Part shown: in pieces, positions 1 to 64,000 of the stretch
Numbering within the stretch: position 1 is the stretch's first letter
Layout of the letters: each line of letters opens with the position of its first letter
Made by a program: the position numbers and the translations under genes
Assembly (NCBI RefSeq): GCF_018614875.1
Contig: NZ_JAGGNW010000010.1
Location: forward strand, 310,001 to 374,000
Source: Variovorax paradoxus
Lineage (GTDB): Bacteria; Pseudomonadota; Gammaproteobacteria; Burkholderiales; Burkholderiaceae_C
Reading direction: 5' to 3'
Length of the DNA stretch: 64,000 nt
The notes under the pieces: model-generated
The model's database searches: none
What the model saw: the letters and a program-made list of their open reading frames with translations, nothing else
Told to the model about the DNA's origin: nothing

Positions 1-16
1 AATGGGGAGAAGCAAC

Positions 17-202
17 ATGACCCGGGACCAACTCAGTCAAGCGAAAGACAAGGACTTGGTCGCATCGCTGGCTGCGATACAGCGCGCCGCCCGTGCGGCA
101 CGCGAGGCTGCCGTGCGCACGAACACCGCCATCGTCGTGCAGCGCGGCCAGAAGCCGGTTCGCGTCACGGCGGAAGAGCTTCGCAAAGCAGGAGTGAAGT
201 AA
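17..202 (+). CDS. Hypothetical 61-residue basic protein
   Basis: A short, Ala/Arg-rich protein with a helical N-terminal half and the ending VRVTAEELRKAGVK. I do not recognise the family. The ATG at 17 is preferred over the one at position 2 because a GGGGAGA ribosome site sits about 7 bases upstream of it. Small proteins of this kind are sometimes antitoxin-like partners, but no toxin gene follows, and whatever lies upstream is outside the window. Function unknown; the reading frame and ribosome site support it being real. Confidence 0.55.
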   Translation: MTRDQLSQAKDKDLVASLAAIQRAARAAREAAVRTNTAIVVQRGQKPVRVTAEELRKAGVK

Positions 203-311
203 ACCTCGGCCACTGGCTCCGCAGCGTGCCGCGAAGACGCGGGACGCTCATCTTTTTGATGGCTGCAGGGGCGCGGTTGTTAGACTGCACCGCTTCTCCA
301 AAGGCGCCACG

Positions 312-986
312 ATGCTCACCGTCCACCACCTCAACAACTCGCGCTCGCAGCGCGTGCTCTGGCTGCTCGAAGAACTGGCGCTGCCTTACGACATCGTCCA
401 CTACCAGCGCGACGCGCAGACCATGTTGGCGCCCGCTTCGCTGCGGGCCGTGCATCCGCTGGGCAAGTCGCCCGTGGTGACGACGGACGACGGCTTCACG
501 CTGGCGGAATCGGGCGCGATCATCGAGACCGTCGTCGAACGCTACGGCCAAGGCCGCCTTGCGCCCGTGTCCGGCACGCCGGAGGCGATGCGCTATCGCT
601 ACTGGATGCACTTCGCCGAAGGCACGGCCATGTCGCCGCTGCTGCTCAAGCTGGTGTTCGACCGGATCGAGACGAGCAAGATGCCGTTCTTTGCGAAGCC
701 CATCGCCAAGGCCATCGCGGGCAAGGCCAAGTCGGCCTTCATCAATCCGAACATCGCGAGCCACCTGAATTTCATGGAGGCCGAACTCGGCAAGAGCGAG
801 TGGTTCGCGGGCGACACGTTCACGGGCGCGGACATCCAGATGAGCTTTGTCGTCGAAGCCTCGCAGGCGCGCGGCGGCCTCGATGCGAAGCGGCCGAAGC
901 TGATGGCCTATCTGGAACGCATCTACGCGCGTCCAGCCTACCAGCGCGCGCTCGAACGCGGCGGCCCCTACGCCCTGCTGAGCTGA
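312..986 (+). CDS. Glutathione S-transferase family protein
   Basis: This 224-residue protein has the GST layout. An N-terminal thioredoxin-like domain (about residues 1-80) carries NNSRSQRVLWLLEEL and the cis-proline region LGKSPVV, followed by ESGAIIE, the glutathione gamma-glutamyl contact. The rest is an all-helical C-terminal domain. Family members conjugate or reduce electrophiles with glutathione in the cytoplasm; the substrate cannot be read from the sequence. It stands alone, convergent with the YqaA gene only 6 bases away. The ATG at 312 is used because the thioredoxin strand MLTVHHL begins there. Confidence 0.88.
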   Translation: MLTVHHLNNSRSQRVLWLLEELALPYDIVHYQRDAQTMLAPASLRAVHPLGKSPVVTTDDGFTLAESGAIIETVVERYGQGRLAPVSGTPEAMRYRYWMHFAEGTAMSPLLLKLVFDRIETSKMPFFAKPIAKAIAGKAKSAFINPNIASHLNFMEAELGKSEWFAGDTFTGADIQMSFVVEASQARGGLDAKRPKLMAYLERIYARPAYQRALERGGPYALLS

Positions 987-992
987 GGTTCG

Positions 993-1463
993 TCAGGATG
1001 GAAAGACGTAGAGCAGCGCGACCGTCATGGTGACGTAGCGCAGGAATTTCCCGATCGCCATGTAGCCCAGGCATGGCCAGAACGGCAGCTTGAGCCAGCC
1101 CGCCACCGCGCACAGCGGATCGCCCACCAACGGCAGCCAGCTCAGCAGGCAGGCTTTCGGTCCGAGCCGTTCGAGCCAGCCCAGAACGCGCACATGATGT
1201 TTCGAGTGCGAGTATTTGTCCGCCACCTTGTGCGCCCCATAGCCCATCCACCAGTCGACCGCGCCGCCCAGTGTGTTGCCCACCGTCGCGACCAAGACGG
1301 CCGGCCAGAACATTTCGGGATTGAGCTTGAGCAGGCCGAAAAGAATCGGCTCGGAGCCCACGGGCAGCAGCGTGGCCGAGACGAAGGCCGCGATGAACAG
1401 CGTGGAGAGTCCGTATTGCGGAAGCGCGAGCAGCGCCAGGAGTGCGTCGAACCAGGCTTGCAT
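993..1463 (-). CDS. YqaA family inner-membrane protein (DedA-like)
   Basis: A 156-residue polytopic membrane protein with the YqaA/SNARE-associated (DedA-like) pattern: a hydrophobic N-terminal stretch, the segment ATLLPVGSEPILFGLL, a glycine-rich GNTLGGAVDWWMGY re-entrant region, and WLPLVGDPLCAVAGWL. Relatives in the wider DedA group act in membrane homeostasis and lipid carrier flipping; a specific role here is not shown. The start at 1463 is chosen because the segment upstream (to 1610) is arginine-rich and does not resemble the family. Confidence 0.85.
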   Translation of the reverse strand: MQAWFDALLALLALPQYGLSTLFIAAFVSATLLPVGSEPILFGLLKLNPEMFWPAVLVATVGNTLGGAVDWWMGYGAHKVADKYSHSKHHVRVLGWLERLGPKACLLSWLPLVGDPLCAVAGWLKLPFWPCLGYMAIGKFLRYVTMTVALLYVFPS

Positions 1464-1645
1464 AAAGTGAAATGAGTCGTCGCAGTATAGGCAGCGTGCC
1501 CGCTGCGGCAGGTCGGAGAAAACGCCGCGCATGCCGGGTGATTGCGGCGGTACCGCGCGCGCAAATCGTTTCAGCGGTCGGGATCGCGCGTGGCTACAAT
1601 CGTGCCTCATTTTTCAGCAGCCGAACTCGCGATGCTTTCCACTTC

Positions 1646-2704
1646 ATGACCTTGCAGATCGGCACCCACACGCTGGAAAACCGCTTGTTCGTTGCGCCCA
1701 TGGCCGGCGTGACGGACCGGCCGTTCCGCATGCTGTGCCGCGGACTCGGCGCGGGCTACGCGGTCAGCGAGATGGTCACTTCGCGCAAGGAACTCTGGAA
1801 CACGCTCAAGACCTCGCGCCGCGCCAACCACGACGGCGAGCCGGGCCCCATTGCGGTGCAGATCGCCGGCACCGACGCGGCCATGATGGCCGAGGCCGCG
1901 GTCTACAACATCGAGCGCGGCGCGCAGATCATCGACATCAACATGGGCTGCCCGGCCAAGAAGGTCTGCAACAAGTGGGCCGGTTCCGCGCTGATGCGCG
2001 ACGAGCCGCTGGCGCTGGAAATCGTGCAGGCCGTGGTCGATGCGGCGCAACCATTCAACGTGCCGGTCACGCTCAAGATGCGCACCGGGTGGAGCGAAGA
2101 GCACCGCAACGCGGTGAAGCTCGCGCGCGATTTCGAATCGGCCGGCGTGCAGATGCTCACCGTGCACGGCCGCACGCGCGAGCAAGGCTACAGGGGCAAC
2201 GCGGAGTACGACACCATCGCCGCCGTGAAGGCCGCGGTGCGCGTGCCGGTGGTGGCCAACGGCGACATCCGCTCGCCCGAGAAGGCGCGCGACGTGCTCG
2301 CGGCCACCGGCGCCGACGCGGTGATGATCGGCCGCGCGGCGCAGGGGCGGCCGTGGATCTTCCGCGAGATCTCTCATTTCCTGGTAACGGGCACGCACCT
2401 TGCACCGCCGCTGGTCGCCGAAGTGCGCCGCCTGCTGCTCGACCACCTGGTGGAGCACTACGCGCTCTACGGCGAATTCAGCGGCGTGCGCACCGCGCGC
2501 AAGCACATCGGCTGGTATGTGCGCACGCTGCCGGACGGTGAAGCCTTCCGCGCGCAGATGAACACCATCGAAGACTCAGCCGCGCAGCTGCGTGCGGTCG
2601 GCGATTATTTCGACGGGTTGGCGGACCGCATGGACCGCATGCCCGTGCACCAGGCGGCCGAAGAGCTGTCAGGTGAAGAGGAAGCGGCCTGCGCCGCCGA
2701 TTGA
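1646..2704 (+). CDS. dusB: tRNA-dihydrouridine synthase DusB
   Basis: FMN-dependent enzyme that reduces uridine to dihydrouridine in the D-loop of tRNA. The 352-residue protein begins with the FMN-binding barrel strand FVAPMAGVTDRPFR and carries the Dus signature DINMGCPAKKVCNK, whose second cysteine (C108) is the catalytic acid. VNGDIRSP-like and GRAAQGRPW phosphate-binding loops follow. The ATG at 1646 gives the family's usual N-terminus; an open extension upstream to 1472 is not conserved in character. Directly followed by fis, the classical dusB-fis operon of proteobacteria. Confidence 0.95.
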   Translation: MTLQIGTHTLENRLFVAPMAGVTDRPFRMLCRGLGAGYAVSEMVTSRKELWNTLKTSRRANHDGEPGPIAVQIAGTDAAMMAEAAVYNIERGAQIIDINMGCPAKKVCNKWAGSALMRDEPLALEIVQAVVDAAQPFNVPVTLKMRTGWSEEHRNAVKLARDFESAGVQMLTVHGRTREQGYRGNAEYDTIAAVKAAVRVPVVANGDIRSPEKARDVLAATGADAVMIGRAAQGRPWIFREISHFLVTGTHLAPPLVAEVRRLLLDHLVEHYALYGEFSGVRTARKHIGWYVRTLPDGEAFRAQMNTIEDSAAQLRAVGDYFDGLADRMDRMPVHQAAEELSGEEEAACAAD

Positions 2705-2738
2705 GAGAGAAGAGAAGAAAAGAAAGAAAAGAAAAAGC

Positions 2739-2975
2739 ATGAGCAAGAAACACATCGAGGACTGCGTGCGCACCAGTCTGGACAGCTACTTTCGCGATCT
2801 GCGCGGCACCGAACCCGACGGCATGTACGAGATGCTCGTGCGCGTGGTCGAGAAACCCCTGCTCGACGTCGTGATGACGCGCGCCGAGGGCAACCAGTCG
2901 AAGGCCGCGCAATGGTTGGGCCTGAATCGCAACACGCTTCGCAAGAAGCTGGTCGAACACAAACTTTTGAAATAA
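2739..2975 (+). CDS. fis: DNA-binding protein Fis
   Basis: Nucleoid-associated, DNA-bending regulator of 78 residues, matching the short betaproteobacterial Fis form that lacks the beta-hairpin arm of enteric Fis. The C-terminal helix-turn-helix [20 protein letters not shown] is nearly canonical. It lies 34 bases after dusB and shares its transcript. The spacer is a tract made only of A and G (2703-2737), which also supplies the ribosome site, an unusual leader that could tune translation. Start is the only ATG that gives the family's N-terminus. Confidence 0.95.
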
Positions 2976-2991
2976 CTCCACGGCATATCCC

Positions 2992-4599
2992 ATGGCCCAG
3001 ACCGCACTCATCTCCGTCTCCGACAAAACCGGCATCCTCGAATTCGCACAAGCGCTGCACGCGCTGGGCATCAAGCTGCTGTCCACCGGCGGCACCGCCA
3101 AGCTGCTGGCCGATGCCGGCCTGCCCGTGACCGAAGTGGCCGACCACACCGGCTTTCCTGAAATGCTCGATGGCCGCGTGAAGACGCTGCATCCCAAGAT
3201 CCACGGCGGTCTGCTCGCGCGGCGCGACCTGCCGGCGCATGTGGCGGCCATCAAGGAACACGGCATCGACACCATCGACCTGCTGGTGGTCAACCTGTAC
3301 CCCTTCGAAGCCACAGTGGCCAAGCCCGGCTGCACGCTCGAAGACGCCATCGAAAACATCGACATCGGCGGCCCGGCCATGGTGCGCAGCGCGGCCAAGA
3401 ACTGGAAGGACGTGGGCGTGCTGACCGACGCTTCGCAGTACCCCGTGGCGCTGGCCGAGCTCCAGGCCGGCGGCAAGCTCAGCGACAAGACCAAGTTCGC
3501 ATTCTCGGTGGCTGCGTTCAATCGCATCGCCGACTACGACGGCGCCATCAGCGACTACCTCTCGGCCATCGACTTCGACGCCAGCATCGGCCAGCCTTCG
3601 CCCACGCGCTCGCTGTTCCCGGCGCAGAGCAACGGCCGCTTCGTGAAGGTGCAGGACCTGCGCTACGGCGAGAACCCGCACCAGCAGGCCGCGTTCTACC
3701 GCGACCTGTACCCGGCGCCGGGCTCGCTCGTGTCCGCGAAGCAGCTGCAGGGCAAGGAGCTCAGCTACAACAACATCGCCGATGCCGACGCCGCATGGGA
3801 ATGCGTGAAGAGCTTCGATGTGCCAGCTTGCGTGATCGTGAAGCACGCCAACCCCTGCGGCGTGGCCATCGGCAAGGACGCGGCCGAGGCCTACGGCAAG
3901 GCCTTCAAGACCGACCCGACCTCGGCCTTCGGCGGCATCATCGCGTTCAACCGCACCGTCGACGGCGCGACGGCGCAAGAGATCAGCAAGCAGTTCGTCG
4001 AAGTGCTGATGGCACCCGACTACACGCCCGAGGCGCTGGAACTATTTCAGGCGACCAAGAACCGGCAGAACGTGCGCATCCTCAAGATCTCGCTGCCGCC
4101 GGGCGGCGCGAGCGATTGGGACAACGGGCGCAACGCGATGGATGTGAAGCGCATCGGCTCCGGCCTGTTGATGCAGACCGCTGACAACCACGAACTGGCG
4201 ATCAACGACCTCAAGGTGGTCAGCAAGAAGCAGCCCACGCCGCAGCAGCTGCAAGACCTGCTGTTCGCATGGAAGGTCGCCAAGTTCGTGAAGAGCAACG
4301 CGATCGTGTTCTGCGCCAACGGCATGACCATGGGCGTGGGCGCGGGCCAGATGAGCCGCCTCGACTCGGCGCGCATCGCCAGCATCAAGGCCGAGCATGC
4401 GGGCCTGTCGCTGAAGGGCACGGCCGTGGCCAGCGATGCCTTCTTCCCGTTCCGCGACGGGCTCGACGTGGTGGTCGATGCCGGCGCGAGCAGCGCCATC
4501 CAGCCGGGCGGTTCGATGCGCGACCAGGAAGTCGTCGATGCCGCCGACGAGCGCGGCGTGGTGATGGTGCTCTCGGGCGTTCGCCACTTCCGCCACTGA
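2992..4599 (+). CDS. purH: Bifunctional AICAR transformylase/IMP cyclohydrolase PurH
   Basis: Catalyses the last two steps of de novo IMP synthesis: formyl transfer from 10-formyl-THF to AICAR, then ring closure. The 535-residue protein has the N-terminal MGS-like cyclohydrolase domain ([32 protein letters not shown]) and the C-terminal transformylase domain with [25 protein letters not shown] and the final [14 protein letters not shown] motif. Length is typical of the family. It starts 16 bases after fis, so it may partly share that operon. Confidence 0.97.
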
Positions 4600-4607
4600 A
4601 GAAATTC

Positions 4608-4626
4608 CGCCGCTGGCGAAGCGGCG
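4608..4626. terminator. Hairpin between convergent purH and TetR gene
   Basis: CGCCGCT, five-base loop, AGCGGCG: a perfect 7-bp stem in the 43-bp gap between the two convergent genes. No strong T-run follows on either strand, so it is a weak or Rho-assisted terminator candidate. Confidence 0.4.
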
Positions 4627-4642
4627 CGGAGCCGGGCCGTTG

Positions 4643-5362
4643 CTAGCGTTTTTTCGCTGGCGTACGCGGCCCGGCTTTCTTCTGGGCCGGTGCTTCTTCT
4701 TTGCCACCAGCCTGCGCTGCGCCCGCCAGCAGCGACATGAAGAAATCCAGTGTGCCCGCCATCGTCTTCGCGGTCGACTGGCGCGACAGGCTCCATTCCG
4801 GAAAGTGCCCGTCCACGGCCATGCGCGCAAGGCCGTAGACGAGTGCGCGCGCGGCGATCTGCGCGTGCGCGGCATCGGCGCTTGCCGCGCTGCCACTCTG
4901 CGCGAAGGCTTCGTCGAACAGCTTGCGCATCCGTGCGCGGATTGTTTCGTTGTCGCTGCGCAGGCTTGGTGAGCTGTCGTAGTCGATCAGCGAGCGCTCG
5001 CTGATGACGCGGAAGTGCGTCGGATTCGTGCGCGCCCACTCGATGTACGCATGGCCAATGGCGCCGAAGCGCACCAGCGGCGGCGCGTCGGCCGCAGCCG
5101 CCACCGCTTCTTCGACGTGCGCGCGCAGCCGCTGCGTCGCCTGCTCGGCCACCGCTGTCAGCAGCGCGGTCTTGGTGGCGAAATGGCGAAATGGCGCCCC
5201 CGGCGAGACGCCCGCGCGCTTGGCCGCCTCGCGCACGCTGAGCTTGTCGAGCCCGTCGCGCTCGATCAGCGCCACGGCCGCCTCGATCAGTGCTTCGCGC
5301 AGGTTGCCATGGTGATAGGCGCGAGGTTCGGCAGCGGGCGGAGAAGAGGAGCGGGTGGCCAT
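4643..5362 (-). CDS. TetR/AcrR family transcriptional regulator
   Basis: 239 residues. The N-terminal DNA-binding domain reads REALIEAAVALIERDGLDKL then the helix-turn-helix REAAKRAGVSPGAPFRHFAT, typical of TetR repressors. The C-terminal half resembles the WHG/TetR_C ligand-binding group. It ends in a Lys/Pro-rich tail (QKKAGPRTPAKKR), which is not part of the usual fold. It is transcribed away from the secreted-protein gene at 5496, with 133 bases between starts, so that gene or itself is the likely target. The ligand is unknown. Confidence 0.88.
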   Translation of the reverse strand: MATRSSSPPAAEPRAYHHGNLREALIEAAVALIERDGLDKLSVREAAKRAGVSPGAPFRHFATKTALLTAVAEQATQRLRAHVEEAVAAAADAPPLVRFGAIGHAYIEWARTNPTHFRVISERSLIDYDSSPSLRSDNETIRARMRKLFDEAFAQSGSAASADAAHAQIAARALVYGLARMAVDGHFPEWSLSRQSTAKTMAGTLDFFMSLLAGAAQAGGKEEAPAQKKAGPRTPAKKR

Positions 5363-5495
5363 GGCGGTGAAGCTTGCAACATTTTATGTAATCAATGCTT
5401 ATTTTGCGCTAGACTGCGCCTCGCCGTCATGTATGCACTGATCACATTGAGTGGCGATCCGGCTTTTTCATCCATCGTTCCGACTGGAGTCTTTC

Positions 5496-5939
5496 ATGCG
5501 CATTCGTCCTGCTTTTCTGTTTGCCGCCACTTTCTGGGCGGCTGCGGCGCTCGCCCAGGAGTCCGCGCCCACCCTGCAGATCGTCTGGCCGCCCCAAGGC
5601 GCCACGGTGCAGCTGGGCGCCGACCCCGAGCGCGCCGTCGGCGTGGTGGTGCAGAGCAACTACAGGCTGCTCGCGGCCGGCCAGTGCGGCAGCGACACGC
5701 GCTGCGGCCACATCCACATGAAGATCGATCCCGAAGGCGACACCTGCAACCTGCCGGGCCGCCCCTACAACAGCATGAACAGCGATTTCGGCGGCGAGCT
5801 GATCAAGGCGCGCTTCGGTCCGTGCCCATCGCCAGTGGGAACGCACGTCATCGGCATCCTGCTGGCCGACGACCATCACAAGCCGATCCTGGTCGACGGC
5901 AAGCCGGTGACGGGGCTCGTGAAGGTCACCACGCGCTGA
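5496..5939 (+). CDS. Secreted/periplasmic protein of unknown function
   Basis: 147 residues with a clear Sec signal peptide (MRIRPAFLFAATFWAAAALA, cleavage likely after ALA-Q). The mature part has several cysteines (CGSDTRCGH, DTCNLPG, GPCPSP), suggesting disulfides, and a beta-rich pattern with HIHMKI and HVIGILLADDHH. I do not recognise a named family with certainty; it resembles small periplasmic Ig-like or DUF4399-type proteins. The start is chosen because the signal peptide begins there. It is divergent from the TetR gene. Confidence 0.7.
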   Translation: MRIRPAFLFAATFWAAAALAQESAPTLQIVWPPQGATVQLGADPERAVGVVVQSNYRLLAAGQCGSDTRCGHIHMKIDPEGDTCNLPGRPYNSMNSDFGGELIKARFGPCPSPVGTHVIGILLADDHHKPILVDGKPVTGLVKVTTR

Positions 5940-5952
5940 GCGCGCGGCGCGA

Positions 5953-7248
5953 TCAACGGGCCTGAAGCGCCTTGAAGATCTGCCGTGCGGCGTCGACCGT
6001 TGCAGCGATGTCTTCGTCGCCGTGGGCCGCGCTCATGAAGCCGGCCTCATAGAGCGCCGGGGCGATGTAAACGCCGCGGTCGAGCAGGCCGTGGAACAGT
6101 GCGTTGAACTTCGCGTTGTCGGTGGTCATCACGGTGGCGTAGTTCTGCGGCAGCTCGTTCATCAGGAAGAAGCCGAACATGCCGCCTTCGCTGTCGGCGT
6201 TGAAGGGCAGGCCCACGGCTGCCGCGGCGGCTTTCAGTCCCTCGACCAGCGAACGCGTCTTCTTGCCCAGCGCTTCGTAGAAGCCGGGCCTGGCAATCTC
6301 CTTCAGCGTCGCAAGGCCGCAGGCTGTGGCCACCGGGTTGCCCGACAGCGTACCGGCCTGGTAGACCGGGCCGAGCGGCGCCAGCTGTTCCATGATGGCG
6401 CGCGGGCCGCCGAAGGCCGCGAGCGGCATGCCGCCGCCAATGACTTTGCCGAGCACGGTGAGGTCGGGCGTGATGCCCAGCACGCCCTGCGCGCCGTGCA
6501 GGCCGACGCGAAAGCCGGTCATCACTTCGTCGAACACCAGGAGCGCGCCGTGCTGCGTGCACAGCTCGCGGCAGCGGGCGGCGAACGCGGGCGTGGCGCG
6601 CACGAAGTTCATGTTGCCGGCAATGGCCTCGATCATGAGGCAGGCGATGTCGTTGCCGTGCAGCGCGAAGGCTTCTTCGAGCTGCGCGATGTTGTTGTAC
6701 TCGAGCACCAGCGTGTGCTGCGTGACCTCCGGCGGCACGCCGGCCGAGGTGGGATGGCCGAAGGTGGCGAGGCCGGAGCCCGCCTTCACCAGCAGCGCGT
6801 CGGCATGGCCGTGGTAGCAGCCCTCGAACTTGACGATGTGCTTGCGGCCGGTGGCGCCGCGCGCCAGGCGCAGTGCGCTCATGGCGGCTTCGGTGCCCGA
6901 GCTCACGAGCCGCACCATCTCCATCGACGGGACCAGCGCGAGGATGGCTTCGGCCAGCTCGATTTCGCGCTCGGTGGGCGCGCCGTAGGAGAAGCCCTCG
7001 AGCACGGCCTTCTGCACCGCCTCGACCACGGCCGGATGCCCGTGGCCCAGGATCATCGGGCCCCAGGAGCCGATGTAGTCGATGTAGCGCTTGTCGTTGG
7101 CGTCCCAGAAATAGGCGCCCTCGGCCCGGCGGATGAAGCGCGGCGTGCCGCCCACGGCCTTGAAGGCGCGCACCGGGGAATTGACGCCGCCGGGAATGAC
7201 CGCGCGGGCGCGTTCGAAAAGAATGTCGTTTTGATCAGCGGTTGGCAT
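5953..7248 (-). CDS. hemL: Glutamate-1-semialdehyde 2,1-aminomutase HemL
   Basis: PLP enzyme that converts glutamate-1-semialdehyde to 5-aminolevulinate, the entry to tetrapyrrole synthesis by the C5 route. The 431-residue protein has [10 protein letters not shown] near the N-terminus, the PLP phosphate site [15 protein letters not shown], the aspartate motif [12 protein letters not shown], and the Schiff-base lysine in [11 protein letters not shown] (K268). Its start codon overlaps the stop of thiD by one base (TGATG), so the two are translationally coupled. Confidence 0.97.
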
Positions 7249-8213
7249 CAGTGTCTGGTGTCGTGAGGGGGCAGGGCGAAATCGGGGGGCGCGTCGGGGC
7301 CTTCATCGTCGTCTTCGTCGTCTTCCGGCTCGGCCCAGAACAGGCGGTCGGGAAGCACGTGGCCCATGCCGGGCCGGAAGCCGGCGTCGAGGCAGCGGTC
7401 CATGTAGGCCAGGGCTTCGGTGGTGGCGGCCACCAGGTCGGTGCCGCTCGCGAGCAGGGCGGCCAGCGCGGCCGACAGCGTGTCGCCGGCGCCCGCGAAG
7501 ACGGCTTCGAGGCGCTCGTATTTCTCGCTGGCGAGCACCGCCTGCGGCGAGGCCAGCACGTTGTCGATGAACTGGTCGGGCAGCACCATGCCGGTCACCA
7601 GGGTGTAGGGCACGCCGAACTCGCCGGCGGCCTTGGCGATGTCGCGCGCGCCGGGCGGACGCTCGCCGCTCCAGTCGGGAAGCAGCCATCGCCACAAGGT
7701 GCTGTGGTTTCCAACCAACACCGTGGCCTGGGGCAGGAGCAGCTCGCGAAAAGCGTCCAGATAGCCCTCGATGAGGTTTTCGTCCCACCAGGAAAGGTTG
7801 GGCATGTAGGCCACCAGCGGCACCTCGGGGTAGTCGGATGCGGTCTCGGCGATGGTGCTCAGGGCTTCCGGGGTCCCGACGAAGCCGACCTTGATCAGCT
7901 GGACTTCCACGTCCTCGAGGATGGAGCGCGCCTGCTCGGCGATGGCCTCCTCCTCGAAGGCGAAATGGTCGAATATCTCGGCCGTGTCCCTCGCGTAGGC
8001 GCCCGTGACCACCGGCAGCATGTGCGCGCCGACCGAGGCCATGGCCAGGGCGTCGGCGCCCAGCCCGCCGGCGCCGCTCGGATCGCTGGCATTGAAGACC
8101 AGCACGCAAGGCGGGTTCAGGTCGCGCTCGGCCACCTCTTCGGCGTCCTGCGGAGGGTCGTTAAGATTGCCCGGTTTGCGGGCGCTGTCTGCTGGATGTA
8201 AGTAGATGGTCAT
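7248..8213 (-). CDS. thiD: Hydroxymethylpyrimidine/phosphomethylpyrimidine kinase (ThiD family)
   Basis: Ribokinase-fold kinase of thiamine pyrimidine synthesis. The 321-residue protein shows [20 protein letters not shown] (substrate site), LIKVGFVGT, and the C-terminal anion-hole motif [19 protein letters not shown]. Unusual features are a roughly 35-residue N-terminal extension and an acidic C-terminal tail ([16 protein letters not shown]). The SDPSGGAG signature of ThiD reads SDPSGAGG here. First gene of a two-gene unit with hemL, divergent from the rubredoxin gene. Assignment to ThiD is by motif; related pyridoxal kinases are a less likely alternative. Confidence 0.85.
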
Positions 8214-8324
8214 ACGCCGGGCGAAATCTCCTGGATGGTGGCATAGGCGCGACGTTTACCGTCTGCCAGTGAGATACGCATAGATACACTCGTTGCATTT
8301 AATGAACAAGGACTTTAAGCTCCG

Positions 8325-8495
8325 ATGAATACGAAAACTTGGATGTGCCTGATTTGTGGGTGGATCTATGACGAAGCGGTTGGTGTACCGGAAGACGGCA
8401 TCGCGGCAGGCACGGCCTGGGCGGATGTTCCGATGAACTGGACCTGTCCTGAGTGCGGTGCGCGCAAGGAAGACTTCGAAATGGTTGAAATCTAA
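8325..8495 (+). CDS. rubA: Rubredoxin
   Basis: A 56-residue iron-sulfur electron carrier. Both CxxC knuckles are present: [13 protein letters not shown] and [11 protein letters not shown], giving four cysteine ligands for one iron. [17 protein letters not shown] is the typical rubredoxin loop. The ATG at 8325 follows an AAGGAC-like ribosome site. It lies directly upstream of pilG; the same rubredoxin-pilG order is common in Burkholderiales, although no functional link to pili is established. Confidence 0.95.
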
Positions 8496-8575
8496 AAGCA
8501 TGGCATAGGGCTACGCGATTTGCGCCGATGTACGGCGCGGCGGGCATCCAAGTCTCATCAGCAGGAGCGTGTGCA

Positions 8576-8974
8576 ATGGGGCCGAATGGATCAGGTTACA
8601 AGGTGCTTGTCATCGACGACAGCAATACGATCCGGCGCAGTGCCGAAATATTTCTGAAGCAGGGCGGGCACGAGGTTCTTCTCGCGGAAGACGGCTTCGA
8701 CGCGCTCTCCAAGGTTAACGACCACAAGCCGCATCTGATTTTCTGCGACATCCTGATGCCGCGCCTGGACGGCTACCAGACCTGCGCCATCATCAAGCGC
8801 AACGCTCATTTCTCCAATGTTCCGGTCGTGATGCTTTCTTCGAAGGATGGCGTCTTTGACAAGGCTCGCGGCCGCATGGTGGGGTCGCAAGACTACCTGA
8901 CCAAACCTTTTACCAAAGACCAGCTGCTGCAGGCCGTGCAGCAGTTTGGCATCGTTCAACAGGAAGCGCAGTAA
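8576..8974 (+). CDS. pilG: Twitching motility response regulator PilG
   Basis: Stand-alone CheY-like receiver of the Pil-Chp system, which controls type IV pilus extension and retraction. 132 residues: acidic pocket VIDDS near residue 12-16, phosphoacceptor D58 in FCDILMPRLDG, and KPF lysine near the C-terminus. The ATG at 8576 is preferred over one at 8528 because AGGAGC sits about 8 bases upstream and it yields the normal family length. First chemotaxis gene of the operon; its stop codon abuts pilH. Confidence 0.93.
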   Translation: MGPNGSGYKVLVIDDSNTIRRSAEIFLKQGGHEVLLAEDGFDALSKVNDHKPHLIFCDILMPRLDGYQTCAIIKRNAHFSNVPVVMLSSKDGVFDKARGRMVGSQDYLTKPFTKDQLLQAVQQFGIVQQEAQ

Positions 8975-9340
8975 ATGCCCATTCGAAAAATCCTCGTCGT
9001 CGACGACTCCAAGACGGAACTGGTGTTCCTCACGGACCTGCTCCAGAAGAACGGCTTTGCCGTCAAGACCGCCGAAAACGCCGAAGACGCCATGCGCCGT
9101 CTCGAGGAGGACCAGCCCGACCTGATCCTCATGGACGTCGTCATGCCCGGCCAGAACGGCTTCCAGCTGACGCGCGCCATTGCCCGCGATCCGCAGTACG
9201 CCGCCATTCCGATCATCCTGTGCACCAGCAAGAACCAGGAAACCGATCGCGTCTGGGGCATGCGCCAGGGCGCTCGCGACTACATCGTGAAGCCGGTCGA
9301 CGCGGCCGAGCTGATGTCCAAGATCAGCGCGCTGGCCTGA
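8975..9340 (+). CDS. pilH: Twitching motility response regulator PilH
   Basis: Second CheY-like receiver of Pil-Chp. 121 residues, with ILVVDDS, phosphoacceptor D54 (LMDVVMPGQNG), and DYIVKPVD. In Pseudomonas, PilG and PilH have opposing roles in pilus extension and retraction; the same is expected here. ATG directly follows the pilG TAA, so the two are co-translated. Confidence 0.93.
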   Translation: MPIRKILVVDDSKTELVFLTDLLQKNGFAVKTAENAEDAMRRLEEDQPDLILMDVVMPGQNGFQLTRAIARDPQYAAIPIILCTSKNQETDRVWGMRQGARDYIVKPVDAAELMSKISALA

Positions 9341-9359
9341 GCAGGCGCCTGCCGAGTCC

Positions 9360-9893
9360 ATGGCGAATCGCGACGCTCTCCGAGCCTTCCAGTCCCGGCT
9401 TGCGAGCCGCCTGCAGGCTGCGCGCACGACCGGCGTTGCCGCCGCGTGGCTCGCGGTCGAGGCGGGCGAGGGCAAGTACCTCTTTCCACTCGGCCATGCG
9501 GGAGAAATCTTCCCGTGGGTGCCGCCGCAGCCCGTGCCCTACACGCAACCCTGGTTCCTGGGCGTTGCCAACCTGCGCGGCGGCCTCTATGGCGTGGTGC
9601 ACCTGTCGGCGTTCGCCTCGAGCGCGCCGAGCGCGGCAGCCGCCACCGAGGCGGCCCGCATGCAATCGCGGCTCGTTGCCCTCAACGAGCTGCTCGAAGT
9701 GAACTGCGCATTGCTGGTCGATCGACTGGCAGGGTTGCGGGGCGTCGAAGCCTTCACGGCTTCGGAGCCGCCAGATGCACAAGCGCCCGCCTGGCTGGGG
9801 CATCTGTACACCGACGCGGCGGGCGAGCGCTGGCAGGAAATCAACCTGCAGGCGCTTTCGCAGCAACCCGAGTTTTTAAGTATTGGCGCCTAG
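9360..9893 (+). CDS. pilI: CheW-like adaptor PilI
   Basis: 177-residue CheW-domain protein expected to couple the PilJ receptor to the ChpA kinase. Recognisable parts are the N-terminal basic helix RLASRLQAAR, AAWLAVEAGEGKYLFPL, GVANLRGGLYGVVHL (the conserved CheW NLRG motif) and LLVDRLAGLRG. It sits between pilH and pilJ, the standard order. Confidence 0.9.
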   Translation: MANRDALRAFQSRLASRLQAARTTGVAAAWLAVEAGEGKYLFPLGHAGEIFPWVPPQPVPYTQPWFLGVANLRGGLYGVVHLSAFASSAPSAAAATEAARMQSRLVALNELLEVNCALLVDRLAGLRGVEAFTASEPPDAQAPAWLGHLYTDAAGERWQEINLQALSQQPEFLSIGA

Positions 9894-9935
9894 TGCTTCC
9901 GCACAGCCCAAAGACAACCACCTGAAGGACCGACC

Positions 9936-12248
9936 GTGAGCTCGATCGCCGACAAGTTCAAGAAATTACTGCCCGCGAACAGCGGCAACGACAAGGCCCG
10001 CGTCGACGGCTCCGGTTCCATATCGCTCGACGACGTCGACACGGTTCAGGCGCTGGAGGAAAAGACCGTCCGGCTGGCCCGCAAGGGCGGCGCACCGGCC
10101 GCGCCGCTGCCCAGCGGCTTTGCCGACGCAGCGCTGGGCAGCAGCGAGGCGGCCAACGAGGCGGCCTCGCCCGAAGGCGCCCAGGCGCAGGCCGCGGCCG
10201 GCCGCACGGGTTCGAACCCGGCGCGCCAGCAGCGCATCCTGGCCATCATGCTGGCGGTCGTGGTGCTGCTGCTGTTGCTGGTGGCCGGTTCCGCCATTCT
10301 TCGCGCCGAGCGCCTGGCGCAGCAGGTGGCGGCCACCGGGCAGTCGCTGATGCAGTCGCAGCGTCTGGCCAAGTCGATCTCGCAGGCCCTCGTCGGCAGC
10401 GTCTCGGCGTTCGTCGAAGTGAAGGACAGCGCCGACGACCTCTCGCGTCGCGTCGCGGGCCTGACCAACGGCGACGACTCGCTGCGCCTGGAGCGTGTGG
10501 GCAACCAGTACGACGAGGAGATGAACAAGATCAATCCCCTCGTGACCCGCGCCGACGCCAGCGCCAAGGCCGTGCTGGCCCAGCGCCAGATCCTGACGCA
10601 GGTGGGAACCGCCTTGCGCGACATCAACCAGCAGTCGTCCGCGCTGCTCGAAATGACGGAAACCGTCGCCTCGCTGAAGATGCAGCAGAACGCCACGCTG
10701 CCCGAGATCTCGGCCGCCGGCCAGCTCGTGATGCTGACGCAGCGCATCGGCAAGTCGACCAACGAGTTCTTCACGGTCGAGGGCGTGAACCCCGACGCCG
10801 TGTTCCTGCTCGGCAAGGACCTGAACACGTTCCAGGAAACCACCCGCGGCCTGCTCGACGGCAATGCGCAGCAGCGCTTCCCCGGCTCGAAAGACCCGCA
10901 GACGCGCCAGCAACTCGAAGCCATCCTGAAGACCTACGAGCAGATGCGCACGCACGCTTCCGCCATTCTGGGCAACCTGCAGGGCCTGGTGGCCGCGCGC
11001 GAAGCGCAGGCGTCCATCCTGACCGACAGCGAGCCGCTGCGCAAATCGCTCGGCGACCTGCAGGACAAGCTGTCCGCGCGCACCGGCCTGGGCGCCGGAA
11101 CGATCGTGATGCTGTTCGTGCTCTCGCTGGCCGCGCTGGCCCTGGCCGGCGCCATCGGTTTCGTGCAGGTGCGCGAAGGCCGCGAACGTGCCGCCGTCGC
11201 CGAACGCGAGCGTCTCGCGGCCGAACAGGCCAGCGACGAGGCCGGCCGCATCAACAACGCCAACCAGGCCGCCATTCTTCGGCTGATGAACGAACTGCAG
11301 ACGGTGGCCGAAGGCGACCTGACGCAGGAAGCCACCGTGACCGAGGACATTACCGGCGCCATTGCCGACTCGGTGAACTACACGGTGGAAGAACTGCGCT
11401 TGCTGGTGGGCAACGTGCAGAACACGGCCACCCGCGTGGCGCAGACCACGTCGCAGGTGGAAAGCACCTCGACCGAACTGCTGGCCGCCTCGACCGAACA
11501 GCTGCGCGAGATTCGCGAAACCGGCCAGTCGGTGGTGACCATGGCCGAGCGGATCAACGGCGTGTCCTCGCAGGCGCAGGAGTCCGCCACGGTGGCCCGC
11601 CAGTCGCTGCAGGCCGCGTCTTCCGGCCTGCAGGCCGTGCAGAACGCCATCGGCGGCATGAACTCCATCCGCGACCAGATCCAGGAAACCTCCAAGCGGA
11701 TCAAGCGCCTGGGCGAGTCGTCGCAGGAGATTGGCGAAATCACCGAGCTGATCTCGGACATTACCGAGCAGACGAACGTGCTGGCGCTGAACGCCGCCAT
11801 CCAGGCCGCATCGGCCGGTGAAGCCGGCCGCGGCTTCTCGGTGGTGGCGGAAGAAGTGCAGCGCCTTGCTGAACGTTCCGCGGACGCCACGCGCCAGATC
11901 TCGGCGCTGGTGAAGGCCATTCAGACCGACACGCAGGACGCGGTGGGCGCCATGGAGCGTTCCACGCAGGGTGTGGTCGAAGGGGCCAAGCTGTCCGACA
12001 ATGCCGGTACCGCGCTGTCCGAGATCGACCGCGTGTCGCGCCGGCTTGCAGACCTCATCGAGCAGATTTCGCAGTCCGCCTCCCGCGAAGCCGATTCGGC
12101 CAACGTGGTGGCAGCCAACATCCAGCACATTTTTGCCGTGACCGAGCAGACCGGAGAAGGCACCCGCAACACCGCCCAGCAGGTGCGCGAGCTGTCGCAG
12201 ATGGCAGAAGAACTGCGCCGCTCGGTGGCCCGTTTCAAGATCGCGTAA
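9936..12248 (+). CDS. pilJ: Methyl-accepting chemotaxis protein PilJ
   Basis: Receptor of the Pil-Chp system, 770 residues, GTG start. A long N-terminal cytoplasmic segment (about 1-100) precedes TM1 (about 101-122). The periplasmic region holds PilJ-type helical modules (LMQSQRLAKSISQALVGS; LVMLTQRIGKSTNEFF). TM2 follows at about 385-410, then a HAMP-like linker, and the signalling hairpin tip EQTNVLALNAAIQAASAGEA at about 610-630. The roughly 100-residue cytoplasmic lead before TM1 is longer than in Pseudomonas PilJ. It follows pilI by 42 bases. Confidence 0.93.
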   Translation: MSSIADKFKKLLPANSGNDKARVDGSGSISLDDVDTVQALEEKTVRLARKGGAPAAPLPSGFADAALGSSEAANEAASPEGAQAQAAAGRTGSNPARQQRILAIMLAVVVLLLLLVAGSAILRAERLAQQVAATGQSLMQSQRLAKSISQALVGSVSAFVEVKDSADDLSRRVAGLTNGDDSLRLERVGNQYDEEMNKINPLVTRADASAKAVLAQRQILTQVGTALRDINQQSSALLEMTETVASLKMQQNATLPEISAAGQLVMLTQRIGKSTNEFFTVEGVNPDAVFLLGKDLNTFQETTRGLLDGNAQQRFPGSKDPQTRQQLEAILKTYEQMRTHASAILGNLQGLVAAREAQASILTDSEPLRKSLGDLQDKLSARTGLGAGTIVMLFVLSLAALALAGAIGFVQVREGRERAAVAERERLAAEQASDEAGRINNANQAAILRLMNELQTVAEGDLTQEATVTEDITGAIADSVNYTVEELRLLVGNVQNTATRVAQTTSQVESTSTELLAASTEQLREIRETGQSVVTMAERINGVSSQAQESATVARQSLQAASSGLQAVQNAIGGMNSIRDQIQETSKRIKRLGESSQEIGEITELISDITEQTNVLALNAAIQAASAGEAGRGFSVVAEEVQRLAERSADATRQISALVKAIQTDTQDAVGAMERSTQGVVEGAKLSDNAGTALSEIDRVSRRLADLIEQISQSASREADSANVVAANIQHIFAVTEQTGEGTRNTAQQVRELSQMAEELRRSVARFKIA

Positions 12249-12257
12249 TGAAGCTCT

Positions 12258-12352
12258 CCCCCAGTCTTCGCGCACTTCGTGTCGCTTCGCCAACCCCCTT
12301 CCGGGGGCAACACCAGCAGCCCGGCAAAGCCGGTTCTGCGGTGTTTCACGAA
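12258..12352. repeat. 95-bp palindromic intergenic repeat, copy 1
   Basis: Located between pilJ and chpA. It is about 90% identical to 25745-25839. It contains two hairpins, CCCCC-TTCC-GGGGG and CCGGC-AAA-GCCGG. Both copies have the same orientation on the + strand and lie inside operons. A dispersed REP-like element is the simplest reading. Confidence 0.85.
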
Positions 12353-12432
12353 GTGGCCGCGATGGCTTTGTGCATCCGGGGCGCGCAACGCCCGGTGGAA
12401 AACTGACAGATAAAAGAACGGCGAGCATCCAC

Positions 12433-15400
12433 GTGTCGACTCAAACCCCTGCCACGGCCCCCCTCGCTGGCAACGTGCCGGCCAACGAAGACCTTGGGCC
12501 GCTGGCCTGGGTTCTGGGAGAAATCCAGAAATCCCTCGACAGCGTCGGCAAGTCGCTGCGGCGCTTCGTGCGCGACGTGGGCAGTGCTTCGGAACTCGAA
12601 AGCGGCCCGCTGCAAGTGGCCCGCCAGCAATTGCACCAGTCCGTCGGTGCGCTGCAGATGGTGGGCAACACCGCGCCCGCGCTGGTGCTCGGCGCCATCG
12701 AGTTCGCGGTGCAGGGCTTCATTGCCGAGCCGCAGCGCTGCACCGACAGCGCGGTCCAGAAGATCGAGCGTGCCGGCTTTGCCGTCACCGATTTCCTCAA
12801 CGCGCTGCTGGCCGGCAAGGCCGTGTCGTCGGTGGCGCTGTTCCCCCAATACCGCGACGTGCTCGAACTGGTCGGCAACGAGCGCGTTCATCCGGCGGAT
12901 CTGTGGAGCGTCGCCTGGCGCTGGGTCGAAGTCCGCCCCGCGCTGACCCAGGCCGCCGTGTCCTATGACCCGGCCGTGCGTTCGCGGCTCGACCGCGAAG
13001 TGCTGCAGCTGGTGAAAAGCGGCGACCCGCAGGCCGCACTGCGGCTGCAGGCGCTGTGCCTGGGGCTCGGGCGCGGTGCGCTGCTGCCCCGCGTCGCGAG
13101 TTTCTGGACCCTGGCCGCTGGCTTCTTCGAGGCCCTGGGGCTGTCGCTGATTCCCGCCGACTCCTATGTGAAGCGCGCCGCTTCCCGCGTGCTGCTGCAG
13201 TACGCCACGTTGGCGCGCGGCGACAGCGTGGTTTCCGACCGCCTGGGCCAGGACCTGCTGTTCTTCTGCGCCCAGGCCGTGCCCGGCGCGCAGGACGCCG
13301 CCGCCACCCTGCGCACCGTCCGCACTGCCTGGGGCGTGGCCGGCGAGCAGCAGGTCGACTACACGGTCGAGCAGTTCGGCCGCTTCGACCCGCTGGCGCT
13401 GGCGCAGGCGCGCAAGCGCATCGAAACCGCCAAGGAAATGTGGTCGGCGCTTTCGGGCGGCGACATCACCCGCACGCGCCAGGTGGCCGACACCTTCGCG
13501 CAGCTCGGCGAGTCGCTGCAGAAGCTGCATCCGCCCATCCTGCCGATGGTGGAGGCGCTCACGCATGCGGTCGAGGCTTCCGTGCGCTCCAGCCAGCCGC
13601 CGGACACCGAACTGGCGATGGAAGTCGCCACCTCGGTGCTCTACCTGGAAGCGGCGCTCGAAGACCTGGACCCGAGCGATCCGCAGCTCACCTCCCGCAC
13701 CCTGCAGCTGGCCGGCCGCATCGAGCGCGTGCGCGCAGGCGGACATTCGGAGCCGCTCGAGCCCTGGATGGAGGACCTGTACCGCCGCGTGAGCGATCGC
13801 CAGACCATGGGCACCGTGGTCGACGAACTGCGCAGCCACCTGAGCGAGCTCGAGAAATCGCTCGACCAGTATTTCCGCCGCCCCGCCGAGAAGGGCCTGC
13901 TGCGCACCGTGCCGAGCCAGCTGCTGCAGATGCGCGGCGTGTTCTCCGTGCTGGGGCTCGACCAGGCCGCCAGCACCGTTCAGCGCATGCGCGACGACGT
14001 CGAGCAGATGCTGGTGGGCAACGCATCGCCCATCGAGGAGATGCAGAGCTTCGACGCGCTCGGCAACAACCTGGGCGCGCTCGGCTTCCTGATCGACATG
14101 CTGGGCTACCAGCCGGCGCTCGCCAAGCGCCTGTTCGTGTTCGACGCCGATGCCGGCGAACTCAAGCCGCTGATGGGCCGCCAGGCCGCCGACAGCGGCG
14201 CCGCGGAGGCTGCGGCCCCCGGCGGCACGCCCGCGGGCGTCGAAGCGGTGCTCAGCATCGAGGAGGTCGATGCCCAGATCGCCTCCAAGCTCGCCGCGCT
14301 CGCCACGCCCAATCGCAAGGCGAAGGTCTCGCCCATCGAGGAATTCAGCCGCAAGGCCGACAGCTGGACCCACAAGATCGCCGGTCCCACGGCCCTGCCC
14401 GATACCGAGGTGACCGAGCTCGAAGAAGACGACCTGCAGAACATCTTCCTCGACGAAGCTCGCGAAGTGGTGCAGAACGGCCTGGCCGCCATCGACGAGC
14501 TCGGCAGCCACCCCGACGACACCGAGGAACTCACCATCCTGCGGCGCGCGTTCCACACCCTGAAGGGCAGCTCGCGCATGGTCGGCCTGACCGACTTCGG
14601 CGATGCCGCCTGGTCCTTCGAGCAGGTGCTCAATACCTGGCTGGCCGATCAGCGCGCCGCTACGCCCGACCTGCTCTCCGGCACCCGCAAGGCGCTCGAG
14701 GAATTCAGCCAGTGGGTCGAGGCCATCGCATCCGGCGCCCGGCACGGCTGGCAGTCGGGGCATTTCAGCCGCGTGGCCAACGCGCTGCTGGCGGGCGAAC
14801 CCGTGCCCACCGCCACGGCGTGGGTCGCCGATGCCGACGCCCTGGCCGTGGCCGCGCGCCATATTGCCGCGGAGCCGCCGCCCGCCGCCCCCGTTCCGCT
14901 CGAACTGCCGGAACTTCCCGAGTTGCCCGACCTGTCGCTGTCTCCCGCAGCGCCGGTGCAGACGGCACCCGCCGCAGGCTCCGAACTGCCGCCGCAGGCG
15001 CCGCCCGCTGCTGCCAAGCCCGAAGCCGACGACGATTTCGCATCGACCGATTTCCTCGACTTCGAATCCAGGCCGACGCCGGCCGCCGAACAACCGTTCG
15101 AGGCCCTGGCCGGCAGCGTCGATTTCGATTTCCTGGCGCCCGCGAATGCGGAGCCGCCGGTCCAGTCCATCGCCCGCTTCACGGCGGAACCCGCCGACGA
15201 ACCCGCGCCCGAACCTGCGGCCGCTGCGTCCGAATCGCCGGACCTGGCCGAGCTGCCCGAACTGGACTGGGCGACCGAGGCCGTGCCGGCCAGCGTGAGC
15301 GAGCCTGTGGCCCTTGCTGAGGAAGCGGCCCCGGTGCCGCCGGAAGAGCCCGCAGCGGCGCCGGCGGAAGAACCCGAGGCCGAGGAAAGCGCCGAAACCG

Positions 15401-18369
15401 CTGAAGCACCCGCTGCGTCCGGTGCCGAGGACCAGGTCAAGGTCATAGGGCCGCTGCGCATCGGCATTGCGCTCTACAACGTCTACCTCAACGAGGCCGA
15501 CGAGTGGTCCAGGCAGCTTGCCACCGAAGTGGGCGAATGGGCGCTCGAATCGCACGAGCGGCTGTCCGATTCGACCATTGCCCTCGCGCATTCGCTGGCC
15601 GGCAGCTCGGCCACGGTCGGTTTCCACAGCCTGTCGGGCATGGCCCGCCTGCTCGAAGCCGCGCTGCAGCATCTGCAGATGCAGGGCAGCGGCTCGCGCG
15701 AGCAGGGCGTGGTGCTGGTGGCCGCGGCCGACGAACTGCGTCGCCTGCTGCACCAGTTTGCCGTCGGCTTCCTGCGCGAGCCCTCCGAAGGAACGCTCCA
15801 GGCGCTGCGCGACATCGCCGCCGCGCCCATGCCGGCCGAGGCGGCCGCGCGCGTCGAAATCCGGCCGCTCCAGCACCTGGCGATGCCCGACGGCATTGCC
15901 GACGTGGCGCTGGACGACTCCGATGACGCCATCGACGTGGCCGATGCGGTCGACGTCGACCTGTTCCCCATCTTCGAGGAAGAAGCGGCCGAACTGCTGC
16001 CCCAGCTGGGCCAGGCGCTGCGCCAATGGGCGCACCACCCCGACGACAGCGCGCCGCGCGCCTCGGTGCTGCGCACGCTGCACACGCTCAAGGGCAGCGC
16101 CCGGTTGGCCGGCGCCATGCGCCTTGGCGAGCGCGCGCACCGCATGGAGTCCGAGATCGAAGTCCTGGGCACCCAGGGCGGCGCCGACCGGGCCGAGATC
16201 GAAAAACTGCTCACGCGCCTCGACTCGCTGCAGGCCACCTTCGACGCCCTGCGCGCCGCCGACGATGCCACCCAGGCCGAAGTGGCCCAGCTGGTGGCGG
16301 CGGCATCGGTCACCTCGCCGGGCGTGCAGCTGGTGCAGGTGGCCGCCGAATCCGGCGTGCCCGCCAACGACGAGACACTGGCCGTCGGCGAGGAGGGCGC
16401 AAGCCCGGCTGCGGAGACGGCCCCCGCGCCATCGCTGCTGCCGCGGCCGGCCCCTGCGCTGCTTGCGCCGCTGCGCGCGGTTTCGAGCCAGGCGGTGCGC
16501 ATCCGCACCCAGCTGCTCGACCGCCTGGTGGCGCAGACCGGCGAGGTCATCATCACGCGCTCGCGCCTCGAAGCCGAACTGGGCCAGCTGCGCGGTTCGC
16601 TCTCCGACCTCACGGGCAACCTCGACCGCCTGCGCCAGCAGCTGCGCGACATCGAAGTGCAGGCCGAAAGCCAGATGCAATCGCGCCTGGCGCAAGCCAA
16701 GGATTCGCAGCAGAGCTTCGACCCGCTCGAGTTCGACCGTTTCACCCGCGTGCAGGAACTCACGCGCATGATGGCCGAGTCGGTGAACGACGTGGCCACC
16801 GTGCAGCGCACGCTGCAAAAGACGGTGCAATCCACCGAAGACGACCTCAGCGTGCAGGCGCGCCAGACGCGTGAACTGCAGCGCGGCCTGCTGCGCACGC
16901 GCATGGTGGAGTTCGAGGGCATTTCCGACCGCCTCTACCGCGTGGTGCGCCAGGCGTCGAAAGACACCGGCAAGCAGGTGCGCCTGGACATCGTCGGCGG
17001 CTCCATCGAAATGGACCGCGGCGTGCTCGACCGCATGACGCCCGCCTTCGAGCACCTGCTGCGCAATTGCGTGGCGCACGGCATCGAGGCCCCGGCCGCG
17101 CGCGAAAAGGCCGGCAAGGACGCCAGCGGCCTGATCGTGATCGACCTGCACCATGAAGGCAACGACGTCTCGGTGAGCTTCCGCGACGACGGCGCCGGAC
17201 TCGACCACGGACGCATCGCCGAGCGCGCCCGCTCGCTCGGCCTGCTTGCGCCCGGCCAGGAACTGTCGCCCGAGGAAGCCACCGAACTGATCTTCAAGCC
17301 CGGCTTCTCCACCGCCGGACAGGTGTCCGAGCTGGCTGGCCGCGGCATCGGCATGGACGTGGTGCGCTCGCAGATCGCGGCGCTCGGCGGCCGCATCGAA
17401 ACCCACAGCGTTGCGGGGCAAGGCACCACCTTCAAGCTGGTGCTGCCCCTCACCACCGCGGTGACGCACGTGGTGATGCTGCGCGCCGGCGAGGTGTCGA
17501 TCGGCGTGCCGTCCAATCTGGTCGAGCTGGTGCAGCGCGTGAGCAGCACCGAGCTCGAAGCGGCCTACCTGCACAACAGCCATCCGTTCGGCAGCGAGCA
17601 GGTGCCGTTCTACTGGGCCGGCGCATTGCTGCAGGCCTCCGCGCGCAGCGAACATCCCACGAGCAGGAACAACACCGTCGTGATCGTGCGAAGCGCGGCG
17701 CAGCGGGTGGGCCTGCATGTGGACGAAGTGCTGGGCAACCAGGAAGTCGTGGTCAAGAACCTCGGGCCGCAGTTGGCTCGGCTGCCGGGCCTGGCGGGCA
17801 TCTCGGTGCTGGCTTCGGGCGCGGTGGCGCTCATCTACAACCCGGTGGCCGTGGCCGCGATGCATGGCGAACAGGCGCGCGAGCGCCAGGCCGCCGCGCT
17901 GGCCGCGCCGGCGCATGCCGCCGGAGCCGACCACGGTGCGCCGCAGGAGCCGTTGCCGATGCTGGCCCCCGTGGCGCCGCAGGTGCCGCTGGTGCTGGTG
18001 GTCGACGACTCCATCACCGTGCGCCGCGTGACGCAGCGCCTGCTGCAGCGCGAAGGCTATCGCGTGTCGCTCGCGGCCGACGGCCTGCAGGCGCTCGAAC
18101 GCCTGCAGCAGGAGCGCCCGGCGGTGGTGCTTTCGGACATCGAGATGCCGCGCATGGACGGCTTCGACCTGGCGCGCAACATCCGTGCGGACGATTCGAT
18201 GGCCGGCCTGCCGATCATCATGATCACCTCGCGCATCGCCGAGAAGCACCGCGACTACGCGCGCACACTGGGCGTGAACCACTACCTCGGCAAGCCGTAC
18301 TCGGAAGATGAACTGCTGCGCCTGGTGCGCAGCTACACCAGCGAGCCGGCCGCGCTGGCGGTGGCCTGA
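12433..18369 (+). CDS. chpA: Hybrid sensor kinase/response regulator ChpA (PilL)
   Basis: CheA-type kinase of the Pil-Chp system, 1978 residues from the GTG at 12433. Three Hpt histidines are visible: H708 (FHTLKGSSR), H1053 (AHSLAGSSA) and H1217 (LHTLKGSAR). After them come the dimerisation segment, the HATPase (HLLRNCVAHGIE near 1540, GRGIGMDVV), a CheW-like domain, and a C-terminal receiver with D1902 (LSDIEMPRMDG). A Pro/Ala/Glu-rich linker of about 250 residues separates Hpt1 and Hpt2. P. aeruginosa ChpA has more Hpt-type domains. Upstream is the palindromic repeat, not a normal short operon gap. Confidence 0.93.
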   Translation: MSTQTPATAPLAGNVPANEDLGPLAWVLGEIQKSLDSVGKSLRRFVRDVGSASELESGPLQVARQQLHQSVGALQMVGNTAPALVLGAIEFAVQGFIAEPQRCTDSAVQKIERAGFAVTDFLNALLAGKAVSSVALFPQYRDVLELVGNERVHPADLWSVAWRWVEVRPALTQAAVSYDPAVRSRLDREVLQLVKSGDPQAALRLQALCLGLGRGALLPRVASFWTLAAGFFEALGLSLIPADSYVKRAASRVLLQYATLARGDSVVSDRLGQDLLFFCAQAVPGAQDAAATLRTVRTAWGVAGEQQVDYTVEQFGRFDPLALAQARKRIETAKEMWSALSGGDITRTRQVADTFAQLGESLQKLHPPILPMVEALTHAVEASVRSSQPPDTELAMEVATSVLYLEAALEDLDPSDPQLTSRTLQLAGRIERVRAGGHSEPLEPWMEDLYRRVSDRQTMGTVVDELRSHLSELEKSLDQYFRRPAEKGLLRTVPSQLLQMRGVFSVLGLDQAASTVQRMRDDVEQMLVGNASPIEEMQSFDALGNNLGALGFLIDMLGYQPALAKRLFVFDADAGELKPLMGRQAADSGAAEAAAPGGTPAGVEAVLSIEEVDAQIASKLAALATPNRKAKVSPIEEFSRKADSWTHKIAGPTALPDTEVTELEEDDLQNIFLDEAREVVQNGLAAIDELGSHPDDTEELTILRRAFHTLKGSSRMVGLTDFGDAAWSFEQVLNTWLADQRAATPDLLSGTRKALEEFSQWVEAIASGARHGWQSGHFSRVANALLAGEPVPTATAWVADADALAVAARHIAAEPPPAAPVPLELPELPELPDLSLSPAAPVQTAPAAGSELPPQAPPAAAKPEADDDFASTDFLDFESRPTPAAEQPFEALAGSVDFDFLAPANAEPPVQSIARFTAEPADEPAPEPAAAASESPDLAELPELDWATEAVPASVSEPVALAEEAAPVPPEEPAAAPAEEPEAEESAETAEAPAASGAEDQVKVIGPLRIGIALYNVYLNEADEWSRQLATEVGEWALESHERLSDSTIALAHSLAGSSATVGFHSLSGMARLLEAALQHLQMQGSGSREQGVVLVAAADELRRLLHQFAVGFLREPSEGTLQALRDIAAAPMPAEAAARVEIRPLQHLAMPDGIADVALDDSDDAIDVADAVDVDLFPIFEEEAAELLPQLGQALRQWAHHPDDSAPRASVLRTLHTLKGSARLAGAMRLGERAHRMESEIEVLGTQGGADRAEIEKLLTRLDSLQATFDALRAADDATQAEVAQLVAAASVTSPGVQLVQVAAESGVPANDETLAVGEEGASPAAETAPAPSLLPRPAPALLAPLRAVSSQAVRIRTQLLDRLVAQTGEVIITRSRLEAELGQLRGSLSDLTGNLDRLRQQLRDIEVQAESQMQSRLAQAKDSQQSFDPLEFDRFTRVQELTRMMAESVNDVATVQRTLQKTVQSTEDDLSVQARQTRELQRGLLRTRMVEFEGISDRLYRVVRQASKDTGKQVRLDIVGGSIEMDRGVLDRMTPAFEHLLRNCVAHGIEAPAAREKAGKDASGLIVIDLHHEGNDVSVSFRDDGAGLDHGRIAERARSLGLLAPGQELSPEEATELIFKPGFSTAGQVSELAGRGIGMDVVRSQIAALGGRIETHSVAGQGTTFKLVLPLTTAVTHVVMLRAGEVSIGVPSNLVELVQRVSSTELEAAYLHNSHPFGSEQVPFYWAGALLQASARSEHPTSRNNTVVIVRSAAQRVGLHVDEVLGNQEVVVKNLGPQLARLPGLAGISVLASGAVALIYNPVAVAAMHGEQARERQAAALAAPAHAAGADHGAPQEPLPMLAPVAPQVPLVLVVDDSITVRRVTQRLLQREGYRVSLAADGLQALERLQQERPAVVLSDIEMPRMDGFDLARNIRADDSMAGLPIIMITSRIAEKHRDYARTLGVNHYLGKPYSEDELLRLVRSYTSEPAALAVA

Positions 18370-18400
18370 GCCGGGCTGCGGCCGGCGTCCTGAATGAAGC

Positions 18401-19483
18401 CTATGGCGCGAGCAGCGCCTGGCGCACCAGGTCGGCCTGCCGCGTGGAGCCCATCTTGGCCATCAGCGAGCTGACCTGGCTGCGCACCGTGTGCACCGAC
18501 ACGCCCTGCGCGCCGGCATGCTGCTTGGGCGACTGGCCCGCCATGAGCGCCGTCAGCACGCGCGCCTCGGCATGGGTGATGCCGAAGGCGCTGCGAAGCC
18601 TGTCGATCGAAGGCGCCATCTGCGAACGGCCGAGGCGGATGCGTGCCAGCACCAGCACCTCCTCGCCCAGGCTCAGCTGCGGCGCGGCGCGTGCCAATTC
18701 CAGTTCTTGCTGGCCTGCCGGTCCGCCGGGAATGGGCAGGCAGACCGGCTGACGCGATTGCACGGCCAGCCGGAGGCCGGCCGCCAGCGCCTGGAGCGTC
18801 TGAGCATCCGGATGCCAGAGCCGCTGGCCGCGCAGGCGCAGGGAACGGCTCGCGCCGAAGAATTCCTGCGCGCCGGCCGATGCGCGCAGCACGGTGCCCG
18901 CGGGCGTCGCCAGGAAGACCGTCTCGCCGAAGGCGGCGAATGCGGATTCGGCGTCGCCGAGCCACTGTTGGGCCCGCACGTCGCGCCGCACCAATCCTTG
19001 CCTCAGCGCATGGGTGACGCGGCGGACCCGCGTGCTGTCGAGCAGCCGGCGCGCATGGGCGGCCGTGCTGCGCTGCACCGTCAGGCCGCCGCGGCGCTGC
19101 GGGCCCTCGTCGACGACGCAGGCCAGCATCTGGCGCGCGCCATGGCGGCACATGAAGTCGGCGTAGTAGAGATTCTTCGAGAGAAAGGCCGGCGAGAACA
19201 GCTCGTGCGTGTCGAACCAGCTTCCCGGCGGCGCGCCGAAGGTCGGAGGAATCAGGATGTCGTGGGCGCAGAAACGCTGCGCATAGTCGAGCTCGGCGGC
19301 GGCTGAAACATTGACCTGCTGAAAACTCAGCAGCTCGCTGCCGCGTTCAAGCAGGATGAAGGTGGCGCTGTCGCCGCCGATCAGCTGCTGCATGCCCTGC
19401 AGCAGGTCGGTCCAGGGCGGCTCGGGGTCGCTCAGATGCGCTATGGCATCGAGCGTGCGGTGCAGCGCGAGATTCCTGTTCAT
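18401..19483 (-). CDS. LuxR family transcriptional regulator
   Basis: 360 residues with a C-terminal LuxR/FixJ-type helix-turn-helix (ITHAEARVLTALMAGQSPKQ then VSVHTVRSQVSSLMAKMGS). The large N-terminal part (TWTDLLQGMQQLIGGDS-like, then LRLRGQRLWHP) has no receiver or recognisable autoinducer domain; it resembles PAS/GAF-type sensors of orphan LuxR regulators. The start at 19483 has AGGGGGA just upstream. It is divergent from the lipoprotein operon at 19688 and probably regulates it. Confidence 0.85.
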   Translation of the reverse strand: MNRNLALHRTLDAIAHLSDPEPPWTDLLQGMQQLIGGDSATFILLERGSELLSFQQVNVSAAAELDYAQRFCAHDILIPPTFGAPPGSWFDTHELFSPAFLSKNLYYADFMCRHGARQMLACVVDEGPQRRGGLTVQRSTAAHARRLLDSTRVRRVTHALRQGLVRRDVRAQQWLGDAESAFAAFGETVFLATPAGTVLRASAGAQEFFGASRSLRLRGQRLWHPDAQTLQALAAGLRLAVQSRQPVCLPIPGGPAGQQELELARAAPQLSLGEEVLVLARIRLGRSQMAPSIDRLRSAFGITHAEARVLTALMAGQSPKQHAGAQGVSVHTVRSQVSSLMAKMGSTRQADLVRQALLAP

Positions 19484-19517
19484 GCGTCCCCCTGACGGAA
19501 GCGATCGTTGTCTTTTG

Positions 19518-19603
19518 TTTGCATGATGCGCGCCCGCGCTGTCGGGTGTCAACGCGCTACCGCTTCCCCGATGACCGCGCATCGTTCATTTGCACGATGC
19601 GCC
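19518..19603. promoter_or_regulatory. Two direct repeats between LuxR gene and lipoprotein gene
   Basis: TTTGCATGATGCGC (from 19518) and TTTGCACGATGCGC (from 19589) recur 71 bases apart on the same strand, close to seven helical turns. The core GCATGATGC is itself palindromic. This is a candidate binding-site pair for the divergent LuxR-type regulator; inferred from sequence only. Confidence 0.45.
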
Positions 19604-19687
19604 ATGCAGATCGGCCTCCCACACTGTTGAGAACGAAGGTTCGCTTCCCGGGCAGCCTCGTTGCTCGATACAACTGGAGGAAAGACC

Positions 19688-21331
19688 ATGTCCATTCGAT
19701 TCACCAGAGCAGCCATCCCTTCGGCCTGCGCAGGCTTTCTGCTGGCACTGTCCGCCTGCGGCGGCGGAGGAGGCGGGGGTGGCGGCGGCGGCTTTCCGCC
19801 GGTCGGCCAGGTGGGCGGTGCCGGGCCCGGCGCCAACCCCCCATCGGTGCCGGTGCCAGTCACCGTGTCGGGCAAGGTGATGGTGCTCGGCCCCGTGAGC
19901 GGAGCGCTGGTTTGCGTCGACCGCAACCGCAACGGGGCCTGCGACGAAGGCGAGCCCGCGGCCGCCAAGACCGGCGAGGACGGCGCCTACAGCTTCGGCT
20001 ACACGCCGGCCGACGAGGCAGCGGCGGCCGAGCTCGCCGCCGCGCCGCTGCTGGCGCAGGTGGACGGCGGCAATCCCTCGCTGCCGGCCTTCACCAAGCC
20101 CTTCACCTTGAGTGCGCCTGCCGGGCACCGCGCGCAGGTCAATCCGCTGACCACGCTGCTGCAGGCGGGCGTGGCGGCGGGCTTGGCGCCCGGTCGGGCC
20201 GAGGCGCTGGTGTTGCAGCAACTGGGCCTGCCAGAGGCCGCCCAGTTGTACGACTACCAGGGCGTGGCCGTCACCGACCCCGGCCGCCTCGAAGACAATG
20301 CCTTCACCGCCGCGCTGGTCACGGCCGATGCGCTGCACAGCGGGGTGGTATTGCGCGTGGTCGACGCGGCCACCGTCACGCCGGTGGCCTCGGACCAGCT
20401 GGCGCGGCTGGATTTCACGCGCCCCGACCACTACACGGCCCGCACCTATCCGACCGATGGCGTGCCCGATCCGGCCACCGGCAAGCTGAAGCTCACCGAC
20501 CGGCGCGCAGGCCTGACCAACGGTGCGCCGACCGCGCACGACACGCTCTACAGCTCGTTGCAGCTGGGCGCCAACGGCTGGGTGCGCTGCGACGAGAACG
20601 CGGCCTTCACCAGCACCCTCGGCACGCCGAGCCGCAGCGACTATTGCGGGGGCGCCACGCGCACCCTCGGCCACACCGCGGTCACCGACATCTCCGGCCG
20701 CAAGATGGCCGAGGTGGTGGCCGAGATGCAGGCGGCCGATGGCAACAGCATCTTCGGCGTGCTACCGGCGGTCGCTTTCGCCAACCCGAACGCCACCTTC
20801 CCGGCCGGATCGCAGCTGCGCTACCGCCGCGGGGTGGATCTGGCGCAGCCGTACTCGATCAATCTCGCCAATTCCGCGGACAAGACCCGCTTCGCCACGC
20901 TGGAGGCCTTGATGGCGGCCTTCCCCGCCGCTGGCGTCAGCCTGCCCGCCGGCACCGGCACCACCAGCCTGGGGCTGCTGGACGACCAGCAGACGCGCAT
21001 CCTGCGCGTGGCGTTCACCGGTGCGGGCACGGTGCAGTACTACGCCTGCAACTTCTATCCCACCACCAGCACCTACGACACCTGCGCGGCCACCGAGACC
21101 GGCACGGTGAAGATGCACACCGAGGGCGGTGCGCGCGTGCTGGTCTTCAACGGCGGCCATCCGCCGACAGGCGTGGGGTCGCTGCGCACCTTCGGCGAGT
21201 ACGGCGGCGCGGTCCATGTGGTGCGCGGAACCAAATCCGACGCCCGATACAACCTCAACGCCGCGCGCCGCCTCAACGGCGTGGCCTGGGAGGCAATGAA
21301 GCCCCAGCTGGGCATCGGGAGCGCCGCATGA
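19688..21331 (+). CDS. Lipoprotein with N-terminal poly-glycine and Ca-binding-like segment
   Basis: 547 residues. The signal peptide ends in a lipobox (LALSAC), so the cysteine should be lipidated. It is followed by about eleven glycines and a Gly/Pro-rich spacer. VSGALVCVDRNRNGACDEGEP resembles SdrD-like B or carboxypeptidase-regulatory domains with a dockerin-like calcium loop. The remainder shows repeated RSDYCGG, YYACNFYPTTSTYDTC and NAARRLNGVAWEAM segments that I do not recognise. ATG at 19688 has GGAGGA upstream. It overlaps the next gene by four bases (ATGA). An extracytoplasmic role is inferred; function unknown. Confidence 0.75.
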   Translation: MSIRFTRAAIPSACAGFLLALSACGGGGGGGGGGGFPPVGQVGGAGPGANPPSVPVPVTVSGKVMVLGPVSGALVCVDRNRNGACDEGEPAAAKTGEDGAYSFGYTPADEAAAAELAAAPLLAQVDGGNPSLPAFTKPFTLSAPAGHRAQVNPLTTLLQAGVAAGLAPGRAEALVLQQLGLPEAAQLYDYQGVAVTDPGRLEDNAFTAALVTADALHSGVVLRVVDAATVTPVASDQLARLDFTRPDHYTARTYPTDGVPDPATGKLKLTDRRAGLTNGAPTAHDTLYSSLQLGANGWVRCDENAAFTSTLGTPSRSDYCGGATRTLGHTAVTDISGRKMAEVVAEMQAADGNSIFGVLPAVAFANPNATFPAGSQLRYRRGVDLAQPYSINLANSADKTRFATLEALMAAFPAAGVSLPAGTGTTSLGLLDDQQTRILRVAFTGAGTVQYYACNFYPTTSTYDTCAATETGTVKMHTEGGARVLVFNGGHPPTGVGSLRTFGEYGGAVHVVRGTKSDARYNLNAARRLNGVAWEAMKPQLGIGSAA

Positions 21332-21732
21332 CGCGCATGCTGATGCTGCTGCGTGCCGTGGTCGGCGCCGGCGCGCTGGCCTCGGCACTGGCCGCCGGGC
21401 CGGCCGCTGCGCAGCCGGGCGAGGGCCTGGAGGGCGAATGGAAGGCGCGCATCACGGTCAAGAGCGGTCGCCAGTTCGACGCGCAGTTGCAACTCCAGGC
21501 AGCCGGCGGCACCTGGCGCACGCTGGCGCAGATCCCTGGCGACCCCTGCGTCGGCATCCCGACGCCGATGCAATGGCGGCGTGTGGAAAGCGGCGTCTAC
21601 GAACTGCACTTCCAGGGCAGCAAGGCGCTCACCGGCTGCCGCGACAACCTCATCACCTTCCAGCAGCTCGATGCGGGCACGCTCAGGGGACGCTCCGACG
21701 CCGGCGCGGAGATCGTGCTGACGCGCCGCTGA
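21328..21732 (+). CDS. Small secreted protein coupled to the lipoprotein
   Basis: 134 residues with a signal peptide (LLRAVVGAGALASALAAG, cleavage near AAAQ) and a compact beta-rich mature domain (GEWKARITVKSGRQFDAQLQL, ELHFQGSKALTGCRDN). Two cysteines could pair. Start ATG at 21328 overlaps the TGA of the lipoprotein gene (ATGA), so the pair is translationally coupled and probably works in the same envelope process. Its 3' end overlaps the convergent photolyase gene by about 50 bases. Family not recognised. Confidence 0.7.
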   Translation: MTRMLMLLRAVVGAGALASALAAGPAAAQPGEGLEGEWKARITVKSGRQFDAQLQLQAAGGTWRTLAQIPGDPCVGIPTPMQWRRVESGVYELHFQGSKALTGCRDNLITFQQLDAGTLRGRSDAGAEIVLTRR

Positions 21733-23230
21733 GCGGCGGCGAGTCTGCGCCGCGCACGGCCGCATAGCGCCGCATCGTCTGCTCGCGCGCCTCGGCGTGG
21801 TCGACCACCGGCCTGGGGTAGGTCTCGCCGAGCGTGATGCCGGCGGCTTCCAGCTCCACCGGCGACGCCAGCCAGGGCGCGTGGATGGCCGCGTTCGACA
21901 GCCCCGCGAGCTGCGGCAGGTAGCGGCGGATGAACTTGCCTTCGGGGTCGAAGCGTTCGCTCTGCGTCACCGGGTTGAAGATGCGGAACCAGGGCTGCGC
22001 GTCGCAGCCGCTGGAGCTGGCCCATTGCCAGCCGCCGTTGTTCGACCCCAGCTCGAAATCGTTCAGGTGCAGCGCAAAGTAGCGCTCGCCGCGCCGCCAG
22101 TCCAGCCCCAGGTCCTTGCAGAGAAAGCTGGCCACCACCATGCGCAGCCGGTTGTGCATGTAGCCGCTCTGGTTGATCTGCAGCATGGCGGCGTCCACCA
22201 GCGGGTAGCCCGTGCGGCCTTGGCACCAGGCCTCGAACAGCTGGTCGGCATGCTTGCCGTGGTGCCACTGGATCTTGTCGTACGCGGGGCGGAAGCTCTT
22301 CGATTCGCCGTTCGAATGCACGTGCGGGAAGTGCGCCAGGAGCTGGAAATAGAACTCCCGCCAGATCAGCTCGCCGAGCCAGCTTGCCGCGCCCGGGTCG
22401 CCCTGCAGGAAGAGCTGGTGCGCAATCCCAGCCAGTTGCCGGATCGACACCGTGCCGAAGCGCAGGTGCACGCCCAGGTAGCTGGGGCCCCGCACCGCCG
22501 GAAAATTGCGCGCCGCGCCGTAGCGGTCGATGCGCTGGAAAAAATCCTCGAACAGCGCCGCGGCACCCTGGCTGCCGGTGGGGATGTCGAGCTCGGAGAG
22601 GTTGCTTTTTCGGAAGCCGATCTCGTCGAGCGAAGGCACCGGCGTACGGTAGGCCTCGGGCGGCGATGCCAGCGCATCCGCGTAGGCCCGCACCGGGTAC
22701 GGCTTGAGAAAGAAGGCGTCGACCTTGGCGAGCCAGGCCCGCTTGTAGGGCGTGAACACCGTGTAAGGCTGGCTTGTTTTTGTGAGCACCTCGTCGCGGT
22801 CGAAGACCGTGGAGTCCTTGTAGGTATGGAAGGCCACGCCGGCATTGGCCAGGGCGCCCAGCACCTGGGCATCCCGCGCCAGCGCGTCGGGCTCGTCGTC
22901 GCGGTTGGCGAAAACGGCCTGCACCTCCAGGCTGTGCGCCAGCGCCGGGATTTCCTCGACCGCCAGGGCGTGCCGCACGATCAGCCCGCCGCTCAGCGCC
23001 TGCAGTTCGGCGTCCAGCTCCACGAGCGATTCCCGGATGAACTCCACCCGCCGGTCGACCCGCGGCAGCGGGTCCAGCATGGCCCGGTCGAACACGAAAA
23101 CGCACACCACTTGCCGGCAGGCCCGCAGCGCGTGGTACAGGGCCGCGTTGTCGTCCACGCGCAGGTCGCGGCGAAACCACATGAGCCCTTTGGGATAGGT
23201 CTTGTCGACGGCCAGTAAAATCGGCGGCAT
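21683..23230 (-). CDS. phrB: Deoxyribodipyrimidine photolyase
   Basis: Light-driven repair of cyclobutane pyrimidine dimers using FAD and an antenna chromophore. 515 residues: the N-terminal antenna domain begins GLMWFRRDLRVDDNAAL; the C-terminal FAD domain has WREFYFQLL, QGRTGYPLVDAAM, MHNRLRMVVASFLCKDL and NNGGWQWASSSGCDAQPWFR, the photolyase class I signatures. The start is uncertain: 23230 keeps the first beta strand, while 23182 would begin inside it. The last 50 bases overlap the convergent secreted-protein gene. Confidence 0.92.
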   Translation of the reverse strand: MPPILLAVDKTYPKGLMWFRRDLRVDDNAALYHALRACRQVVCVFVFDRAMLDPLPRVDRRVEFIRESLVELDAELQALSGGLIVRHALAVEEIPALAHSLEVQAVFANRDDEPDALARDAQVLGALANAGVAFHTYKDSTVFDRDEVLTKTSQPYTVFTPYKRAWLAKVDAFFLKPYPVRAYADALASPPEAYRTPVPSLDEIGFRKSNLSELDIPTGSQGAAALFEDFFQRIDRYGAARNFPAVRGPSYLGVHLRFGTVSIRQLAGIAHQLFLQGDPGAASWLGELIWREFYFQLLAHFPHVHSNGESKSFRPAYDKIQWHHGKHADQLFEAWCQGRTGYPLVDAAMLQINQSGYMHNRLRMVVASFLCKDLGLDWRRGERYFALHLNDFELGSNNGGWQWASSSGCDAQPWFRIFNPVTQSERFDPEGKFIRRYLPQLAGLSNAAIHAPWLASPVELEAAGITLGETYPRPVVDHAEAREQTMRRYAAVRGADSPPLSGASARSPRRRRSVP

Positions 23231-23251
23231 ATGGCTGCCGATTCTGCCCCG

Positions 23252-23830
23252 ATGAACCTCACGCATCACTTTCTGATCGCGATGCCGGGGATGGAAGATA
23301 AAACTTTCAACCGCAGCGTCGTCTACCTGTGCGAGCACAGCGAGCGCGGCGCGCTCGGGCTGGTGATCAACAAGCCCAGCGACATCAACCTGAAGGTGCT
23401 GTTCGAGAAGATCGAGCTCCACTTGGCGCGCCCGGAACTCGGCGACGCGCCCGTGTTCCAGGGCGGGCCGATGCAGACCGAACGCGGCTTCGTGCTGCAC
23501 GAGCCGGTGTTCACCCATGCCGAGAAGCCCGAGGAATCGGTCTACGCCTCGACCATGACCATTCCTGGCGGCCTCGAAATGACCACCTCCAAGGACGTGC
23601 TCGAGGCCCTGGCCACCGGTGCGGGCCCGCGCAAGGTGCTGGTTTCGCTCGGTTATTCGGCCTGGGGCGAGGGGCAGCTCGAATCGGAACTGGCCGAGAA
23701 CAGCTGGCTGACCGTCGGCGCCGATCCGGCCGTGATCTTCGATACGCCGGTCGAGCAGCGCTACGATCGCGCGCTGCTGCTGCTGGGCCTGGAAGCCTGG
23801 AAACTGTCGCCGGAAGCGGGACACGCGTGA
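23252..23830 (+). CDS. yqgE: YqgE/AlgH family protein
   Basis: 192-residue protein of the conserved YqgE/AlgH family (DUF179). The N-terminus MNLTHHFLIAMPGM matches the family start, which decides for 23252 over an in-frame ATG at 23231. Other signatures are RSVVYLCEHSERGALGLVIN, VFQGGPMQTERGFVLH and LGYSAWGEGQLE. Biochemical role is not firmly established in the family. It is coupled to ruvX by a TGATG overlap, the usual yqgE-yqgF arrangement. Confidence 0.93.
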   Translation: MNLTHHFLIAMPGMEDKTFNRSVVYLCEHSERGALGLVINKPSDINLKVLFEKIELHLARPELGDAPVFQGGPMQTERGFVLHEPVFTHAEKPEESVYASTMTIPGGLEMTTSKDVLEALATGAGPRKVLVSLGYSAWGEGQLESELAENSWLTVGADPAVIFDTPVEQRYDRALLLLGLEAWKLSPEAGHA

Positions 23831-24276
23831 TGGCCGCTGCTGCCATGCCAGACGCTCCCGTTCCCCCCGCTGCCCCTGTCGACGTTCCTTCCCACTTCCA
23901 GAGCTTCCTGGCCTTCGACTTCGGCCTGAAGCGCACGGGTGTCGCAAGCGGAAACCGCCTGCTGGGCAACGCCACCCCTCAGGCCACCATCAAGGCCGAG
24001 GGCGACGCCCGCTTCGCGCAGGTCGAGGCCCGCATCCGCGAGTGGCAGCCCGATGCGCTGGTGGTCGGCGTGCCGTACCACCCCGACGGCGCACCGCACG
24101 AGAACACCCGCCGCGCGCAGAAGTTCGCGCGCCAGCTGCGCGGGCGTTTCAACCTGCAGGTGTTCGAGGTCGACGAGCGCTACAGCACCACCGAGGCGCT
24201 GGCCTCGGGTGCGCGAGATGCCGATGCCGCTTCCGCCTGCATCATCCTGGAGCAATTTTTGAGGAATCTCACGTGA
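23830..24276 (+). CDS. ruvX: Holliday junction resolvase-like YqgF/RuvX
   Basis: 148-residue RNase H-fold nuclease family protein involved in 16S rRNA 5' maturation (as in E. coli). Motifs: FLAFDFGLKRTGVASG (first catalytic aspartate), LVVGVPYHPDG, and VDERYSTTEA. The C-terminal AASACIILEQFL is typical. The first about 25 residues are an Ala/Pro-rich extension. Start ATG overlaps the yqgE stop; its own stop lies inside the pyrR GTG start (GTGA). Confidence 0.93.
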   Translation: MAAAAMPDAPVPPAAPVDVPSHFQSFLAFDFGLKRTGVASGNRLLGNATPQATIKAEGDARFAQVEARIREWQPDALVVGVPYHPDGAPHENTRRAQKFARQLRGRFNLQVFEVDERYSTTEALASGARDADAASACIILEQFLRNLT

Positions 24277-24770
24277 GTTCAATTCCCGATGCCGAAGCGC
24301 TCTACACGACGCTGCTGTCCGGCGTGAAGACGCTGATGCGCGCCGAAACCAGGCTGGTGGGCATCACCTCCGGCGGCGCCTGGCTGGTCGAGCGGCTGCA
24401 GAAGGACCTGGGCCTGCCCGGTGCGCCCGGCGTCATTTCTTCGGCCATGCACCGCGACGACTTCGCGCGCCGCGGCCTTTCGGCCAGCGCGCAGACCGTG
24501 CTGCCCTTTGACGTCAATGGCACCGACGTGCTGCTGCTCGACGACGTGCTCTACACCGGCCGCACCATCCGCGCGGTGCTCAACGAGCTGTTCGACTTCG
24601 GCCGCCCGGCCTGCGTGCGGCTCGCGGTGCTGGTGGATCGCGGCGGGCGCGAGCTGCCGGTGGCGGCCGATTTCGCGGCCGCGAAACTCACGCTGCCGGA
24701 CACGCAACTGCTGGCCCTGGCCCGCGCCGACGACGGCGCCTTCAGCCTGAAAGTCGAGGAAAACCGCTGA
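24273..24770 (+). CDS. pyrR: PyrR phosphoribosyltransferase-family protein
   Basis: 165 residues, GTG start at 24273 with GAGGAA upstream. The PRPP-binding motif [21 protein letters not shown] and [14 protein letters not shown] identify PyrR. In Gram-positives it regulates pyr mRNA and has uracil phosphoribosyltransferase activity; in proteobacteria the regulatory role is less clear. It sits between ruvX and pyrB with four-base and one-base overlaps, so it is expressed with the pyrimidine genes. Confidence 0.93.
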
Positions 24771-25732
24771 TGCTCTACAAGCGAAATCCGCAGCTCAACA
24801 AGAACGGCGAGCTGATCCACCTGCTGTCGATCGAGGGCCTGCCCAAGGACATCGTCACGCACATTCTCGACACCGCCGCCAACTTCACCAGCGTGAGCGA
24901 CCGCGAGGTGAAGAAGGTGCCGCTCTTGCGTGGCAAGAGCGTGTTCAACCTGTTCTTCGAGAACAGCACGCGCACGCGAACCACCTTCGAGATCGCGGCC
25001 AAGCGCCTGTCGGCCGACGTCATCAACCTCGACATCGCGCGCTCCTCCGCCACCAAGGGCGAGTCGCTGCTCGACACCATCGCCAACCTGAGCGCCATGG
25101 CCGCCGACCTGTTCGTGGTGCGCCACAGCGAGTCGGGCGCGCCCTATCTGATCGCGCAGCATGTGGCGCCGCACGTCCACGTGGTGAACGCCGGCGACGG
25201 CCGCCATGCGCATCCGACGCAGGGGCTGCTCGACATGTACACGATCAGACACTACAAGAAAGACTTCGCGAACCTCACGGTCGCGATCGTCGGCGACGTG
25301 CTGCACTCGCGCGTGGCGCGTTCGGACATTCATGCCTTGACGACGCTCGGCTGCGCCGAAGTACGCGTGGTCGGTCCGAAAACTCTGGTGCCCGGCGACA
25401 TGGCCGGCATGGGCGTGCGCGTATGCCACACGCTCGAAGAGGGCATCAGGGACTGCGACGTCGTCATCATGCTGCGCCTGCAGAACGAGCGCATGAGCGG
25501 CGCGCTGCTGCCTTCGTCGCAGGAGTTCTTCAAGACCTTCGGCCTCACGCCCGAGAAGCTGCAGCTGGCCAAGCCGGATGCGATCGTGATGCACCCGGGG
25601 CCGATCAACCGCGGCGTGGAAATCGATTCGGCCGTGGTCGATGGCAAGCAGAGCGTGATCCTTCCGCAGGTCACCTTCGGCATCGCCGTGCGCATGGCGG
25701 TAATGAGCATCGTGGCAGGTAACGAAGCATAG
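24770..25732 (+). CDS. pyrB: Aspartate carbamoyltransferase catalytic subunit PyrB
   Basis: Forms carbamoyl-aspartate from carbamoyl phosphate and aspartate in pyrimidine synthesis. 320 residues with the carbamoyl-phosphate motif [57 protein letters not shown] and [12 protein letters not shown]. Length fits class A ATCases, which form a complex with a DHOase-like PyrC'; the pyrC' gene follows. ATG overlaps the pyrR stop (TGATG). Confidence 0.97.
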
Positions 25733-25744
25733 GTATGTTGCTCG

Positions 25745-25839
25745 CCCCCAGTCTTCGCGCACTTCGTGTCGCTTCGCCAACCCCCTACCGGGGGCAACAC
25801 CAGTGGCCCGGCGAAGCCGGTTCCACGGTGTTTCCCGAA
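25745..25839. repeat. 95-bp palindromic intergenic repeat, copy 2
   Basis: Between pyrB and pyrC'. Matches 12258-12352 at about nine positions in ten, with the hairpins CCCCC-TACC-GGGGG and CCGGC-GAA-GCCGG preserved. A compensating change is visible in the loop only, not the stems, so the structure rather than the sequence may be what is conserved. Confidence 0.85.
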
Positions 25840-25871
25840 AAGGCCCTGACCGCCACCGGAAGAACAGACGC

Positions 25872-27155
25872 ATGAACATCCATATCACCAACGGCCGTGT
25901 CGTCGACCCCGCCTCGGGCACCGACAAGAAAGCCGACATCGCCATTGCCGACGGCAGGATCGCCGGCATCGGCCACGCGCCCGCCGGCTTCAAGCCCGAC
26001 CGCACCATCGACGCCACCGGCTGCATCGTCGCGCCCGGCCTGGTCGACCTTGCCGCGCGCCTGCGCGAGCCGGGCTACGAGCACGAAGGCATGCTCGAAA
26101 GCGAAATGGCCGCGGCCATTGCGGGCGGCGTCACCAGCCTCGTGTGCCCGCCCGACACCGACCCGGTGCTCGACGAACCCGGCCTGGTCGAGATGCTCAA
26201 GTTCCGCGCCGAGAAGCTGCAGGGCGCGCGCCTGTTCCCGCTCGGCGCGCTCACGCGCAGCCTCGCGGGCGGCGTGCTCACCGAGATGGTCGAACTCACC
26301 GAGGCCGGCTGCATCGGCTTCAGCCAGGCCGACGTGCCGCTGGCCGACACGCAGGTGCTGCAGCGCGCGCTGCTCTACGCCAGCACCTTCGGCTACACCG
26401 TGTGGCTGCGCCCGCAGGACCGCGACCTCGGCAAGGGCGTCGCGGCCAGCGGTCCGCTGGCCACGCGCCTCGGGCTCTCGGGCGTGCCCGTGTCGGCCGA
26501 GACCATCGCCATCTTCACCATCGTCGAGCTCATGAAGAGCACCGGCGCGCGCGTGCACCTGTGCCGCATCTCCAGCGCTGCGGGCGTGGCGCTGGTGCGC
26601 GCGGCCAAGGCGCAGGGCCTGCCGCTCACTTGCGACGTCAGCATCAACTCGCTGCACCTGGCCGACACCGACATCGGCTTCTTCGACAGCCGTGCGCGCC
26701 TCAATCCGCCGCTGCGCCAGCAGGGCGACCGCGATGCGCTTTCGGCCGGGCTGGCCGACGGCACCATCGATGCGCTGGTGTCCGACCACACGCCGGTCGA
26801 GGCCGATGCCAAGACGCTGCCCTTTGCCGAAGCGGAACCCGGCGCGACCGGACTCGAACTGCTGCTGCCGCTCGCGCTGCAATGGGGCGAGCGCAGCGGC
26901 GCGGGCATTTCGCGCGCGCTGGAAGTGATCACCTGCGCACCCGCGCGGTTGCTGGCCGCCGCCGATGCAGGAACCGGCATCGGCCGGCTGGCCGAGGGCG
27001 GCGTGGCCGACCTGTGCATCTTCGATCCGGGTCTCGAATGGCAGGTGCAGCCCGAAGCGCTCAAGAGCCAGGGCAAGCACACGCCGTTCGCCGGCTACCC
27101 GCTGCAGGGGCGCGCGCGCCACACGCTGGTTGCAGGCCGCGTGGTCCACGGCTAG
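25872..27155 (+). CDS. pyrC: Dihydroorotase-like protein PyrC' (probably non-catalytic)
   Basis: 427-residue amidohydrolase-fold protein beside pyrB. The metal-binding D-x-H-x-R/H motif of active dihydroorotases reads DLAAR here (59-63), so both histidines are gone. The later HxxH-type position reads HLCR (229-232), and the usual PHH segment reads NSLH. Only the SDH aspartate (D305) remains. This is the pattern of Pseudomonas-type PyrC', which does not hydrolyse dihydroorotate but is needed to assemble class A ATCase with PyrB. An active dihydroorotase must be elsewhere. Start ATG at 25872 follows the repeat. Confidence 0.9.
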   Translation: MNIHITNGRVVDPASGTDKKADIAIADGRIAGIGHAPAGFKPDRTIDATGCIVAPGLVDLAARLREPGYEHEGMLESEMAAAIAGGVTSLVCPPDTDPVLDEPGLVEMLKFRAEKLQGARLFPLGALTRSLAGGVLTEMVELTEAGCIGFSQADVPLADTQVLQRALLYASTFGYTVWLRPQDRDLGKGVAASGPLATRLGLSGVPVSAETIAIFTIVELMKSTGARVHLCRISSAAGVALVRAAKAQGLPLTCDVSINSLHLADTDIGFFDSRARLNPPLRQQGDRDALSAGLADGTIDALVSDHTPVEADAKTLPFAEAEPGATGLELLLPLALQWGERSGAGISRALEVITCAPARLLAAADAGTGIGRLAEGGVADLCIFDPGLEWQVQPEALKSQGKHTPFAGYPLQGRARHTLVAGRVVHG

Positions 27156-27170
27156 AGGGCCCGCGTCTCG

Positions 27171-27917
27171 ATGGTTCATTCACTCAAGGCCTGCTGGCGC
27201 CTGCTGCATGCGGTGGCACACGCGCTCGGCGGCTGGTGGACGATCCGCTTCACCTTTGCGGGCCTTTCGCAGCAAGAGCGCAACCTGCGCGTGCAGCAGT
27301 GGTCACGGCGCCTGCTCGAGATCATGGGCATCACGCTCCAGGTGCAGGGCACGCCGCCGGCAGAGGGGCCGGTGCTGCTCATCTGCAATCACCTCTCGTG
27401 GCTCGACATCACCGCCATCCACGCCGCGTGCCACGTGCGCTTTGTCTCCAAGGCGGGCGTGAAGCACTGGCCCCTCATCGGCACGCTCTCCACCGGCGCG
27501 GGCTCGCTCTACATCGAGCGCGAGCGCCGGCGCGATGCGATGCGCGTGGTGCACCACATGACCGAGGCGCTGCAGGGAGGCGACCGTATCGGCGTGTTTC
27601 CCGAAGGCACCACGAGCGACGGCCACGGGCTGCTGCCCTTTCATGCCAACCTGTTGCAGGCCGCCATTTCTTCCGGCGCACCGGTGCTGCCCGCCGCGCT
27701 GCGCTTTGCCGATGCGGCCACCGGCGAAACCAGCCAGGCGCCGCGCTACATCGACGACGACAACCTGCTGACCTCGCTCTGGAACACGCTGCGCGCGCCG
27801 CCCCTGCTGGCCATCGTGCGCTTTGGCGGGCCGCAGCCGTCGCTCGGCCGCGAGCGCCGCGCATGGGCCCATGCACTGCACGAAGACGTGCAGCAGCTGC
27901 GCCGCGAGACGCACTGA
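27171..27917 (+). CDS. 1-acyl-sn-glycerol-3-phosphate acyltransferase (PlsC family)
   Basis: 248 residues. Acyltransferase motif I NHLSWLD gives the H74-x4-D79 pair; motif III is FPEGTTSDG near 143-151. A hydrophobic N-terminal segment (about 10-30) suggests membrane attachment. The family acylates lysophosphatidate or ornithine lipids at the inner membrane; the exact acceptor is not evident. It starts 15 bases after pyrC', so it is probably the last gene of the yqgE-pyr operon. Confidence 0.9.
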   Translation: MVHSLKACWRLLHAVAHALGGWWTIRFTFAGLSQQERNLRVQQWSRRLLEIMGITLQVQGTPPAEGPVLLICNHLSWLDITAIHAACHVRFVSKAGVKHWPLIGTLSTGAGSLYIERERRRDAMRVVHHMTEALQGGDRIGVFPEGTTSDGHGLLPFHANLLQAAISSGAPVLPAALRFADAATGETSQAPRYIDDDNLLTSLWNTLRAPPLLAIVRFGGPQPSLGRERRAWAHALHEDVQQLRRETH

Positions 27918-27952
27918 ACCCGCCATCGCGCGCGGGCAGGCGCGCATAAAAA

Positions 27953-27974
27953 AAGCGCTCCCGAAGGAGCGCTT
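27953..27974 (-). terminator. Intrinsic terminator of the 25-residue peptide gene
   Basis: AAGCGCTCC-CGAA-GGAGCGCTT, a perfect 9-bp stem with a stable tetraloop. On the minus strand it is followed by seven T residues, so it ends transcription coming from the small gene at 28084. It may also end the + strand pyr operon, 36 bases past its last stop. Confidence 0.9.
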
Positions 27975-28006
27975 AACGACGCACGAATGCGCCGTGAGGA
28001 GGAACT

Positions 28007-28084
28007 TCAAAGAACGCCGAAGACCTTCAGGCCAATGATCACGATGAGCGGCACTCCGCAAAGCCAGAGGATGATGCTTTTCAT
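28007..28084 (-). CDS. 25-residue single-span membrane peptide
   Basis: MKSIILWLCGVPLIVIIGLKVFGVL: one hydrophobic segment flanked by lysines. GGAGA lies just upstream of the ATG, and a strong intrinsic terminator follows 32 bases after the stop, so it has the hallmarks of a dedicated transcript. Similar Lys-start MKSI-type peptides of 25-30 residues are widespread in proteobacteria, but I know of no assigned function. Too short for normal gene finders. Confidence 0.65.
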   Translation of the reverse strand: MKSIILWLCGVPLIVIIGLKVFGVL

Positions 28085-28714
28085 GATGGGGTCTCCGTTG
28101 GTGGAAAGGCCTCCACATTGGCCACGCTCGCGGCCGTCGCTTGCGGGAGAAACCACTCCGTGGGCGTGGGCGGGGGCCTACAGCTTCACCGAGAGCTGTG
28201 ACCTCCACCGCCCAATAAGCACAAAGCACTCAGCAACACTACTGCCCAAGGGGCTGCCCACCCGCAAGGACATTCGGCGCCCATAATCTGCGTCCGGCCA
28301 CGCCAGAGGCCGCTTCAGCCCCGAGGCTCCGAGCCATCGCGCCGAGCCCGCCGTTCCCTTTTTCTGGCATTCACGGGATGACATCATGAGCGTATTGCAG
28401 ATGTTTCTACCGGCGTCCGAACCAGCTCGCAGCGAGGCCCTTGAACTGCTGCGAAAGACACACCACCTCCCGCGCCATCTCGTGAGAGCCGTCGGCCGCA
28501 AAGGCCCCGGGCCCATCGCGCCATTCGCTCCATTGCAGAGCCAGCAACAGGCCGCGCCGCAGGACTTGCAGGAGCAAGCTCTGCCTGCAAGTTAAAAGCC
28601 TTCTGAGGCTTTGTCAGGGGTCGCCTCGCCAAGACAAGCGCGGCGCCCGAGAAGACTCTGATCCGGGTAGCGGCCCCTTGAATCGGTCCGTGGTGCTTCG
28701 CTCGGGCACATCGT
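28085..28714. other. 630-bp gene-poor interval
   Basis: Holds the upstream region of the 25-residue gene and the 3' side of map. A 69-codon open frame (28386-28595, +) has no convincing ribosome site or familiar sequence. I see no RNA gene, terminator or repeat I can support. Confidence 0.5.
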
Positions 28715-29542
28715 CTACGGGAGCATTGGATTACGACTACAGCCAATGGCCGGGTACGGGCCCGTCCCCTCGGGCCAGGGCGTGAGCACCTCGAAGCCGT
28801 CGGCCGTCACGGCCACCATGTGCTCCCACTGGGCCGAGAGGGAATGGTCGCGCGTGACCACCGTCCAGCCGTCGGGCAGCTCCCGGGTTTCGCGCGTGCC
28901 GGCGTTGAGCATGGGCTCGATGGTGAAGACCATGCCCTCCTGCAGGCGCAGGCCCTGACCGCGCTGGCCATAGTGCAGCACCTGGAGTTCCTCGTGGTAG
29001 ACCTGCCCGATGCCATGGCCGCAGTACTCGCGCACCACGCTGAAGCGCTCGCGATGGGCCACGGTCTGGATGGCGTAGCCCACGTCGCCCAGGGTGGCGC
29101 CAGGGCGCACCTCGCGGATGCCGGCGCACATGGCTTCGTAGGTGGTGTCCACCAGGCGCCGCGCCAGGGGCTTGGGTTCGCCCACGTAGTACATGCGGCT
29201 GGTGTCGCCGAACCAGCCATCCTTGATGACGGCCACGTCGATGTTGACGATGTCGCCCTTCTTGAGCACCTTGTCGCTCGACGGGATGCCGTGGCAGACG
29301 ACGTGGTTGACGGAGGTGAGCACCGTCTTGGGAAAGCCTTGGTAGCCGATGTTGGCCGGAATGGCCTGCAGCTCGTGCAGGATGAATTCGCGGCAGCGGT
29401 CGTCCAGTGCTTCTGTGGTGACACCGGGCTGCACGTAGGGGCCGATCATGCGCAGCACCTCGGCGGCCAGCTTGCCGGCAATGCGCGACTGGGCGATCTC
29501 GGCAGGGGTCTTGATGGCCACCTGGGCGGCCTTTCCTCCCAT
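28715..29542 (-). CDS. map: Type I methionine aminopeptidase
   Basis: Metalloprotease that removes N-terminal methionine from nascent proteins. 275 residues with KTPAEIAQSRIAGKLAAEVL, the first metal ligands in IVNIDVAVIKDGWFGDTSRMY (Asp pair), the histidine in EYCGHGIGQVYHEEL, and glutamates in FTIEPML and SAQWEHMVAV. The start codon overlaps the ParD-like stop by one base (TGATG; a GTG three bases earlier is possible). Because it is coupled to a ParD-like gene, not rpsB, it is probably a second, conditionally expressed Map. Confidence 0.95.
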   Translation of the reverse strand: MGGKAAQVAIKTPAEIAQSRIAGKLAAEVLRMIGPYVQPGVTTEALDDRCREFILHELQAIPANIGYQGFPKTVLTSVNHVVCHGIPSSDKVLKKGDIVNIDVAVIKDGWFGDTSRMYYVGEPKPLARRLVDTTYEAMCAGIREVRPGATLGDVGYAIQTVAHRERFSVVREYCGHGIGQVYHEELQVLHYGQRGQGLRLQEGMVFTIEPMLNAGTRETRELPDGWTVVTRDHSLSAQWEHMVAVTADGFEVLTPWPEGTGPYPAIGCSRNPMLP

Positions 29543-29802
29543 CACCGAACCCGCCGCATGGAAGTGCCGGCACTGCTGACGGACGACGGCGTCTGTGCCA
29601 CCGTGGCCAGTTCGAAGCCGCCGGCCTGCTCGGCGCGGATCAGCATCTGGGAGATCTGGCTGTGGTCGAGCTCGGGGTGCAACTCGGCGAGCATGCCCAC
29701 GCGCATCCAGTGTTCGGCTTGAGCGTTGATGGAACGAGACAGCGCGTTGCTGGCAATGCGCAGGTTCTCATGCATTTGGTCGGAAATTTTGACGATACCC
29801 AT
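29542..29802 (-). CDS. ParD-like family protein coupled to map
   Basis: 86 residues, beginning MGIVKISDQMHENLRIASNA and containing RSINAQAEHWMRVGMLAE, a ribbon-helix-helix-type pattern of the ParD-like (DUF3423) family. Antitoxin-like proteins of this type are found next to map in other proteobacteria. No RelE/ParE toxin gene is present; the partner in the operon is the aminopeptidase. A perfect 9-bp inverted repeat lies 11 bases upstream of its start, fitting autorepression by an RHH protein. Confidence 0.85.
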   Translation of the reverse strand: MGIVKISDQMHENLRIASNALSRSINAQAEHWMRVGMLAELHPELDHSQISQMLIRAEQAGGFELATVAQTPSSVSSAGTSMRRVR

Positions 29803-29812
29803 GGCTCGAATT

Positions 29813-29836
29813 ATACGAAACATATACGTTTCGTAT
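29813..29836. promoter_or_regulatory. Perfect inverted repeat upstream of parD-like/map
   Basis: ATACGAAAC, six-base spacer, GTTTCGTAT. It lies 11-34 bases upstream of the ParD-like start, in AT-rich DNA that would hold the promoter. Likely operator for the ParD-like protein; inferred from position and symmetry. Confidence 0.7.
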
Positions 29837-30110
29837 GACTGGCACAAGGGCCGGGGCCTTTCGGTGCAGACTGCTGCCGGCGCACGAGCAGCTGCTGCGG
29901 TCGGTTCCGGCCGGTGGTGCCGGACCGACTGCGTCAGTCCACACTGCGGCGCGGCCTTGCCAGGTGGGTGGGCAGTTGGCTGGAACAGGAAGCATAAAGA
30001 CTCCTGCCTAAAACCCCAGCTTGACAACGGATTGGCCTGCGCCCACTGTCGCGCCCAATTGCCGTCCTCCGGATTTTCCGAGCGCGACGGGTCGCCATGC
30101 CACGAACCCG
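29837..30110. other. Divergent intergenic region upstream of wspA
   Basis: About 270 bases between the parD-like operator and wspA. It should contain the promoter of the wsp operon on the + strand. I see no clear -35/-10 pair, no repeat and no small gene. Confidence 0.4.
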
Positions 30111-31739
30111 ATGAACACCTGGACCATACGACAGCGCATTCTTGCCAGCTTCGCCGCCGTGCTGGCACTGATGATTGGCATGGGCGCGATCGCCTACACC
30201 TGTCTCGCGCGCGTAGCGCAGGACGCGACTGTTATTCAGAAGGACGCCCTGCCCGGGGTAGCGTACAGCGGTCAGCTGATAGCTGCCTGGCTCGACAACT
30301 TCGGGCTCACCCAGAAGCATATTCTCGAGACGGAAGATGCCGAGATGCGCAAGGTCGACGCGCAGTTGCAGGCCAGCCGGGCCAACCTGGAGAAGCTGAG
30401 CCGGAGCTACGAGACCACTATTTTTTCGGCCAAGGACCGAGAGCATTTCGACGCATTCCTGAGCCTTCGCGCTGCCTACGTGCGCGCGCAGGAGGAAGTC
30501 CTGAGGCTGAGCACGGAAAACAAGAACCCAGAGGCCCGGGCGCTGCTGCACAACCAGCTTGATCCGCAGTTCGAGAAGATGCGCACCGCCCTCCAAGCCG
30601 TCGTCGACTTCAACACGTCGAGTGGCGAGGAAGAGGCCCGGCAGATCATGAGTGCGGTGGCGACCGCCAACACGGCCATCGTGGCAAGTCTCGCAGCGGC
30701 CTTGTTGCTGGCGCTGGCGCTCGGCTATGTGCTGCTGCAGTCGATCACCCGGCCGCTGGGCCGATTGCTCGCAGCGACTGAAGCGATCAGCACCGGCGAT
30801 TTCACCCAGCGGATGGACCTGGAGCGGCGCGACGAGTTCGGCACGCTGGCGCAGGGGTTCAATCGCATGACGGAGCAGCTGACGGTGCTATTCGGCCAGG
30901 TGCAGAAGTCCGGTATCCAGGTGAACACCTCCGCGACCGAGATCGCCGCCACGTCCAAGGAACAGCAAGCCACCGCCAGCGAAATCGCCGCCACCACCAC
31001 CGAGATCGGCGCTACGTCGCGGGAGATTTCCGCCACCTCGCGTGAGCTGGTGAGGACCATGAGCGAGGTGTCGGTGGTGGCCGAGGACACGGCGACGCTG
31101 GCGGGCGGCGGGCAGGAAGGCCTGCTGCGCATGGGAGAGACCATGCACAAGGTGATGGAGGCCGTCGCGTCGATCAACGCCAAGCTCGCGGTGCTGAGCG
31201 AAAAGGCCGGCAACATCAACCAGGTCGTCACCACCATCACCAAGGTGGCGGACCAGACCAACCTGCTGTCGCTCAATGCCGCCATCGAGGCCGAGAAGGC
31301 CGGCGAGTTCGGGCGCGGCTTTGGCGTGGTCGCCACGGAGATCCGCCGGCTCGCCGACCAGACGGCCGTGGCCACCTACGACATCGAGCAGATGGTCAAG
31401 GAGATCCAGTCGGCCGTGTCAGCCGGCGTCATGGGCATGGACAAGTTTTCGGAGGAGGTCCGCCGCGGCATGCAGGAGGTGCAGCAGGTCGGCACGCAGC
31501 TGTCGCAGATCATCGCGCAGGTGCAGGCGCTGGCACCGCGTTTCGTGGCGGTCAGCGAGGGCGTGCAGGCGCAGGCCACCGGCGCCGAGCAGATCAGCCA
31601 GGCGCTCACGCAGTTGAGCGAAGCCGCCCAGCAGACCGTCGACTCGCTGCGCCAGTCCGGCCAAGCGATCGACGGCCTGCACCTGGCCGCCGGCGGCCTG
31701 CGCAGCGGCGTCTCGCGCTTCAAACTGGCGGAGGCGTGA
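30111..31739 (+). CDS. wspA: Surface-sensing methyl-accepting chemoreceptor WspA
   Basis: 542-residue membrane receptor that starts the Wsp pathway. TM1 at about 10-32 ([20 protein letters not shown]), a periplasmic four-helix-bundle (4HB_MCP) domain, TM2 at about 187-210 ([20 protein letters not shown]), HAMP, and a cytoplasmic hairpin with tip [20 protein letters not shown] near 382. Assigned as WspA because the gene order B-C-D-E-F-R follows, ending in a GGDEF regulator. ATG at 30111 begins just before TM1. Confidence 0.92.
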
Positions 31740-32224
31740 GGAAAGCGAGGGCCGGCCAGATGCTGTTCCTCCTCTTTCAACTCGGCACTGAACGCTACGC
31801 GCTCGACGCGGGCCAGGTCGTCGCCGTGCTGCCGCGGCTCGGCGTGAAAGAGATCCCCCACGCGCCCTCGGCGGTGGCCGGCCTGTGCCATTACCGAGGG
31901 AGCCCGGCGCCGGTGATCGATCTCGGCCAACTGGCGCTCGGCCGCCCCTGTGCGAACCGCCTGAGCACGCGCATCGTGCTCGTGCATTTTCCCGACCCGA
32001 CCCACGGGCCCCACCTGCTGGGCCTGCTGGCCGAACGAGCGACCGAAACGCTGCGTTGCGATGAGGGCGACTTCGTTCCGGCCGGCGTCAGCATCGATGC
32101 GGCGTCCTATCTGGGCCCGGTCACGGCCGACGCGCGCGGGTTGATCCAGCGCATCGAGGTGCGGCACCTGCTGCCGCCGCCGCTGCAGGCGCTGCTGTTC
32201 AAAAAAGAGACGGTGGCCGCATGA
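31736..32224 (+). CDS. wspB: CheW-like adaptor WspB
   Basis: 162-residue CheW-domain protein ([37 protein letters not shown]). It should bridge WspA and WspE. The GTG at 31736 overlaps the wspA stop (GTGA); an in-frame ATG at 31760 is an alternative start. Ends in an ATGA overlap with wspC. Confidence 0.9.
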
Positions 32225-33483
32225 TGGACGTCGCCCCGTTCGAGCAGCTGCTGAAGCAGACGATGGGCCTGGACGCCGCCTCGATCGGCTCGGCCGTCGT
32301 CCGGCGCGCGGTGCAGGAGCGGCTGGCGGCCTGCCAGCTGCCGGATGCGCAGGCCTACTGGGAGCGGCTCGGCAGCTCCGCGCCCGAATTGCAGGAACTC
32401 ATCGAGGCCGTGGTCGTGCCGGAGACCTGGTTCTTCCGCGATCCGGCGTCCTTCGCAGCGCTGGCACGCCTGCTTTGCGAAGACGGACGGCCCCCGCAGG
32501 CGCAGACAGGGCTGCGCCTGCTGAGCGTGCCGTGCTCGACGGGAGAGGAGCCTTATTCGCTGGCCATGGCGCTGCTGGAGGCTGGTTTTCCGGAAAGCGC
32601 GCTGCGCATCGACGCCGTCGACATCAGCACCCGCGCGCTGGCGTGGGCGCAGCGTGCGGTGTACGGCCGCAACTCGTTTCGCGGCAGCGACCTGGCGTTC
32701 CGCGACCGCTACTTCGTCGCAACTGCAGGCGGCCACAGCCTGGTCGACGAAGTGCGCCGATGGGTGCAATTCCGGCACGGCAACCTGCTGGACGGCCTCA
32801 TGGCCGAGGCGGAACTCTACGACGTCATCTTTTGCCGCAACGTGCTGATCTACTTCGATCGCGCCACGCAGGATCGCGCCATCGCGGTGTTGAAGCGGCT
32901 GCTCAAGCCGCGCGGCTGGCTGTTCGTCGGCCCCTCGGAGACGGCCTTGCTGTCGGACCACGGCTTCGTCTCCGCGAAGCTTCCGCTCGCGTTCGCCTTC
33001 CGCAAGGGGCCGGCGGCCGGCAGCGAAACGAAGCCCCGCGCGGCGCGTGCGCCAACCGTGCCCGTGCGCACGTGGACCCCGGTGGCCCCGGCCCCATTTC
33101 CACTCGCCGCCCGACCCCGACTGGTCCCCACGCCTGCCGCGATGCCGCGGGCAGCGGCGCCGGCCGAAGCGCCGAGCGCCATCGACCGCGCGCGGCGTCT
33201 TGCCGACCAGGGGCACCTGGCCGATGCCGCGGCACATTGCGAGGCGCACCTGCGCCAGCACGGTCCCTCGGCCGGGGTGTTCCACCTGCTCGGCCTGGTG
33301 CGCGATGCAAGCGGCAACGAGGAAGATGCCGCCGAGCAGTACCGCAAGGCGCTCTACCTGGAGCCCGACCATCACGAAGCGCTGATCCACCTCGCGCTCT
33401 TGCTGCGCAAGCGCGGCGACGAGGCCGGTGCGCAGCGCCTGCAGCGGCGTGCGAGCCGGCTGCACCAGGGCAGCGGGGCCTGA
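32221..33483 (+). CDS. wspC: Chemoreceptor methyltransferase WspC (CheR with TPR)
   Basis: 420 residues. The CheR domain (about 1-265) shows VVPETWFFRDPASF, the SAM-site PCSTGEEPYSLAMALLEAG, DAVDISTRALAWAQ and DVIFCRNVLIYFD. A Pro/Ala-rich linker leads to a C-terminal TPR pair (IDRARRLADQGHLADAAAH; GNEEDAAEQYRKALYLEPDH). The CheR-TPR fusion is characteristic of WspC. It methylates WspA and opposes WspF. Confidence 0.92.
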   Translation: MMDVAPFEQLLKQTMGLDAASIGSAVVRRAVQERLAACQLPDAQAYWERLGSSAPELQELIEAVVVPETWFFRDPASFAALARLLCEDGRPPQAQTGLRLLSVPCSTGEEPYSLAMALLEAGFPESALRIDAVDISTRALAWAQRAVYGRNSFRGSDLAFRDRYFVATAGGHSLVDEVRRWVQFRHGNLLDGLMAEAELYDVIFCRNVLIYFDRATQDRAIAVLKRLLKPRGWLFVGPSETALLSDHGFVSAKLPLAFAFRKGPAAGSETKPRAARAPTVPVRTWTPVAPAPFPLAARPRLVPTPAAMPRAAAPAEAPSAIDRARRLADQGHLADAAAHCEAHLRQHGPSAGVFHLLGLVRDASGNEEDAAEQYRKALYLEPDHHEALIHLALLLRKRGDEAGAQRLQRRASRLHQGSGA

Positions 33484-33486
33484 CCG

Positions 33487-34185
33487 ATGGACGCCGCACC
33501 CATCCTTGCCGAAGGCGCCGGGCATGCCGCCATCGACGATTGCTGGAATCGCATCGGCGTGCAGGGCGACGGCACCTGCCCGCAACTGAAGCAGCACGTG
33601 CACTGCAACCGGTGTCCCATCCATGGCGCCGCCGCGCTGGCCCTGCTGGACCGGGAGGCGCCACCCGACTACCTTGCCGAGTGCACTCGCCACATGGCAC
33701 AGGCCCCCAAGGCCGGCCAGGCCGATGCGGCTTCGGCGATCGTCTTTCGCATCGGGACCGAATGGCTGGCCCTGCCGACGCAGGTCTTGCTGGAAGTTGC
33801 GGCCCTGTCTCCGATTCATTCGCTGCCCGGCCGGCGCGGGGGCATCGTGCAGGGCGTGGCCAATGTGCGCGGCGAACTGCTGGTCTGCGTGCTGCTCGGC
33901 ACCATGCTCGGCCTGGCGCGCGCTGCGGAGAGCGGACACGCGCGCCAGCGCGAGGCCTTGCGGCGCCTGGTGGTGATCGGCCTCGATGGCCAGCGGCTCG
34001 GCTTTGCGGTGGACGAAATGCACGGCATTGCGCGCTTCGACCCCGGCACGTTGAAGGAGGTGCCGGCCACCGTTGCCCGCGCCACCACCCCTTACTCGAA
34101 GGCGATCCTCACGTGGCATGAGCACTCGGTGGGCCTGCTCGACGAGCAATTGCTGTTCTACACACTTCACCGGAGCCTGGCGTGA
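33487..34185 (+). CDS. wspD: CheW-like adaptor WspD
   Basis: 232-residue CheW protein with an N-terminal Cys-containing segment typical of WspD (DDCWNRIGVQGDGTCPQL; HCNRCPIHGAAAL). The CheW core follows: IVFRIGTEWLALPTQVLLEV and GVANVRGELLVCVLLG. Last residues overlap the start of wspE (ATGA-type overlap). With WspB it completes the two-adaptor arrangement of Wsp. Confidence 0.92.
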   Translation: MDAAPILAEGAGHAAIDDCWNRIGVQGDGTCPQLKQHVHCNRCPIHGAAALALLDREAPPDYLAECTRHMAQAPKAGQADAASAIVFRIGTEWLALPTQVLLEVAALSPIHSLPGRRGGIVQGVANVRGELLVCVLLGTMLGLARAAESGHARQREALRRLVVIGLDGQRLGFAVDEMHGIARFDPGTLKEVPATVARATTPYSKAILTWHEHSVGLLDEQLLFYTLHRSLA

Positions 34186-36412
34186 CCGCCAAAGATCTCA
34201 GCGAGCTGTCGATGCTGGAGCTGTTCCGCGTCGAGGTCGAGAACCAGGCGCCCTTGCTGACGGCGGGGCTCCTCGCCCTGGAGCGGGACCCGGAGGCGGC
34301 CGACCAGCTCGAGGCCTGCATGCGCGCCGCCCATTCGCTCAAGGGCGCCGCACGCATCGTCGACGTCGCCGCCGCGGTCGGCGTGGCCCACGCCATGGAA
34401 GACTGCTTCGTCGCCGCGCAAGAAGGCCGGCTGCGATTGCGCCAGGGCCACATCGACCTGCTGCTCGGCGGCGTGGACCTGCTCGCGCGCTTCGCCCATT
34501 CCCCGGAGATGGAGCCCCTCGACTCGCCGCAAGTGAAGGCATTCGTCGAGGCGCTGGAAAGTGCGATGCAGGACAACGGCCAAAGCGATCCGGCGCCGGA
34601 CGCGGCGGCGCCGGCATCGGACGCCCTCTCGAGGGCGCCTCCCGCCATGGCCGAAAGCGCCGCCCCGGACCGCGTCGTGCGCGTCAGCGCCGACAACCTC
34701 AACCGGCTGCTCGGCCTGGCCGGCGAATCGCTGGTGGCCGCGCGCTGGCTTCGGCCTTTCGCCGACTCGCTGCTGCGGCTCAAGCGGCTGCAGCACGAGA
34801 CCGTGCAAAAGCTCGACGCGCTGCACGACGACGTGCCGGCGACATCTCCGGACGAGCGCGCCCGGCCCGCGCTGCACGACATCAAGCGGCGCGTCATCGA
34901 GTGCGAGCATCTGCTGACGCAGGGGCTGGCCGATATGGAGACTTTCGAGCGGCGCTCGGCCGACCTGTCGCGCCGGCTGTACGACGAGGCGGTGGCCTGT
35001 CGCATGCGGCCGTTCGCCGACGGTGTCCATGCCACGCCGCGCATGCTGCGCGACCTCGGCCGCTCGCTCGGCAAACAGGTCAGGCTCGACATCGTCGGTG
35101 CCGCGACGCCGATCGACCGCGACGTGCTCGAGAGACTGGACGCCCCGCTGGGCCACCTGTTGCGCAATGCGGTCGGCCACGGCATCGAGTCGCCCGAGCA
35201 GCGCCATGCCGCGGGCAAGCCTGCGGAAGGCGTCGTCCGGCTCGAAGCGCGCCACAGCGCCGGTGCGCTGGAGATCTCCGTCTCCGACGATGGACAGGGC
35301 ATTTCCCTCGACGCGATGCGCCGCGCCGTGGTCGAGCGCAATCACACCAAAGCCGAGCTTGCGGCCGAGCTGTCGGAGGCCGAGCTGCTGGAGTTCCTGT
35401 TCCTGCCCGGCTTCACGCTCAGCAATCGCGTCACCGACATGTCGGGCCGTGGCGTCGGGCTGGACGCCGTGCAGGACATGGTGAAGCAGGTGCGCGGCAG
35501 CGTGCGCGTGTCGACGAGGCCGGGCACGGCACACGTTTTCAGCTGCAATTGCCGCTCACACTCTCGGTCGTGCGCACCTTGATCGCGGACGTCGGCGGCG
35601 AGCCCTATGCCTTTCCGCTGGCGCGCATCGTCCGCACCTCGAAGGTCGCGCCGCAGCAGGTCGAACTGCTCGAAGGGCGGCAGCACATCGAGGTCGACGG
35701 GCGGCGCATCGGGCTTGTGACCGCGCACCAGATCCTGCAGGCGGGGGAGCGTCAAGCCGCCGGTGGCGACCTGGCAGTCGTCGTCATCGGCGACCACGGC
35801 GAGACCTATGGCGTGGTGGTGGACCGCTTCCTCGGCGAGCGTGAGCTCGTGGTGCACGCGCTCGACCCGCGCCTGGGAAAGATCAAGGACATCAGCGCCG
35901 GCGCGCTGATGGAAGACGGCTCGCCGGTGCTCATCATCGACGTCGAGGACATGATCCGCTCGGTGCAGAAGCTCATCGCATCCGGCCATCTGAGCCAGGC
36001 CCAGCCGGGCCAGGTTGCCGTCGAAGGAAGAAAGCGCAAGCGCGTGCTGGTGGTCGACGACTCGCTGACGGTGCGCGAGCTCGAACGCAAGCTGCTTGCG
36101 CAGCACGGCTACGACGTCGAGGTTGCCGTCGATGGCATGGACGGCTGGAACGCCGTGCGCACCGGGCACTTCGACCTGCTGGTGACCGACGTCGACATGC
36201 CGCGCCTGAACGGCATCGAACTGGTGGCGCTGGTCAAGAAGAACCCCAACCTGAAGTCCCTGCCGGTCATGATCATGTCGTACAAGGACCGCGCCGAAGA
36301 TCACCGCCGCGGGCTGGAGGCCGGCGCCGACCACTACCTGACCAAGGGCAGCTTTCACGACGAGACGCTGCTCCAGGCGGTGGTCGACCTGATCGGCGAG
36401 GCCGTCGCATGA
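34182..36412 (+). pseudogene. wspE: Hybrid kinase WspE, interrupted by a -1 frameshift
   Basis: CheA-type kinase with fused receiver. Frame one (from the GTG at 34182) covers Hpt (H51 in AAHSLKGAAR), dimerisation and HATPase (LLRNAVGHGIE, GRGVGLDAVQDM) and then stops at 35582 after a nonsense tail. The continuation (FQLQLPLTLSVV, CheW-like domain, receiver with VTDVDMPRLNG) is intact in the next frame to 36412. One missing G in the GGG run at 35522-35524 restores PGHGTRFQLQ and a 743-residue WspE of normal size. So the gene is either truly broken, or the base is a sequencing error. As written, the product lacks the receiver that phosphorelays in Wsp. Confidence 0.85.
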
Positions 36413-37448
36413 AGATCGCCATCGTCAATGACATGCCGCTGGCGGTGGAGGCCTTGCGGCGCGTGCTGGCGCTGCGGCCGGAGCACCACGTCGTCTGGGT
36501 GGCCGAGGACGGCGCGCGGGCGGTGCAGCGCTGCGCCGAGCTGAGGCCCGACCTCATCCTCATGGACCTGCTGATGCCGGAAATGGACGGCGTCGAGGCC
36601 ACGCGCCGCATCATGTCCGGGACGCCGTGCGCCATCCTGCTCGTCACTGCCGACATGGGCGCCAACACCGCCCACATCTTCGAGGCGATGGGCCACGGTG
36701 CGCTCGATGTCGTCGATGCGCCGGCCATCGGCAGCGGTGATCCGCGGGCCGGCGCCGCACCCGTGCTGGCGAAGATCGAGATCATCGCCAAGCTGATCGG
36801 CGGCGACCGCGGCCGCTCCGATACCGGCGGGGCGCGGTTCGCCGCGGCATCCGGCGGTAACCCCCCGGAAAGCCTGGTTGCCATCGGCGCATCGGCCGGC
36901 GGGCCGGCGGCGCTGGCCACGCTGCTGCGCGGCCTGCCGGCCGACTTCCCCGCCGCCGTCGTCATCGTCCAGCATGTCGACGAGCAGTTCGCCGCCGGCA
37001 TGGCGCAATGGCTGGCGCAGCATTCGGCGCTGCCGGTCGAGCTGGCCCGGGAGGGCGATCGGCCAACGCCCGGCAGGGTGCTGCTTGCGGCGACCAACGA
37101 CCATCTGCGGCTGGTCGCGCGCGAGCGGCTCGCCTACACGCGCGCCCCGCAGAGCTATGTCTACCGCCCGTCGGTCGACGTGTTCTTCCACAGTGCCTGC
37201 GCGCTGTGGCGCGGCGAGGTCGTCGGTGTGCTGCTGACCGGCATGGGGCGCGACGGTGCGCACGGCCTGAAAGCCTTGCGCGACAAGGGCCACCACACCA
37301 TCGCGCAGGACCAGGCCAGCAGCGCCGTCTATGGCATGCCCAGGGCCGCTGTCGCGCTCGATGCCGCGGTCGACATCCTGCCGATCGAAGCGATTGCGGC
37401 GCAGCTGTGCAATGTTCTTTCCACCCAGACCGAACCCGGGGGATCACG

Positions 37449-37452
<4 letters not shown>
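36409..37452 (+). CDS. wspF: Chemoreceptor methylesterase WspF (CheB)
   Basis: 347 residues: receiver domain with D53 (LMDLLMPEMDG), then the CheB esterase with catalytic Ser in IGASAGGPAALA, His in IVQHVDEQFA and Asp in GMGRDGAHGLK. WspF demethylates WspA and resets signalling; its loss locks Wsp on in Pseudomonas. ATGA overlap with both wspE and wspR. Confidence 0.93.
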
Positions 37453-38486
<1,034 letters not shown>

Positions 38487-38684
38487 CAGGCCCCTGCATT
38501 CGCCCACTACGCGGGCTATCGCCTATGCTGCTTGACGAGCGGCTGCTGGACCTTGAAGGCCAGGCTGGATTTACGAGATCAAGTCTCATCGAACGAAAGG
38601 CGCGGCTGACGGAGGTCTTCGAGGATCCGCCGCTCAGCGCCAATGCGTCAGCCCAAAGACTGACGGCGCCCCCAGGAGAAATGA

Positions 38685-38882
38685 ATGACGAACGCGGAAC
38701 TACTCCAACGCGCTGCCGAGTACCAGGCCAAGCATGGCCGCGACGAAGCGCTGGCGCTATGCATGGAAATTCTGGAGCAGTGCATGCGCATCGAGCAGCG
38801 CATGGCCGCCGACACGGCAGCATGGCGGGCGCGCCAGGCCGAAACCACGCAGCGCCAAATTCCGGAGGATGGATCCTTCTAG
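38685..38882 (+). CDS. Hypothetical 65-residue helical protein
   Basis: Small protein MTNAELLQRAAEYQAKHGRD... predicted to be mostly alpha-helical (EALALCMEILEQCMRIEQRM). AGGAGA precedes the ATG by 5-9 bases. No family recognised. It lies 199 bases downstream of wspR and 290 bases before the integrated element, so it is probably chromosomal. Longer frames that overlap it are rejected for lack of a ribosome site. Confidence 0.55.
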   Translation: MTNAELLQRAAEYQAKHGRDEALALCMEILEQCMRIEQRMAADTAAWRARQAETTQRQIPEDGSF

Positions 38883-39175
38883 CGCGTCGCATGGCGCAGG
38901 GCGCTCTGTGCGTCACGCACAGGCGCGCTGATAGGCCGGAACGAAGAAGCTTTCGCCCAGAAGGTCGCTGATTGGCCTGAGGGACAGTTGCGCCGCCATC
39001 GTAGGGCACCGCTGAGCTTCGCCTCACGAACTGACACCCAATCAGAGCGACCATGGGCATTTATGCAGTACTGGCGCGGTGGACGCCGTGACCCGACCTG
39101 AGGCAAAGAAAAACCCGCTACGGTGGGGAAACATGCGGGTATTGAGGCTTTGTGAGACGCCGTGAACCGGGTCCT
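38883..39175. other. Chromosomal flank of the integrated element
   Basis: No gene seen. The part from about 39094 (GAGGCAAAGAAAAACCCGC and a GCGGGT partner) resembles 43668-43743, the terminator beside tRNA-Arg. It is the expected original downstream sequence of the tRNA before the element was inserted. Confidence 0.55.
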
Positions 39176-39197
39176 TGGTGCTTCGACAGGAATCGAA
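39176..39197. repeat. Left attachment site (attL), copy of tRNA-Arg 3' end
   Basis: TGGTGCTTCGACAGGAATCGAA repeats the first bases of the tRNA gene at 43744-43766, with one C missing. This 22-23-bp direct repeat marks the left end of the integrated element. Confidence 0.8.
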
Positions 39198-39662
39198 AAC
39201 TAGGCTGTAGGGCGCATGAATCCTAAGTTTCTTGATTCTGAATTCCGAAGATACCGACAAAAGTACCGGCAAATTGTTTGGTGTCGTGCTTGCGCCACGG
39301 CAGGGTGGTCCGCGAGCGGCTGGACCTCATCGCGCAGGTCGGGGTTCGTCCGAGATCTCATTTTCTCGACGGCACCGCGCGTCAGCTCTTCGCAGTTCTG
39401 CCGGCCCTCGGGCCAACCCCTCAAGCGTGGGCTCGCTGGCTCCCCAACGATTTATCACCATTCGGACGCCGTAGCGCTCGTGCCAACGTTGCCCTATGGC
39501 GCGCTCGATGCAGAACTGGGTTCGCAGGTACTTGGAAAACATGACCTGTTCGTGTGTTGCGCATTGAACTGCGGATGAGAGGCACAACAACAGCGGGCCG
39601 GGGAGAAGCAAGCGCACGTGGGAAAAAGCGCCAAGAATCTTCGGAGACACGGCTATCTCAAA
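39198..39662. other. Left interior of the element, no firm gene
   Basis: Open frames exist on both strands (for example 39327-39650 minus, with a hydrophobic LLLPGPLLLCLSSAVQC segment). A second minus frame (39200-39424) overlaps it. They could be one decayed gene split by a frameshift, but I recognise neither. Likely degenerate cargo. Confidence 0.35.
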
Positions 39663-40025
39663 CTAGCGTACCGCGATTGCTTGTTCGATGGCTGCGCTAA
39701 CCTTCTGAACAAAGGCTTTCGGCTGGCTTTTTAACGCCACAACCTCACCCCCTCCGGCGACAACCGTCATGGTTTGCTTGCCCCATCGGCTGTAGACGTA
39801 GACCGCAGTTCCGATCAGCAGGATCACCCCGAAGCCAACTGAAGTGTCCTTGCCTGCCAAGCAGGCCAGCCCGATGACCCCTAGAAGAAACGGCGCAAGA
39901 CCAATCGACTCGTCTTTCACCGAGATTGATCCTATGTTGCGCGTCGCAAATGTTTTCTTGCCAAGAACTACGCGGGTGGACGAAACGACGACCGCATCCG
40001 TTTTCAGAAAAACTTCCTCTTCCAT
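39663..40025 (-). CDS. DUF6232-type small membrane protein
   Basis: 120 residues. An N-terminal segment EEEVFLKTDAVVVSSTRVVLGKKTFATRN-like forms short beta strands, then two adjacent hydrophobic segments (LAPFLLGVIGLACLAG; VGFGVILLIGTAVYVYSRW), then a C-terminal KSQPKAFVQKVSAAIEQAI helix. This matches the layout of DUF6232, whose function is unknown. The quoted strands are separated by turns in the protein. It sits in the element and has lower GC than its surroundings. Confidence 0.65.
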   Translation of the reverse strand: MEEEVFLKTDAVVVSSTRVVLGKKTFATRNIGSISVKDESIGLAPFLLGVIGLACLAGKDTSVGFGVILLIGTAVYVYSRWGKQTMTVVAGGGEVVALKSQPKAFVQKVSAAIEQAIAVR

Positions 40026-40197
40026 ACTTTCCCCTCGTTTCTAGCAATCATCATACGGACAGGAGCTTCTAAGACGGTTCATTTTTCGATGCCCAAGCCG
40101 AGCGACAGTGGGTTGTCGACTTTTCGCCTCCTAAGCACGATTTGGTCGGAGATTCTCTGCGACGCGATCCTCGTAGTCCTCCTTGCCGCGCGAGTGG

Positions 40198-40491
40198 TCA
40201 GTCTTGCGACTTTGTTCCCGGCCTACCCGTATATGGATTGACATTGCCCTTGGTGGACCAGTTGTCCGCCTTCGTGCCATTCGGATTGGTCGCATGGCTT
40301 GGGGGGACATATGTCCCGTTGCTCTTGGTGTAGCCGCTGGTCGAATGGCTTCCACCTGAGTGCGATTCGGCGCCGTAGCTTGCGGAATGCGAGCCATGGC
40401 CACCCGAGCTGTGTCCACCGCCGCCTCTGGCAAAAGCGGATGAGCCAAGAGCGAGGACGGCTACGAAAACGATGAATGATTTCATGTTCAT
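40198..40491 (-). CDS. Small secreted Gly/His/Ser-rich protein
   Basis: 97 residues. Signal peptide MNMKSFIVFVAVLALGSSAF, then ARGGGGHSSGGHGSHSAS and a C-terminal part with NGTYVPPSHATNPNGTK and TKGNVNPYTGRPGTK. This tail recurs in short secreted proteins of phage and mobile elements. It is 7 bases downstream of the 41-residue exported peptide gene on the same strand, so they probably form a unit. Histidine-rich content suggests metal binding, inferred only. Confidence 0.65.
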   Translation of the reverse strand: MNMKSFIVFVAVLALGSSAFARGGGGHSSGGHGSHSASYGAESHSGGSHSTSGYTKSNGTYVPPSHATNPNGTKADNWSTKGNVNPYTGRPGTKSQD

Positions 40492-40498
40492 GGCCTCG

Positions 40499-40624
40499 TC
40501 AGTGGCAGTGGGAGCCGCCGTTTCTGTGATCCCGATGGCAGCCATTCTTGTCGGTGCCTCCGGAGTGGGCGAGCGCGCCGAAGCTCAGGCAGAGCACTGC
40601 AATCAGTGCCGCAATCTTCTTCAT
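40499..40624 (-). CDS. 41-residue exported His/Cys peptide (YHYH-like)
   Basis: MKKIAALIAVLCLSFGALA is a clean signal peptide. The mature 22 residues read HSGGTDKNGCHRDHRNGGSH plus CH, the pattern seen at the end of YHYH-domain and nuclease-associated HSGGTDxxGCH proteins. Start has AGGAG just upstream. It may be a metal-binding secreted peptide. Short, but ribosome site, signal peptide and motif together support it. Confidence 0.65.
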   Translation of the reverse strand: MKKIAALIAVLCLSFGALAHSGGTDKNGCHRDHRNGGSHCH

Positions 40625-40987
40625 GTTGTCTCCTCGGTTGTTGGAGGCCGAAGTGTGGTGCCAGGCGCAAATCGCTCCACGAGGGTTTGCGAGCGCTCTC
40701 ACATGTTCATGGGAGGAGAAGAGATCTGGGCCGCATCCAGGATAAGAAACGGGTCCAATGAAGGGCCACAAAACCTGCAAAAGTTCAGTTCCATGTACTA
40801 CGACATTGCCGGATTGAACACACGGATCCTTGGCGCCGTGCACGGATTCGCAGAAAGTCGCAAGAATTCGCAGATATTCGCGAAGCGTCGCACACCGCGA
40901 CCCAGGTGGCAGAAGTGAGGGCAGATAGGCACGCTTAGTATGTTTACAGTCGGCTACGCCCCTGCAATGTTGGATTCCACCGATCTC
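40625..40987. other. Intergenic stretch of the element
   Basis: 363 bases between the exported-peptide operon and the IS21 remnant. It holds the promoter region of the minus-strand operon. Repeated TTCGCAGA/TCGCA words occur at 40850-40900. No supported gene. Confidence 0.35.
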
Positions 40988-41041
40988 TGACCCGAGATTT
41001 CCATTGAATACTGACCCACCCGCTTTGTGAGCCCGAAGGCC

Positions 41042-41375
41042 TCACGGTGTGGATAAGTGCTTGATGTTCTCCTTTTTAGATTGAGGCTTGGCGGAACTAT
41101 TTTTGAACCGGAAGCTGTCGTTTCCGGTCTCCAGAATGTGGCATCGATGTGTCAATCGATCCAGCAGCGCAGTCGTCATCTTCGCATCACCAAAGACGCT
41201 GGCCCACTCCCCGAAGCTCAAGTTGGTGGTGATTACCACGCTGGTTCTCTCGTAAAGCTTGGAGAGCAGATGGAACAGGAGCGCGCCTCCTGACTCGCTG
41301 AAGGGCAGGTAGCCCAGTTCATCCAGGATCACCAGGTCTACGTGCAGGAGCTTGTTGGCGATCTGGCCTGTGTGT
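41042..41375 (-). pseudogene. istB: istB remnant (C-terminal part)
   Basis: Encodes the C-terminal half of the IS21 helper ATPase: [20 protein letters not shown] (Walker B), [40 protein letters not shown] and [20 protein letters not shown]. The Walker A half is absent. The open frame continues upstream only into out-of-frame istA sequence. Confidence 0.85.
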
Positions 41376-41633
41376 GTGGATCTGCCGCAGATTGCGCCGC
41401 TGTTTCCGCGATTTGGTGGCCTCGATCGCGAGCCAGGTCGCGAGCTTCTCGGCATAGGGATCGAGCTTGCTCGAGCTCGCCCGCTTGGCGTAGCGCGGCT
41501 CTTCGTCGCCGGCTCGCAGGTACTTCTTTACGGTGTTGCGAGACAGGCCTGTACGCCTGGCTATCTCGCGGATGGACATCTGCTCGCGCAGGGCCCAGCG
41601 TCTGATGACACTCAATGTCGCCACGTCTATCAC
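41374..41633 (-). pseudogene. istA: istA remnant (N-terminal part)
   Basis: Start MIDVATLSVIRRWALREQMS followed by the helix-turn-helix [20 protein letters not shown] and [20 protein letters not shown], the IS21 transposase N-terminus. It breaks off after [10 protein letters not shown], where the istB remnant begins. The DDE catalytic core is missing. If translated, it would give a DNA-binding fragment able to bind IS ends. Confidence 0.85.
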
Positions 41634-41719
41634 TCCTAGGATCCCCTGCTTTAAAAATGAGCAGGGTAGAGTTTTACGTGGGTCAGTCTTAGACGGAAAT
41701 TACTGCGTTTAGAGGGTCA

Positions 41720-41972
41720 ATTTTCGATGGCACTCAACAGCCATTGGACATCACGCGAATGCTGAAAAATGCTGAAGTTTCGCCGTGCTTGAGGATCGCC
41801 ACGAATCGACGCTTTCGCTCAGTGCTGTCGGCGTCCATGGGGCGCAGTGTCTGCGGCATCACGTGCAAATGTTGAGACACGTTGATGTCTCCCGAGCCCC
41901 AGGATGCATGAAACATGCTGAGGTTTTCGAGGGGTGCGTGTGTCGCTGATAATGCTCGAAGGAGAAGAAAAA
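41720..41972. other. Intergenic stretch upstream of the 108-residue gene
   Basis: No supported gene. Short frames on both strands lack ribosome sites. AAGGAGAAG just before 41973 is the ribosome site of the next gene. Confidence 0.3.
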
Positions 41973-42299
41973 ATGACCAACTTCACGTTCAATTACCACC
42001 GCAATCGCTGGGGCGACACTCAATCCATATCGCTGACCAAGACTGCGACTGGATGGCACCAGGGGGCGATTGCCTACACGGGCGAAATGTCGCCTGAGGG
42101 CGATTCGCTGTTCTTCGGCAACTTCGACCAAGACATGGTGAACTACCCCAAGCGGCTGGGGGATTTTCTTGGGCATATCTGGCGCCAACTGGATTCAGGC
42201 GAGTGGTCCGATGCCGAAGCCCAGAAGCATCTTCAAGCGCTCGCAGACTGGGTTTCGGCGTGCGAGCGTGCAGAGCCGAAGATACCGGGCTGGAACTGA
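41973..42299 (+). CDS. Conserved hypothetical protein in the element
   Basis: 108 residues, acidic, with an N-terminal beta-sheet half (MTNFTFNYHRNRWGDTQSIS, GWHQGAIAYTGEMSPEGDSL) and a helical C-terminal half (LGDFLGHIWRQLDSGEWSDA; LQALADWVSACER). No named family recognised. A strong AAGGAGAAG ribosome site sets the ATG at 41973. It points toward the integrase and ends 45 bases from its stop, convergent. Typical accessory gene of an integrative element. Confidence 0.65.
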   Translation: MTNFTFNYHRNRWGDTQSISLTKTATGWHQGAIAYTGEMSPEGDSLFFGNFDQDMVNYPKRLGDFLGHIWRQLDSGEWSDAEAQKHLQALADWVSACERAEPKIPGWN

Positions 42300-42344
42300 C
42301 AACACAGCGAGGGTTGCGCCGCTCTGGGGTGTTTCCAAGCGGTG

Positions 42345-43565
42345 CTAAGCCGCCTTGAACTGCAGGATCTCGGCGCCCGCGGCGAGCTTGTCCAGATAGT
42401 CGGCCCAGCGTTGCATCATTTCGCGGCGCGCCGGCAGATGGGCGGTGCGGTTGTAGGCCCGGCCGTTTGGATCCTTCACGGTGTGGGCCAACTGGTGTTC
42501 GATCAGGTCGGGCCGTTCGCCCAGCACCTCATCCATGATCGTCCGCGCGGTTGCCCTGAAGCCGTGGGCTGTGTGGACTTCAGCGCTGTATCCCATCCCC
42601 CGCAGTGCGGCATTGATCGTGTTTTCGCTCATGGGACGCTCTCCCGTGCGAATGCTGGGGAAGACGTAGCGTCCGTGGCCAGTGATGGGGTGGAGGTTGC
42701 GCAGGATTTCCACCGCTTGCGTCGCCAGGGGCACGATGTGATCGACCTTCATCTTCATCTTCGAGCCGGCGATGCGCCACTCGGCGGAGTCAAGATCAAT
42801 CTCCGCCCATTCCGCGGTGCGCAGTTCGCCAGGTCGAACAAACAGCAAGGGAGAGAGCTTCAGTGCGGCAACGGTGGTAGGGTGGCCGCTGTAAGCATGG
42901 ATCGAGCGTATCAGGTCACCGACTCGCTTGGGCTCAGTAATGGCAGCGAAGTGCCTGCTCGCTTTCGATGCCAGGGCTTCGCTCAGATCGGCGGTCACAT
43001 CCCGTTCTGCCAGTCCTGACACTACCGCGAAGCGAAACACCTGCCCGCAAAGCTGCTTGACCCGGTGGGCCGTATCGATGGCCCCGCGTGCTTCCAGCTT
43101 GCGCACGACTCGCTCCAGGATGTCGCGCGGGCCGATAGTGGACATGGGCATCTTGCCGATGAAGGGGAATACGTCCTTCTCTAGCCAGGTCTTGACCTTG
43201 TCCTGGGTGATGGCCTGACGCTTTGCTGCCGTCTTGGCCAGCCAATCCCGTGCCACGACCTCGAACGTGTTTGCCGCAGCCGCAGCGCGGGTCTGTTTTT
43301 CCTCGCGCTTGGCGGCGCTTGGGTCTACGCCGTTGGCGAGCAGCTTGCGGGCGGCATCCCGGCGTTCGCGCGCCTGGAGGAGGGAAACATCAGGATAGAC
43401 GCCCAGCCCCAGCGTCTTTGCCTTGCCGTTGACGCGGTAGTCCAGCCGCCAGTACTTGCCTGCCGCCTTGACTCGGAGGTACATGCCGCCGCCATCGGCG
43501 TATCGTTCGCCGATTTCCGCGCCCTTGTGCTTCACCTGCCTGACGAACGTGTCCGTGAGTGCCAT
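42345..43565 (-). CDS. int: Tyrosine-type site-specific integrase
   Basis: 406 residues of the P4-type (DUF4102 N-terminal) integrase family. The N-terminal arm-binding domain reads GGGMYLRVKAAGKYWRLDYR and KTLGLGVYPDVSLLQARERR. The catalytic domain has the conserved residues in RPGELRTAEW (Arg), HGFRATARTIM (His, Arg) and AYNRTAHL-like (Tyr in RAYNR). It lies 180 bases from the tRNA-Arg gene that holds its attachment site. The start at 43565 excludes an upstream stretch made of the TACCGACA repeats. Confidence 0.94.
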   Translation of the reverse strand: MALTDTFVRQVKHKGAEIGERYADGGGMYLRVKAAGKYWRLDYRVNGKAKTLGLGVYPDVSLLQARERRDAARKLLANGVDPSAAKREEKQTRAAAAANTFEVVARDWLAKTAAKRQAITQDKVKTWLEKDVFPFIGKMPMSTIGPRDILERVVRKLEARGAIDTAHRVKQLCGQVFRFAVVSGLAERDVTADLSEALASKASRHFAAITEPKRVGDLIRSIHAYSGHPTTVAALKLSPLLFVRPGELRTAEWAEIDLDSAEWRIAGSKMKMKVDHIVPLATQAVEILRNLHPITGHGRYVFPSIRTGERPMSENTINAALRGMGYSAEVHTAHGFRATARTIMDEVLGERPDLIEHQLAHTVKDPNGRAYNRTAHLPARREMMQRWADYLDKLAAGAEILQFKAA

Positions 43566-43576
43566 CGTTGCTCCGA

Positions 43577-43643
43577 TCTGTCGGTACTTGAGTTGTCGGT
43601 ATCTGGCTGATACCGGCAGAACTACCGACAAAGTACCGACATG
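43577..43643. promoter_or_regulatory. Cluster of TACCGACA-type repeats before int
   Basis: Copies of TACCGACA/TACCGGCA and their complements (TGTCGGTA) occur five times just upstream of int. Two matching copies lie at 39250-39275, inside attL. This is the spacing expected for integrase arm-type sites, which would also let integrase repress its own promoter. Inferred. Confidence 0.55.
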
Positions 43644-43677
43644 TGATGCTACGCCGTGCGATGGCTTGAGGCAAAGA

Positions 43678-43711
43678 AAAACCCGCTACGCTAGGGAAGC
43701 GTGCGGGTTTT
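43678..43711 (-). terminator. Intrinsic terminator of tRNA-Arg
   Basis: AAAACCCGC ... GCGGGTTTT, a 9-bp perfect stem extended by an inner TACGCT/AGCGT pair. On the minus strand it is followed by a T-rich tract. It lies 33 bases beyond the tRNA 3' end, within the element side of the junction. Confidence 0.85.
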
Positions 43712-43743
43712 GAAGTCTGGTGAGACGCTGTGATTCGATCCCG

Positions 43744-43818
43744 TGGTGCCTTCGACAGGAATCGAACCTGTATCTGAGTCTTAGGAGGACCCCGTTCTAT
43801 CCATTGAACTACGAAGAC
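43744..43818 (-). tRNA. tRNA-Arg (anticodon CCT)
   Basis: Full cloverleaf on the minus strand. Acceptor stem GTCTTCG/CGAAGGC, D arm GTTC...GAAC, anticodon stem GTC/GAC with loop CTCCTAA (anticodon CCT), and T arm ACAGG-TTCGATT-CCTGT. CCA is encoded. Its 3' end is the attachment site of the integrated element; the tRNA remains intact. Confidence 0.95.
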
Positions 43819-43858
43819 GGAAGGCGGCCCGCACTTTACCAGTTCGCGGCGCCGCCGG

Positions 43859-44098
43859 TCAGCGCAGGCCGATGCGCGAGGCGTGCCAGCGCAGCACGTC
43901 GGCGCGCAGCGGGTCGGAAGCTTCGATGCGGTTGGCGCGCACCTGCAGCGCGCGCATCTGCTCGACTTCGTCGATCACCTTGCCGGGGCTCAGCAGGGCC
44001 TGAACGAGCACGCCGGCCTCTTCGGCAAGCGCCTTGAGCGCGCCAGCCACGCTACCAACGAATGCGCTCGCGCTGGACGATCGGTCAAGGGTAGACAT
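43859..44098 (-). CDS. Small protein, paralogue of the 63342-63578 product
   Basis: 79 residues. The second half ALLSPGKVIDEVEQMRALQV and EASDPLRADVLRWHASRIGLR is clearly related to the protein at 63342-63578 (same ALLSP, EVEQM-ALQV, IEA-DP, ASRIGLR). Predicted all-helical, no signal peptide. AGGAG precedes the ATG at 44098. The two paralogues stand at the two borders of the oxalate region. Family and function unknown. Confidence 0.75.
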   Translation of the reverse strand: MSTLDRSSSASAFVGSVAGALKALAEEAGVLVQALLSPGKVIDEVEQMRALQVRANRIEASDPLRADVLRWHASRIGLR

Positions 44099-44181
44099 AC
44101 GGGAACTCCTGGGATTTCGTTGGTCGGGAATAACCGCCATTCTAGGGTTTACCCGAATTCTCCCTTGCAGCAAGGAAAAAG

Positions 44182-44207
44182 CGCACGCAACCGTGCTGTT
44201 GCGTGCG
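44182..44207 (-). terminator. Hairpin with T-run on the minus strand
   Basis: CGCACGCAA, eight-base loop, TTGCGTGCG, followed on the minus strand by CTTTTT. A third half-repeat GCTTGCGTGC is at 44211. No minus-strand gene lies upstream, so it may be a leftover terminator or a structured upstream site. Confidence 0.4.
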
Positions 44208-44303
44208 TTCGCTTGCGTGCAATTTCCCTCGAATGGCTCCTGGGCCGAGGTCGTTCGCCTATCACTCGGCGCGGGCTAACCCCAACACAAAATCTTTGAA
44301 AAG

Positions 44304-44317
44304 TTGACCATGGTCAA
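44304..44317. promoter_or_regulatory. FNR/CRP-type palindrome upstream of tctC
   Basis: TTGACCATGGTCAA, a perfect 14-bp palindrome of the TTGAC-N4-GTCAA type. It is 94 bases before tctC. Matching sites lie at 49178-49193 and 61862-61875. Candidate site for the CRP/FNR-family regulator at 48501. Confidence 0.7.
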
Positions 44318-44410
44318 GCAGGCGGAGTTCTTCCAGCGCGCACCATCGCCCCTGTTCGCATCTCGGCTCAGATCCACTAAAAAAAGAGCGCACCTTACAC
44401 AGGAGACAAC

Positions 44411-45436
44411 ATGATGAAGAACTTCTTTTCGCGCACCCGCGCTTGTCGGGCCAAAGTCTTCACCGCGGCCATGTTGGCGCTCGCGGTCGCCACGCCAGCC
44501 TTCGCATGGGAGCCCACCAAACCGGTGGAGTTCGTGATCCCCGCGGGCACGGGCGGAGGCGCCGACCAGATGGGCCGTCTGCTGCAGGGCATCGTCATCA
44601 AGTACAAGCTGATGAAGGAGCCGCTGATCGTCGTCAACAAGTCGGGCGGTGCGGGGGCCGAGGGCTTCCTTGCCGTGAAGGAAGCCAAGGGCGATCCGCA
44701 CAAGATCATCATCTCGCTGTCCAACCTGTTCACCACGCCCATGGCCACCGGCGTGCCCTTCAACTGGAAGGACATGACGCCAGTGGCGATGATGGCGCTC
44801 GACCAGTTCGTGCTGTGGACCAATGCCGAGCAGCCGTACAAGAGCGCCTCCGAGTACATCGCGGCGGCCAAGGCTGCAGGCCCGAACAAGTTCAAGATGG
44901 CCGGCACCGGCTCCAAGCAGGAAGACCAGATCATCACGGTGGCGCTCGAGAAGGCCACCGGCACCAAGTTCATCTACGTGCCGTTCAAGGGCGGCGGCGA
45001 GGTGGCGGTGCAACTGGTGGGCGGCCATGTGAACTCCACCGTCAACAACCCGATCGAGGCGGTGGCCCAGTGGCGTGCGGGCAAGCTGCGCGCGCTGTGC
45101 GTGTTCGACGACCACCGCATGCCGTTCAAGGCCAAGGTGACCGACACGCAGTCGTGGAACGATGTGCCCACCTGCAAGGAAGCCGGCGTTCCCACCAAGT
45201 ACACCATGCTGCGCGGCATCTTCATGCCTGCCGGCGTCACGCCCGACCAGCTCGCTTTCTACGTGGACCTGCTGACCAAGATCTCCGCCACGCCGGAGTG
45301 GAAGGAGTACATGGAGAAGGGTGCCTTCAACCCGACCTTCATGAGCGGCGACGCGTTCACCAAGTGGCTCACCGAAGCGGAGGCCACGCACCGCACGCTG
45401 ATGACTGAAGCCGGCTTCCTGGCCAGCAACAAGTAG
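44411..45436 (+). CDS. tctC: Tripartite tricarboxylate transporter substrate-binding protein (TctC)
   Basis: 341 residues with a signal peptide (KVFTAAMLALAVATPAFAW). The mature protein has the Bug/TctC fold: KPVEFVIPAGTGGGADQMGR, then NKSGGAGAEGFLAV, and VPFKGGGEVAVQLVGGHV. It should capture a carboxylate in the periplasm and deliver it to TctAB. Because the palindrome upstream matches those of oxc and oxlT, the substrate may be oxalate or a related acid; this is an inference. AGGAG precedes the ATG. Confidence 0.92.
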   Translation: MMKNFFSRTRACRAKVFTAAMLALAVATPAFAWEPTKPVEFVIPAGTGGGADQMGRLLQGIVIKYKLMKEPLIVVNKSGGAGAEGFLAVKEAKGDPHKIIISLSNLFTTPMATGVPFNWKDMTPVAMMALDQFVLWTNAEQPYKSASEYIAAAKAAGPNKFKMAGTGSKQEDQIITVALEKATGTKFIYVPFKGGGEVAVQLVGGHVNSTVNNPIEAVAQWRAGKLRALCVFDDHRMPFKAKVTDTQSWNDVPTCKEAGVPTKYTMLRGIFMPAGVTPDQLAFYVDLLTKISATPEWKEYMEKGAFNPTFMSGDAFTKWLTEAEATHRTLMTEAGFLASNK

Positions 45437-45550
45437 CAACCGGGCGTCGCGCGACGCTTTTCGCCTGAAGAGACGGCCGCCGGCGGGGCGGCGGGCGGAG
45501 CGCTGCACTTTCGTTTTCACGGCAACACACACACGAACGATGGGGACTCC

Positions 45551-46072
45551 ATGGAGCACGACGAGATTTCAGACGGCCCGGCGCGTACGGGCGTAGCGAC
45601 CCACGTGGTCGAGGCGGTGGTTGCACTGATCCTGCTGGCGATAGGCCTGGTGGTGATCTACGAGAGCCAGAGGCTGGGTTCCGGCTGGACCAGCGATGGC
45701 CCCGGTGCGGGGTACTTCCCGTTCTACATCGGCGTGATCATCGCCATTTCCGGCGCCGGCATCCTGTACCAGGCGCTGCTGGGCAAGGACCGGAAGACAG
45801 AGGTCTTCGTCGACTCGGTGCAGCTCAGGCGCGTGCTGTCGGTGCTGCTGCCGGCCACGGTCTACGTGGGGGCCATTTCCTTGCTCGGCCTGTACGTGGC
45901 GTCGGCGATCTACATCGCGCTCTTCATGGTGTTTCTCGGCAAGTGCTCGTGGGTGAAGAGCGTCATTGCGGCGCTGGCGGTCAACACGGTGTTCTTCTGC
46001 ATGTTCGAGGTGTGGTTCAAGGTGCCGCTGTTCAAGGGCGCCCTCGATCCCCTCCGGTTTCTCGGCTACTGA
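45551..46072 (+). CDS. tctB: Tripartite tricarboxylate transporter small subunit TctB
   Basis: 173 residues with four predicted membrane spans (VVALILLAIGLVVIYESQRL; GYFPFYIGVIIAISGAGIL; VLLPATVYVGAISLLGLYVA; VIAALAVNTVFFCMFEVWF). Ends in PLFKGALDPLRFLGY, typical of TctB. It lies 114 bases after tctC and 21 before tctA. Confidence 0.92.
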   Translation: MEHDEISDGPARTGVATHVVEAVVALILLAIGLVVIYESQRLGSGWTSDGPGAGYFPFYIGVIIAISGAGILYQALLGKDRKTEVFVDSVQLRRVLSVLLPATVYVGAISLLGLYVASAIYIALFMVFLGKCSWVKSVIAALAVNTVFFCMFEVWFKVPLFKGALDPLRFLGY

Positions 46073-46093
46073 ATCTCACGGAGCAAATGCGAA

Positions 46094-47623
46094 ATGGATG
46101 AAATCAGTGCCCTGATGCAGGGCTTCTCGGTAATCCTCACGCCGATGAACATCGGCCTGATGTTCGTCGGCATCATCCTGGGGGTGTTGATTGGCGTGCT
46201 CCCCGGCCTGGGCGGCGCCAACGGCGTGGCCATTCTGCTGCCGCTCACGTTCACGATGTCGCCCACCTCGGCGATCATCATGCTGTCGTGCATCTACTGG
46301 GGTGCGTTGTTCGGCGGAGCCATCACCTCCATCCTGTTCAACATCCCGGGCGAACCATGGTCGGTGGCCACCACCTTCGACGGCTACCCGATGGCGCAGC
46401 AGGGCAACGCGGGCGCCGCGCTGACCACGGCCTTCACGTCCTCGTTCGTCGGTGCGCTGCTGGCGGTGATCATGATCACCTTCCTGGCGCCGCTGGTGGC
46501 CAAGTTCGCGCTCAAGTTCGGGTCGCCCGAATTCTTTGCGGTGTACCTGCTGACCTTCTGCAGTTTCGTGGGCATGGGCAAGGGGTCGCCGTTCAAGATC
46601 CTGGCGTCGATGGCGCTCGGCTTTGCGCTGGCCAGTGTGGGCATGGACACGGTCACGGGCCAGCTGCGGCTCACCTTCGGCCAGTCCGAGCTGATGCGCG
46701 GCTTCGACTTCCTGATTGCGGTGATCGGCCTGTTCGGCATCGGCGAAATCCTGCTGTCGATGGAAGAAGGCCTGAAGTTCTCGGGCAAGAGCGCGAAGAT
46801 CGATCCCAAGGTGGTGCTGCAGACCTGGAAGCAGTTGCCGCAGTACTGGGTGACCTCGCTGCGCAGCTCGCTGATCGGCATCTGGATGGGCATCACGCCG
46901 GGCGGCGCGACGCCGGCTTCGTTCATGGCCTACGGCCTGGCCAAGAAGATGTCGAAGCGCGGGTCGAAGTTCGGCACCGGCCAGATGGAAGGCGTCGTGG
47001 CGCCCGAGACCGCGGCCCACGCCGCCGGCACCAGCGCGCTGCTGCCGATGCTGGCGCTCGGCATTCCGGGCTCGCCCACCGCCGCGGTGCTGCTGGGCGG
47101 CCTGCTGATCTGGGGCCTGCAGCCCGGACCGCTGCTGTTCGTCGAGCAGAAGGACTTCGTCTGGGGCCTGATCGCCAGCATGTACCTGGGCAACATCGTC
47201 GGACTCATCGTGGTGCTGAGCACGGTGCCGCTGTTCGCTTCGATCCTGCGCATTCCGTTCTCGATCATTGCGCCGGTGATCATCGTGATCTGCGCCATCG
47301 GCGCCTACACGGTGCACAACGCGATGCTCGACATCTGGTTCATGCTCGGCTTCGGCGTGGTGGGGTATCTGTTCAAGAAGCTCGACTTTCCGCTCGCGCC
47401 GCTGGTGCTGGCGCTGGTGCTCGGCGACAAGGCGGAAGACTCGTTCCGCCAGGCCATGCTGGTTTCGCAGGGCGACGTGATGATCATGTTCTCGAACCCG
47501 CTGGTCGGCGGCATCACCACGCTGGCGCTCCTGCTGCTGTTCTGGCCGCTGATCTCCAAGGCGCTGGCGCTCGTCAAGCCCAAGAAGCCCGACGAGTTCG
47601 CCGTCGAGCGCCCGGTGGATTGA
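46094..47623 (+). CDS. tctA: Tripartite tricarboxylate transporter large permease TctA
   Basis: 509-residue integral membrane protein with the TctA signature GVLPGLGGANGVAILLPLTF and a mirrored second copy near GIPGSPTAAVLLGGLLIWGL, plus SILFNIPGEPWSVATTFDGY. About 12 spans. It forms the channel of the secondary tripartite transporter with TctB. 15 bases separate it from the kinase-like/BON gene, so the four genes form one operon. Confidence 0.95.
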   Translation: MDEISALMQGFSVILTPMNIGLMFVGIILGVLIGVLPGLGGANGVAILLPLTFTMSPTSAIIMLSCIYWGALFGGAITSILFNIPGEPWSVATTFDGYPMAQQGNAGAALTTAFTSSFVGALLAVIMITFLAPLVAKFALKFGSPEFFAVYLLTFCSFVGMGKGSPFKILASMALGFALASVGMDTVTGQLRLTFGQSELMRGFDFLIAVIGLFGIGEILLSMEEGLKFSGKSAKIDPKVVLQTWKQLPQYWVTSLRSSLIGIWMGITPGGATPASFMAYGLAKKMSKRGSKFGTGQMEGVVAPETAAHAAGTSALLPMLALGIPGSPTAAVLLGGLLIWGLQPGPLLFVEQKDFVWGLIASMYLGNIVGLIVVLSTVPLFASILRIPFSIIAPVIIVICAIGAYTVHNAMLDIWFMLGFGVVGYLFKKLDFPLAPLVLALVLGDKAEDSFRQAMLVSQGDVMIMFSNPLVGGITTLALLLLFWPLISKALALVKPKKPDEFAVERPVD

Positions 47624-47638
47624 ACGGAGAACAACGAC

Positions 47639-48475
47639 ATGCCAGTCATTGCACTCACCCAGGAGATGGGTTCCCTCGCCAAGGACGTGTCGCTGCGCCT
47701 CGCCGAGCAGCTTGGCCTCGAGGTCATGCGCCACGAGACGATCGAGCGGGTGGCCGACCGCATGCAGGTGCCGAGCAGTTTCATCGGCCGCCTGCGCGAC
47801 GGCAAGGCCGGCTTCGTCGAACGGCTCACCGCCGACCGGCGCAGCCTCGCGCTCTACACGGCCGAGGAGCTCTTCGCGCTGGCCGACCGCGGCAACGTGG
47901 TGCTGCGCGGCTGGGGCGCCACCTGCCTGCTGCGGCCGGTGCCGCACGTGGTGTGCGTACGCATCACGCGCTCGATGAAGAAGCGGGTCGAATGGCTGAT
48001 GGCGCACCTCGAAACCGACGATGCCGAGTTTGCCGAAGCCGAGATCCGGCGCAGCGACGACGCGCACGCGGCGCGCATGCATGCGCAGTTCGGTGTGACA
48101 TGGGGCGACCCGGTGCTCTACGACCTGGTGCTCAACACGGACCGCCTCTCGGTGGACAGCTGCGTGGCGCAGATCCGCGCGCTGGTGGAGCGCCCGGAGT
48201 TCGCCGAGACACCGGCCTCGCGCGTGCTGCTGGCCAACATGACGCTCGCGGCGCGGGTGAAGTCGGCGCTGAAGGACAACGAGGCGACCAGCGACATCCG
48301 CGTGACCGTCGAGGCCGACCAGGGCAAGCTCACGCTGAGCGGCATCGTGCTCGATGCGCAGGAGCGCGTGCTCACGCAGGATGTGGCTTCCAAGGTCGAC
48401 GGCGTGAGCGGCGTCGACAACGCGCTGCGCCTGATGACCGTTCCGCGCCGCTTCGCGTCGGCGAAGCAGACCTGA
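47639..48475 (+). CDS. Cytidylate kinase-like protein with C-terminal BON domain
   Basis: 278 residues. The N-terminal about 190 residues resemble the cytidylate kinase-like family (PF13189 type): VIALTQEMGSLAKDVSLRLA, LGLEVMRHETIERVADRM, and GNVVLRGWGATCLLRPVPHV. The P-loop is degenerate (TQEMGSLAKD). The C-terminal about 75 residues are a BON domain (IRVTVEADQGKLTLSGIVLD; VASKVDGVSGVDNALRLM). It follows tctA by 15 bases. A fusion of a P-loop kinase relative with a BON domain in a transporter operon is odd; no signal peptide, so it is cytoplasmic. A regulatory role is possible but unproven. Confidence 0.8.
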   Translation: MPVIALTQEMGSLAKDVSLRLAEQLGLEVMRHETIERVADRMQVPSSFIGRLRDGKAGFVERLTADRRSLALYTAEELFALADRGNVVLRGWGATCLLRPVPHVVCVRITRSMKKRVEWLMAHLETDDAEFAEAEIRRSDDAHAARMHAQFGVTWGDPVLYDLVLNTDRLSVDSCVAQIRALVERPEFAETPASRVLLANMTLAARVKSALKDNEATSDIRVTVEADQGKLTLSGIVLDAQERVLTQDVASKVDGVSGVDNALRLMTVPRRFASAKQT

Positions 48476-48500
48476 ACCATCCTCGGACGATTGGGGCGAG

Positions 48501-49109
48501 CTAAATCTTCCCGCGCTTGCGCAGGCGGCTCAGGGTTTCCGCGGAGAGATTGAGGTACGACGCCAGCTCCTTGCTCGGAATGCGGTCTTCGAGCTCCGGG
48601 TGCTTGCGCATGAACCGGTGCACGCGGCCCGGCGCGTCGAGCAGATGAAGCGTGATGGTGTGCGCCATGATCTCGCTCATGCCGCGCATCACGCAGTACT
48701 CGAACAGCTCCTTGGTCTCGGGGTGGCGGTTCAGGAACGCGATCCATTCCTTCAGCGGCAGGCTCGCCACGCGCGCCTTGGTGACGCAGACGATGCCGTA
48801 GGGCGTGGGCGTGCCCAGGCGCAGCGCCGCGTAGCTGGTTTCCATGTCGTGCGCATCGGCAAAGCGCAGGATCATTTCCTTGCCCTCGGGGTTGCTCACC
48901 ACCCGCTTGAGGATGCCGTCGAGGATGAAGTACTGCTCCATCTCGCGCACGCCCTGGTGCAGCAGGAAGTCGCCCTTGTTGCCGTCCACGATGACGAGAT
49001 GGGTTTCCAGCTCGGTGCGATCGCTCTCGCTCAGGTCCTTGAGCAGGATGTTCTGCCGGAGCTGCGCGCGAATGATGTTTTTCTCCGGGTGGTTTTCCAA
49101 CAGCGTCAT
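48501..49109 (-). CDS. CRP/FNR family transcriptional regulator
   Basis: 202 residues: cyclic-nucleotide-binding-type beta barrel (GDFLLHQGVREMEQYFILDG) and a C-terminal winged helix with SKELASYLNLSAETLSRLRK. The recognition helix carries E191, S194 and R195 in the ExxSR arrangement used by FNR to read TTGA half-sites. No N-terminal cysteines, so no FNR-type oxygen-sensing cluster. It is divergent from oxc, with TTGACCGAGGTCAA in the shared gap. Start at 49109 is the ATG that gives family length. Proposed oxalate regulator; the ligand is unknown. Confidence 0.88.
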   Translation of the reverse strand: MTLLENHPEKNIIRAQLRQNILLKDLSESDRTELETHLVIVDGNKGDFLLHQGVREMEQYFILDGILKRVVSNPEGKEMILRFADAHDMETSYAALRLGTPTPYGIVCVTKARVASLPLKEWIAFLNRHPETKELFEYCVMRGMSEIMAHTITLHLLDAPGRVHRFMRKHPELEDRIPSKELASYLNLSAETLSRLRKRGKI

Positions 49110-49177
49110 GGGTCCCGTCTTGCTCGAATGCGCAACAACAACTTCTGGTTCATCTGGCCGGTGCCGTTTTCCGGAAA

Positions 49178-49193
49178 GTTGACCGAGGTCAAC
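49178..49193. promoter_or_regulatory. FNR/CRP-type palindrome between regulator and oxc
   Basis: GTTGACCGAGGTCAAC, 7-bp arms with a two-base centre. It is 73 bases from the oxc start and 69 from the regulator start. A -10-like TCATAG lies at about 49215-49220, giving spacing near -41.5, as for class II activation of oxc. It could also mediate autoregulation. Confidence 0.7.
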
Positions 49194-49265
49194 GCCCGAA
49201 AGCATGCCCCCGAATCATAGTCCCGGCTCGGGCCTCGGCCATTCACCCAAGCAAGAAGGAGAGAC

Positions 49266-51095
49266 ATGTCTTCAGTAAGAACGGACAAAGAGGCATCCAC
49301 GACCCTGGACGACGCCCTCAAGCCCAAGAACAGGGCGAACGACGGCGATGCGGTCGTGCTGGCCCTCAAGCAGCCCACGGAGGAGGAGGCCGCGGCGCAC
49401 GAAACGACGATCGATGGCTTCCACCTGGTCATCGATGCGCTCAAGCTGAACGGCATCGACACCATCTTCGGCCTGCCGGGCATTCCGATCACCGACCTCA
49501 CGCGCATGGCGCAGGCTGAGGGCCTGCGGGTCATCTCGTTCCGCCACGAGCAGCATGCGGGCAACGCCGCCGCCGCGGCCGGCTTTCTCACGCAGAAGCC
49601 CGGCATCTGCCTGACCGTGTCGGCCCCCGGCTTCCTGAACGGGCTCACGGCGCTGGCCAACGCCACCACCAACTGCTTCCCGATGATCCTGATCAGCGGC
49701 TCGAGCGAGCGCGAGATCGTCGACCTGCAGCAGGGCGACTACGAAGAGATGGATCAGCTCGCGATCGCCAAGCCGCTGTGCAAGGCCGCCTTCCGCGTGC
49801 TGCATGCCGAGGACATCGGCGTGGGCATTGCACGGGCGATCCGCTCGGCGCTGTCGGGCCGCCCGGGCGGCGTGTACCTCGACCTGCCGGCCAAATTGTT
49901 CGCGCAGACCATGGATGCCGAAGCCGGCCGCAGATCGCTCATCAAGGTGGTCGATCCCGCGCCGCGCCAGATTCCGGCGCCCGACGCCGTGAAGCGCGCG
50001 CTCGACCTGCTCAAGGGCGCCAAGAAGCCGCTGATCCTGCTGGGCAAGGGCGCGGCCTATGCGCAGGCCGATGCAGACATTCGCGCATTGATCGAGAAGA
50101 CCGGCATTCCCTACCTGCCGATGTCGATGGCCAAGGGCCTCTTGCCCGACACCCACACGCAATCGGCCGCGGCCGCGCGCTCCTACGTGCTGCAGGAAGC
50201 CGACGTGGTGATGCTGGTCGGCGCGCGCCTCAACTGGCTGCTCTCGCACGGCAAGGGCAAGACCTGGGGCCAGGAGAAGGGCGCCAAGCAGTTCATCCAG
50301 ATCGACATCGCGCCGACCGAGATCGACAGCAACGTGGCCATTGCCGCGCCGGTGATCGGCGACATCGGCTCCTGCGTGGCGGCGCTGCTCGCGGGCGTCG
50401 ATGCCAAGTGGGCCAAGCCGCCGGCCGAATGGACCGGCGCCATCGCCGAGCGCAAGGACAAGAACCTGTCGAAGATGGCCGTGACGCTGGCCGCGCGGCC
50501 TTCGCCGATGAACTTCCACAGCGCGCTCAGCGTGATCCGCGACCAGGTGAAGGCGCGGCCCGACGCCATCGTGGTGAACGAAGGCGCCAACACGCTGGAC
50601 TTCGCGCGCAGCATCGTCGACATGTACGAGCCGCGCAAGCGCCTCGACGTGGGTACCTGGGGAATCATGGGCATCGGCATGGGCTTTGCCGTGGCCGCCG
50701 CGGTGGTCACCGACAAGCCGGTGATCGCCATCGAAGGCGACAGCGCCTTCGGCTTCAGCGGCATGGAGGTGGAGACCATCTGCCGCTACAACCTGCCGAT
50801 CTGCATCGTCGTGTTCAACAACAACGGCGTCTACCGCGGCACCGACGTGAACGCGAGCGGCACGCCCGACGTGGCGCCCACCGTGTTCGTGAAGAACGCG
50901 CGCTACGACAAGCTGATGGAAGCCTTCGGCGGCGTCGGCGTCAACGCCACCACCGCGGATGAATTGCAGAAGGCGCTGGCCGAAGCCGTCGCCTCGCGCC
51001 GTCCCACCCTGATCAACGCCGTGATTGACGAGACCGCCGGCACCGAAAGCGGCCGCATCACCAGTCTGAACCCCAGCACGGCGAAGAAGAAGTAA
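49266..51095 (+). CDS. oxc: Oxalyl-CoA decarboxylase
   Basis: ThDP enzyme that splits oxalyl-CoA into formyl-CoA and CO2. 609 residues. The N-terminal ThDP domain has the catalytic glutamate E95 in [15 protein letters not shown]; the C-terminal one has the cofactor motif from GDSAFGF (about 491) to FNNNG. ADP-site segment [21 protein letters not shown] matches Oxc. It is about 40 residues longer than Oxalobacter Oxc because of a polar N-terminal extension (1-45). It starts the oxc-frc operon. Confidence 0.95.
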
Positions 51096-51120
51096 CCCAG
51101 CACCATCAAGGAGAACTCAT

Positions 51121-52392
51121 ATGAGCAACAAACCCCTCAACGGCATCAAGATCATCGACTTCACGCACGTGCAAGCCGGTCCGGCCTGTACCCAGATGCT
51201 GGCCTGGTTCGGTGCCGACGTGATCAAGGTCGAGCGCCCGGGCGCCGGCGACGTCACGCGCAGCCAGCTGCGCGACATCCCGAACGTCGACGCCCTGTAC
51301 TTCACCATGCTCAACAGCAACAAGCGCTCGATCACGCTGGACACGAAGAAGCCCGAGGGCAAGGCCGTGCTGGAAAAGCTGATCCGCGAATCCGACGTGC
51401 TGGTCGAGAACTTCGGCCCCGGCGCTCTGGACCGCATGGGCTTTACCTGGGCGCGCATCCAGGAGCTGAACCCCAAGATGATCGTCGCATCGGTCAAGGG
51501 CTTCAGCGACGGCCACCACTACGAAGACTTGAAGGTGTACGAGAACGTGGCGCAGTGCGCCGGCGGCGCCGCCTCCACCACCGGCTGGTGGAAGGGCGAG
51601 AACTCCGCCCCGACGATCTCGGCGGCCGCACTGGGCGACTCCAACACCGGCATGCACCTGGCCATCGGCATCCTGACGGCCATCATCGGCCGCCAGCAGA
51701 CCGGCAAGGGCCAGAAGGTGGCCTGCTCGATGCAGGATGCCGTGCTCAACCTGTGCCGCGTGAAGATGCGCGACCAGCAGCGCCTGGACAGCGTCGGCTA
51801 CCTGGAGGAATACCCGCAGTACCCGCACGAGATGGACGCCTTCAAGGACAAGGTGGTGCCGCGCGGCGGCAACGCCGGCGGTGGTGGCCAGCCAGGCTGG
51901 ATCCTGAAGTGCAAGGGCTGGCAGACCGATCCCAACGCCTACATCTACTTCACGGTGCAGGGCCATGCCTGGGACCCGATCTGCGACGCGCTGGGCAAGC
52001 CCGAGTGGAAGACCGATCCGGACTACATGACCCCCAAGGCCCGCCAGCCGCACATCGACCAGATCTTCGCCACCATCGAGGACTTCATCAAGGACAAGAC
52101 CAAGTTCGAGGCAGTGGACATCTTCCGCAAGCACGACATTCCCTGCGCCCCGGTGCTGTCGATGAAGGAACTGCTGCACGACGAGTCGCTGCGCAAGAGC
52201 GGCTCCATCGTCGAGGTCCCGCACAAGGAGCGCGGCAGCTACTGGACCATCGGCAGCCCGATCAAGTTCTCGGACCTCAAGCCCGAGGTCACCGCCTCGC
52301 CGCTGCTGGGCGAGCACACTGACGAGGTGCTGGCGGAACTGGGCTATACCAAGCAACAGATCGACAACCTGAAAGAATCGAAAGCCGTGTAA
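51121..52392 (+). CDS. frc: Formyl-CoA:oxalate CoA-transferase
   Basis: Class III CoA-transferase that moves CoA from formyl-CoA to oxalate, keeping the oxc cycle running. 423 residues. Catalytic aspartate D173 in [11 protein letters not shown], and the mobile tetraglycine loop GGGGQ (253-257) that closes over the active site in Oxalobacter Frc. N-terminal [20 protein letters not shown] is typical. It follows oxc by 25 bases. This one has the canonical loop, so it is the likelier true Frc of the two. Confidence 0.94.
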
Positions 52393-52443
52393 TTGGCTCA
52401 CCCCCAGGCTTGCCCACTTTGAAATGAAGCGCCAGAGGTAAAC

Positions 52444-52881
52444 ATGCAAGCGAACGTTGATTTGAAGCAGCTCGTCGAAGGCGCCGGCGACGCGATCATG
52501 GTGTGCGATGCGCAAGGGGCGATCACGCTCTGGAACCGCGCGGCCGAGCGCATCTTCGGCTTCACCGAAGCCGAGGCGCTGGGCCAGTCGCTCGACATGA
52601 TCATTCCCCAGCGGCAGCGCCAGCGGCACTGGGACGGCTATCAGAAAACCATGGAAACCGGCATGACCAAGTACGGTGCCGACCTGCTGCGCGTGCCGGC
52701 GCTGCACAAGGACGGGCACACGCTGTCGATCGCCTTCACGGTGTCGATGCTGTTCTCGGAAAATCGTGAAGTCACGGGCATCGTCGCCATGGTGCGGGAC
52801 GAAACCGTCCGTTTCGCCGAAGAGCGTAAATTGCGCGCTCGTCTGCAAGAAGCAGAGTCCACGGCCAAAGGAGACAGCTGA
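52444..52881 (+). CDS. Stand-alone PAS domain protein, FixL-like
   Basis: 145 residues made up of one PAS domain and a short C-terminal helix. [20 protein letters not shown] and [20 protein letters not shown] are standard [18 protein letters not shown] matches the FixL F-helix in which the histidine binds haem; here it is H62. There is no kinase or output domain. It overlaps the second CoA-transferase by one base (TGATG). A haem-based gas or redox sensor acting on the CoA-transferases or a partner is possible. Haem binding is inferred from alignment by eye. Confidence 0.8.
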
Positions 52882-54128
52882 TGAGCAAGGCACTTGAGGG
52901 TGTTCGCATTCTCGATTTCACCCATGTGCAGTCCGGTCCCACCTGCACCCAGCTGCTGGCCTGGTTCGGCGCCGACGTGATCAAGGTGGAGCGCGCCGGC
53001 GAAGGCGACGCAACGCGCGGGCAACTGCGCGACATTCCCGGCGTGGACAGCCTCTACTTCACGATGCTGAACCACAACAAGCGCTCGATCACGCTCGACA
53101 CCAAGAAGCCCAAGGGCAAGAAGGTGCTCGACTCGCTGATCAAGACCTGCGACGTGCTGGTCGAGAACTTCGCGCCCGGCGCGCTCGACCGCATGGGCAT
53201 CACCTGGGCCCACATCCAGGAGCTCAACCCGCGCATGATCGTGGCGTCGGTCAAGGGTTTCGGCCCCGGCAAGTACGAGCATTGCAAGGTGTACGAGAAC
53301 GTGGCCCAGTGCGCCGGCGGCGCGGCCTCGACCACGGGCTTCGAAGATGGCCCGCCGGTCGTCACGGGCGCGCAGATCGGCGACAGCGGCACCGGCCTGC
53401 ACCTGGCGCTGGGCATCGTGGCGGCGCTGTACCAGCGCAACAGCACGGGCCGTGGCCAGCAGGTGCTCGCGCCCATGCAGGACGCGGTGCTCAACCTCTG
53501 CCGCGTGAAGATGCGCGACCAGCAGCGGCTGGAGCGCACCGGCACCATGCACGAATACCCGCAGTACCCCGACGGCAAGTTTGGCGATGCGGTGCCGCGC
53601 GCGGGCAACGCCTCGGGCGGCGGCCAGCCGGGCTCCATCCTCAAGTGCAAGGGCTGGGAGACCGATCCCAACGCGTACATCTACTTCATCACGCAAGGGG
53701 CCGTGTGGCCCGCGGTGTGCAAGGTCATCGGCGAAGAAGGGTGGATCAACGACGAGGCCTACGCCACGCCGGCCGCGCGCCTCTTGCACCTGAAGCCGAT
53801 CTTCGCGCGCATCGAGCAATGGACCATGACCAAGACCAAGTTCGAGGCCATGGACATCCTCAACCAGTACGACATCCCGTGCGGGCCCATTCTCTCTATG
53901 AAGGAAATCGCCGCCGACCCGTCGCTGCGCGAGACCGGCACGATCGTCGAGGTCGACCACCCGACGCGCGGCAAGTACCTGACGGTGGGCAACCCGATCA
54001 AGATGTCCGACAGCCCGACCGAGGTCACAAGATCGCCGCTGCTCGGCGAGCACACCGACGAGGTGCTGATGCAGCTGGGCTACACCGCCAGCGACGTGGC
54101 GGCGCTGCGTGCCGAAGGCGTGATCTGA
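52881..54128 (+). CDS. Second CoA-transferase of the formyl-CoA/oxalate family
   Basis: 415 residues, closely related to the frc product at 51121 (same [41 protein letters not shown]). Catalytic aspartate D168 is kept ([11 protein letters not shown]), but the glycine loop reads SGGGQ (245-249). Position and length support a CoA-transferase for oxalate or another small acid such as succinate or acetate. Translationally coupled to the PAS gene. Calling it Frc would be plausible but not certain. Confidence 0.88.
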
Positions 54129-54333
54129 ACTGAACGCCGTTTGAAGGCGGCGAAAAAACGCGGATGGCTCGTGCATCCGCGACGGAAATTTCATTGCCAA
54201 TTATGTATAACTTGTAGCGAATGCATTCAATAAAATAGTTTAACTATTATTTATCGATCATCGAATCTACATTTTGATCATGCCGATCCGAAAAACGTTT
54301 GACGCCCGGCATTCAATTTCTAGGAGAAATTTC
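54129..54333. other. AT-rich gap after the CoA-transferases
   Basis: About 200 bases with lower GC (ATAATTGTT-like, TTTAACTATTATTTATCG). It probably holds the promoter of the gene at 54334. The stretch GGCGGCGAAAAAACGCGG at about 54147 could be a weak terminator; no stem is strong. Confidence 0.35.
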
Positions 54334-54663
54334 ATGATCGATGATTTTCCGATTCAATACTGGAACAGCGAAACCGAGCGCAACGCCTACAACGCAGCGT
54401 TCTACGAATTGGGATTCCGCTGGCACTGGGACCGTGAAATCTATTGTCAGCTGCTGCGTGAGAGCCAAGACGGCGCCGAGCGGATCTGCCAGTACCTCCG
54501 CACCTACCAGCCGCATCTTCTGCGCGCCTACGATGCCGAATTTCTGGCGGACGTGATCGAGCAGAAGAAGGAAGAGCATCAAAAGCGCGAGCTCGATGCC
54601 GGCGCCATGAAAAGGCGTTATTTCAATTGGGCCGAAAGCCGCGGCGCCGAACTCGGCGCCTGA
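54334..54663 (+). CDS. Conserved small protein upstream of the CoA ligase pair
   Basis: 109 residues with many aromatic residues ([36 protein letters not shown]) and a helical, charged C-terminal part ([15 protein letters not shown]). No named family recognised. TAGGAGAAA upstream sets the ATG at 54334, excluding a 20-codon extension. It is 16 bases before the CoA ligase beta gene, so probably co-transcribed with it. Confidence 0.72.
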
Positions 54664-54679
54664 CCTGAAAGCCGCCACC

Positions 54680-55852
<1,173 letters not shown>

Positions 55853-55907
55853 AATCGCGCTCTTCTGTTTGTCGTCGCATTGTGTTTGGCGTGCTCCGTT
55901 CAGGGCG

Positions 55908-56144
55908 CGCTCCCGCCGACGGGGTACGCAGCGAAGCGAATGTCCTCCGGCCTTCGGCCTCCTCCTTGATTTCGCTGCGCAAGGCACCCCATCGACGGGA
56001 GCGTTGGATAGAGCAGTCGTTGATCGGCGGTACACCCACAGCGTGCCCAGGTGCACAGGGCATCGGGTGCTCCCCGCAGCGAAATAAAGGAGGAGCCGAA
56101 GGCGGGGGACATTCGCGGAGGGGAGTACCCGGTGGCCTGTGCAC
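55908..56144. repeat. Double-hairpin repeat between the CoA ligase genes
   Basis: Two long imperfect stems. Hairpin 1 (55908-56003) pairs CGCTCCCG...GGGGT...GCAGCGAA with its complement. Hairpin 2 (56051-56144) pairs GTGCACAGG...CGGGT...CTCCCC...GCGAA with its complement. The centres, CCTCCGGCCTTCGGCCTCC and its complement-like GGAGGAGCCGAAGGCGGGGG, are related to each other in opposite orientation. It looks like a MITE-type or REP-type insertion. Confidence 0.75.
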
Positions 56145-56209
56145 GCGCCCCGAACAGCAGCGTCGAAAACACGAGCACCCCGCAACACAACGCATGGTGA
56201 AAAGCTGAG

Positions 56210-57109
56210 ATGTCGATCCTCATCAACAAGCACACCCGCGTCATCACCCAGGGCATCACGGGAAAGACCGGACAGTTCCACACCGCGATGTGCCGCGACT
56301 ACGCCAATGGACAGAAATGCTTCGTGGCAGGCGTCAATCCGAACAAGGCAGGCAAGTCCTTCGACGGCATCCCCGTGTTCGGCAGCGTCGAGGAAGCCAA
56401 GGCCGAAACCGGCGCCACCGTGTCCGTGATCTACATGCCGCCGCCCTTCGCGGCCGCGGCCATCGACGAGGCGGTGGACGCGGGGCTCGACCTCGTCGTA
56501 TGCATCACCGAAGGCATTCCGGTGCGCGACATGATCCGCACCCGGCACCGCATGGAGGGCAGCAAGACCCTGCTGCTCGGCCCCAACTGCCCGGGCCTCA
56601 TCACGCCCGACGAAATCAAGATCGGAATCATGCCCGGCCACATCCACCAGAAGGGCCGCATCGGCGTGGTCTCGCGCTCCGGCACGCTGACCTACGAGGC
56701 CGCGAGCCAGCTCGCGAGCTTCGGCATCGGGCAGTCGACCGTGGTGGGCATCGGCGGCGATCCGGTGGGCGGGCTGCGGCACATCGACGTGCTGAAGATG
56801 TTCAACGACGACCCGCGCACCGACGCCGTGATCATGGTCGGCGAGATCGGCGGCAGCGACGAGGAAATCTGCGCGCGCTGGATCAGCGAGCACATGCGAA
56901 AGCCCGTGGTCGGCTTCATCGCCGGTGCCAGCGCGCCGCCGGGCAGGCGCATGGGCCACGCAGGCGCCATCGTCTCGGGCGGCAAGGGAACGGCGCAGGA
57001 AAAACTCGCAGTGATGAAGGAGTGCGGCATCCACGTGACGCACAACCCGGCCGAGATGGGAAAGCTGCTCGCGTCGCTGGTCATCCCCGACTACCTGCCT
57101 TTCGATTGA
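56210..57109 (+). CDS. ADP-forming CoA ligase, alpha subunit (SucD-like paralogue)
   Basis: 299 residues. CoA-binding Rossmann domain ([39 protein letters not shown]) and the phosphohistidine in [13 protein letters not shown] (H250). [20 protein letters not shown] and IGGDPVGG are normal SucD motifs. Partner of the SucC-like subunit at 54680. The gap between them is filled by a repeat, so their co-translation is broken and alpha may need its own ribosome supply. Confidence 0.9.
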
Positions 57110-57149
57110 GCTGAAAAACCACTCCAGCAGAAACCAAGGAAGGCAAGAC

Positions 57150-57935
57150 ATGCAACAGCAGCAGCAGCTACAACAGCAATGGGTCCGTTTCGAACACGGC
57201 GGTGAAGCGGGCTTCGGCACGCTCGAAGGCGATGCCGTGCACGAGCACCGCGGCAACATGTTCGACCGCCCCGAGCCGACCGGCCGCGTGTTCGTGCTCT
57301 CCGGCGTGCGGCTGCTCACGCCCACCGAGCCGACCAAGGTCATCGCGCTGTGGAACAACTTCCACGCGCTCGGCGAGAAGCTCAAGCTGCCGGTGCCTGC
57401 CGAGCCGCTGTACCTGCTGAAGGCGCCCAACTCCTACCTCGCGCCCGGCGCGCCCATCCGGAAGCCCCTGTGCGATGGCAAGGTGGTGTTCGAGGGCGAA
57501 CTCGGCATCGTCATCGGCAAGACCTGCACCGCCGTGCCCGAGGCGGATGCGCTTCGCCATGTGTTCGGCTACACCTGCGCCAACGACGTGACGGTGGCCG
57601 ACATCCTGAACCGCGATGCGTCGTTCGCCCAATGGGTGCGGGCCAAGGGCTTCGACACCTTCTGCCCGATGGGCCCGGTGGTGGCCACCGGCCTCGATCC
57701 CGCAACGCTCAGCGTGACCACGCTGCTCGACGGCGAGCAGCGGCAGAACTATCCGATCAGCGACATGCGCTTTTCGGTCCAGCAACTCGTGAGCCTGATC
57801 TCCTTCGACATGACGCTGCATCCCGGCGACGTGATCCTGTGCGGCACCTCCATCGGCGTCGGCTCGATGAAGCCCGGCAGCCTGGTCGAAGTCGAGATCG
57901 GCGGCATCGGCAGGCTGGCCAACCGCTTCGGCTGA
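57150..57935 (+). CDS. Fumarylacetoacetate hydrolase family protein
   Basis: 261 residues with the FAH fold: VIALWNNFHALGEKLKL, YLLKAPNSYLAPGAPI, metal ligands in VVFEGELGIVIGK (E-x-E), NDVTVAD, and the catalytic FDTFCPMGPVV, GDVILCGTSIGVG. An N-terminal run of glutamines (MQQQQQLQQQW) is unusual. Family members act as hydratases, decarboxylases or hydrolases on keto acids (for example 2-oxohept-3-enedioate, oxaloacetate or acylpyruvates). A role on a small 2-oxo acid next to oxalate metabolism is plausible. Confidence 0.85.
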   Translation: MQQQQQLQQQWVRFEHGGEAGFGTLEGDAVHEHRGNMFDRPEPTGRVFVLSGVRLLTPTEPTKVIALWNNFHALGEKLKLPVPAEPLYLLKAPNSYLAPGAPIRKPLCDGKVVFEGELGIVIGKTCTAVPEADALRHVFGYTCANDVTVADILNRDASFAQWVRAKGFDTFCPMGPVVATGLDPATLSVTTLLDGEQRQNYPISDMRFSVQQLVSLISFDMTLHPGDVILCGTSIGVGSMKPGSLVEVEIGGIGRLANRFG

Positions 57936-57980
57936 GGCCTGGCCGCGCCGCCAGAAGAATCAACAACCTTGGGAATCGAC

Positions 57981-58994
57981 ATGAAGATAGCAGTCATCGG
58001 AGCGGGCGCGATCGGCGGCCTGGTGGGCGCCAAGCTCGCCCTGGCCGGCGAGGACGTGACCTTCATCGTGCGCGGGAAGAATCTCGACGCCATCGCCACC
58101 AACGGATTCAAGCTCATCGGGGCCGATGGGCAAGAGCAGGTGGCGCTGAATGTGAAGGCCACCGACCGCTACGACCAGGCGGGGCCGCAGGACATCGTGA
58201 TCCTCGCGATGAAGGCACACCAGGTCGAGGCGGTGGCCAACGACGTGCCCAAGCTGTTCGGGCCCGAGACCGTGGTGGTGACGATGCAGAACGGCATCCC
58301 GTTCTGGTACTTCCACGACCACGGCGGCGCGCTGGCGGGCACGCCGGTGCGCAGCGTCGATCCCACCGGCCTGGTGGCCGCGAAGATCCCGGCAGAGCGC
58401 GTCATCGGCTGCGTGGTGTACCCAGCGTCGGAGCTGACGGCGCCGGGCGTGGTGAGGCACATCGAAGGCGACCGCTTCCCGGTCGGCGAGCTCGACGGTT
58501 CGTCGAGCGAGCGCGTGAACCGCGTGTCGGCCTGCCTCGCCGCCGCCGGCTTCAAGGCGCCGGTGCTCGACAACATCCGCGCCGAGATCTGGCTCAAGCT
58601 CTGGGGCAACCTGACCTTCAACCCGATCAGCAGCCTTTCGCATTCGACGCTGGTCGACATCTGCCAGTATCCGCCCTCGCGCGAGCTGGCCGCCGCGATG
58701 ATGCGCGAGGCGCAGGCAGTGGCGCACAAGCTGGGCATCGAGTTCCGCGTGACGCTCGACAAGCGCATTGCCGGTGCCGAGAAGGTGGGCAAGCACAAGA
58801 CCTCGATGCTGCAGGACGTGGAAGCCGGACGCGCGCCGGAGATCGATGCGCTGGTGGGCGCCGTGGTCGAGCTGGCCCGCCTCACCGACACGCCAACCCC
58901 GCACATCGACACCGTGTATTCCCTCGTCAAGCTGCTGGCGCGTACGATGGACGAACAGCGCGGCCGGGTTTGCCTTCACGAGATGGCGGGCTAG
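57981..58994 (+). CDS. 2-dehydropantoate 2-reductase family protein (PanE-like)
   Basis: 337 residues from the ATG at 57981. The NADP-binding Rossmann motif is MKIAVIGAGAIGGLVGAKLA and the second domain has AEIWLKLWGNLTFNPISSLS (the catalytic Lys is in the LKLWGN segment) and LGIEFRVTLDKRI. The family reduces ketopantoate, but many paralogues in catabolic clusters act on other 2-oxo acids. Here it could reduce glyoxylate or tartronate semialdehyde-like products; that is inference from context. Upstream TTG start at 57969 is less likely. Confidence 0.85.
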   Translation: MKIAVIGAGAIGGLVGAKLALAGEDVTFIVRGKNLDAIATNGFKLIGADGQEQVALNVKATDRYDQAGPQDIVILAMKAHQVEAVANDVPKLFGPETVVVTMQNGIPFWYFHDHGGALAGTPVRSVDPTGLVAAKIPAERVIGCVVYPASELTAPGVVRHIEGDRFPVGELDGSSSERVNRVSACLAAAGFKAPVLDNIRAEIWLKLWGNLTFNPISSLSHSTLVDICQYPPSRELAAAMMREAQAVAHKLGIEFRVTLDKRIAGAEKVGKHKTSMLQDVEAGRAPEIDALVGAVVELARLTDTPTPHIDTVYSLVKLLARTMDEQRGRVCLHEMAG

Positions 58995-59060
58995 CGCCAC
59001 TCAGGCTGCACGGTTTTGCGCCGCGGGTGCACCGGTTGTGCGCTGTGACCGATCGATGAA

Positions 59061-60488
59061 ATGGAACGGATGATGCGACGTACACGCAGTGCGAAGATTG
59101 TTGCCACGCTGGGCCCAGCCACCTCCGACGAGCCGGCCATCCGTGCCTTGTTCGAGCGCGGCGTGGATGTGTTCCGGCTCAATTTCAGCCATGGCACGCA
59201 GCATGACCATGCGCGTCGCCTGGACACGATCCGGCGGCTCGAGAAGGAGTTCGGCCGGCCGATCGGCGTGCTGCTCGACCTGCAGGGGCCGAAGCTGCGG
59301 CTGGGCACTTTCGAAGGCGGCCGCGCGCAGCTCGATGCGGGGTCGCGCTTTCGTCTCGACATGGACGCAACCAGCGGCAATGCGCGCCGCGCGCCGCTGC
59401 TGCATCCGGAAATTTTCGCGGCGCTGCAGGTAGGCACCGATCTGCTGCTCGACGACGGCAAGCTGCGGCTGCGCGTGGACAGCTACGGCCCCGACTTTGC
59501 GGAAACCACGGTGCTGGTCGGCGGGCCCATCTCCGATCGCAAGGGCGTCAATGTGCCGAGCGTGGTGCTGCCGATCTCGCCGCTGACGCCCAAGGACCTC
59601 GACGACCTGGCCTGCGGCCTGGCCATGGGCGTCGACTGGGTCGCGCTTTCCTTCGTGCAGCGCCCCGAGGACATCGCGGAGGCGCGCGCCATCATCGGCA
59701 AGCGCGCATGGATCATGGCCAAGCTCGAGAAGCCCGCGGCCATCGACCACCTCGACGCGATCGTCGACCTGTGCGACGGCGTCATGGTGGCGCGCGGCGA
59801 CCTCGGCGTGGAGCTGCCGCCCGAGCGCGTGCCCGAGCTGCAGCGCCTCATCGTGCGTGCCTGCCGCAAGCGCGGCAAGCCGGTGGTGGTGGCCACGCAG
59901 ATGCTCGAATCGATGATTGCCGCGCCGGTGCCCACGCGCGCCGAGGTGTCCGACGTTGCAACCGCCGTCTACGACGGGGTGGACGCGGTGATGCTGTCGG
60001 CCGAATCGGCTTCCGGAAAGTATCCGCTCGAGGCCGTGGCCATGATGGACCGCATCATCTCGCGCGTGGAGGCCGATGCGTCCTACCGCATCGGCATCGA
60101 CGCCACGCACGAGGCGTCCCTGTCGACCACGGCCGATGCGGTCTGCGCGTCGATGCGCCAGGTGGCCGCGCTGCTTGCGCCCGCCGCCACCGTCACCTAC
60201 ACCTCGTCGGGCTTCACCAGCCTGCGCGCCGCGCGCGAACGGCCCGCCGTGCCCATCATCAGCCTCACGCCCGACGTGGCCACGGCCCGCCGCATGGCGA
60301 TGGTGTGGGGCGTGCATGCGGTGCTGGTCGATGACGTGCACGACGTGGCCGAGATGATCGAACACGCCTGCCGCAATGCATGCACCGAAGGCTTTGCGAG
60401 CACCGGCAACGACGTGGTGGTTGTCGCGGGCCTGCCGTTCGGGCTGTCGGGAACGACCAACCTGCTGCACGTCGCGCGCATACCCTAG
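59061..60488 (+). CDS. pyk: Pyruvate kinase
   Basis: Converts phosphoenolpyruvate and ADP to pyruvate and ATP. 475 residues: RRTRSAKIVATLGPATSDEP, FRLNFSHG, GVLLDLQGPKLRLG, the K/E motif IMAKLEKPAAIDH, GDLGVELPPERVP and VATQMLESM. Active-site residues appear intact. Its position after oxalate genes fits the glycerate route, in which glyoxylate-derived 2- and 3-phosphoglycerate reach pyruvate; no gcl or glycerate kinase gene is in the window, so this is tentative. Start at the MERMMRR methionines is ambiguous. Confidence 0.93.
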   Translation: MERMMRRTRSAKIVATLGPATSDEPAIRALFERGVDVFRLNFSHGTQHDHARRLDTIRRLEKEFGRPIGVLLDLQGPKLRLGTFEGGRAQLDAGSRFRLDMDATSGNARRAPLLHPEIFAALQVGTDLLLDDGKLRLRVDSYGPDFAETTVLVGGPISDRKGVNVPSVVLPISPLTPKDLDDLACGLAMGVDWVALSFVQRPEDIAEARAIIGKRAWIMAKLEKPAAIDHLDAIVDLCDGVMVARGDLGVELPPERVPELQRLIVRACRKRGKPVVVATQMLESMIAAPVPTRAEVSDVATAVYDGVDAVMLSAESASGKYPLEAVAMMDRIISRVEADASYRIGIDATHEASLSTTADAVCASMRQVAALLAPAATVTYTSSGFTSLRAARERPAVPIISLTPDVATARRMAMVWGVHAVLVDDVHDVAEMIEHACRNACTEGFASTGNDVVVVAGLPFGLSGTTNLLHVARIP

Positions 60489-60553
60489 ACCCTGCTTGAG
60501 AGCGGCCCCGGACGCAGTACGATGCCCGCTCGTTTTGCAGCCACCCTTTCCGA

Positions 60554-61483
60554 ATGAAGCACGCGACACTGCGCCAGTTGAAAGTCTTCGAAGCGGTGGC
60601 GCGGTTGCTGAGCTTCTCGCGCGCGGCGGAAGAGCTTCACCTGACGCAGCCGGCCGTCTCCACGCAGGTGCGCAAGCTCGAGGAACACGCGGGCAACGCG
60701 CTGTTCGAGCAGTTCGGCAAGAAGATCTACCTGACCCCCGCGGGCACCGAGCTGCTGCAGATCAGCCGCGCGATCATCCAGCAGTTCGAGGCGGCCGAGA
60801 ACGCGATGCTGCAGTTCAACGGCGTCTCGGGCGGCAAGCTCAACGTGGGTGTGATCAGCGCCGGCGATTATTTCTTTCCGCGCCTCTTGGTGGAGTTTGC
60901 GAGCCGGCACCGCGGCGTGACGCTGAACTTCACCGTGCACAACCGCGAAGGGCTCATGACCCACATCGCGGAGAATCTCACCGACCTGGCGATCATGGTG
61001 CGCCCGCCGACCGACCTGGACACCGTCAACCAGCCGTTCGCGCCGCATCCCTACGTGATCGTTGCCGCGCCCGGCCATCCGCTGGTGGGCGTGCCGCGCA
61101 TCCCGCTGGCGCGGCTCATGCGCGAACCCTTCGTGGTGCGCGAGAAGGCCTCGGACACCTGGCATTCGATGGAAGAAGGCTTTGGCGGCGACCTGAGCGG
61201 CATCAACATCGCGATGGAGATCCGCAGCACCGAAACCATCAAGCAGGCGGTGATCGCGGGCATGGGCGTGAGCTTCGTGTCGGCCCACACCATCAGCCAG
61301 GAGATGCGCGCCGGCAGCCTGCGCGTGCTCGATGTGCAGGGCTTTCCGCTGATGCTCAACTGGTACGTGGTGCACCGGCGCAGCAAGCGGCTGCCGCCGG
61401 TGGCGCAGGCCTTCAAGGACTTCCTGCTCGCCGACGGGGCGGCGCTCATTTCGCAGATCGTGCCCTTCGACGCTGCGGCTTGA
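60554..61483 (+). CDS. LysR family regulator (CbbR-like)
   Basis: 309 residues. HTH: FSRAAEELHLTQPAVSTQVR. The effector domain has ENAMLQFNGVSGGKLNVGVI and the start MKHATLRQLKVFEAVARLLS is very close to CbbR-type (RuBisCO operon) LysR regulators. No cbb genes are in the window, so it probably responds to another metabolite of the same kind, such as a C2/C3 phosphoester or NADPH. It starts 65 bases after pyk on the same strand. Confidence 0.88.
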   Translation: MKHATLRQLKVFEAVARLLSFSRAAEELHLTQPAVSTQVRKLEEHAGNALFEQFGKKIYLTPAGTELLQISRAIIQQFEAAENAMLQFNGVSGGKLNVGVISAGDYFFPRLLVEFASRHRGVTLNFTVHNREGLMTHIAENLTDLAIMVRPPTDLDTVNQPFAPHPYVIVAAPGHPLVGVPRIPLARLMREPFVVREKASDTWHSMEEGFGGDLSGINIAMEIRSTETIKQAVIAGMGVSFVSAHTISQEMRAGSLRVLDVQGFPLMLNWYVVHRRSKRLPPVAQAFKDFLLADGAALISQIVPFDAAA

Positions 61484-61543
61484 TGAAGAACAGGCAGGAG
61501 AGATGCCTTGCGCATTCTCCCGCCGGGCCCGAAGCCCGAGCGA

Positions 61544-61702
61544 TCAGCGGGCGCCAGCGCCTGCGGAACGCTGCAGCGCGGCGCGTGCAGCCTTCGCGAA
61601 GATCACGATGGGCATCGCGGCGATGAGGCCGCGCAGGGTTTCGTTGGTGCCCAGCGAAGCGGTGTTCTTGAGTGCGTTGGAATTCACTGCGGTGTTGTTC
61701 AT
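61544..61702 (-). CDS. 52-residue hypothetical peptide
   Basis: MNNTAVNSNALKNTASLGTN followed by ETLRGLIAAMPIVIFAKAAR and a basic end AALQRSAGAGAR: a polar head and one hydrophobic, amphipathic helix. GGAGC lies 5 bases upstream of the start and a full sigma-70 promoter (61736-61764) precedes it. The promoter and the -10 region resemble those before the 79-residue gene at 43859-44098. Too short for normal annotation; function unknown. Confidence 0.65.
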   Translation of the reverse strand: MNNTAVNSNALKNTASLGTNETLRGLIAAMPIVIFAKAARAALQRSAGAGAR

Positions 61703-61735
61703 GGAACGCTCCGAAAGTTGAAAGAGACTGGCTCG

Positions 61736-61764
61736 ATTATAGGGTTTACACCTAATTCAGGCAA
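61736..61764 (-). promoter_or_regulatory. Sigma-70 promoter of the 52-residue gene
   Basis: On the minus strand: -35 TTGCCT (61764-61759), 17-base spacer, -10 TATAAT (61741-61736), predicting transcription from about 61729. The spacer end GTGTAAACCCTATAAT nearly repeats GGTAAACCCTAGAAT upstream of 44098. Confidence 0.75.
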
Positions 61765-61861
61765 ACCCCTCTTGCGATTTCGCCCAATGAGGAGTTGCGT
61801 CGGGCGCATCGTTCCTGCAGGGATATCAGGGGTGTATCGAGTGGTTGCGGTTGTCCGGAAC

Positions 61862-61875
61862 TTGACTGCGGTCAA
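61862..61875. promoter_or_regulatory. FNR/CRP-type palindrome upstream of oxlT
   Basis: TTGACTGCGGTCAA, same TTGAC-N4-GTCAA form as at 44304 and 49178, 116 bases before the antiporter start. The third candidate operator of the proposed oxalate regulator. Confidence 0.68.
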
Positions 61876-61882
61876 GAGCTTT

Positions 61883-61899
61883 TCGGACGTCACGTCCGA
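61883..61899. promoter_or_regulatory. Perfect 17-bp palindrome TCGGACGTCACGTCCGA
   Basis: Eight-base arms around a single C, seven bases after the FNR-type site. It could be a second operator or, in RNA, a hairpin in the antiporter leader. A corresponding site is not seen near tctC or oxc. Confidence 0.5.
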
Positions 61900-61990
61900 C
61901 AGTCGTCCGCGTGCCCATCGCGCGAAAGAAAGAGCGGGCCGCCACCGACCTCGTCGGACCTCAATACAACATGAAGACAAAGGACAACCC

Positions 61991-63316
61991 ATGACTCGGC
62001 CTACGACCACGGTCGCCGGTTCCAACCCGGCGATCTATTCCCCCGCAGGAACCCACGGCGCCACGGCGACCCGATCGGAAGCCTACCGATGGGGCCAGCT
62101 GCTGATCGGCATCGTGTGCATGGCGATGATCGCCAACCTGCAGTACGGCTGGACGCTGTTCGTCAATCCGATCGCGGAGAAGCACGGCTGGAGCCGCGCC
62201 GCCATCCAGGTGGCCTTCACCATCTTCGTGCTCACGGAAACCTGGCTCGTGCCCATCGAGGGCTACCTGGTCGACCGCTTCGGTCCGCGGCCGGTGGTGC
62301 TGGTGGGCGGCATCCTGTGCGGCCTGGGCTGGGTGATCAATTCGGTGGCGTCCACGCTGCCGCTGCTCTACATTGCGGCGGCCGTCGGCGGCATTGGCGC
62401 GGGTGCGGTGTACGGCACCTGCGTGGGCAATGCGCTGAAGTGGTTTCCCGACCGGCGTGGCCTTGCGGCCGGCATGACGGCCGCGGGCTTCGGCGCCGGC
62501 TCGGCGCTGACGATCATCCCCATCTCCGCGATGATCCGCACCAGCGGCTACGAGTCGGCGTTCCTCTACTTCGGCATCGGGCAGGGCCTGATCGTCTTCC
62601 TGCTGGCCTGGGCGCTGACCCGCGCGCCCGACCATGCCAAGAGCTCGAACAGCCGCAACGTGCAGCAGTCGCAGCGCGACTATCCACCCTCCGAGGTGCT
62701 GCGCTCGCCCGTCTTCTGGGTGATGTACGCGATGTTCGTGATGGTGGCCGCAGGCGGGCTCATGGCCACGGCCCAGCTCGCGCCGATTGCGCAGGACTTC
62801 AAGATCATGGACGTGCCGGTCAACATCATGGGCCTGGTGCTGCCCGCGCTCACCTTCGCGCTGGCGATCGACCGCGTGCTCAACGGACTCACGCGGCCCT
62901 TCTTCGGCTGGGTGTCCGACAAGATCGGGCGTGAACAGACGATGTTCATCGCGTTTGCGCTCGAATCGGTGGGCATCCTGATGCTCTATCACTACGGCCA
63001 CAACCCGATCCTCTTCGTCGTGCTCACCGGCATCGTGTTCTTTGCCTGGGGCGAGATCTACAGCCTCTTTCCTTCGACCTGCGCCGACACCTTCGGCTCC
63101 AAGTACGCCGCATCCAACGCCGGCATGCTCTACACCGCCAAGGGCACCGCCTCGCTGCTGGTGCCGCTCTCCAGCGTGCTCGCGGCCGCCACCGGCAGCT
63201 GGCAGGCCGTGTTCATTGCCGCCAGCGTGGTCAATGCGGCCGCGGCGCTGATGGCGTGGTTCGTGCTGCGTCCGATGCGGCGCAAGCACATCGAGCAGAG
63301 CCGGCTTTCTTCGTAA
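61991..63316 (+). CDS. OxlT-type oxalate/formate antiporter (MFS)
   Basis: 441 residues, 12 predicted spans, major facilitator family of the OFA group. Signatures: MIANLQYGWTLFVNPIAEKH, GYLVDRFGPRPVVLVGG (MFS loop 2-3), VYGTCVGNALKWFPDRRGLA, LNGLTRPFFGWVSDKIGREQ. An arginine at DRVLNGLTRPFF and a lysine in YTAKGTASLL fall where OxlT has its substrate-binding R272 and K355; this mapping is by eye. In this aerobic setting it would import oxalate. The ATG at 61991 starts the normal N-terminus; longer frames read through regulatory DNA. Confidence 0.9.
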   Translation: MTRPTTTVAGSNPAIYSPAGTHGATATRSEAYRWGQLLIGIVCMAMIANLQYGWTLFVNPIAEKHGWSRAAIQVAFTIFVLTETWLVPIEGYLVDRFGPRPVVLVGGILCGLGWVINSVASTLPLLYIAAAVGGIGAGAVYGTCVGNALKWFPDRRGLAAGMTAAGFGAGSALTIIPISAMIRTSGYESAFLYFGIGQGLIVFLLAWALTRAPDHAKSSNSRNVQQSQRDYPPSEVLRSPVFWVMYAMFVMVAAGGLMATAQLAPIAQDFKIMDVPVNIMGLVLPALTFALAIDRVLNGLTRPFFGWVSDKIGREQTMFIAFALESVGILMLYHYGHNPILFVVLTGIVFFAWGEIYSLFPSTCADTFGSKYAASNAGMLYTAKGTASLLVPLSSVLAAATGSWQAVFIAASVVNAAAALMAWFVLRPMRRKHIEQSRLSS

Positions 63317-63341
63317 TTGGCAGCTGCGCCGTTCGCCGCCT

Positions 63342-63578
63342 TCAGCGCAGGCCGATGCGCGAGGCGCGCGAGCGCAGCAGCTCTGCGTGCGCGGGATCGG
63401 TGGCCTCGATGTCGTCCGCGGCGACCTGCAGCGCATGCATCTGCTCCACCTCGCCGATGATTCTGTTCGGGCTCAGCAGGGCCTCGGCGAGCATCAGGGT
63501 TTCGTCGACGAGCGCCTTGAATGCATCCATCAAAATTTCGGCTGCGCTGGCATGGATTGGCTGGCGAAGGGTGGGCAT
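63342..63578 (-). CDS. Small protein, paralogue of the 43859-44098 product
   Basis: 78 residues, all-helical prediction. It shares ALLSPNRIIGEVEQMHALQV and the ending RASRIGLR with the 79-residue protein at 43859-44098; both lie at the margin of the oxalate region on the minus strand. AGGAG precedes the ATG. It is divergent from the LysR gene at 63693. Function unknown. Confidence 0.75.
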   Translation of the reverse strand: MPTLRQPIHASAAEILMDAFKALVDETLMLAEALLSPNRIIGEVEQMHALQVAADDIEATDPAHAELLRSRASRIGLR

Positions 63579-63692
63579 CGGTCAACTCCTGGTTGCTTTG
63601 AATGCCTTCATCTTGGGCCTGCGTTCGCATCACGTAAAACGATATTAATTGCCAGTTGAATGCAAAATTAATGCACTCAATCTGGATGCGGC

Positions 63693-64000
63693 ATGGACAT
63701 CAACCTGGCCCGGACTTTCCTCGAGATCGTGGACACGCGCAGCTTCCAGCGCGCCGCAGAGCGGCTGCACGTCACGCAGACCTCGGTGAGCGCGCGCGTG
63801 CGCACGCTCGAAGAGCTGCTGGGCCGGCCGCTCTTCGTGCGCAACAAGGCGGGCGCGGTGCTCACCGCGGCTGGCGAGCAGTTCCTGCCGCACGCCACCA
63901 CGCTGGTGCAGGTGTGGGAACGCGCACGCCACCAGGTCGCAGTCCCCAGCGGAAGCCGTGCCGTGCTCGCCATCGGATGCGAGATCAGCCTGTGGGACCC
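63693..64000 (+). CDS. LysR family regulator, N-terminal part (cut by window end)
   Basis: First 102 codons. The winged HTH reads RTFLEIVDTRSFQRAAERLH and VTQTSVSARVRTLEELLGRP, a normal LysR N-terminus. The effector domain begins AVLAIGCEISLW where the window stops. It is divergent from the 78-residue gene; the 114-bp gap has ATTAATTGC/GCAAAATTAAT, a nearly symmetric pair that may be its operator. Confidence 0.85.
   Translation, partial: MDINLARTFLEIVDTRSFQRAAERLHVTQTSVSARVRTLEELLGRPLFVRNKAGAVLTAAGEQFLPHATTLVQVWERARHQVAVPSGSRAVLAIGCEISLWD

What the first reader, a model, noticed from the sequence alone, without database searches (positions are those of the whole stretch)
44304..61875. A three-site FNR-type regulon for oxalate use
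The palindromes TTGACCATGGTCAA (44304), TTGACCGAGGTCAA (within 49178-49193) and TTGACTGCGGTCAA (61862) stand upstream of the tctCBA operon, between a CRP/FNR-family gene and oxc, and upstream of the OxlT-type antiporter. The regulator has the ExxSR recognition residues of FNR but no N-terminal cysteines. Together this suggests a dedicated, non-oxygen-sensing CRP/FNR activator that controls two transport systems and the oxalate pathway. I know of no such oxalate regulator described by sequence.
Basis: partly seen in the sequence, partly recalled or inferred. Interest (0 to 1): 0.85.

Follow-up and report, generated by a model that had tools for sequence, protein, structure and literature searches.

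The report
Oxalate-use switch in Variovorax relatives
A small CRP/FNR-like protein that sits beside the main oxalate-degradation gene very probably switches on oxalate uptake and breakdown by binding one short DNA palindrome, and the pairing is conserved in many related bacterial genera.

Summary
Three exact TTGAC-N4-GTCAA palindromes lie upstream of tctCBA, between the CRP/FNR-like gene and oxc, and upstream of oxlT; only five exist in the 5.59-Mb genome. In 299 family genomes oxc occurs in 52, the regulator in 50, both in 49, of which 46 are divergent neighbours. The palindrome, exact or with one or two arm bases changed, lies within 700 bp upstream of oxc in 52 of 53 genomes with the regulator and in 1 of 22 without (one of the 22 had only 6 bp of upstream sequence). 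In the one exception oxc follows tctCBA, whose promoter carries the site. tctC has it in 29 of 29 family and 60 of 60 named loci with enough upstream sequence (the two sets share 11 loci). In all three promoters a -10-like hexamer tends to follow after 22-23 bp, the geometry of class II activation, towards oxc but not towards the regulator. The regulator has FNR's ExxSR helix but no Fe-S cysteines, no cAMP-contact residues and no visible wing hairpins. Binding and effector are untested. My literature searches found no description.

The parts
48501..49109 (-). CRP/FNR-superfamily regulator, 202 aa; cNMP-binding domain plus short helix-turn-helix with ExxSR recognition helix
   Evidence: start codon chosen from conservation in A1/A2
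49179..49192 (.). Operator between regulator and oxc, TTGACCGAGGTCAA; CATAGT -10-like hexamer follows at 49216-49221 (23-bp spacing)
44304..44317 (.). Operator upstream of tctCBA, TTGACCATGGTCAA; weak -10-like CACCAT at 44341-44346, picked by its position in relatives
61862..61875 (.). Operator upstream of oxlT, TTGACTGCGGTCAA; weak -10-like GACAGT at 61898-61903 (22-bp spacing)
44411..45436 (+). tctC, solute-binding protein of a tripartite tricarboxylate transporter
   Evidence: PF03401
45551..46072 (+). tctB
   Evidence: PF07331
46094..47623 (+). tctA
   Evidence: PF01970
47639..48475 (+). Cytidylate-kinase-like plus BON-domain protein, last gene of the tct cluster
   Evidence: PF13189, PF04972
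49266..51095 (+). oxc, oxalyl-CoA decarboxylase
   Evidence: TIGR03254 999.6 bits
51121..52392 (+). frc, formyl-CoA transferase, first copy
   Evidence: TIGR03253
52444..52881 (+). Stand-alone FixL-like PAS protein, 145 aa
52881..54128 (+). frc, formyl-CoA transferase, second copy
   Evidence: TIGR03253
61991..63316 (+). oxlT, oxalate/formate MFS antiporter
   Evidence: TIGR04259 667.5 bits

Best explanation
The gene at 48501-49109 encodes a dedicated CRP/FNR-superfamily transcription activator for oxalate use. As a dimer it binds the palindrome AAA-TTGACC-N2-GGTCAA placed about -41.5 from the start sites of oxc-frc-PAS-frc, tctCBA and oxlT, and there contacts RNA polymerase at promoters without a -35 box (class II activation). 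Shown here: the sites, their conservation, their tie to the regulator and their near-fixed distance to a -10-like hexamer. Inferred: dimer binding, activation, and induction by oxalate or a product of its catabolism (oxalyl-CoA, formyl-CoA, formate) through the beta-roll.
For: Co-occurrence: oxc 52, regulator 50, both 49 of 299 family genomes; 46 of 49 divergent neighbours. Motif upstream of oxc: regulator-positive 44 of 53 exact, 52 of 53 as TTGA[CT]N4[AG]TCAA; regulator-negative 1 of 22; reversed pattern 0 of 75. Named loci: oxc 73 of 74, and the miss, L186, is one base off. tctC: 29 of 29 family and 60 of 60 named with enough upstream sequence. Named and family sets share 11 loci. Trans evidence: in G603 regulator and oxc are on different contigs and the oxc site is kept; in G197, 679 kb from the regulator, oxc lies behind tctCBA whose promoter has the site, and 3 of that genome's 4 exact sites are at regulon genes. 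Where another TPP enzyme takes the place of oxc (L221, L222) the site stays. Geometry: best -10 match 21-24 bp after the site in 35 of 51 oxc, 28 of 50 tctC and 9 of 13 oxlT non-redundant promoters, shuffles 16-19% (the -10 weights and the 21-24 range were set by me); towards the regulator 14 of 67, shuffles 17%. E-x-x-S-R is invariant in 48 of 48 regulators.
Against: No binding, expression or growth data. Genomes share ancestry, so counts are not independent events. The exact motif also occurs about 5 times per genome in 49 regulator-less family genomes against 6.7 in 49 regulator-bearing genomes, so it is not exclusive to this regulon. Eight of the 52 oxc sites are not exact (seven with one arm base changed, one, G046, with two). 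The tctC and oxlT controls from regulator-less loci are weak: 0 of 5 and 0 of 17 have the site, but those genes are only 59-65% and 52-69% identical to the window's and may be paralogues. Among oxlT homologues of at least 70% identity, L041 lacks the site; among less similar ones in regulator loci nearly all lack it. The window's own tct and oxlT -10 elements are weak. G052 has the site without a detected regulator (its oxc is at a contig edge; the genus-mates G168 and G246 have the regulator on that side).
Confidence: 0.85

Rival explanations
1. The palindromes are ordinary FNR/ANR/FixK/DNR boxes, and the oxalate genes respond to oxygen or nitric oxide through a global regulator.
For: The palindrome is of FNR/FixK/DNR type (consensus recalled). 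The own genome has 13 cNMP-binding-domain matches, and two others, L259 and L266, also show E-x-x-S-R near the C-terminus. The exact pattern occurs in regulator-less genomes too, so other proteins use it.
Against: oxc genes without the regulator lack the site in 21 of 22 cases, one of which had only 6 bp of upstream sequence. Canonical TTGAT-N4-ATCAA sites exist 5 times in this genome and none is in the window. Position 5 of the oxc site is C in 98% of 53.
Confidence: 0.07
2. The regulator represses these operons and is relieved by oxalate.
For: Geometry alone does not prove activation. The site is 20-79 bp from the aligned start of the regulator in 118 of 126 loci, so self-repression is possible.
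Against: The site stands where a -35 would be, at near-fixed distance from weak -10-like elements, in three different promoters; that is what an activator needs and a repressor does not.
Confidence: 0.08
3. TTGAC halves are simply sigma-70 -35 boxes or chance palindromes.
For: TTGACC resembles TTGACA; in the window alone, 7 of 100 shuffles reach 3 one-mismatch matches.
Against: The -10-like hexamer lies 30-31 bp from the left TTGACC, not 17. Both arms are conserved, and the site follows the regulator across genomes.
Confidence: 0.01

Closest known systems
FNR / ANR (E. coli type)
   Same: Recognition helix A-E-T-L-S-R corresponds to FNR's V-E-T-I-S-R (FNR residues recalled); TTGA core palindrome; class II spacing of 22 bp to the -10 (recalled)
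   Different: No N-terminal cysteines; base 5 is C not T; shorter DNA-binding end without Pfam HTH match; gene-neighbour regulon instead of global
DNR / NnrR / FixK (cysteine-free CRP/FNR regulators)
   Same: No Fe-S cysteines and similar boxes (recalled); DNR matches the profile at 5.4e-07
   Different: Targets are oxalate genes, not denitrification or microoxic respiration; low sequence similarity
3dn7, Cytophaga hutchinsonii cyclic-nucleotide-binding regulatory protein
   Same: Best solved sequence match (4.4e-14, profile positions 23-196); similarly short C-terminal end
   Different: Function and ligand not known to me; in the printed alignment its recognition helix has E-x-x-S but E in place of the final R
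CRP
   Same: Fold; class II activation mode (recalled)
   Different: cAMP-contact G71, E72, R82, S83 align with T, S, T, P (alignment; residue roles recalled)

Membership tests
CRP/FNR superfamily | N-terminal cNMP-binding beta-roll domain | tested here: met
   PF00027 37.9 bits over cut-off 27.5; fold matches at E about 2e-11
CRP/FNR superfamily | C-terminal helix-turn-helix recognised by Pfam (HTH_Crp models) | tested here: not met
   Only PF00027 reported at E <= 0.001. Two terminal helices, 179-185 and 190-198, are predicted but no wing strands, so a helix-turn-helix is present in a reduced form
FNR proper | Four cysteines for a [4Fe-4S] cluster, three near the N-terminus | tested here: not met
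   No cysteine in the first 30 residues of the window protein and none among invariant or nearly invariant columns of A1
FNR proper | E-x-x-S-R recognition helix | tested here: met
   E190, S193, R194 invariant in 48 of 48
CRP (cAMP receptor) | cAMP phosphate-binding residues G-E and R-S | tested here: not met
   Aligned to T-S and T-P in the printed alignment
Class II CRP/FNR-dependent promoters | Site centred near -41.5, i.e. about 22 bp before the -10 | tested here: met
   from -10-like hexamers; transcription starts themselves not mapped
Class II CRP/FNR-dependent promoters | Loss of transcription without the regulator | not testable with these tools
   Needs a mutant

The most novel reading that the evidence does not exclude
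The protein is the founding member of a CRP/FNR group that directly senses oxalate or its CoA thioesters (oxalyl-CoA or formyl-CoA) in the beta-roll in place of cAMP, with a reduced DNA-binding domain, and is the specific oxalate switch of oxalotrophic Burkholderiales; it keeps control even where oxc has been replaced by another TPP enzyme.
Probability: 0.4. Interest if true: 0.78.

Novelty: new variant of a known kind. Interest (0 to 1): 0.62.

Why it matters
Bacterial oxalate catabolism is well described at enzyme level, but in ten searches of the held papers I saw no sequence-defined regulator of oxc-frc in oxalotrophs. This gives a protein, an exact operator and three promoters, so how an oxalotroph senses oxalate becomes directly testable. 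It also points to a TctCBA-type transporter as an oxalate-uptake candidate and offers a possible oxalate-sensor part for reporter strains.

Tried and rejected
A wrong reading frame for oxlT (start 61992 instead of 61991) was used; their oxlT rows were discarded and redone, while the other genes of those calls were unaffected. Genome-wide counting alone is a weak discriminator, because the background of the exact pattern is about 5 per genome. For those two calls I chose 49 regulator-positive genomes (44 of the 49 family genomes with both genes, leaving out five less complete or fragmentary ones, plus G446, G497, G583, G603, G466) and 49 of the 249 family genomes without the regulator, taken in handle order with low-completeness ones mostly skipped. 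Self-activation of the regulator was considered and not supported: no -10 peak in its direction, and in tandem arrangements (L216-L218) the site lies before oxc and not before the regulator. The VIA structure comparison was unavailable. Heme sensing through the PAS protein was considered, but its H-x-x-G-Y motif may also be common in ordinary PAS domains (recalled), so it stays a note.

Papers: search listings only; one search returned none, and searches showed only the top 20, 20, 15 and 15 of 73, 94, 62 and 76 papers. Passages found by term: PMC10192776 (0 hits for regulat, fnr, crp), PMC6515984 (oxalotrophy only in a cited reference), PMC7486775 (0 hits for transcriptional regulator and GntR). 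Absence from print rests on these searches of an open-licence library; subscription papers and RegPrecise were not searched.

Full report
OBSERVATION. The three palindromes are present where stated: 44304-44317, 49179-49192 and 61862-61875; no other site with up to one mismatch exists in the window. The window alone gives only mild statistical support (7 of 100 shuffles reach three one-mismatch matches). The whole genome has only five exact sites in 5.59 Mb, and three are these. The region was chosen after the fact, so I rely on comparison and not on that clustering. The closest named relatives of the regulator are Variovorax proteins (99% identity).

GENES. tctC, tctB, tctA and a cytidylate-kinase-like/BON protein run rightward from site 1 and meet the regulator tail to tail. 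The regulator (48501-49109, minus strand) is divergent from oxc-frc-PAS-frc, whose genes are 25 bp and 51 bp apart and overlap by 1 bp (coordinates). Further on come sucC/sucD-like, FAH, PanE-like, pyruvate kinase and LysR genes, then site 3 and an oxalate/formate antiporter with 667.5 bits against a cut-off of 335.

CO-OCCURRENCE. In 299 genomes of the family (drawn evenly, own genome included), oxc is in 52 (E <= 1e-100) and the regulator in 50 (E <= 1e-20), both in 49. Of the 49, 46 have the two genes divergent with 118-622 bp between matched parts. In G168 and G246 the regulator ends about 4.3-4.4 kb beyond the start of the oxc match; in G197 it is 679 kb away. Regulator without oxc: G291 (58% complete). 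oxc without regulator: G049, and G052 and G281 where oxc is at a contig end. In a phylum sample of 349, own genome included, oxc is in 24 (E <= 1e-200) and the regulator in 6 (E <= 1e-25), all six in the same order. The 15 oxc genomes of that sample that lie outside the class, and four of the eight of the same order outside the family, lack the regulator. One genome, G466, has the regulator without oxc.

MOTIF FOLLOWS REGULATOR. I fetched the surroundings of the oxc genes found in both samples and looked at the 700 bp before each oxc match. Regulator-positive: 44 of 53 exact TTGAC-N4-GTCAA, 52 of 53 as TTGA[CT]N4[AG]TCAA. Regulator-negative: 1 of 22 (G052); G281 among the 22 had only 6 bp of upstream sequence, so 1 of 21 is the fairer figure. 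The pattern read backwards: 0 of 53 and 0 of 22. Shuffle rate 0.0002 per 700 bp. Fisher p is 2e-16, but the genomes are related, so this is descriptive. Within one other family of the order (f4), three small-genome species with the regulator have the site and four species without it do not. The single regulator-positive genome without a site at oxc, G197, has tctC-tctB-tctA-oxc on one strand, with the site before tctC; three of its four exact sites genome-wide are at regulon genes. In G603 regulator and oxc are on different contigs and the site stays. Among 80 named loci (the best 80 of 553 relatives), 74 have oxc, all 74 divergent from the regulator; 73 of 74 have the site and the miss, L186, has it with one base changed. 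Eleven of the 80 named loci are the same DNA as family loci, so the two sets are not independent.

TRANSPORT GENES. tctC upstream regions of at least 350 bp: 29 of 29 in family loci (22 exact; 31 loci have tctC), 1 of 1 outside, 60 of 60 named (43 exact; 61 have tctC), 0 of 5 in regulator-less loci. Those five are only 59-65% identical to the window's TctC, against 67-93% in family loci, so they may be paralogues. oxlT homologues: 8 of 17 in family loci, 1 of 2 outside, 10 of 19 named, 0 of 17 without regulator (52-69% identical). By identity: named, 10 of 10 of at least 77% have the site and 0 of 9 of 69% or less; family, 6 of 7 of at least 74% (L041 is the miss) and 2 of 10 below that (L059, L080). 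A Variovorax relative (L256, 91%) has the identical oxlT site. In 59 fetched loci, 97 sites lie in 66 kb of target promoters and 18 in 967 kb elsewhere; in the named loci 150 in 98 kb and 17 in 1,343 kb.

PROMOTER GEOMETRY. The aligned oxc promoters read gaAAa-TTGACC-NN-GGTCAA-tgg, about 22 bp, then commonly TATGAT, TATCAT or CATAGT. The best -10 match, with weights set by me, falls 21-24 bp after the site in 35 of 51 oxc, 28 of 50 tctC and 9 of 13 oxlT non-redundant promoters against 16-19% in shuffles; the range was fixed. In the regulator's own direction it is 14 of 67 against 17%. A 14-bp site, 22 bp and then the -10 is what a site centred at -41.5 gives, the class II position of CRP/FNR activators (recalled). 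The left TTGACC is too far from the -10 to be a -35 box. So the site works towards oxc, tct and oxlT; self-activation is not supported.

THE PROTEIN. 48 orthologues align over about 200 residues at 79% mean column identity; E190, S193, R194 of the recognition helix are invariant and no N-terminal cysteine is conserved. Profile search of solved structures finds 3dn7 (4.4e-14), CRP and DNR; CRP's G71-E72 and R82-S83 align with T-S and T-P (roles recalled). AlphaFold2 gives a mean pLDDT of 88 and pTM of 0.77: a beta-roll, a long helix and two terminal helices, with no hairpin strands around them. Foldseek's best hits are CRP-type proteins. It is a CRP/FNR-superfamily protein, not FNR and probably not a cAMP receptor. 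The effector is unknown; oxalate, oxalyl-CoA, formyl-CoA or formate are candidates by inference.

GENOME-WIDE SIZE OF THE REGULON. Exact sites average 6.7 per genome in 49 regulator-positive genomes (48 with the regulator and oxc, plus G466) and 5.0 in 49 family genomes without the regulator (reversed pattern 2.7 and 2.2). The excess of about two per genome fits a small regulon, and it also shows that the exact pattern is shared with other regulators. The own genome has 13 cNMP-binding-domain matches, of which L259 and L266 also show ExxSR, and five TTGAT-N4-ATCAA sites, none in the window.

LITERATURE. Ten searches (several listings were cut at the top 15 or 20) and passages of three papers showed no CRP/FNR regulator of oxc-frc. 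The library is open-licence only, so a description elsewhere is possible.

VERDICT. A real, conserved three-promoter oxalate regulon with a dedicated CRP/FNR-superfamily regulator. Sites, conservation and geometry are shown; binding, activation and the effector are inferred.

Noticed in passing
52444-52881 (+): Stand-alone 145-aa PAS protein between the two frc genes; homologues are found in 23 of 51 family loci. Its best solved matches are heme-PAS domains of FixL and DosP, and a residue aligned near FixL's heme histidine is His in 89 of 89 sequences, the window's and homologues from fetched loci. It may be a heme or oxygen sensor without output domain, but the motif may also occur in ordinary PAS domains.
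   Followed up: partly
L221 10142-11821, L222 10115-11809, also L158 and L173: Another TPP enzyme, about 27-31% identical to oxc and in L221 nearest to acetolactate synthase and 2-hydroxyacyl-CoA lyase models below cut-off, takes the place of oxc beside the regulator and its site; frc follows it in L221, L222 and L158. Possibly an alternative oxalyl-CoA-processing enzyme.
   Followed up: partly
L223 8814-9416 (G066), L224 9201-9791 (G168), L225 8991-9581 (G246): A second regulator group, 43-45% identical to the first; beside oxlT homologues of 68-69% identity in G066 and G168. In G066 it has TTGACCGCGGTCAA upstream.
   Followed up: partly
42345-43631 (-) and 43744-43818 (-): Phage-type integrase next to a tRNA-Arg (cct), directly left of the tct operator: the edge of a likely integrated element.
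   Followed up: no
47639-48475 (+): Fusion of a cytidylate-kinase-like domain and a BON domain, found in 17 of 31 family and 45 of 61 named loci that have tctC; role in oxalate use unknown.
   Followed up: no
L005 1501-1514: Another exact site elsewhere in the genome (TTGACCTGCGTCAA), upstream of a hypothetical ORF and a response regulator; could be a further target or a box of another CRP/FNR protein.
   Followed up: no
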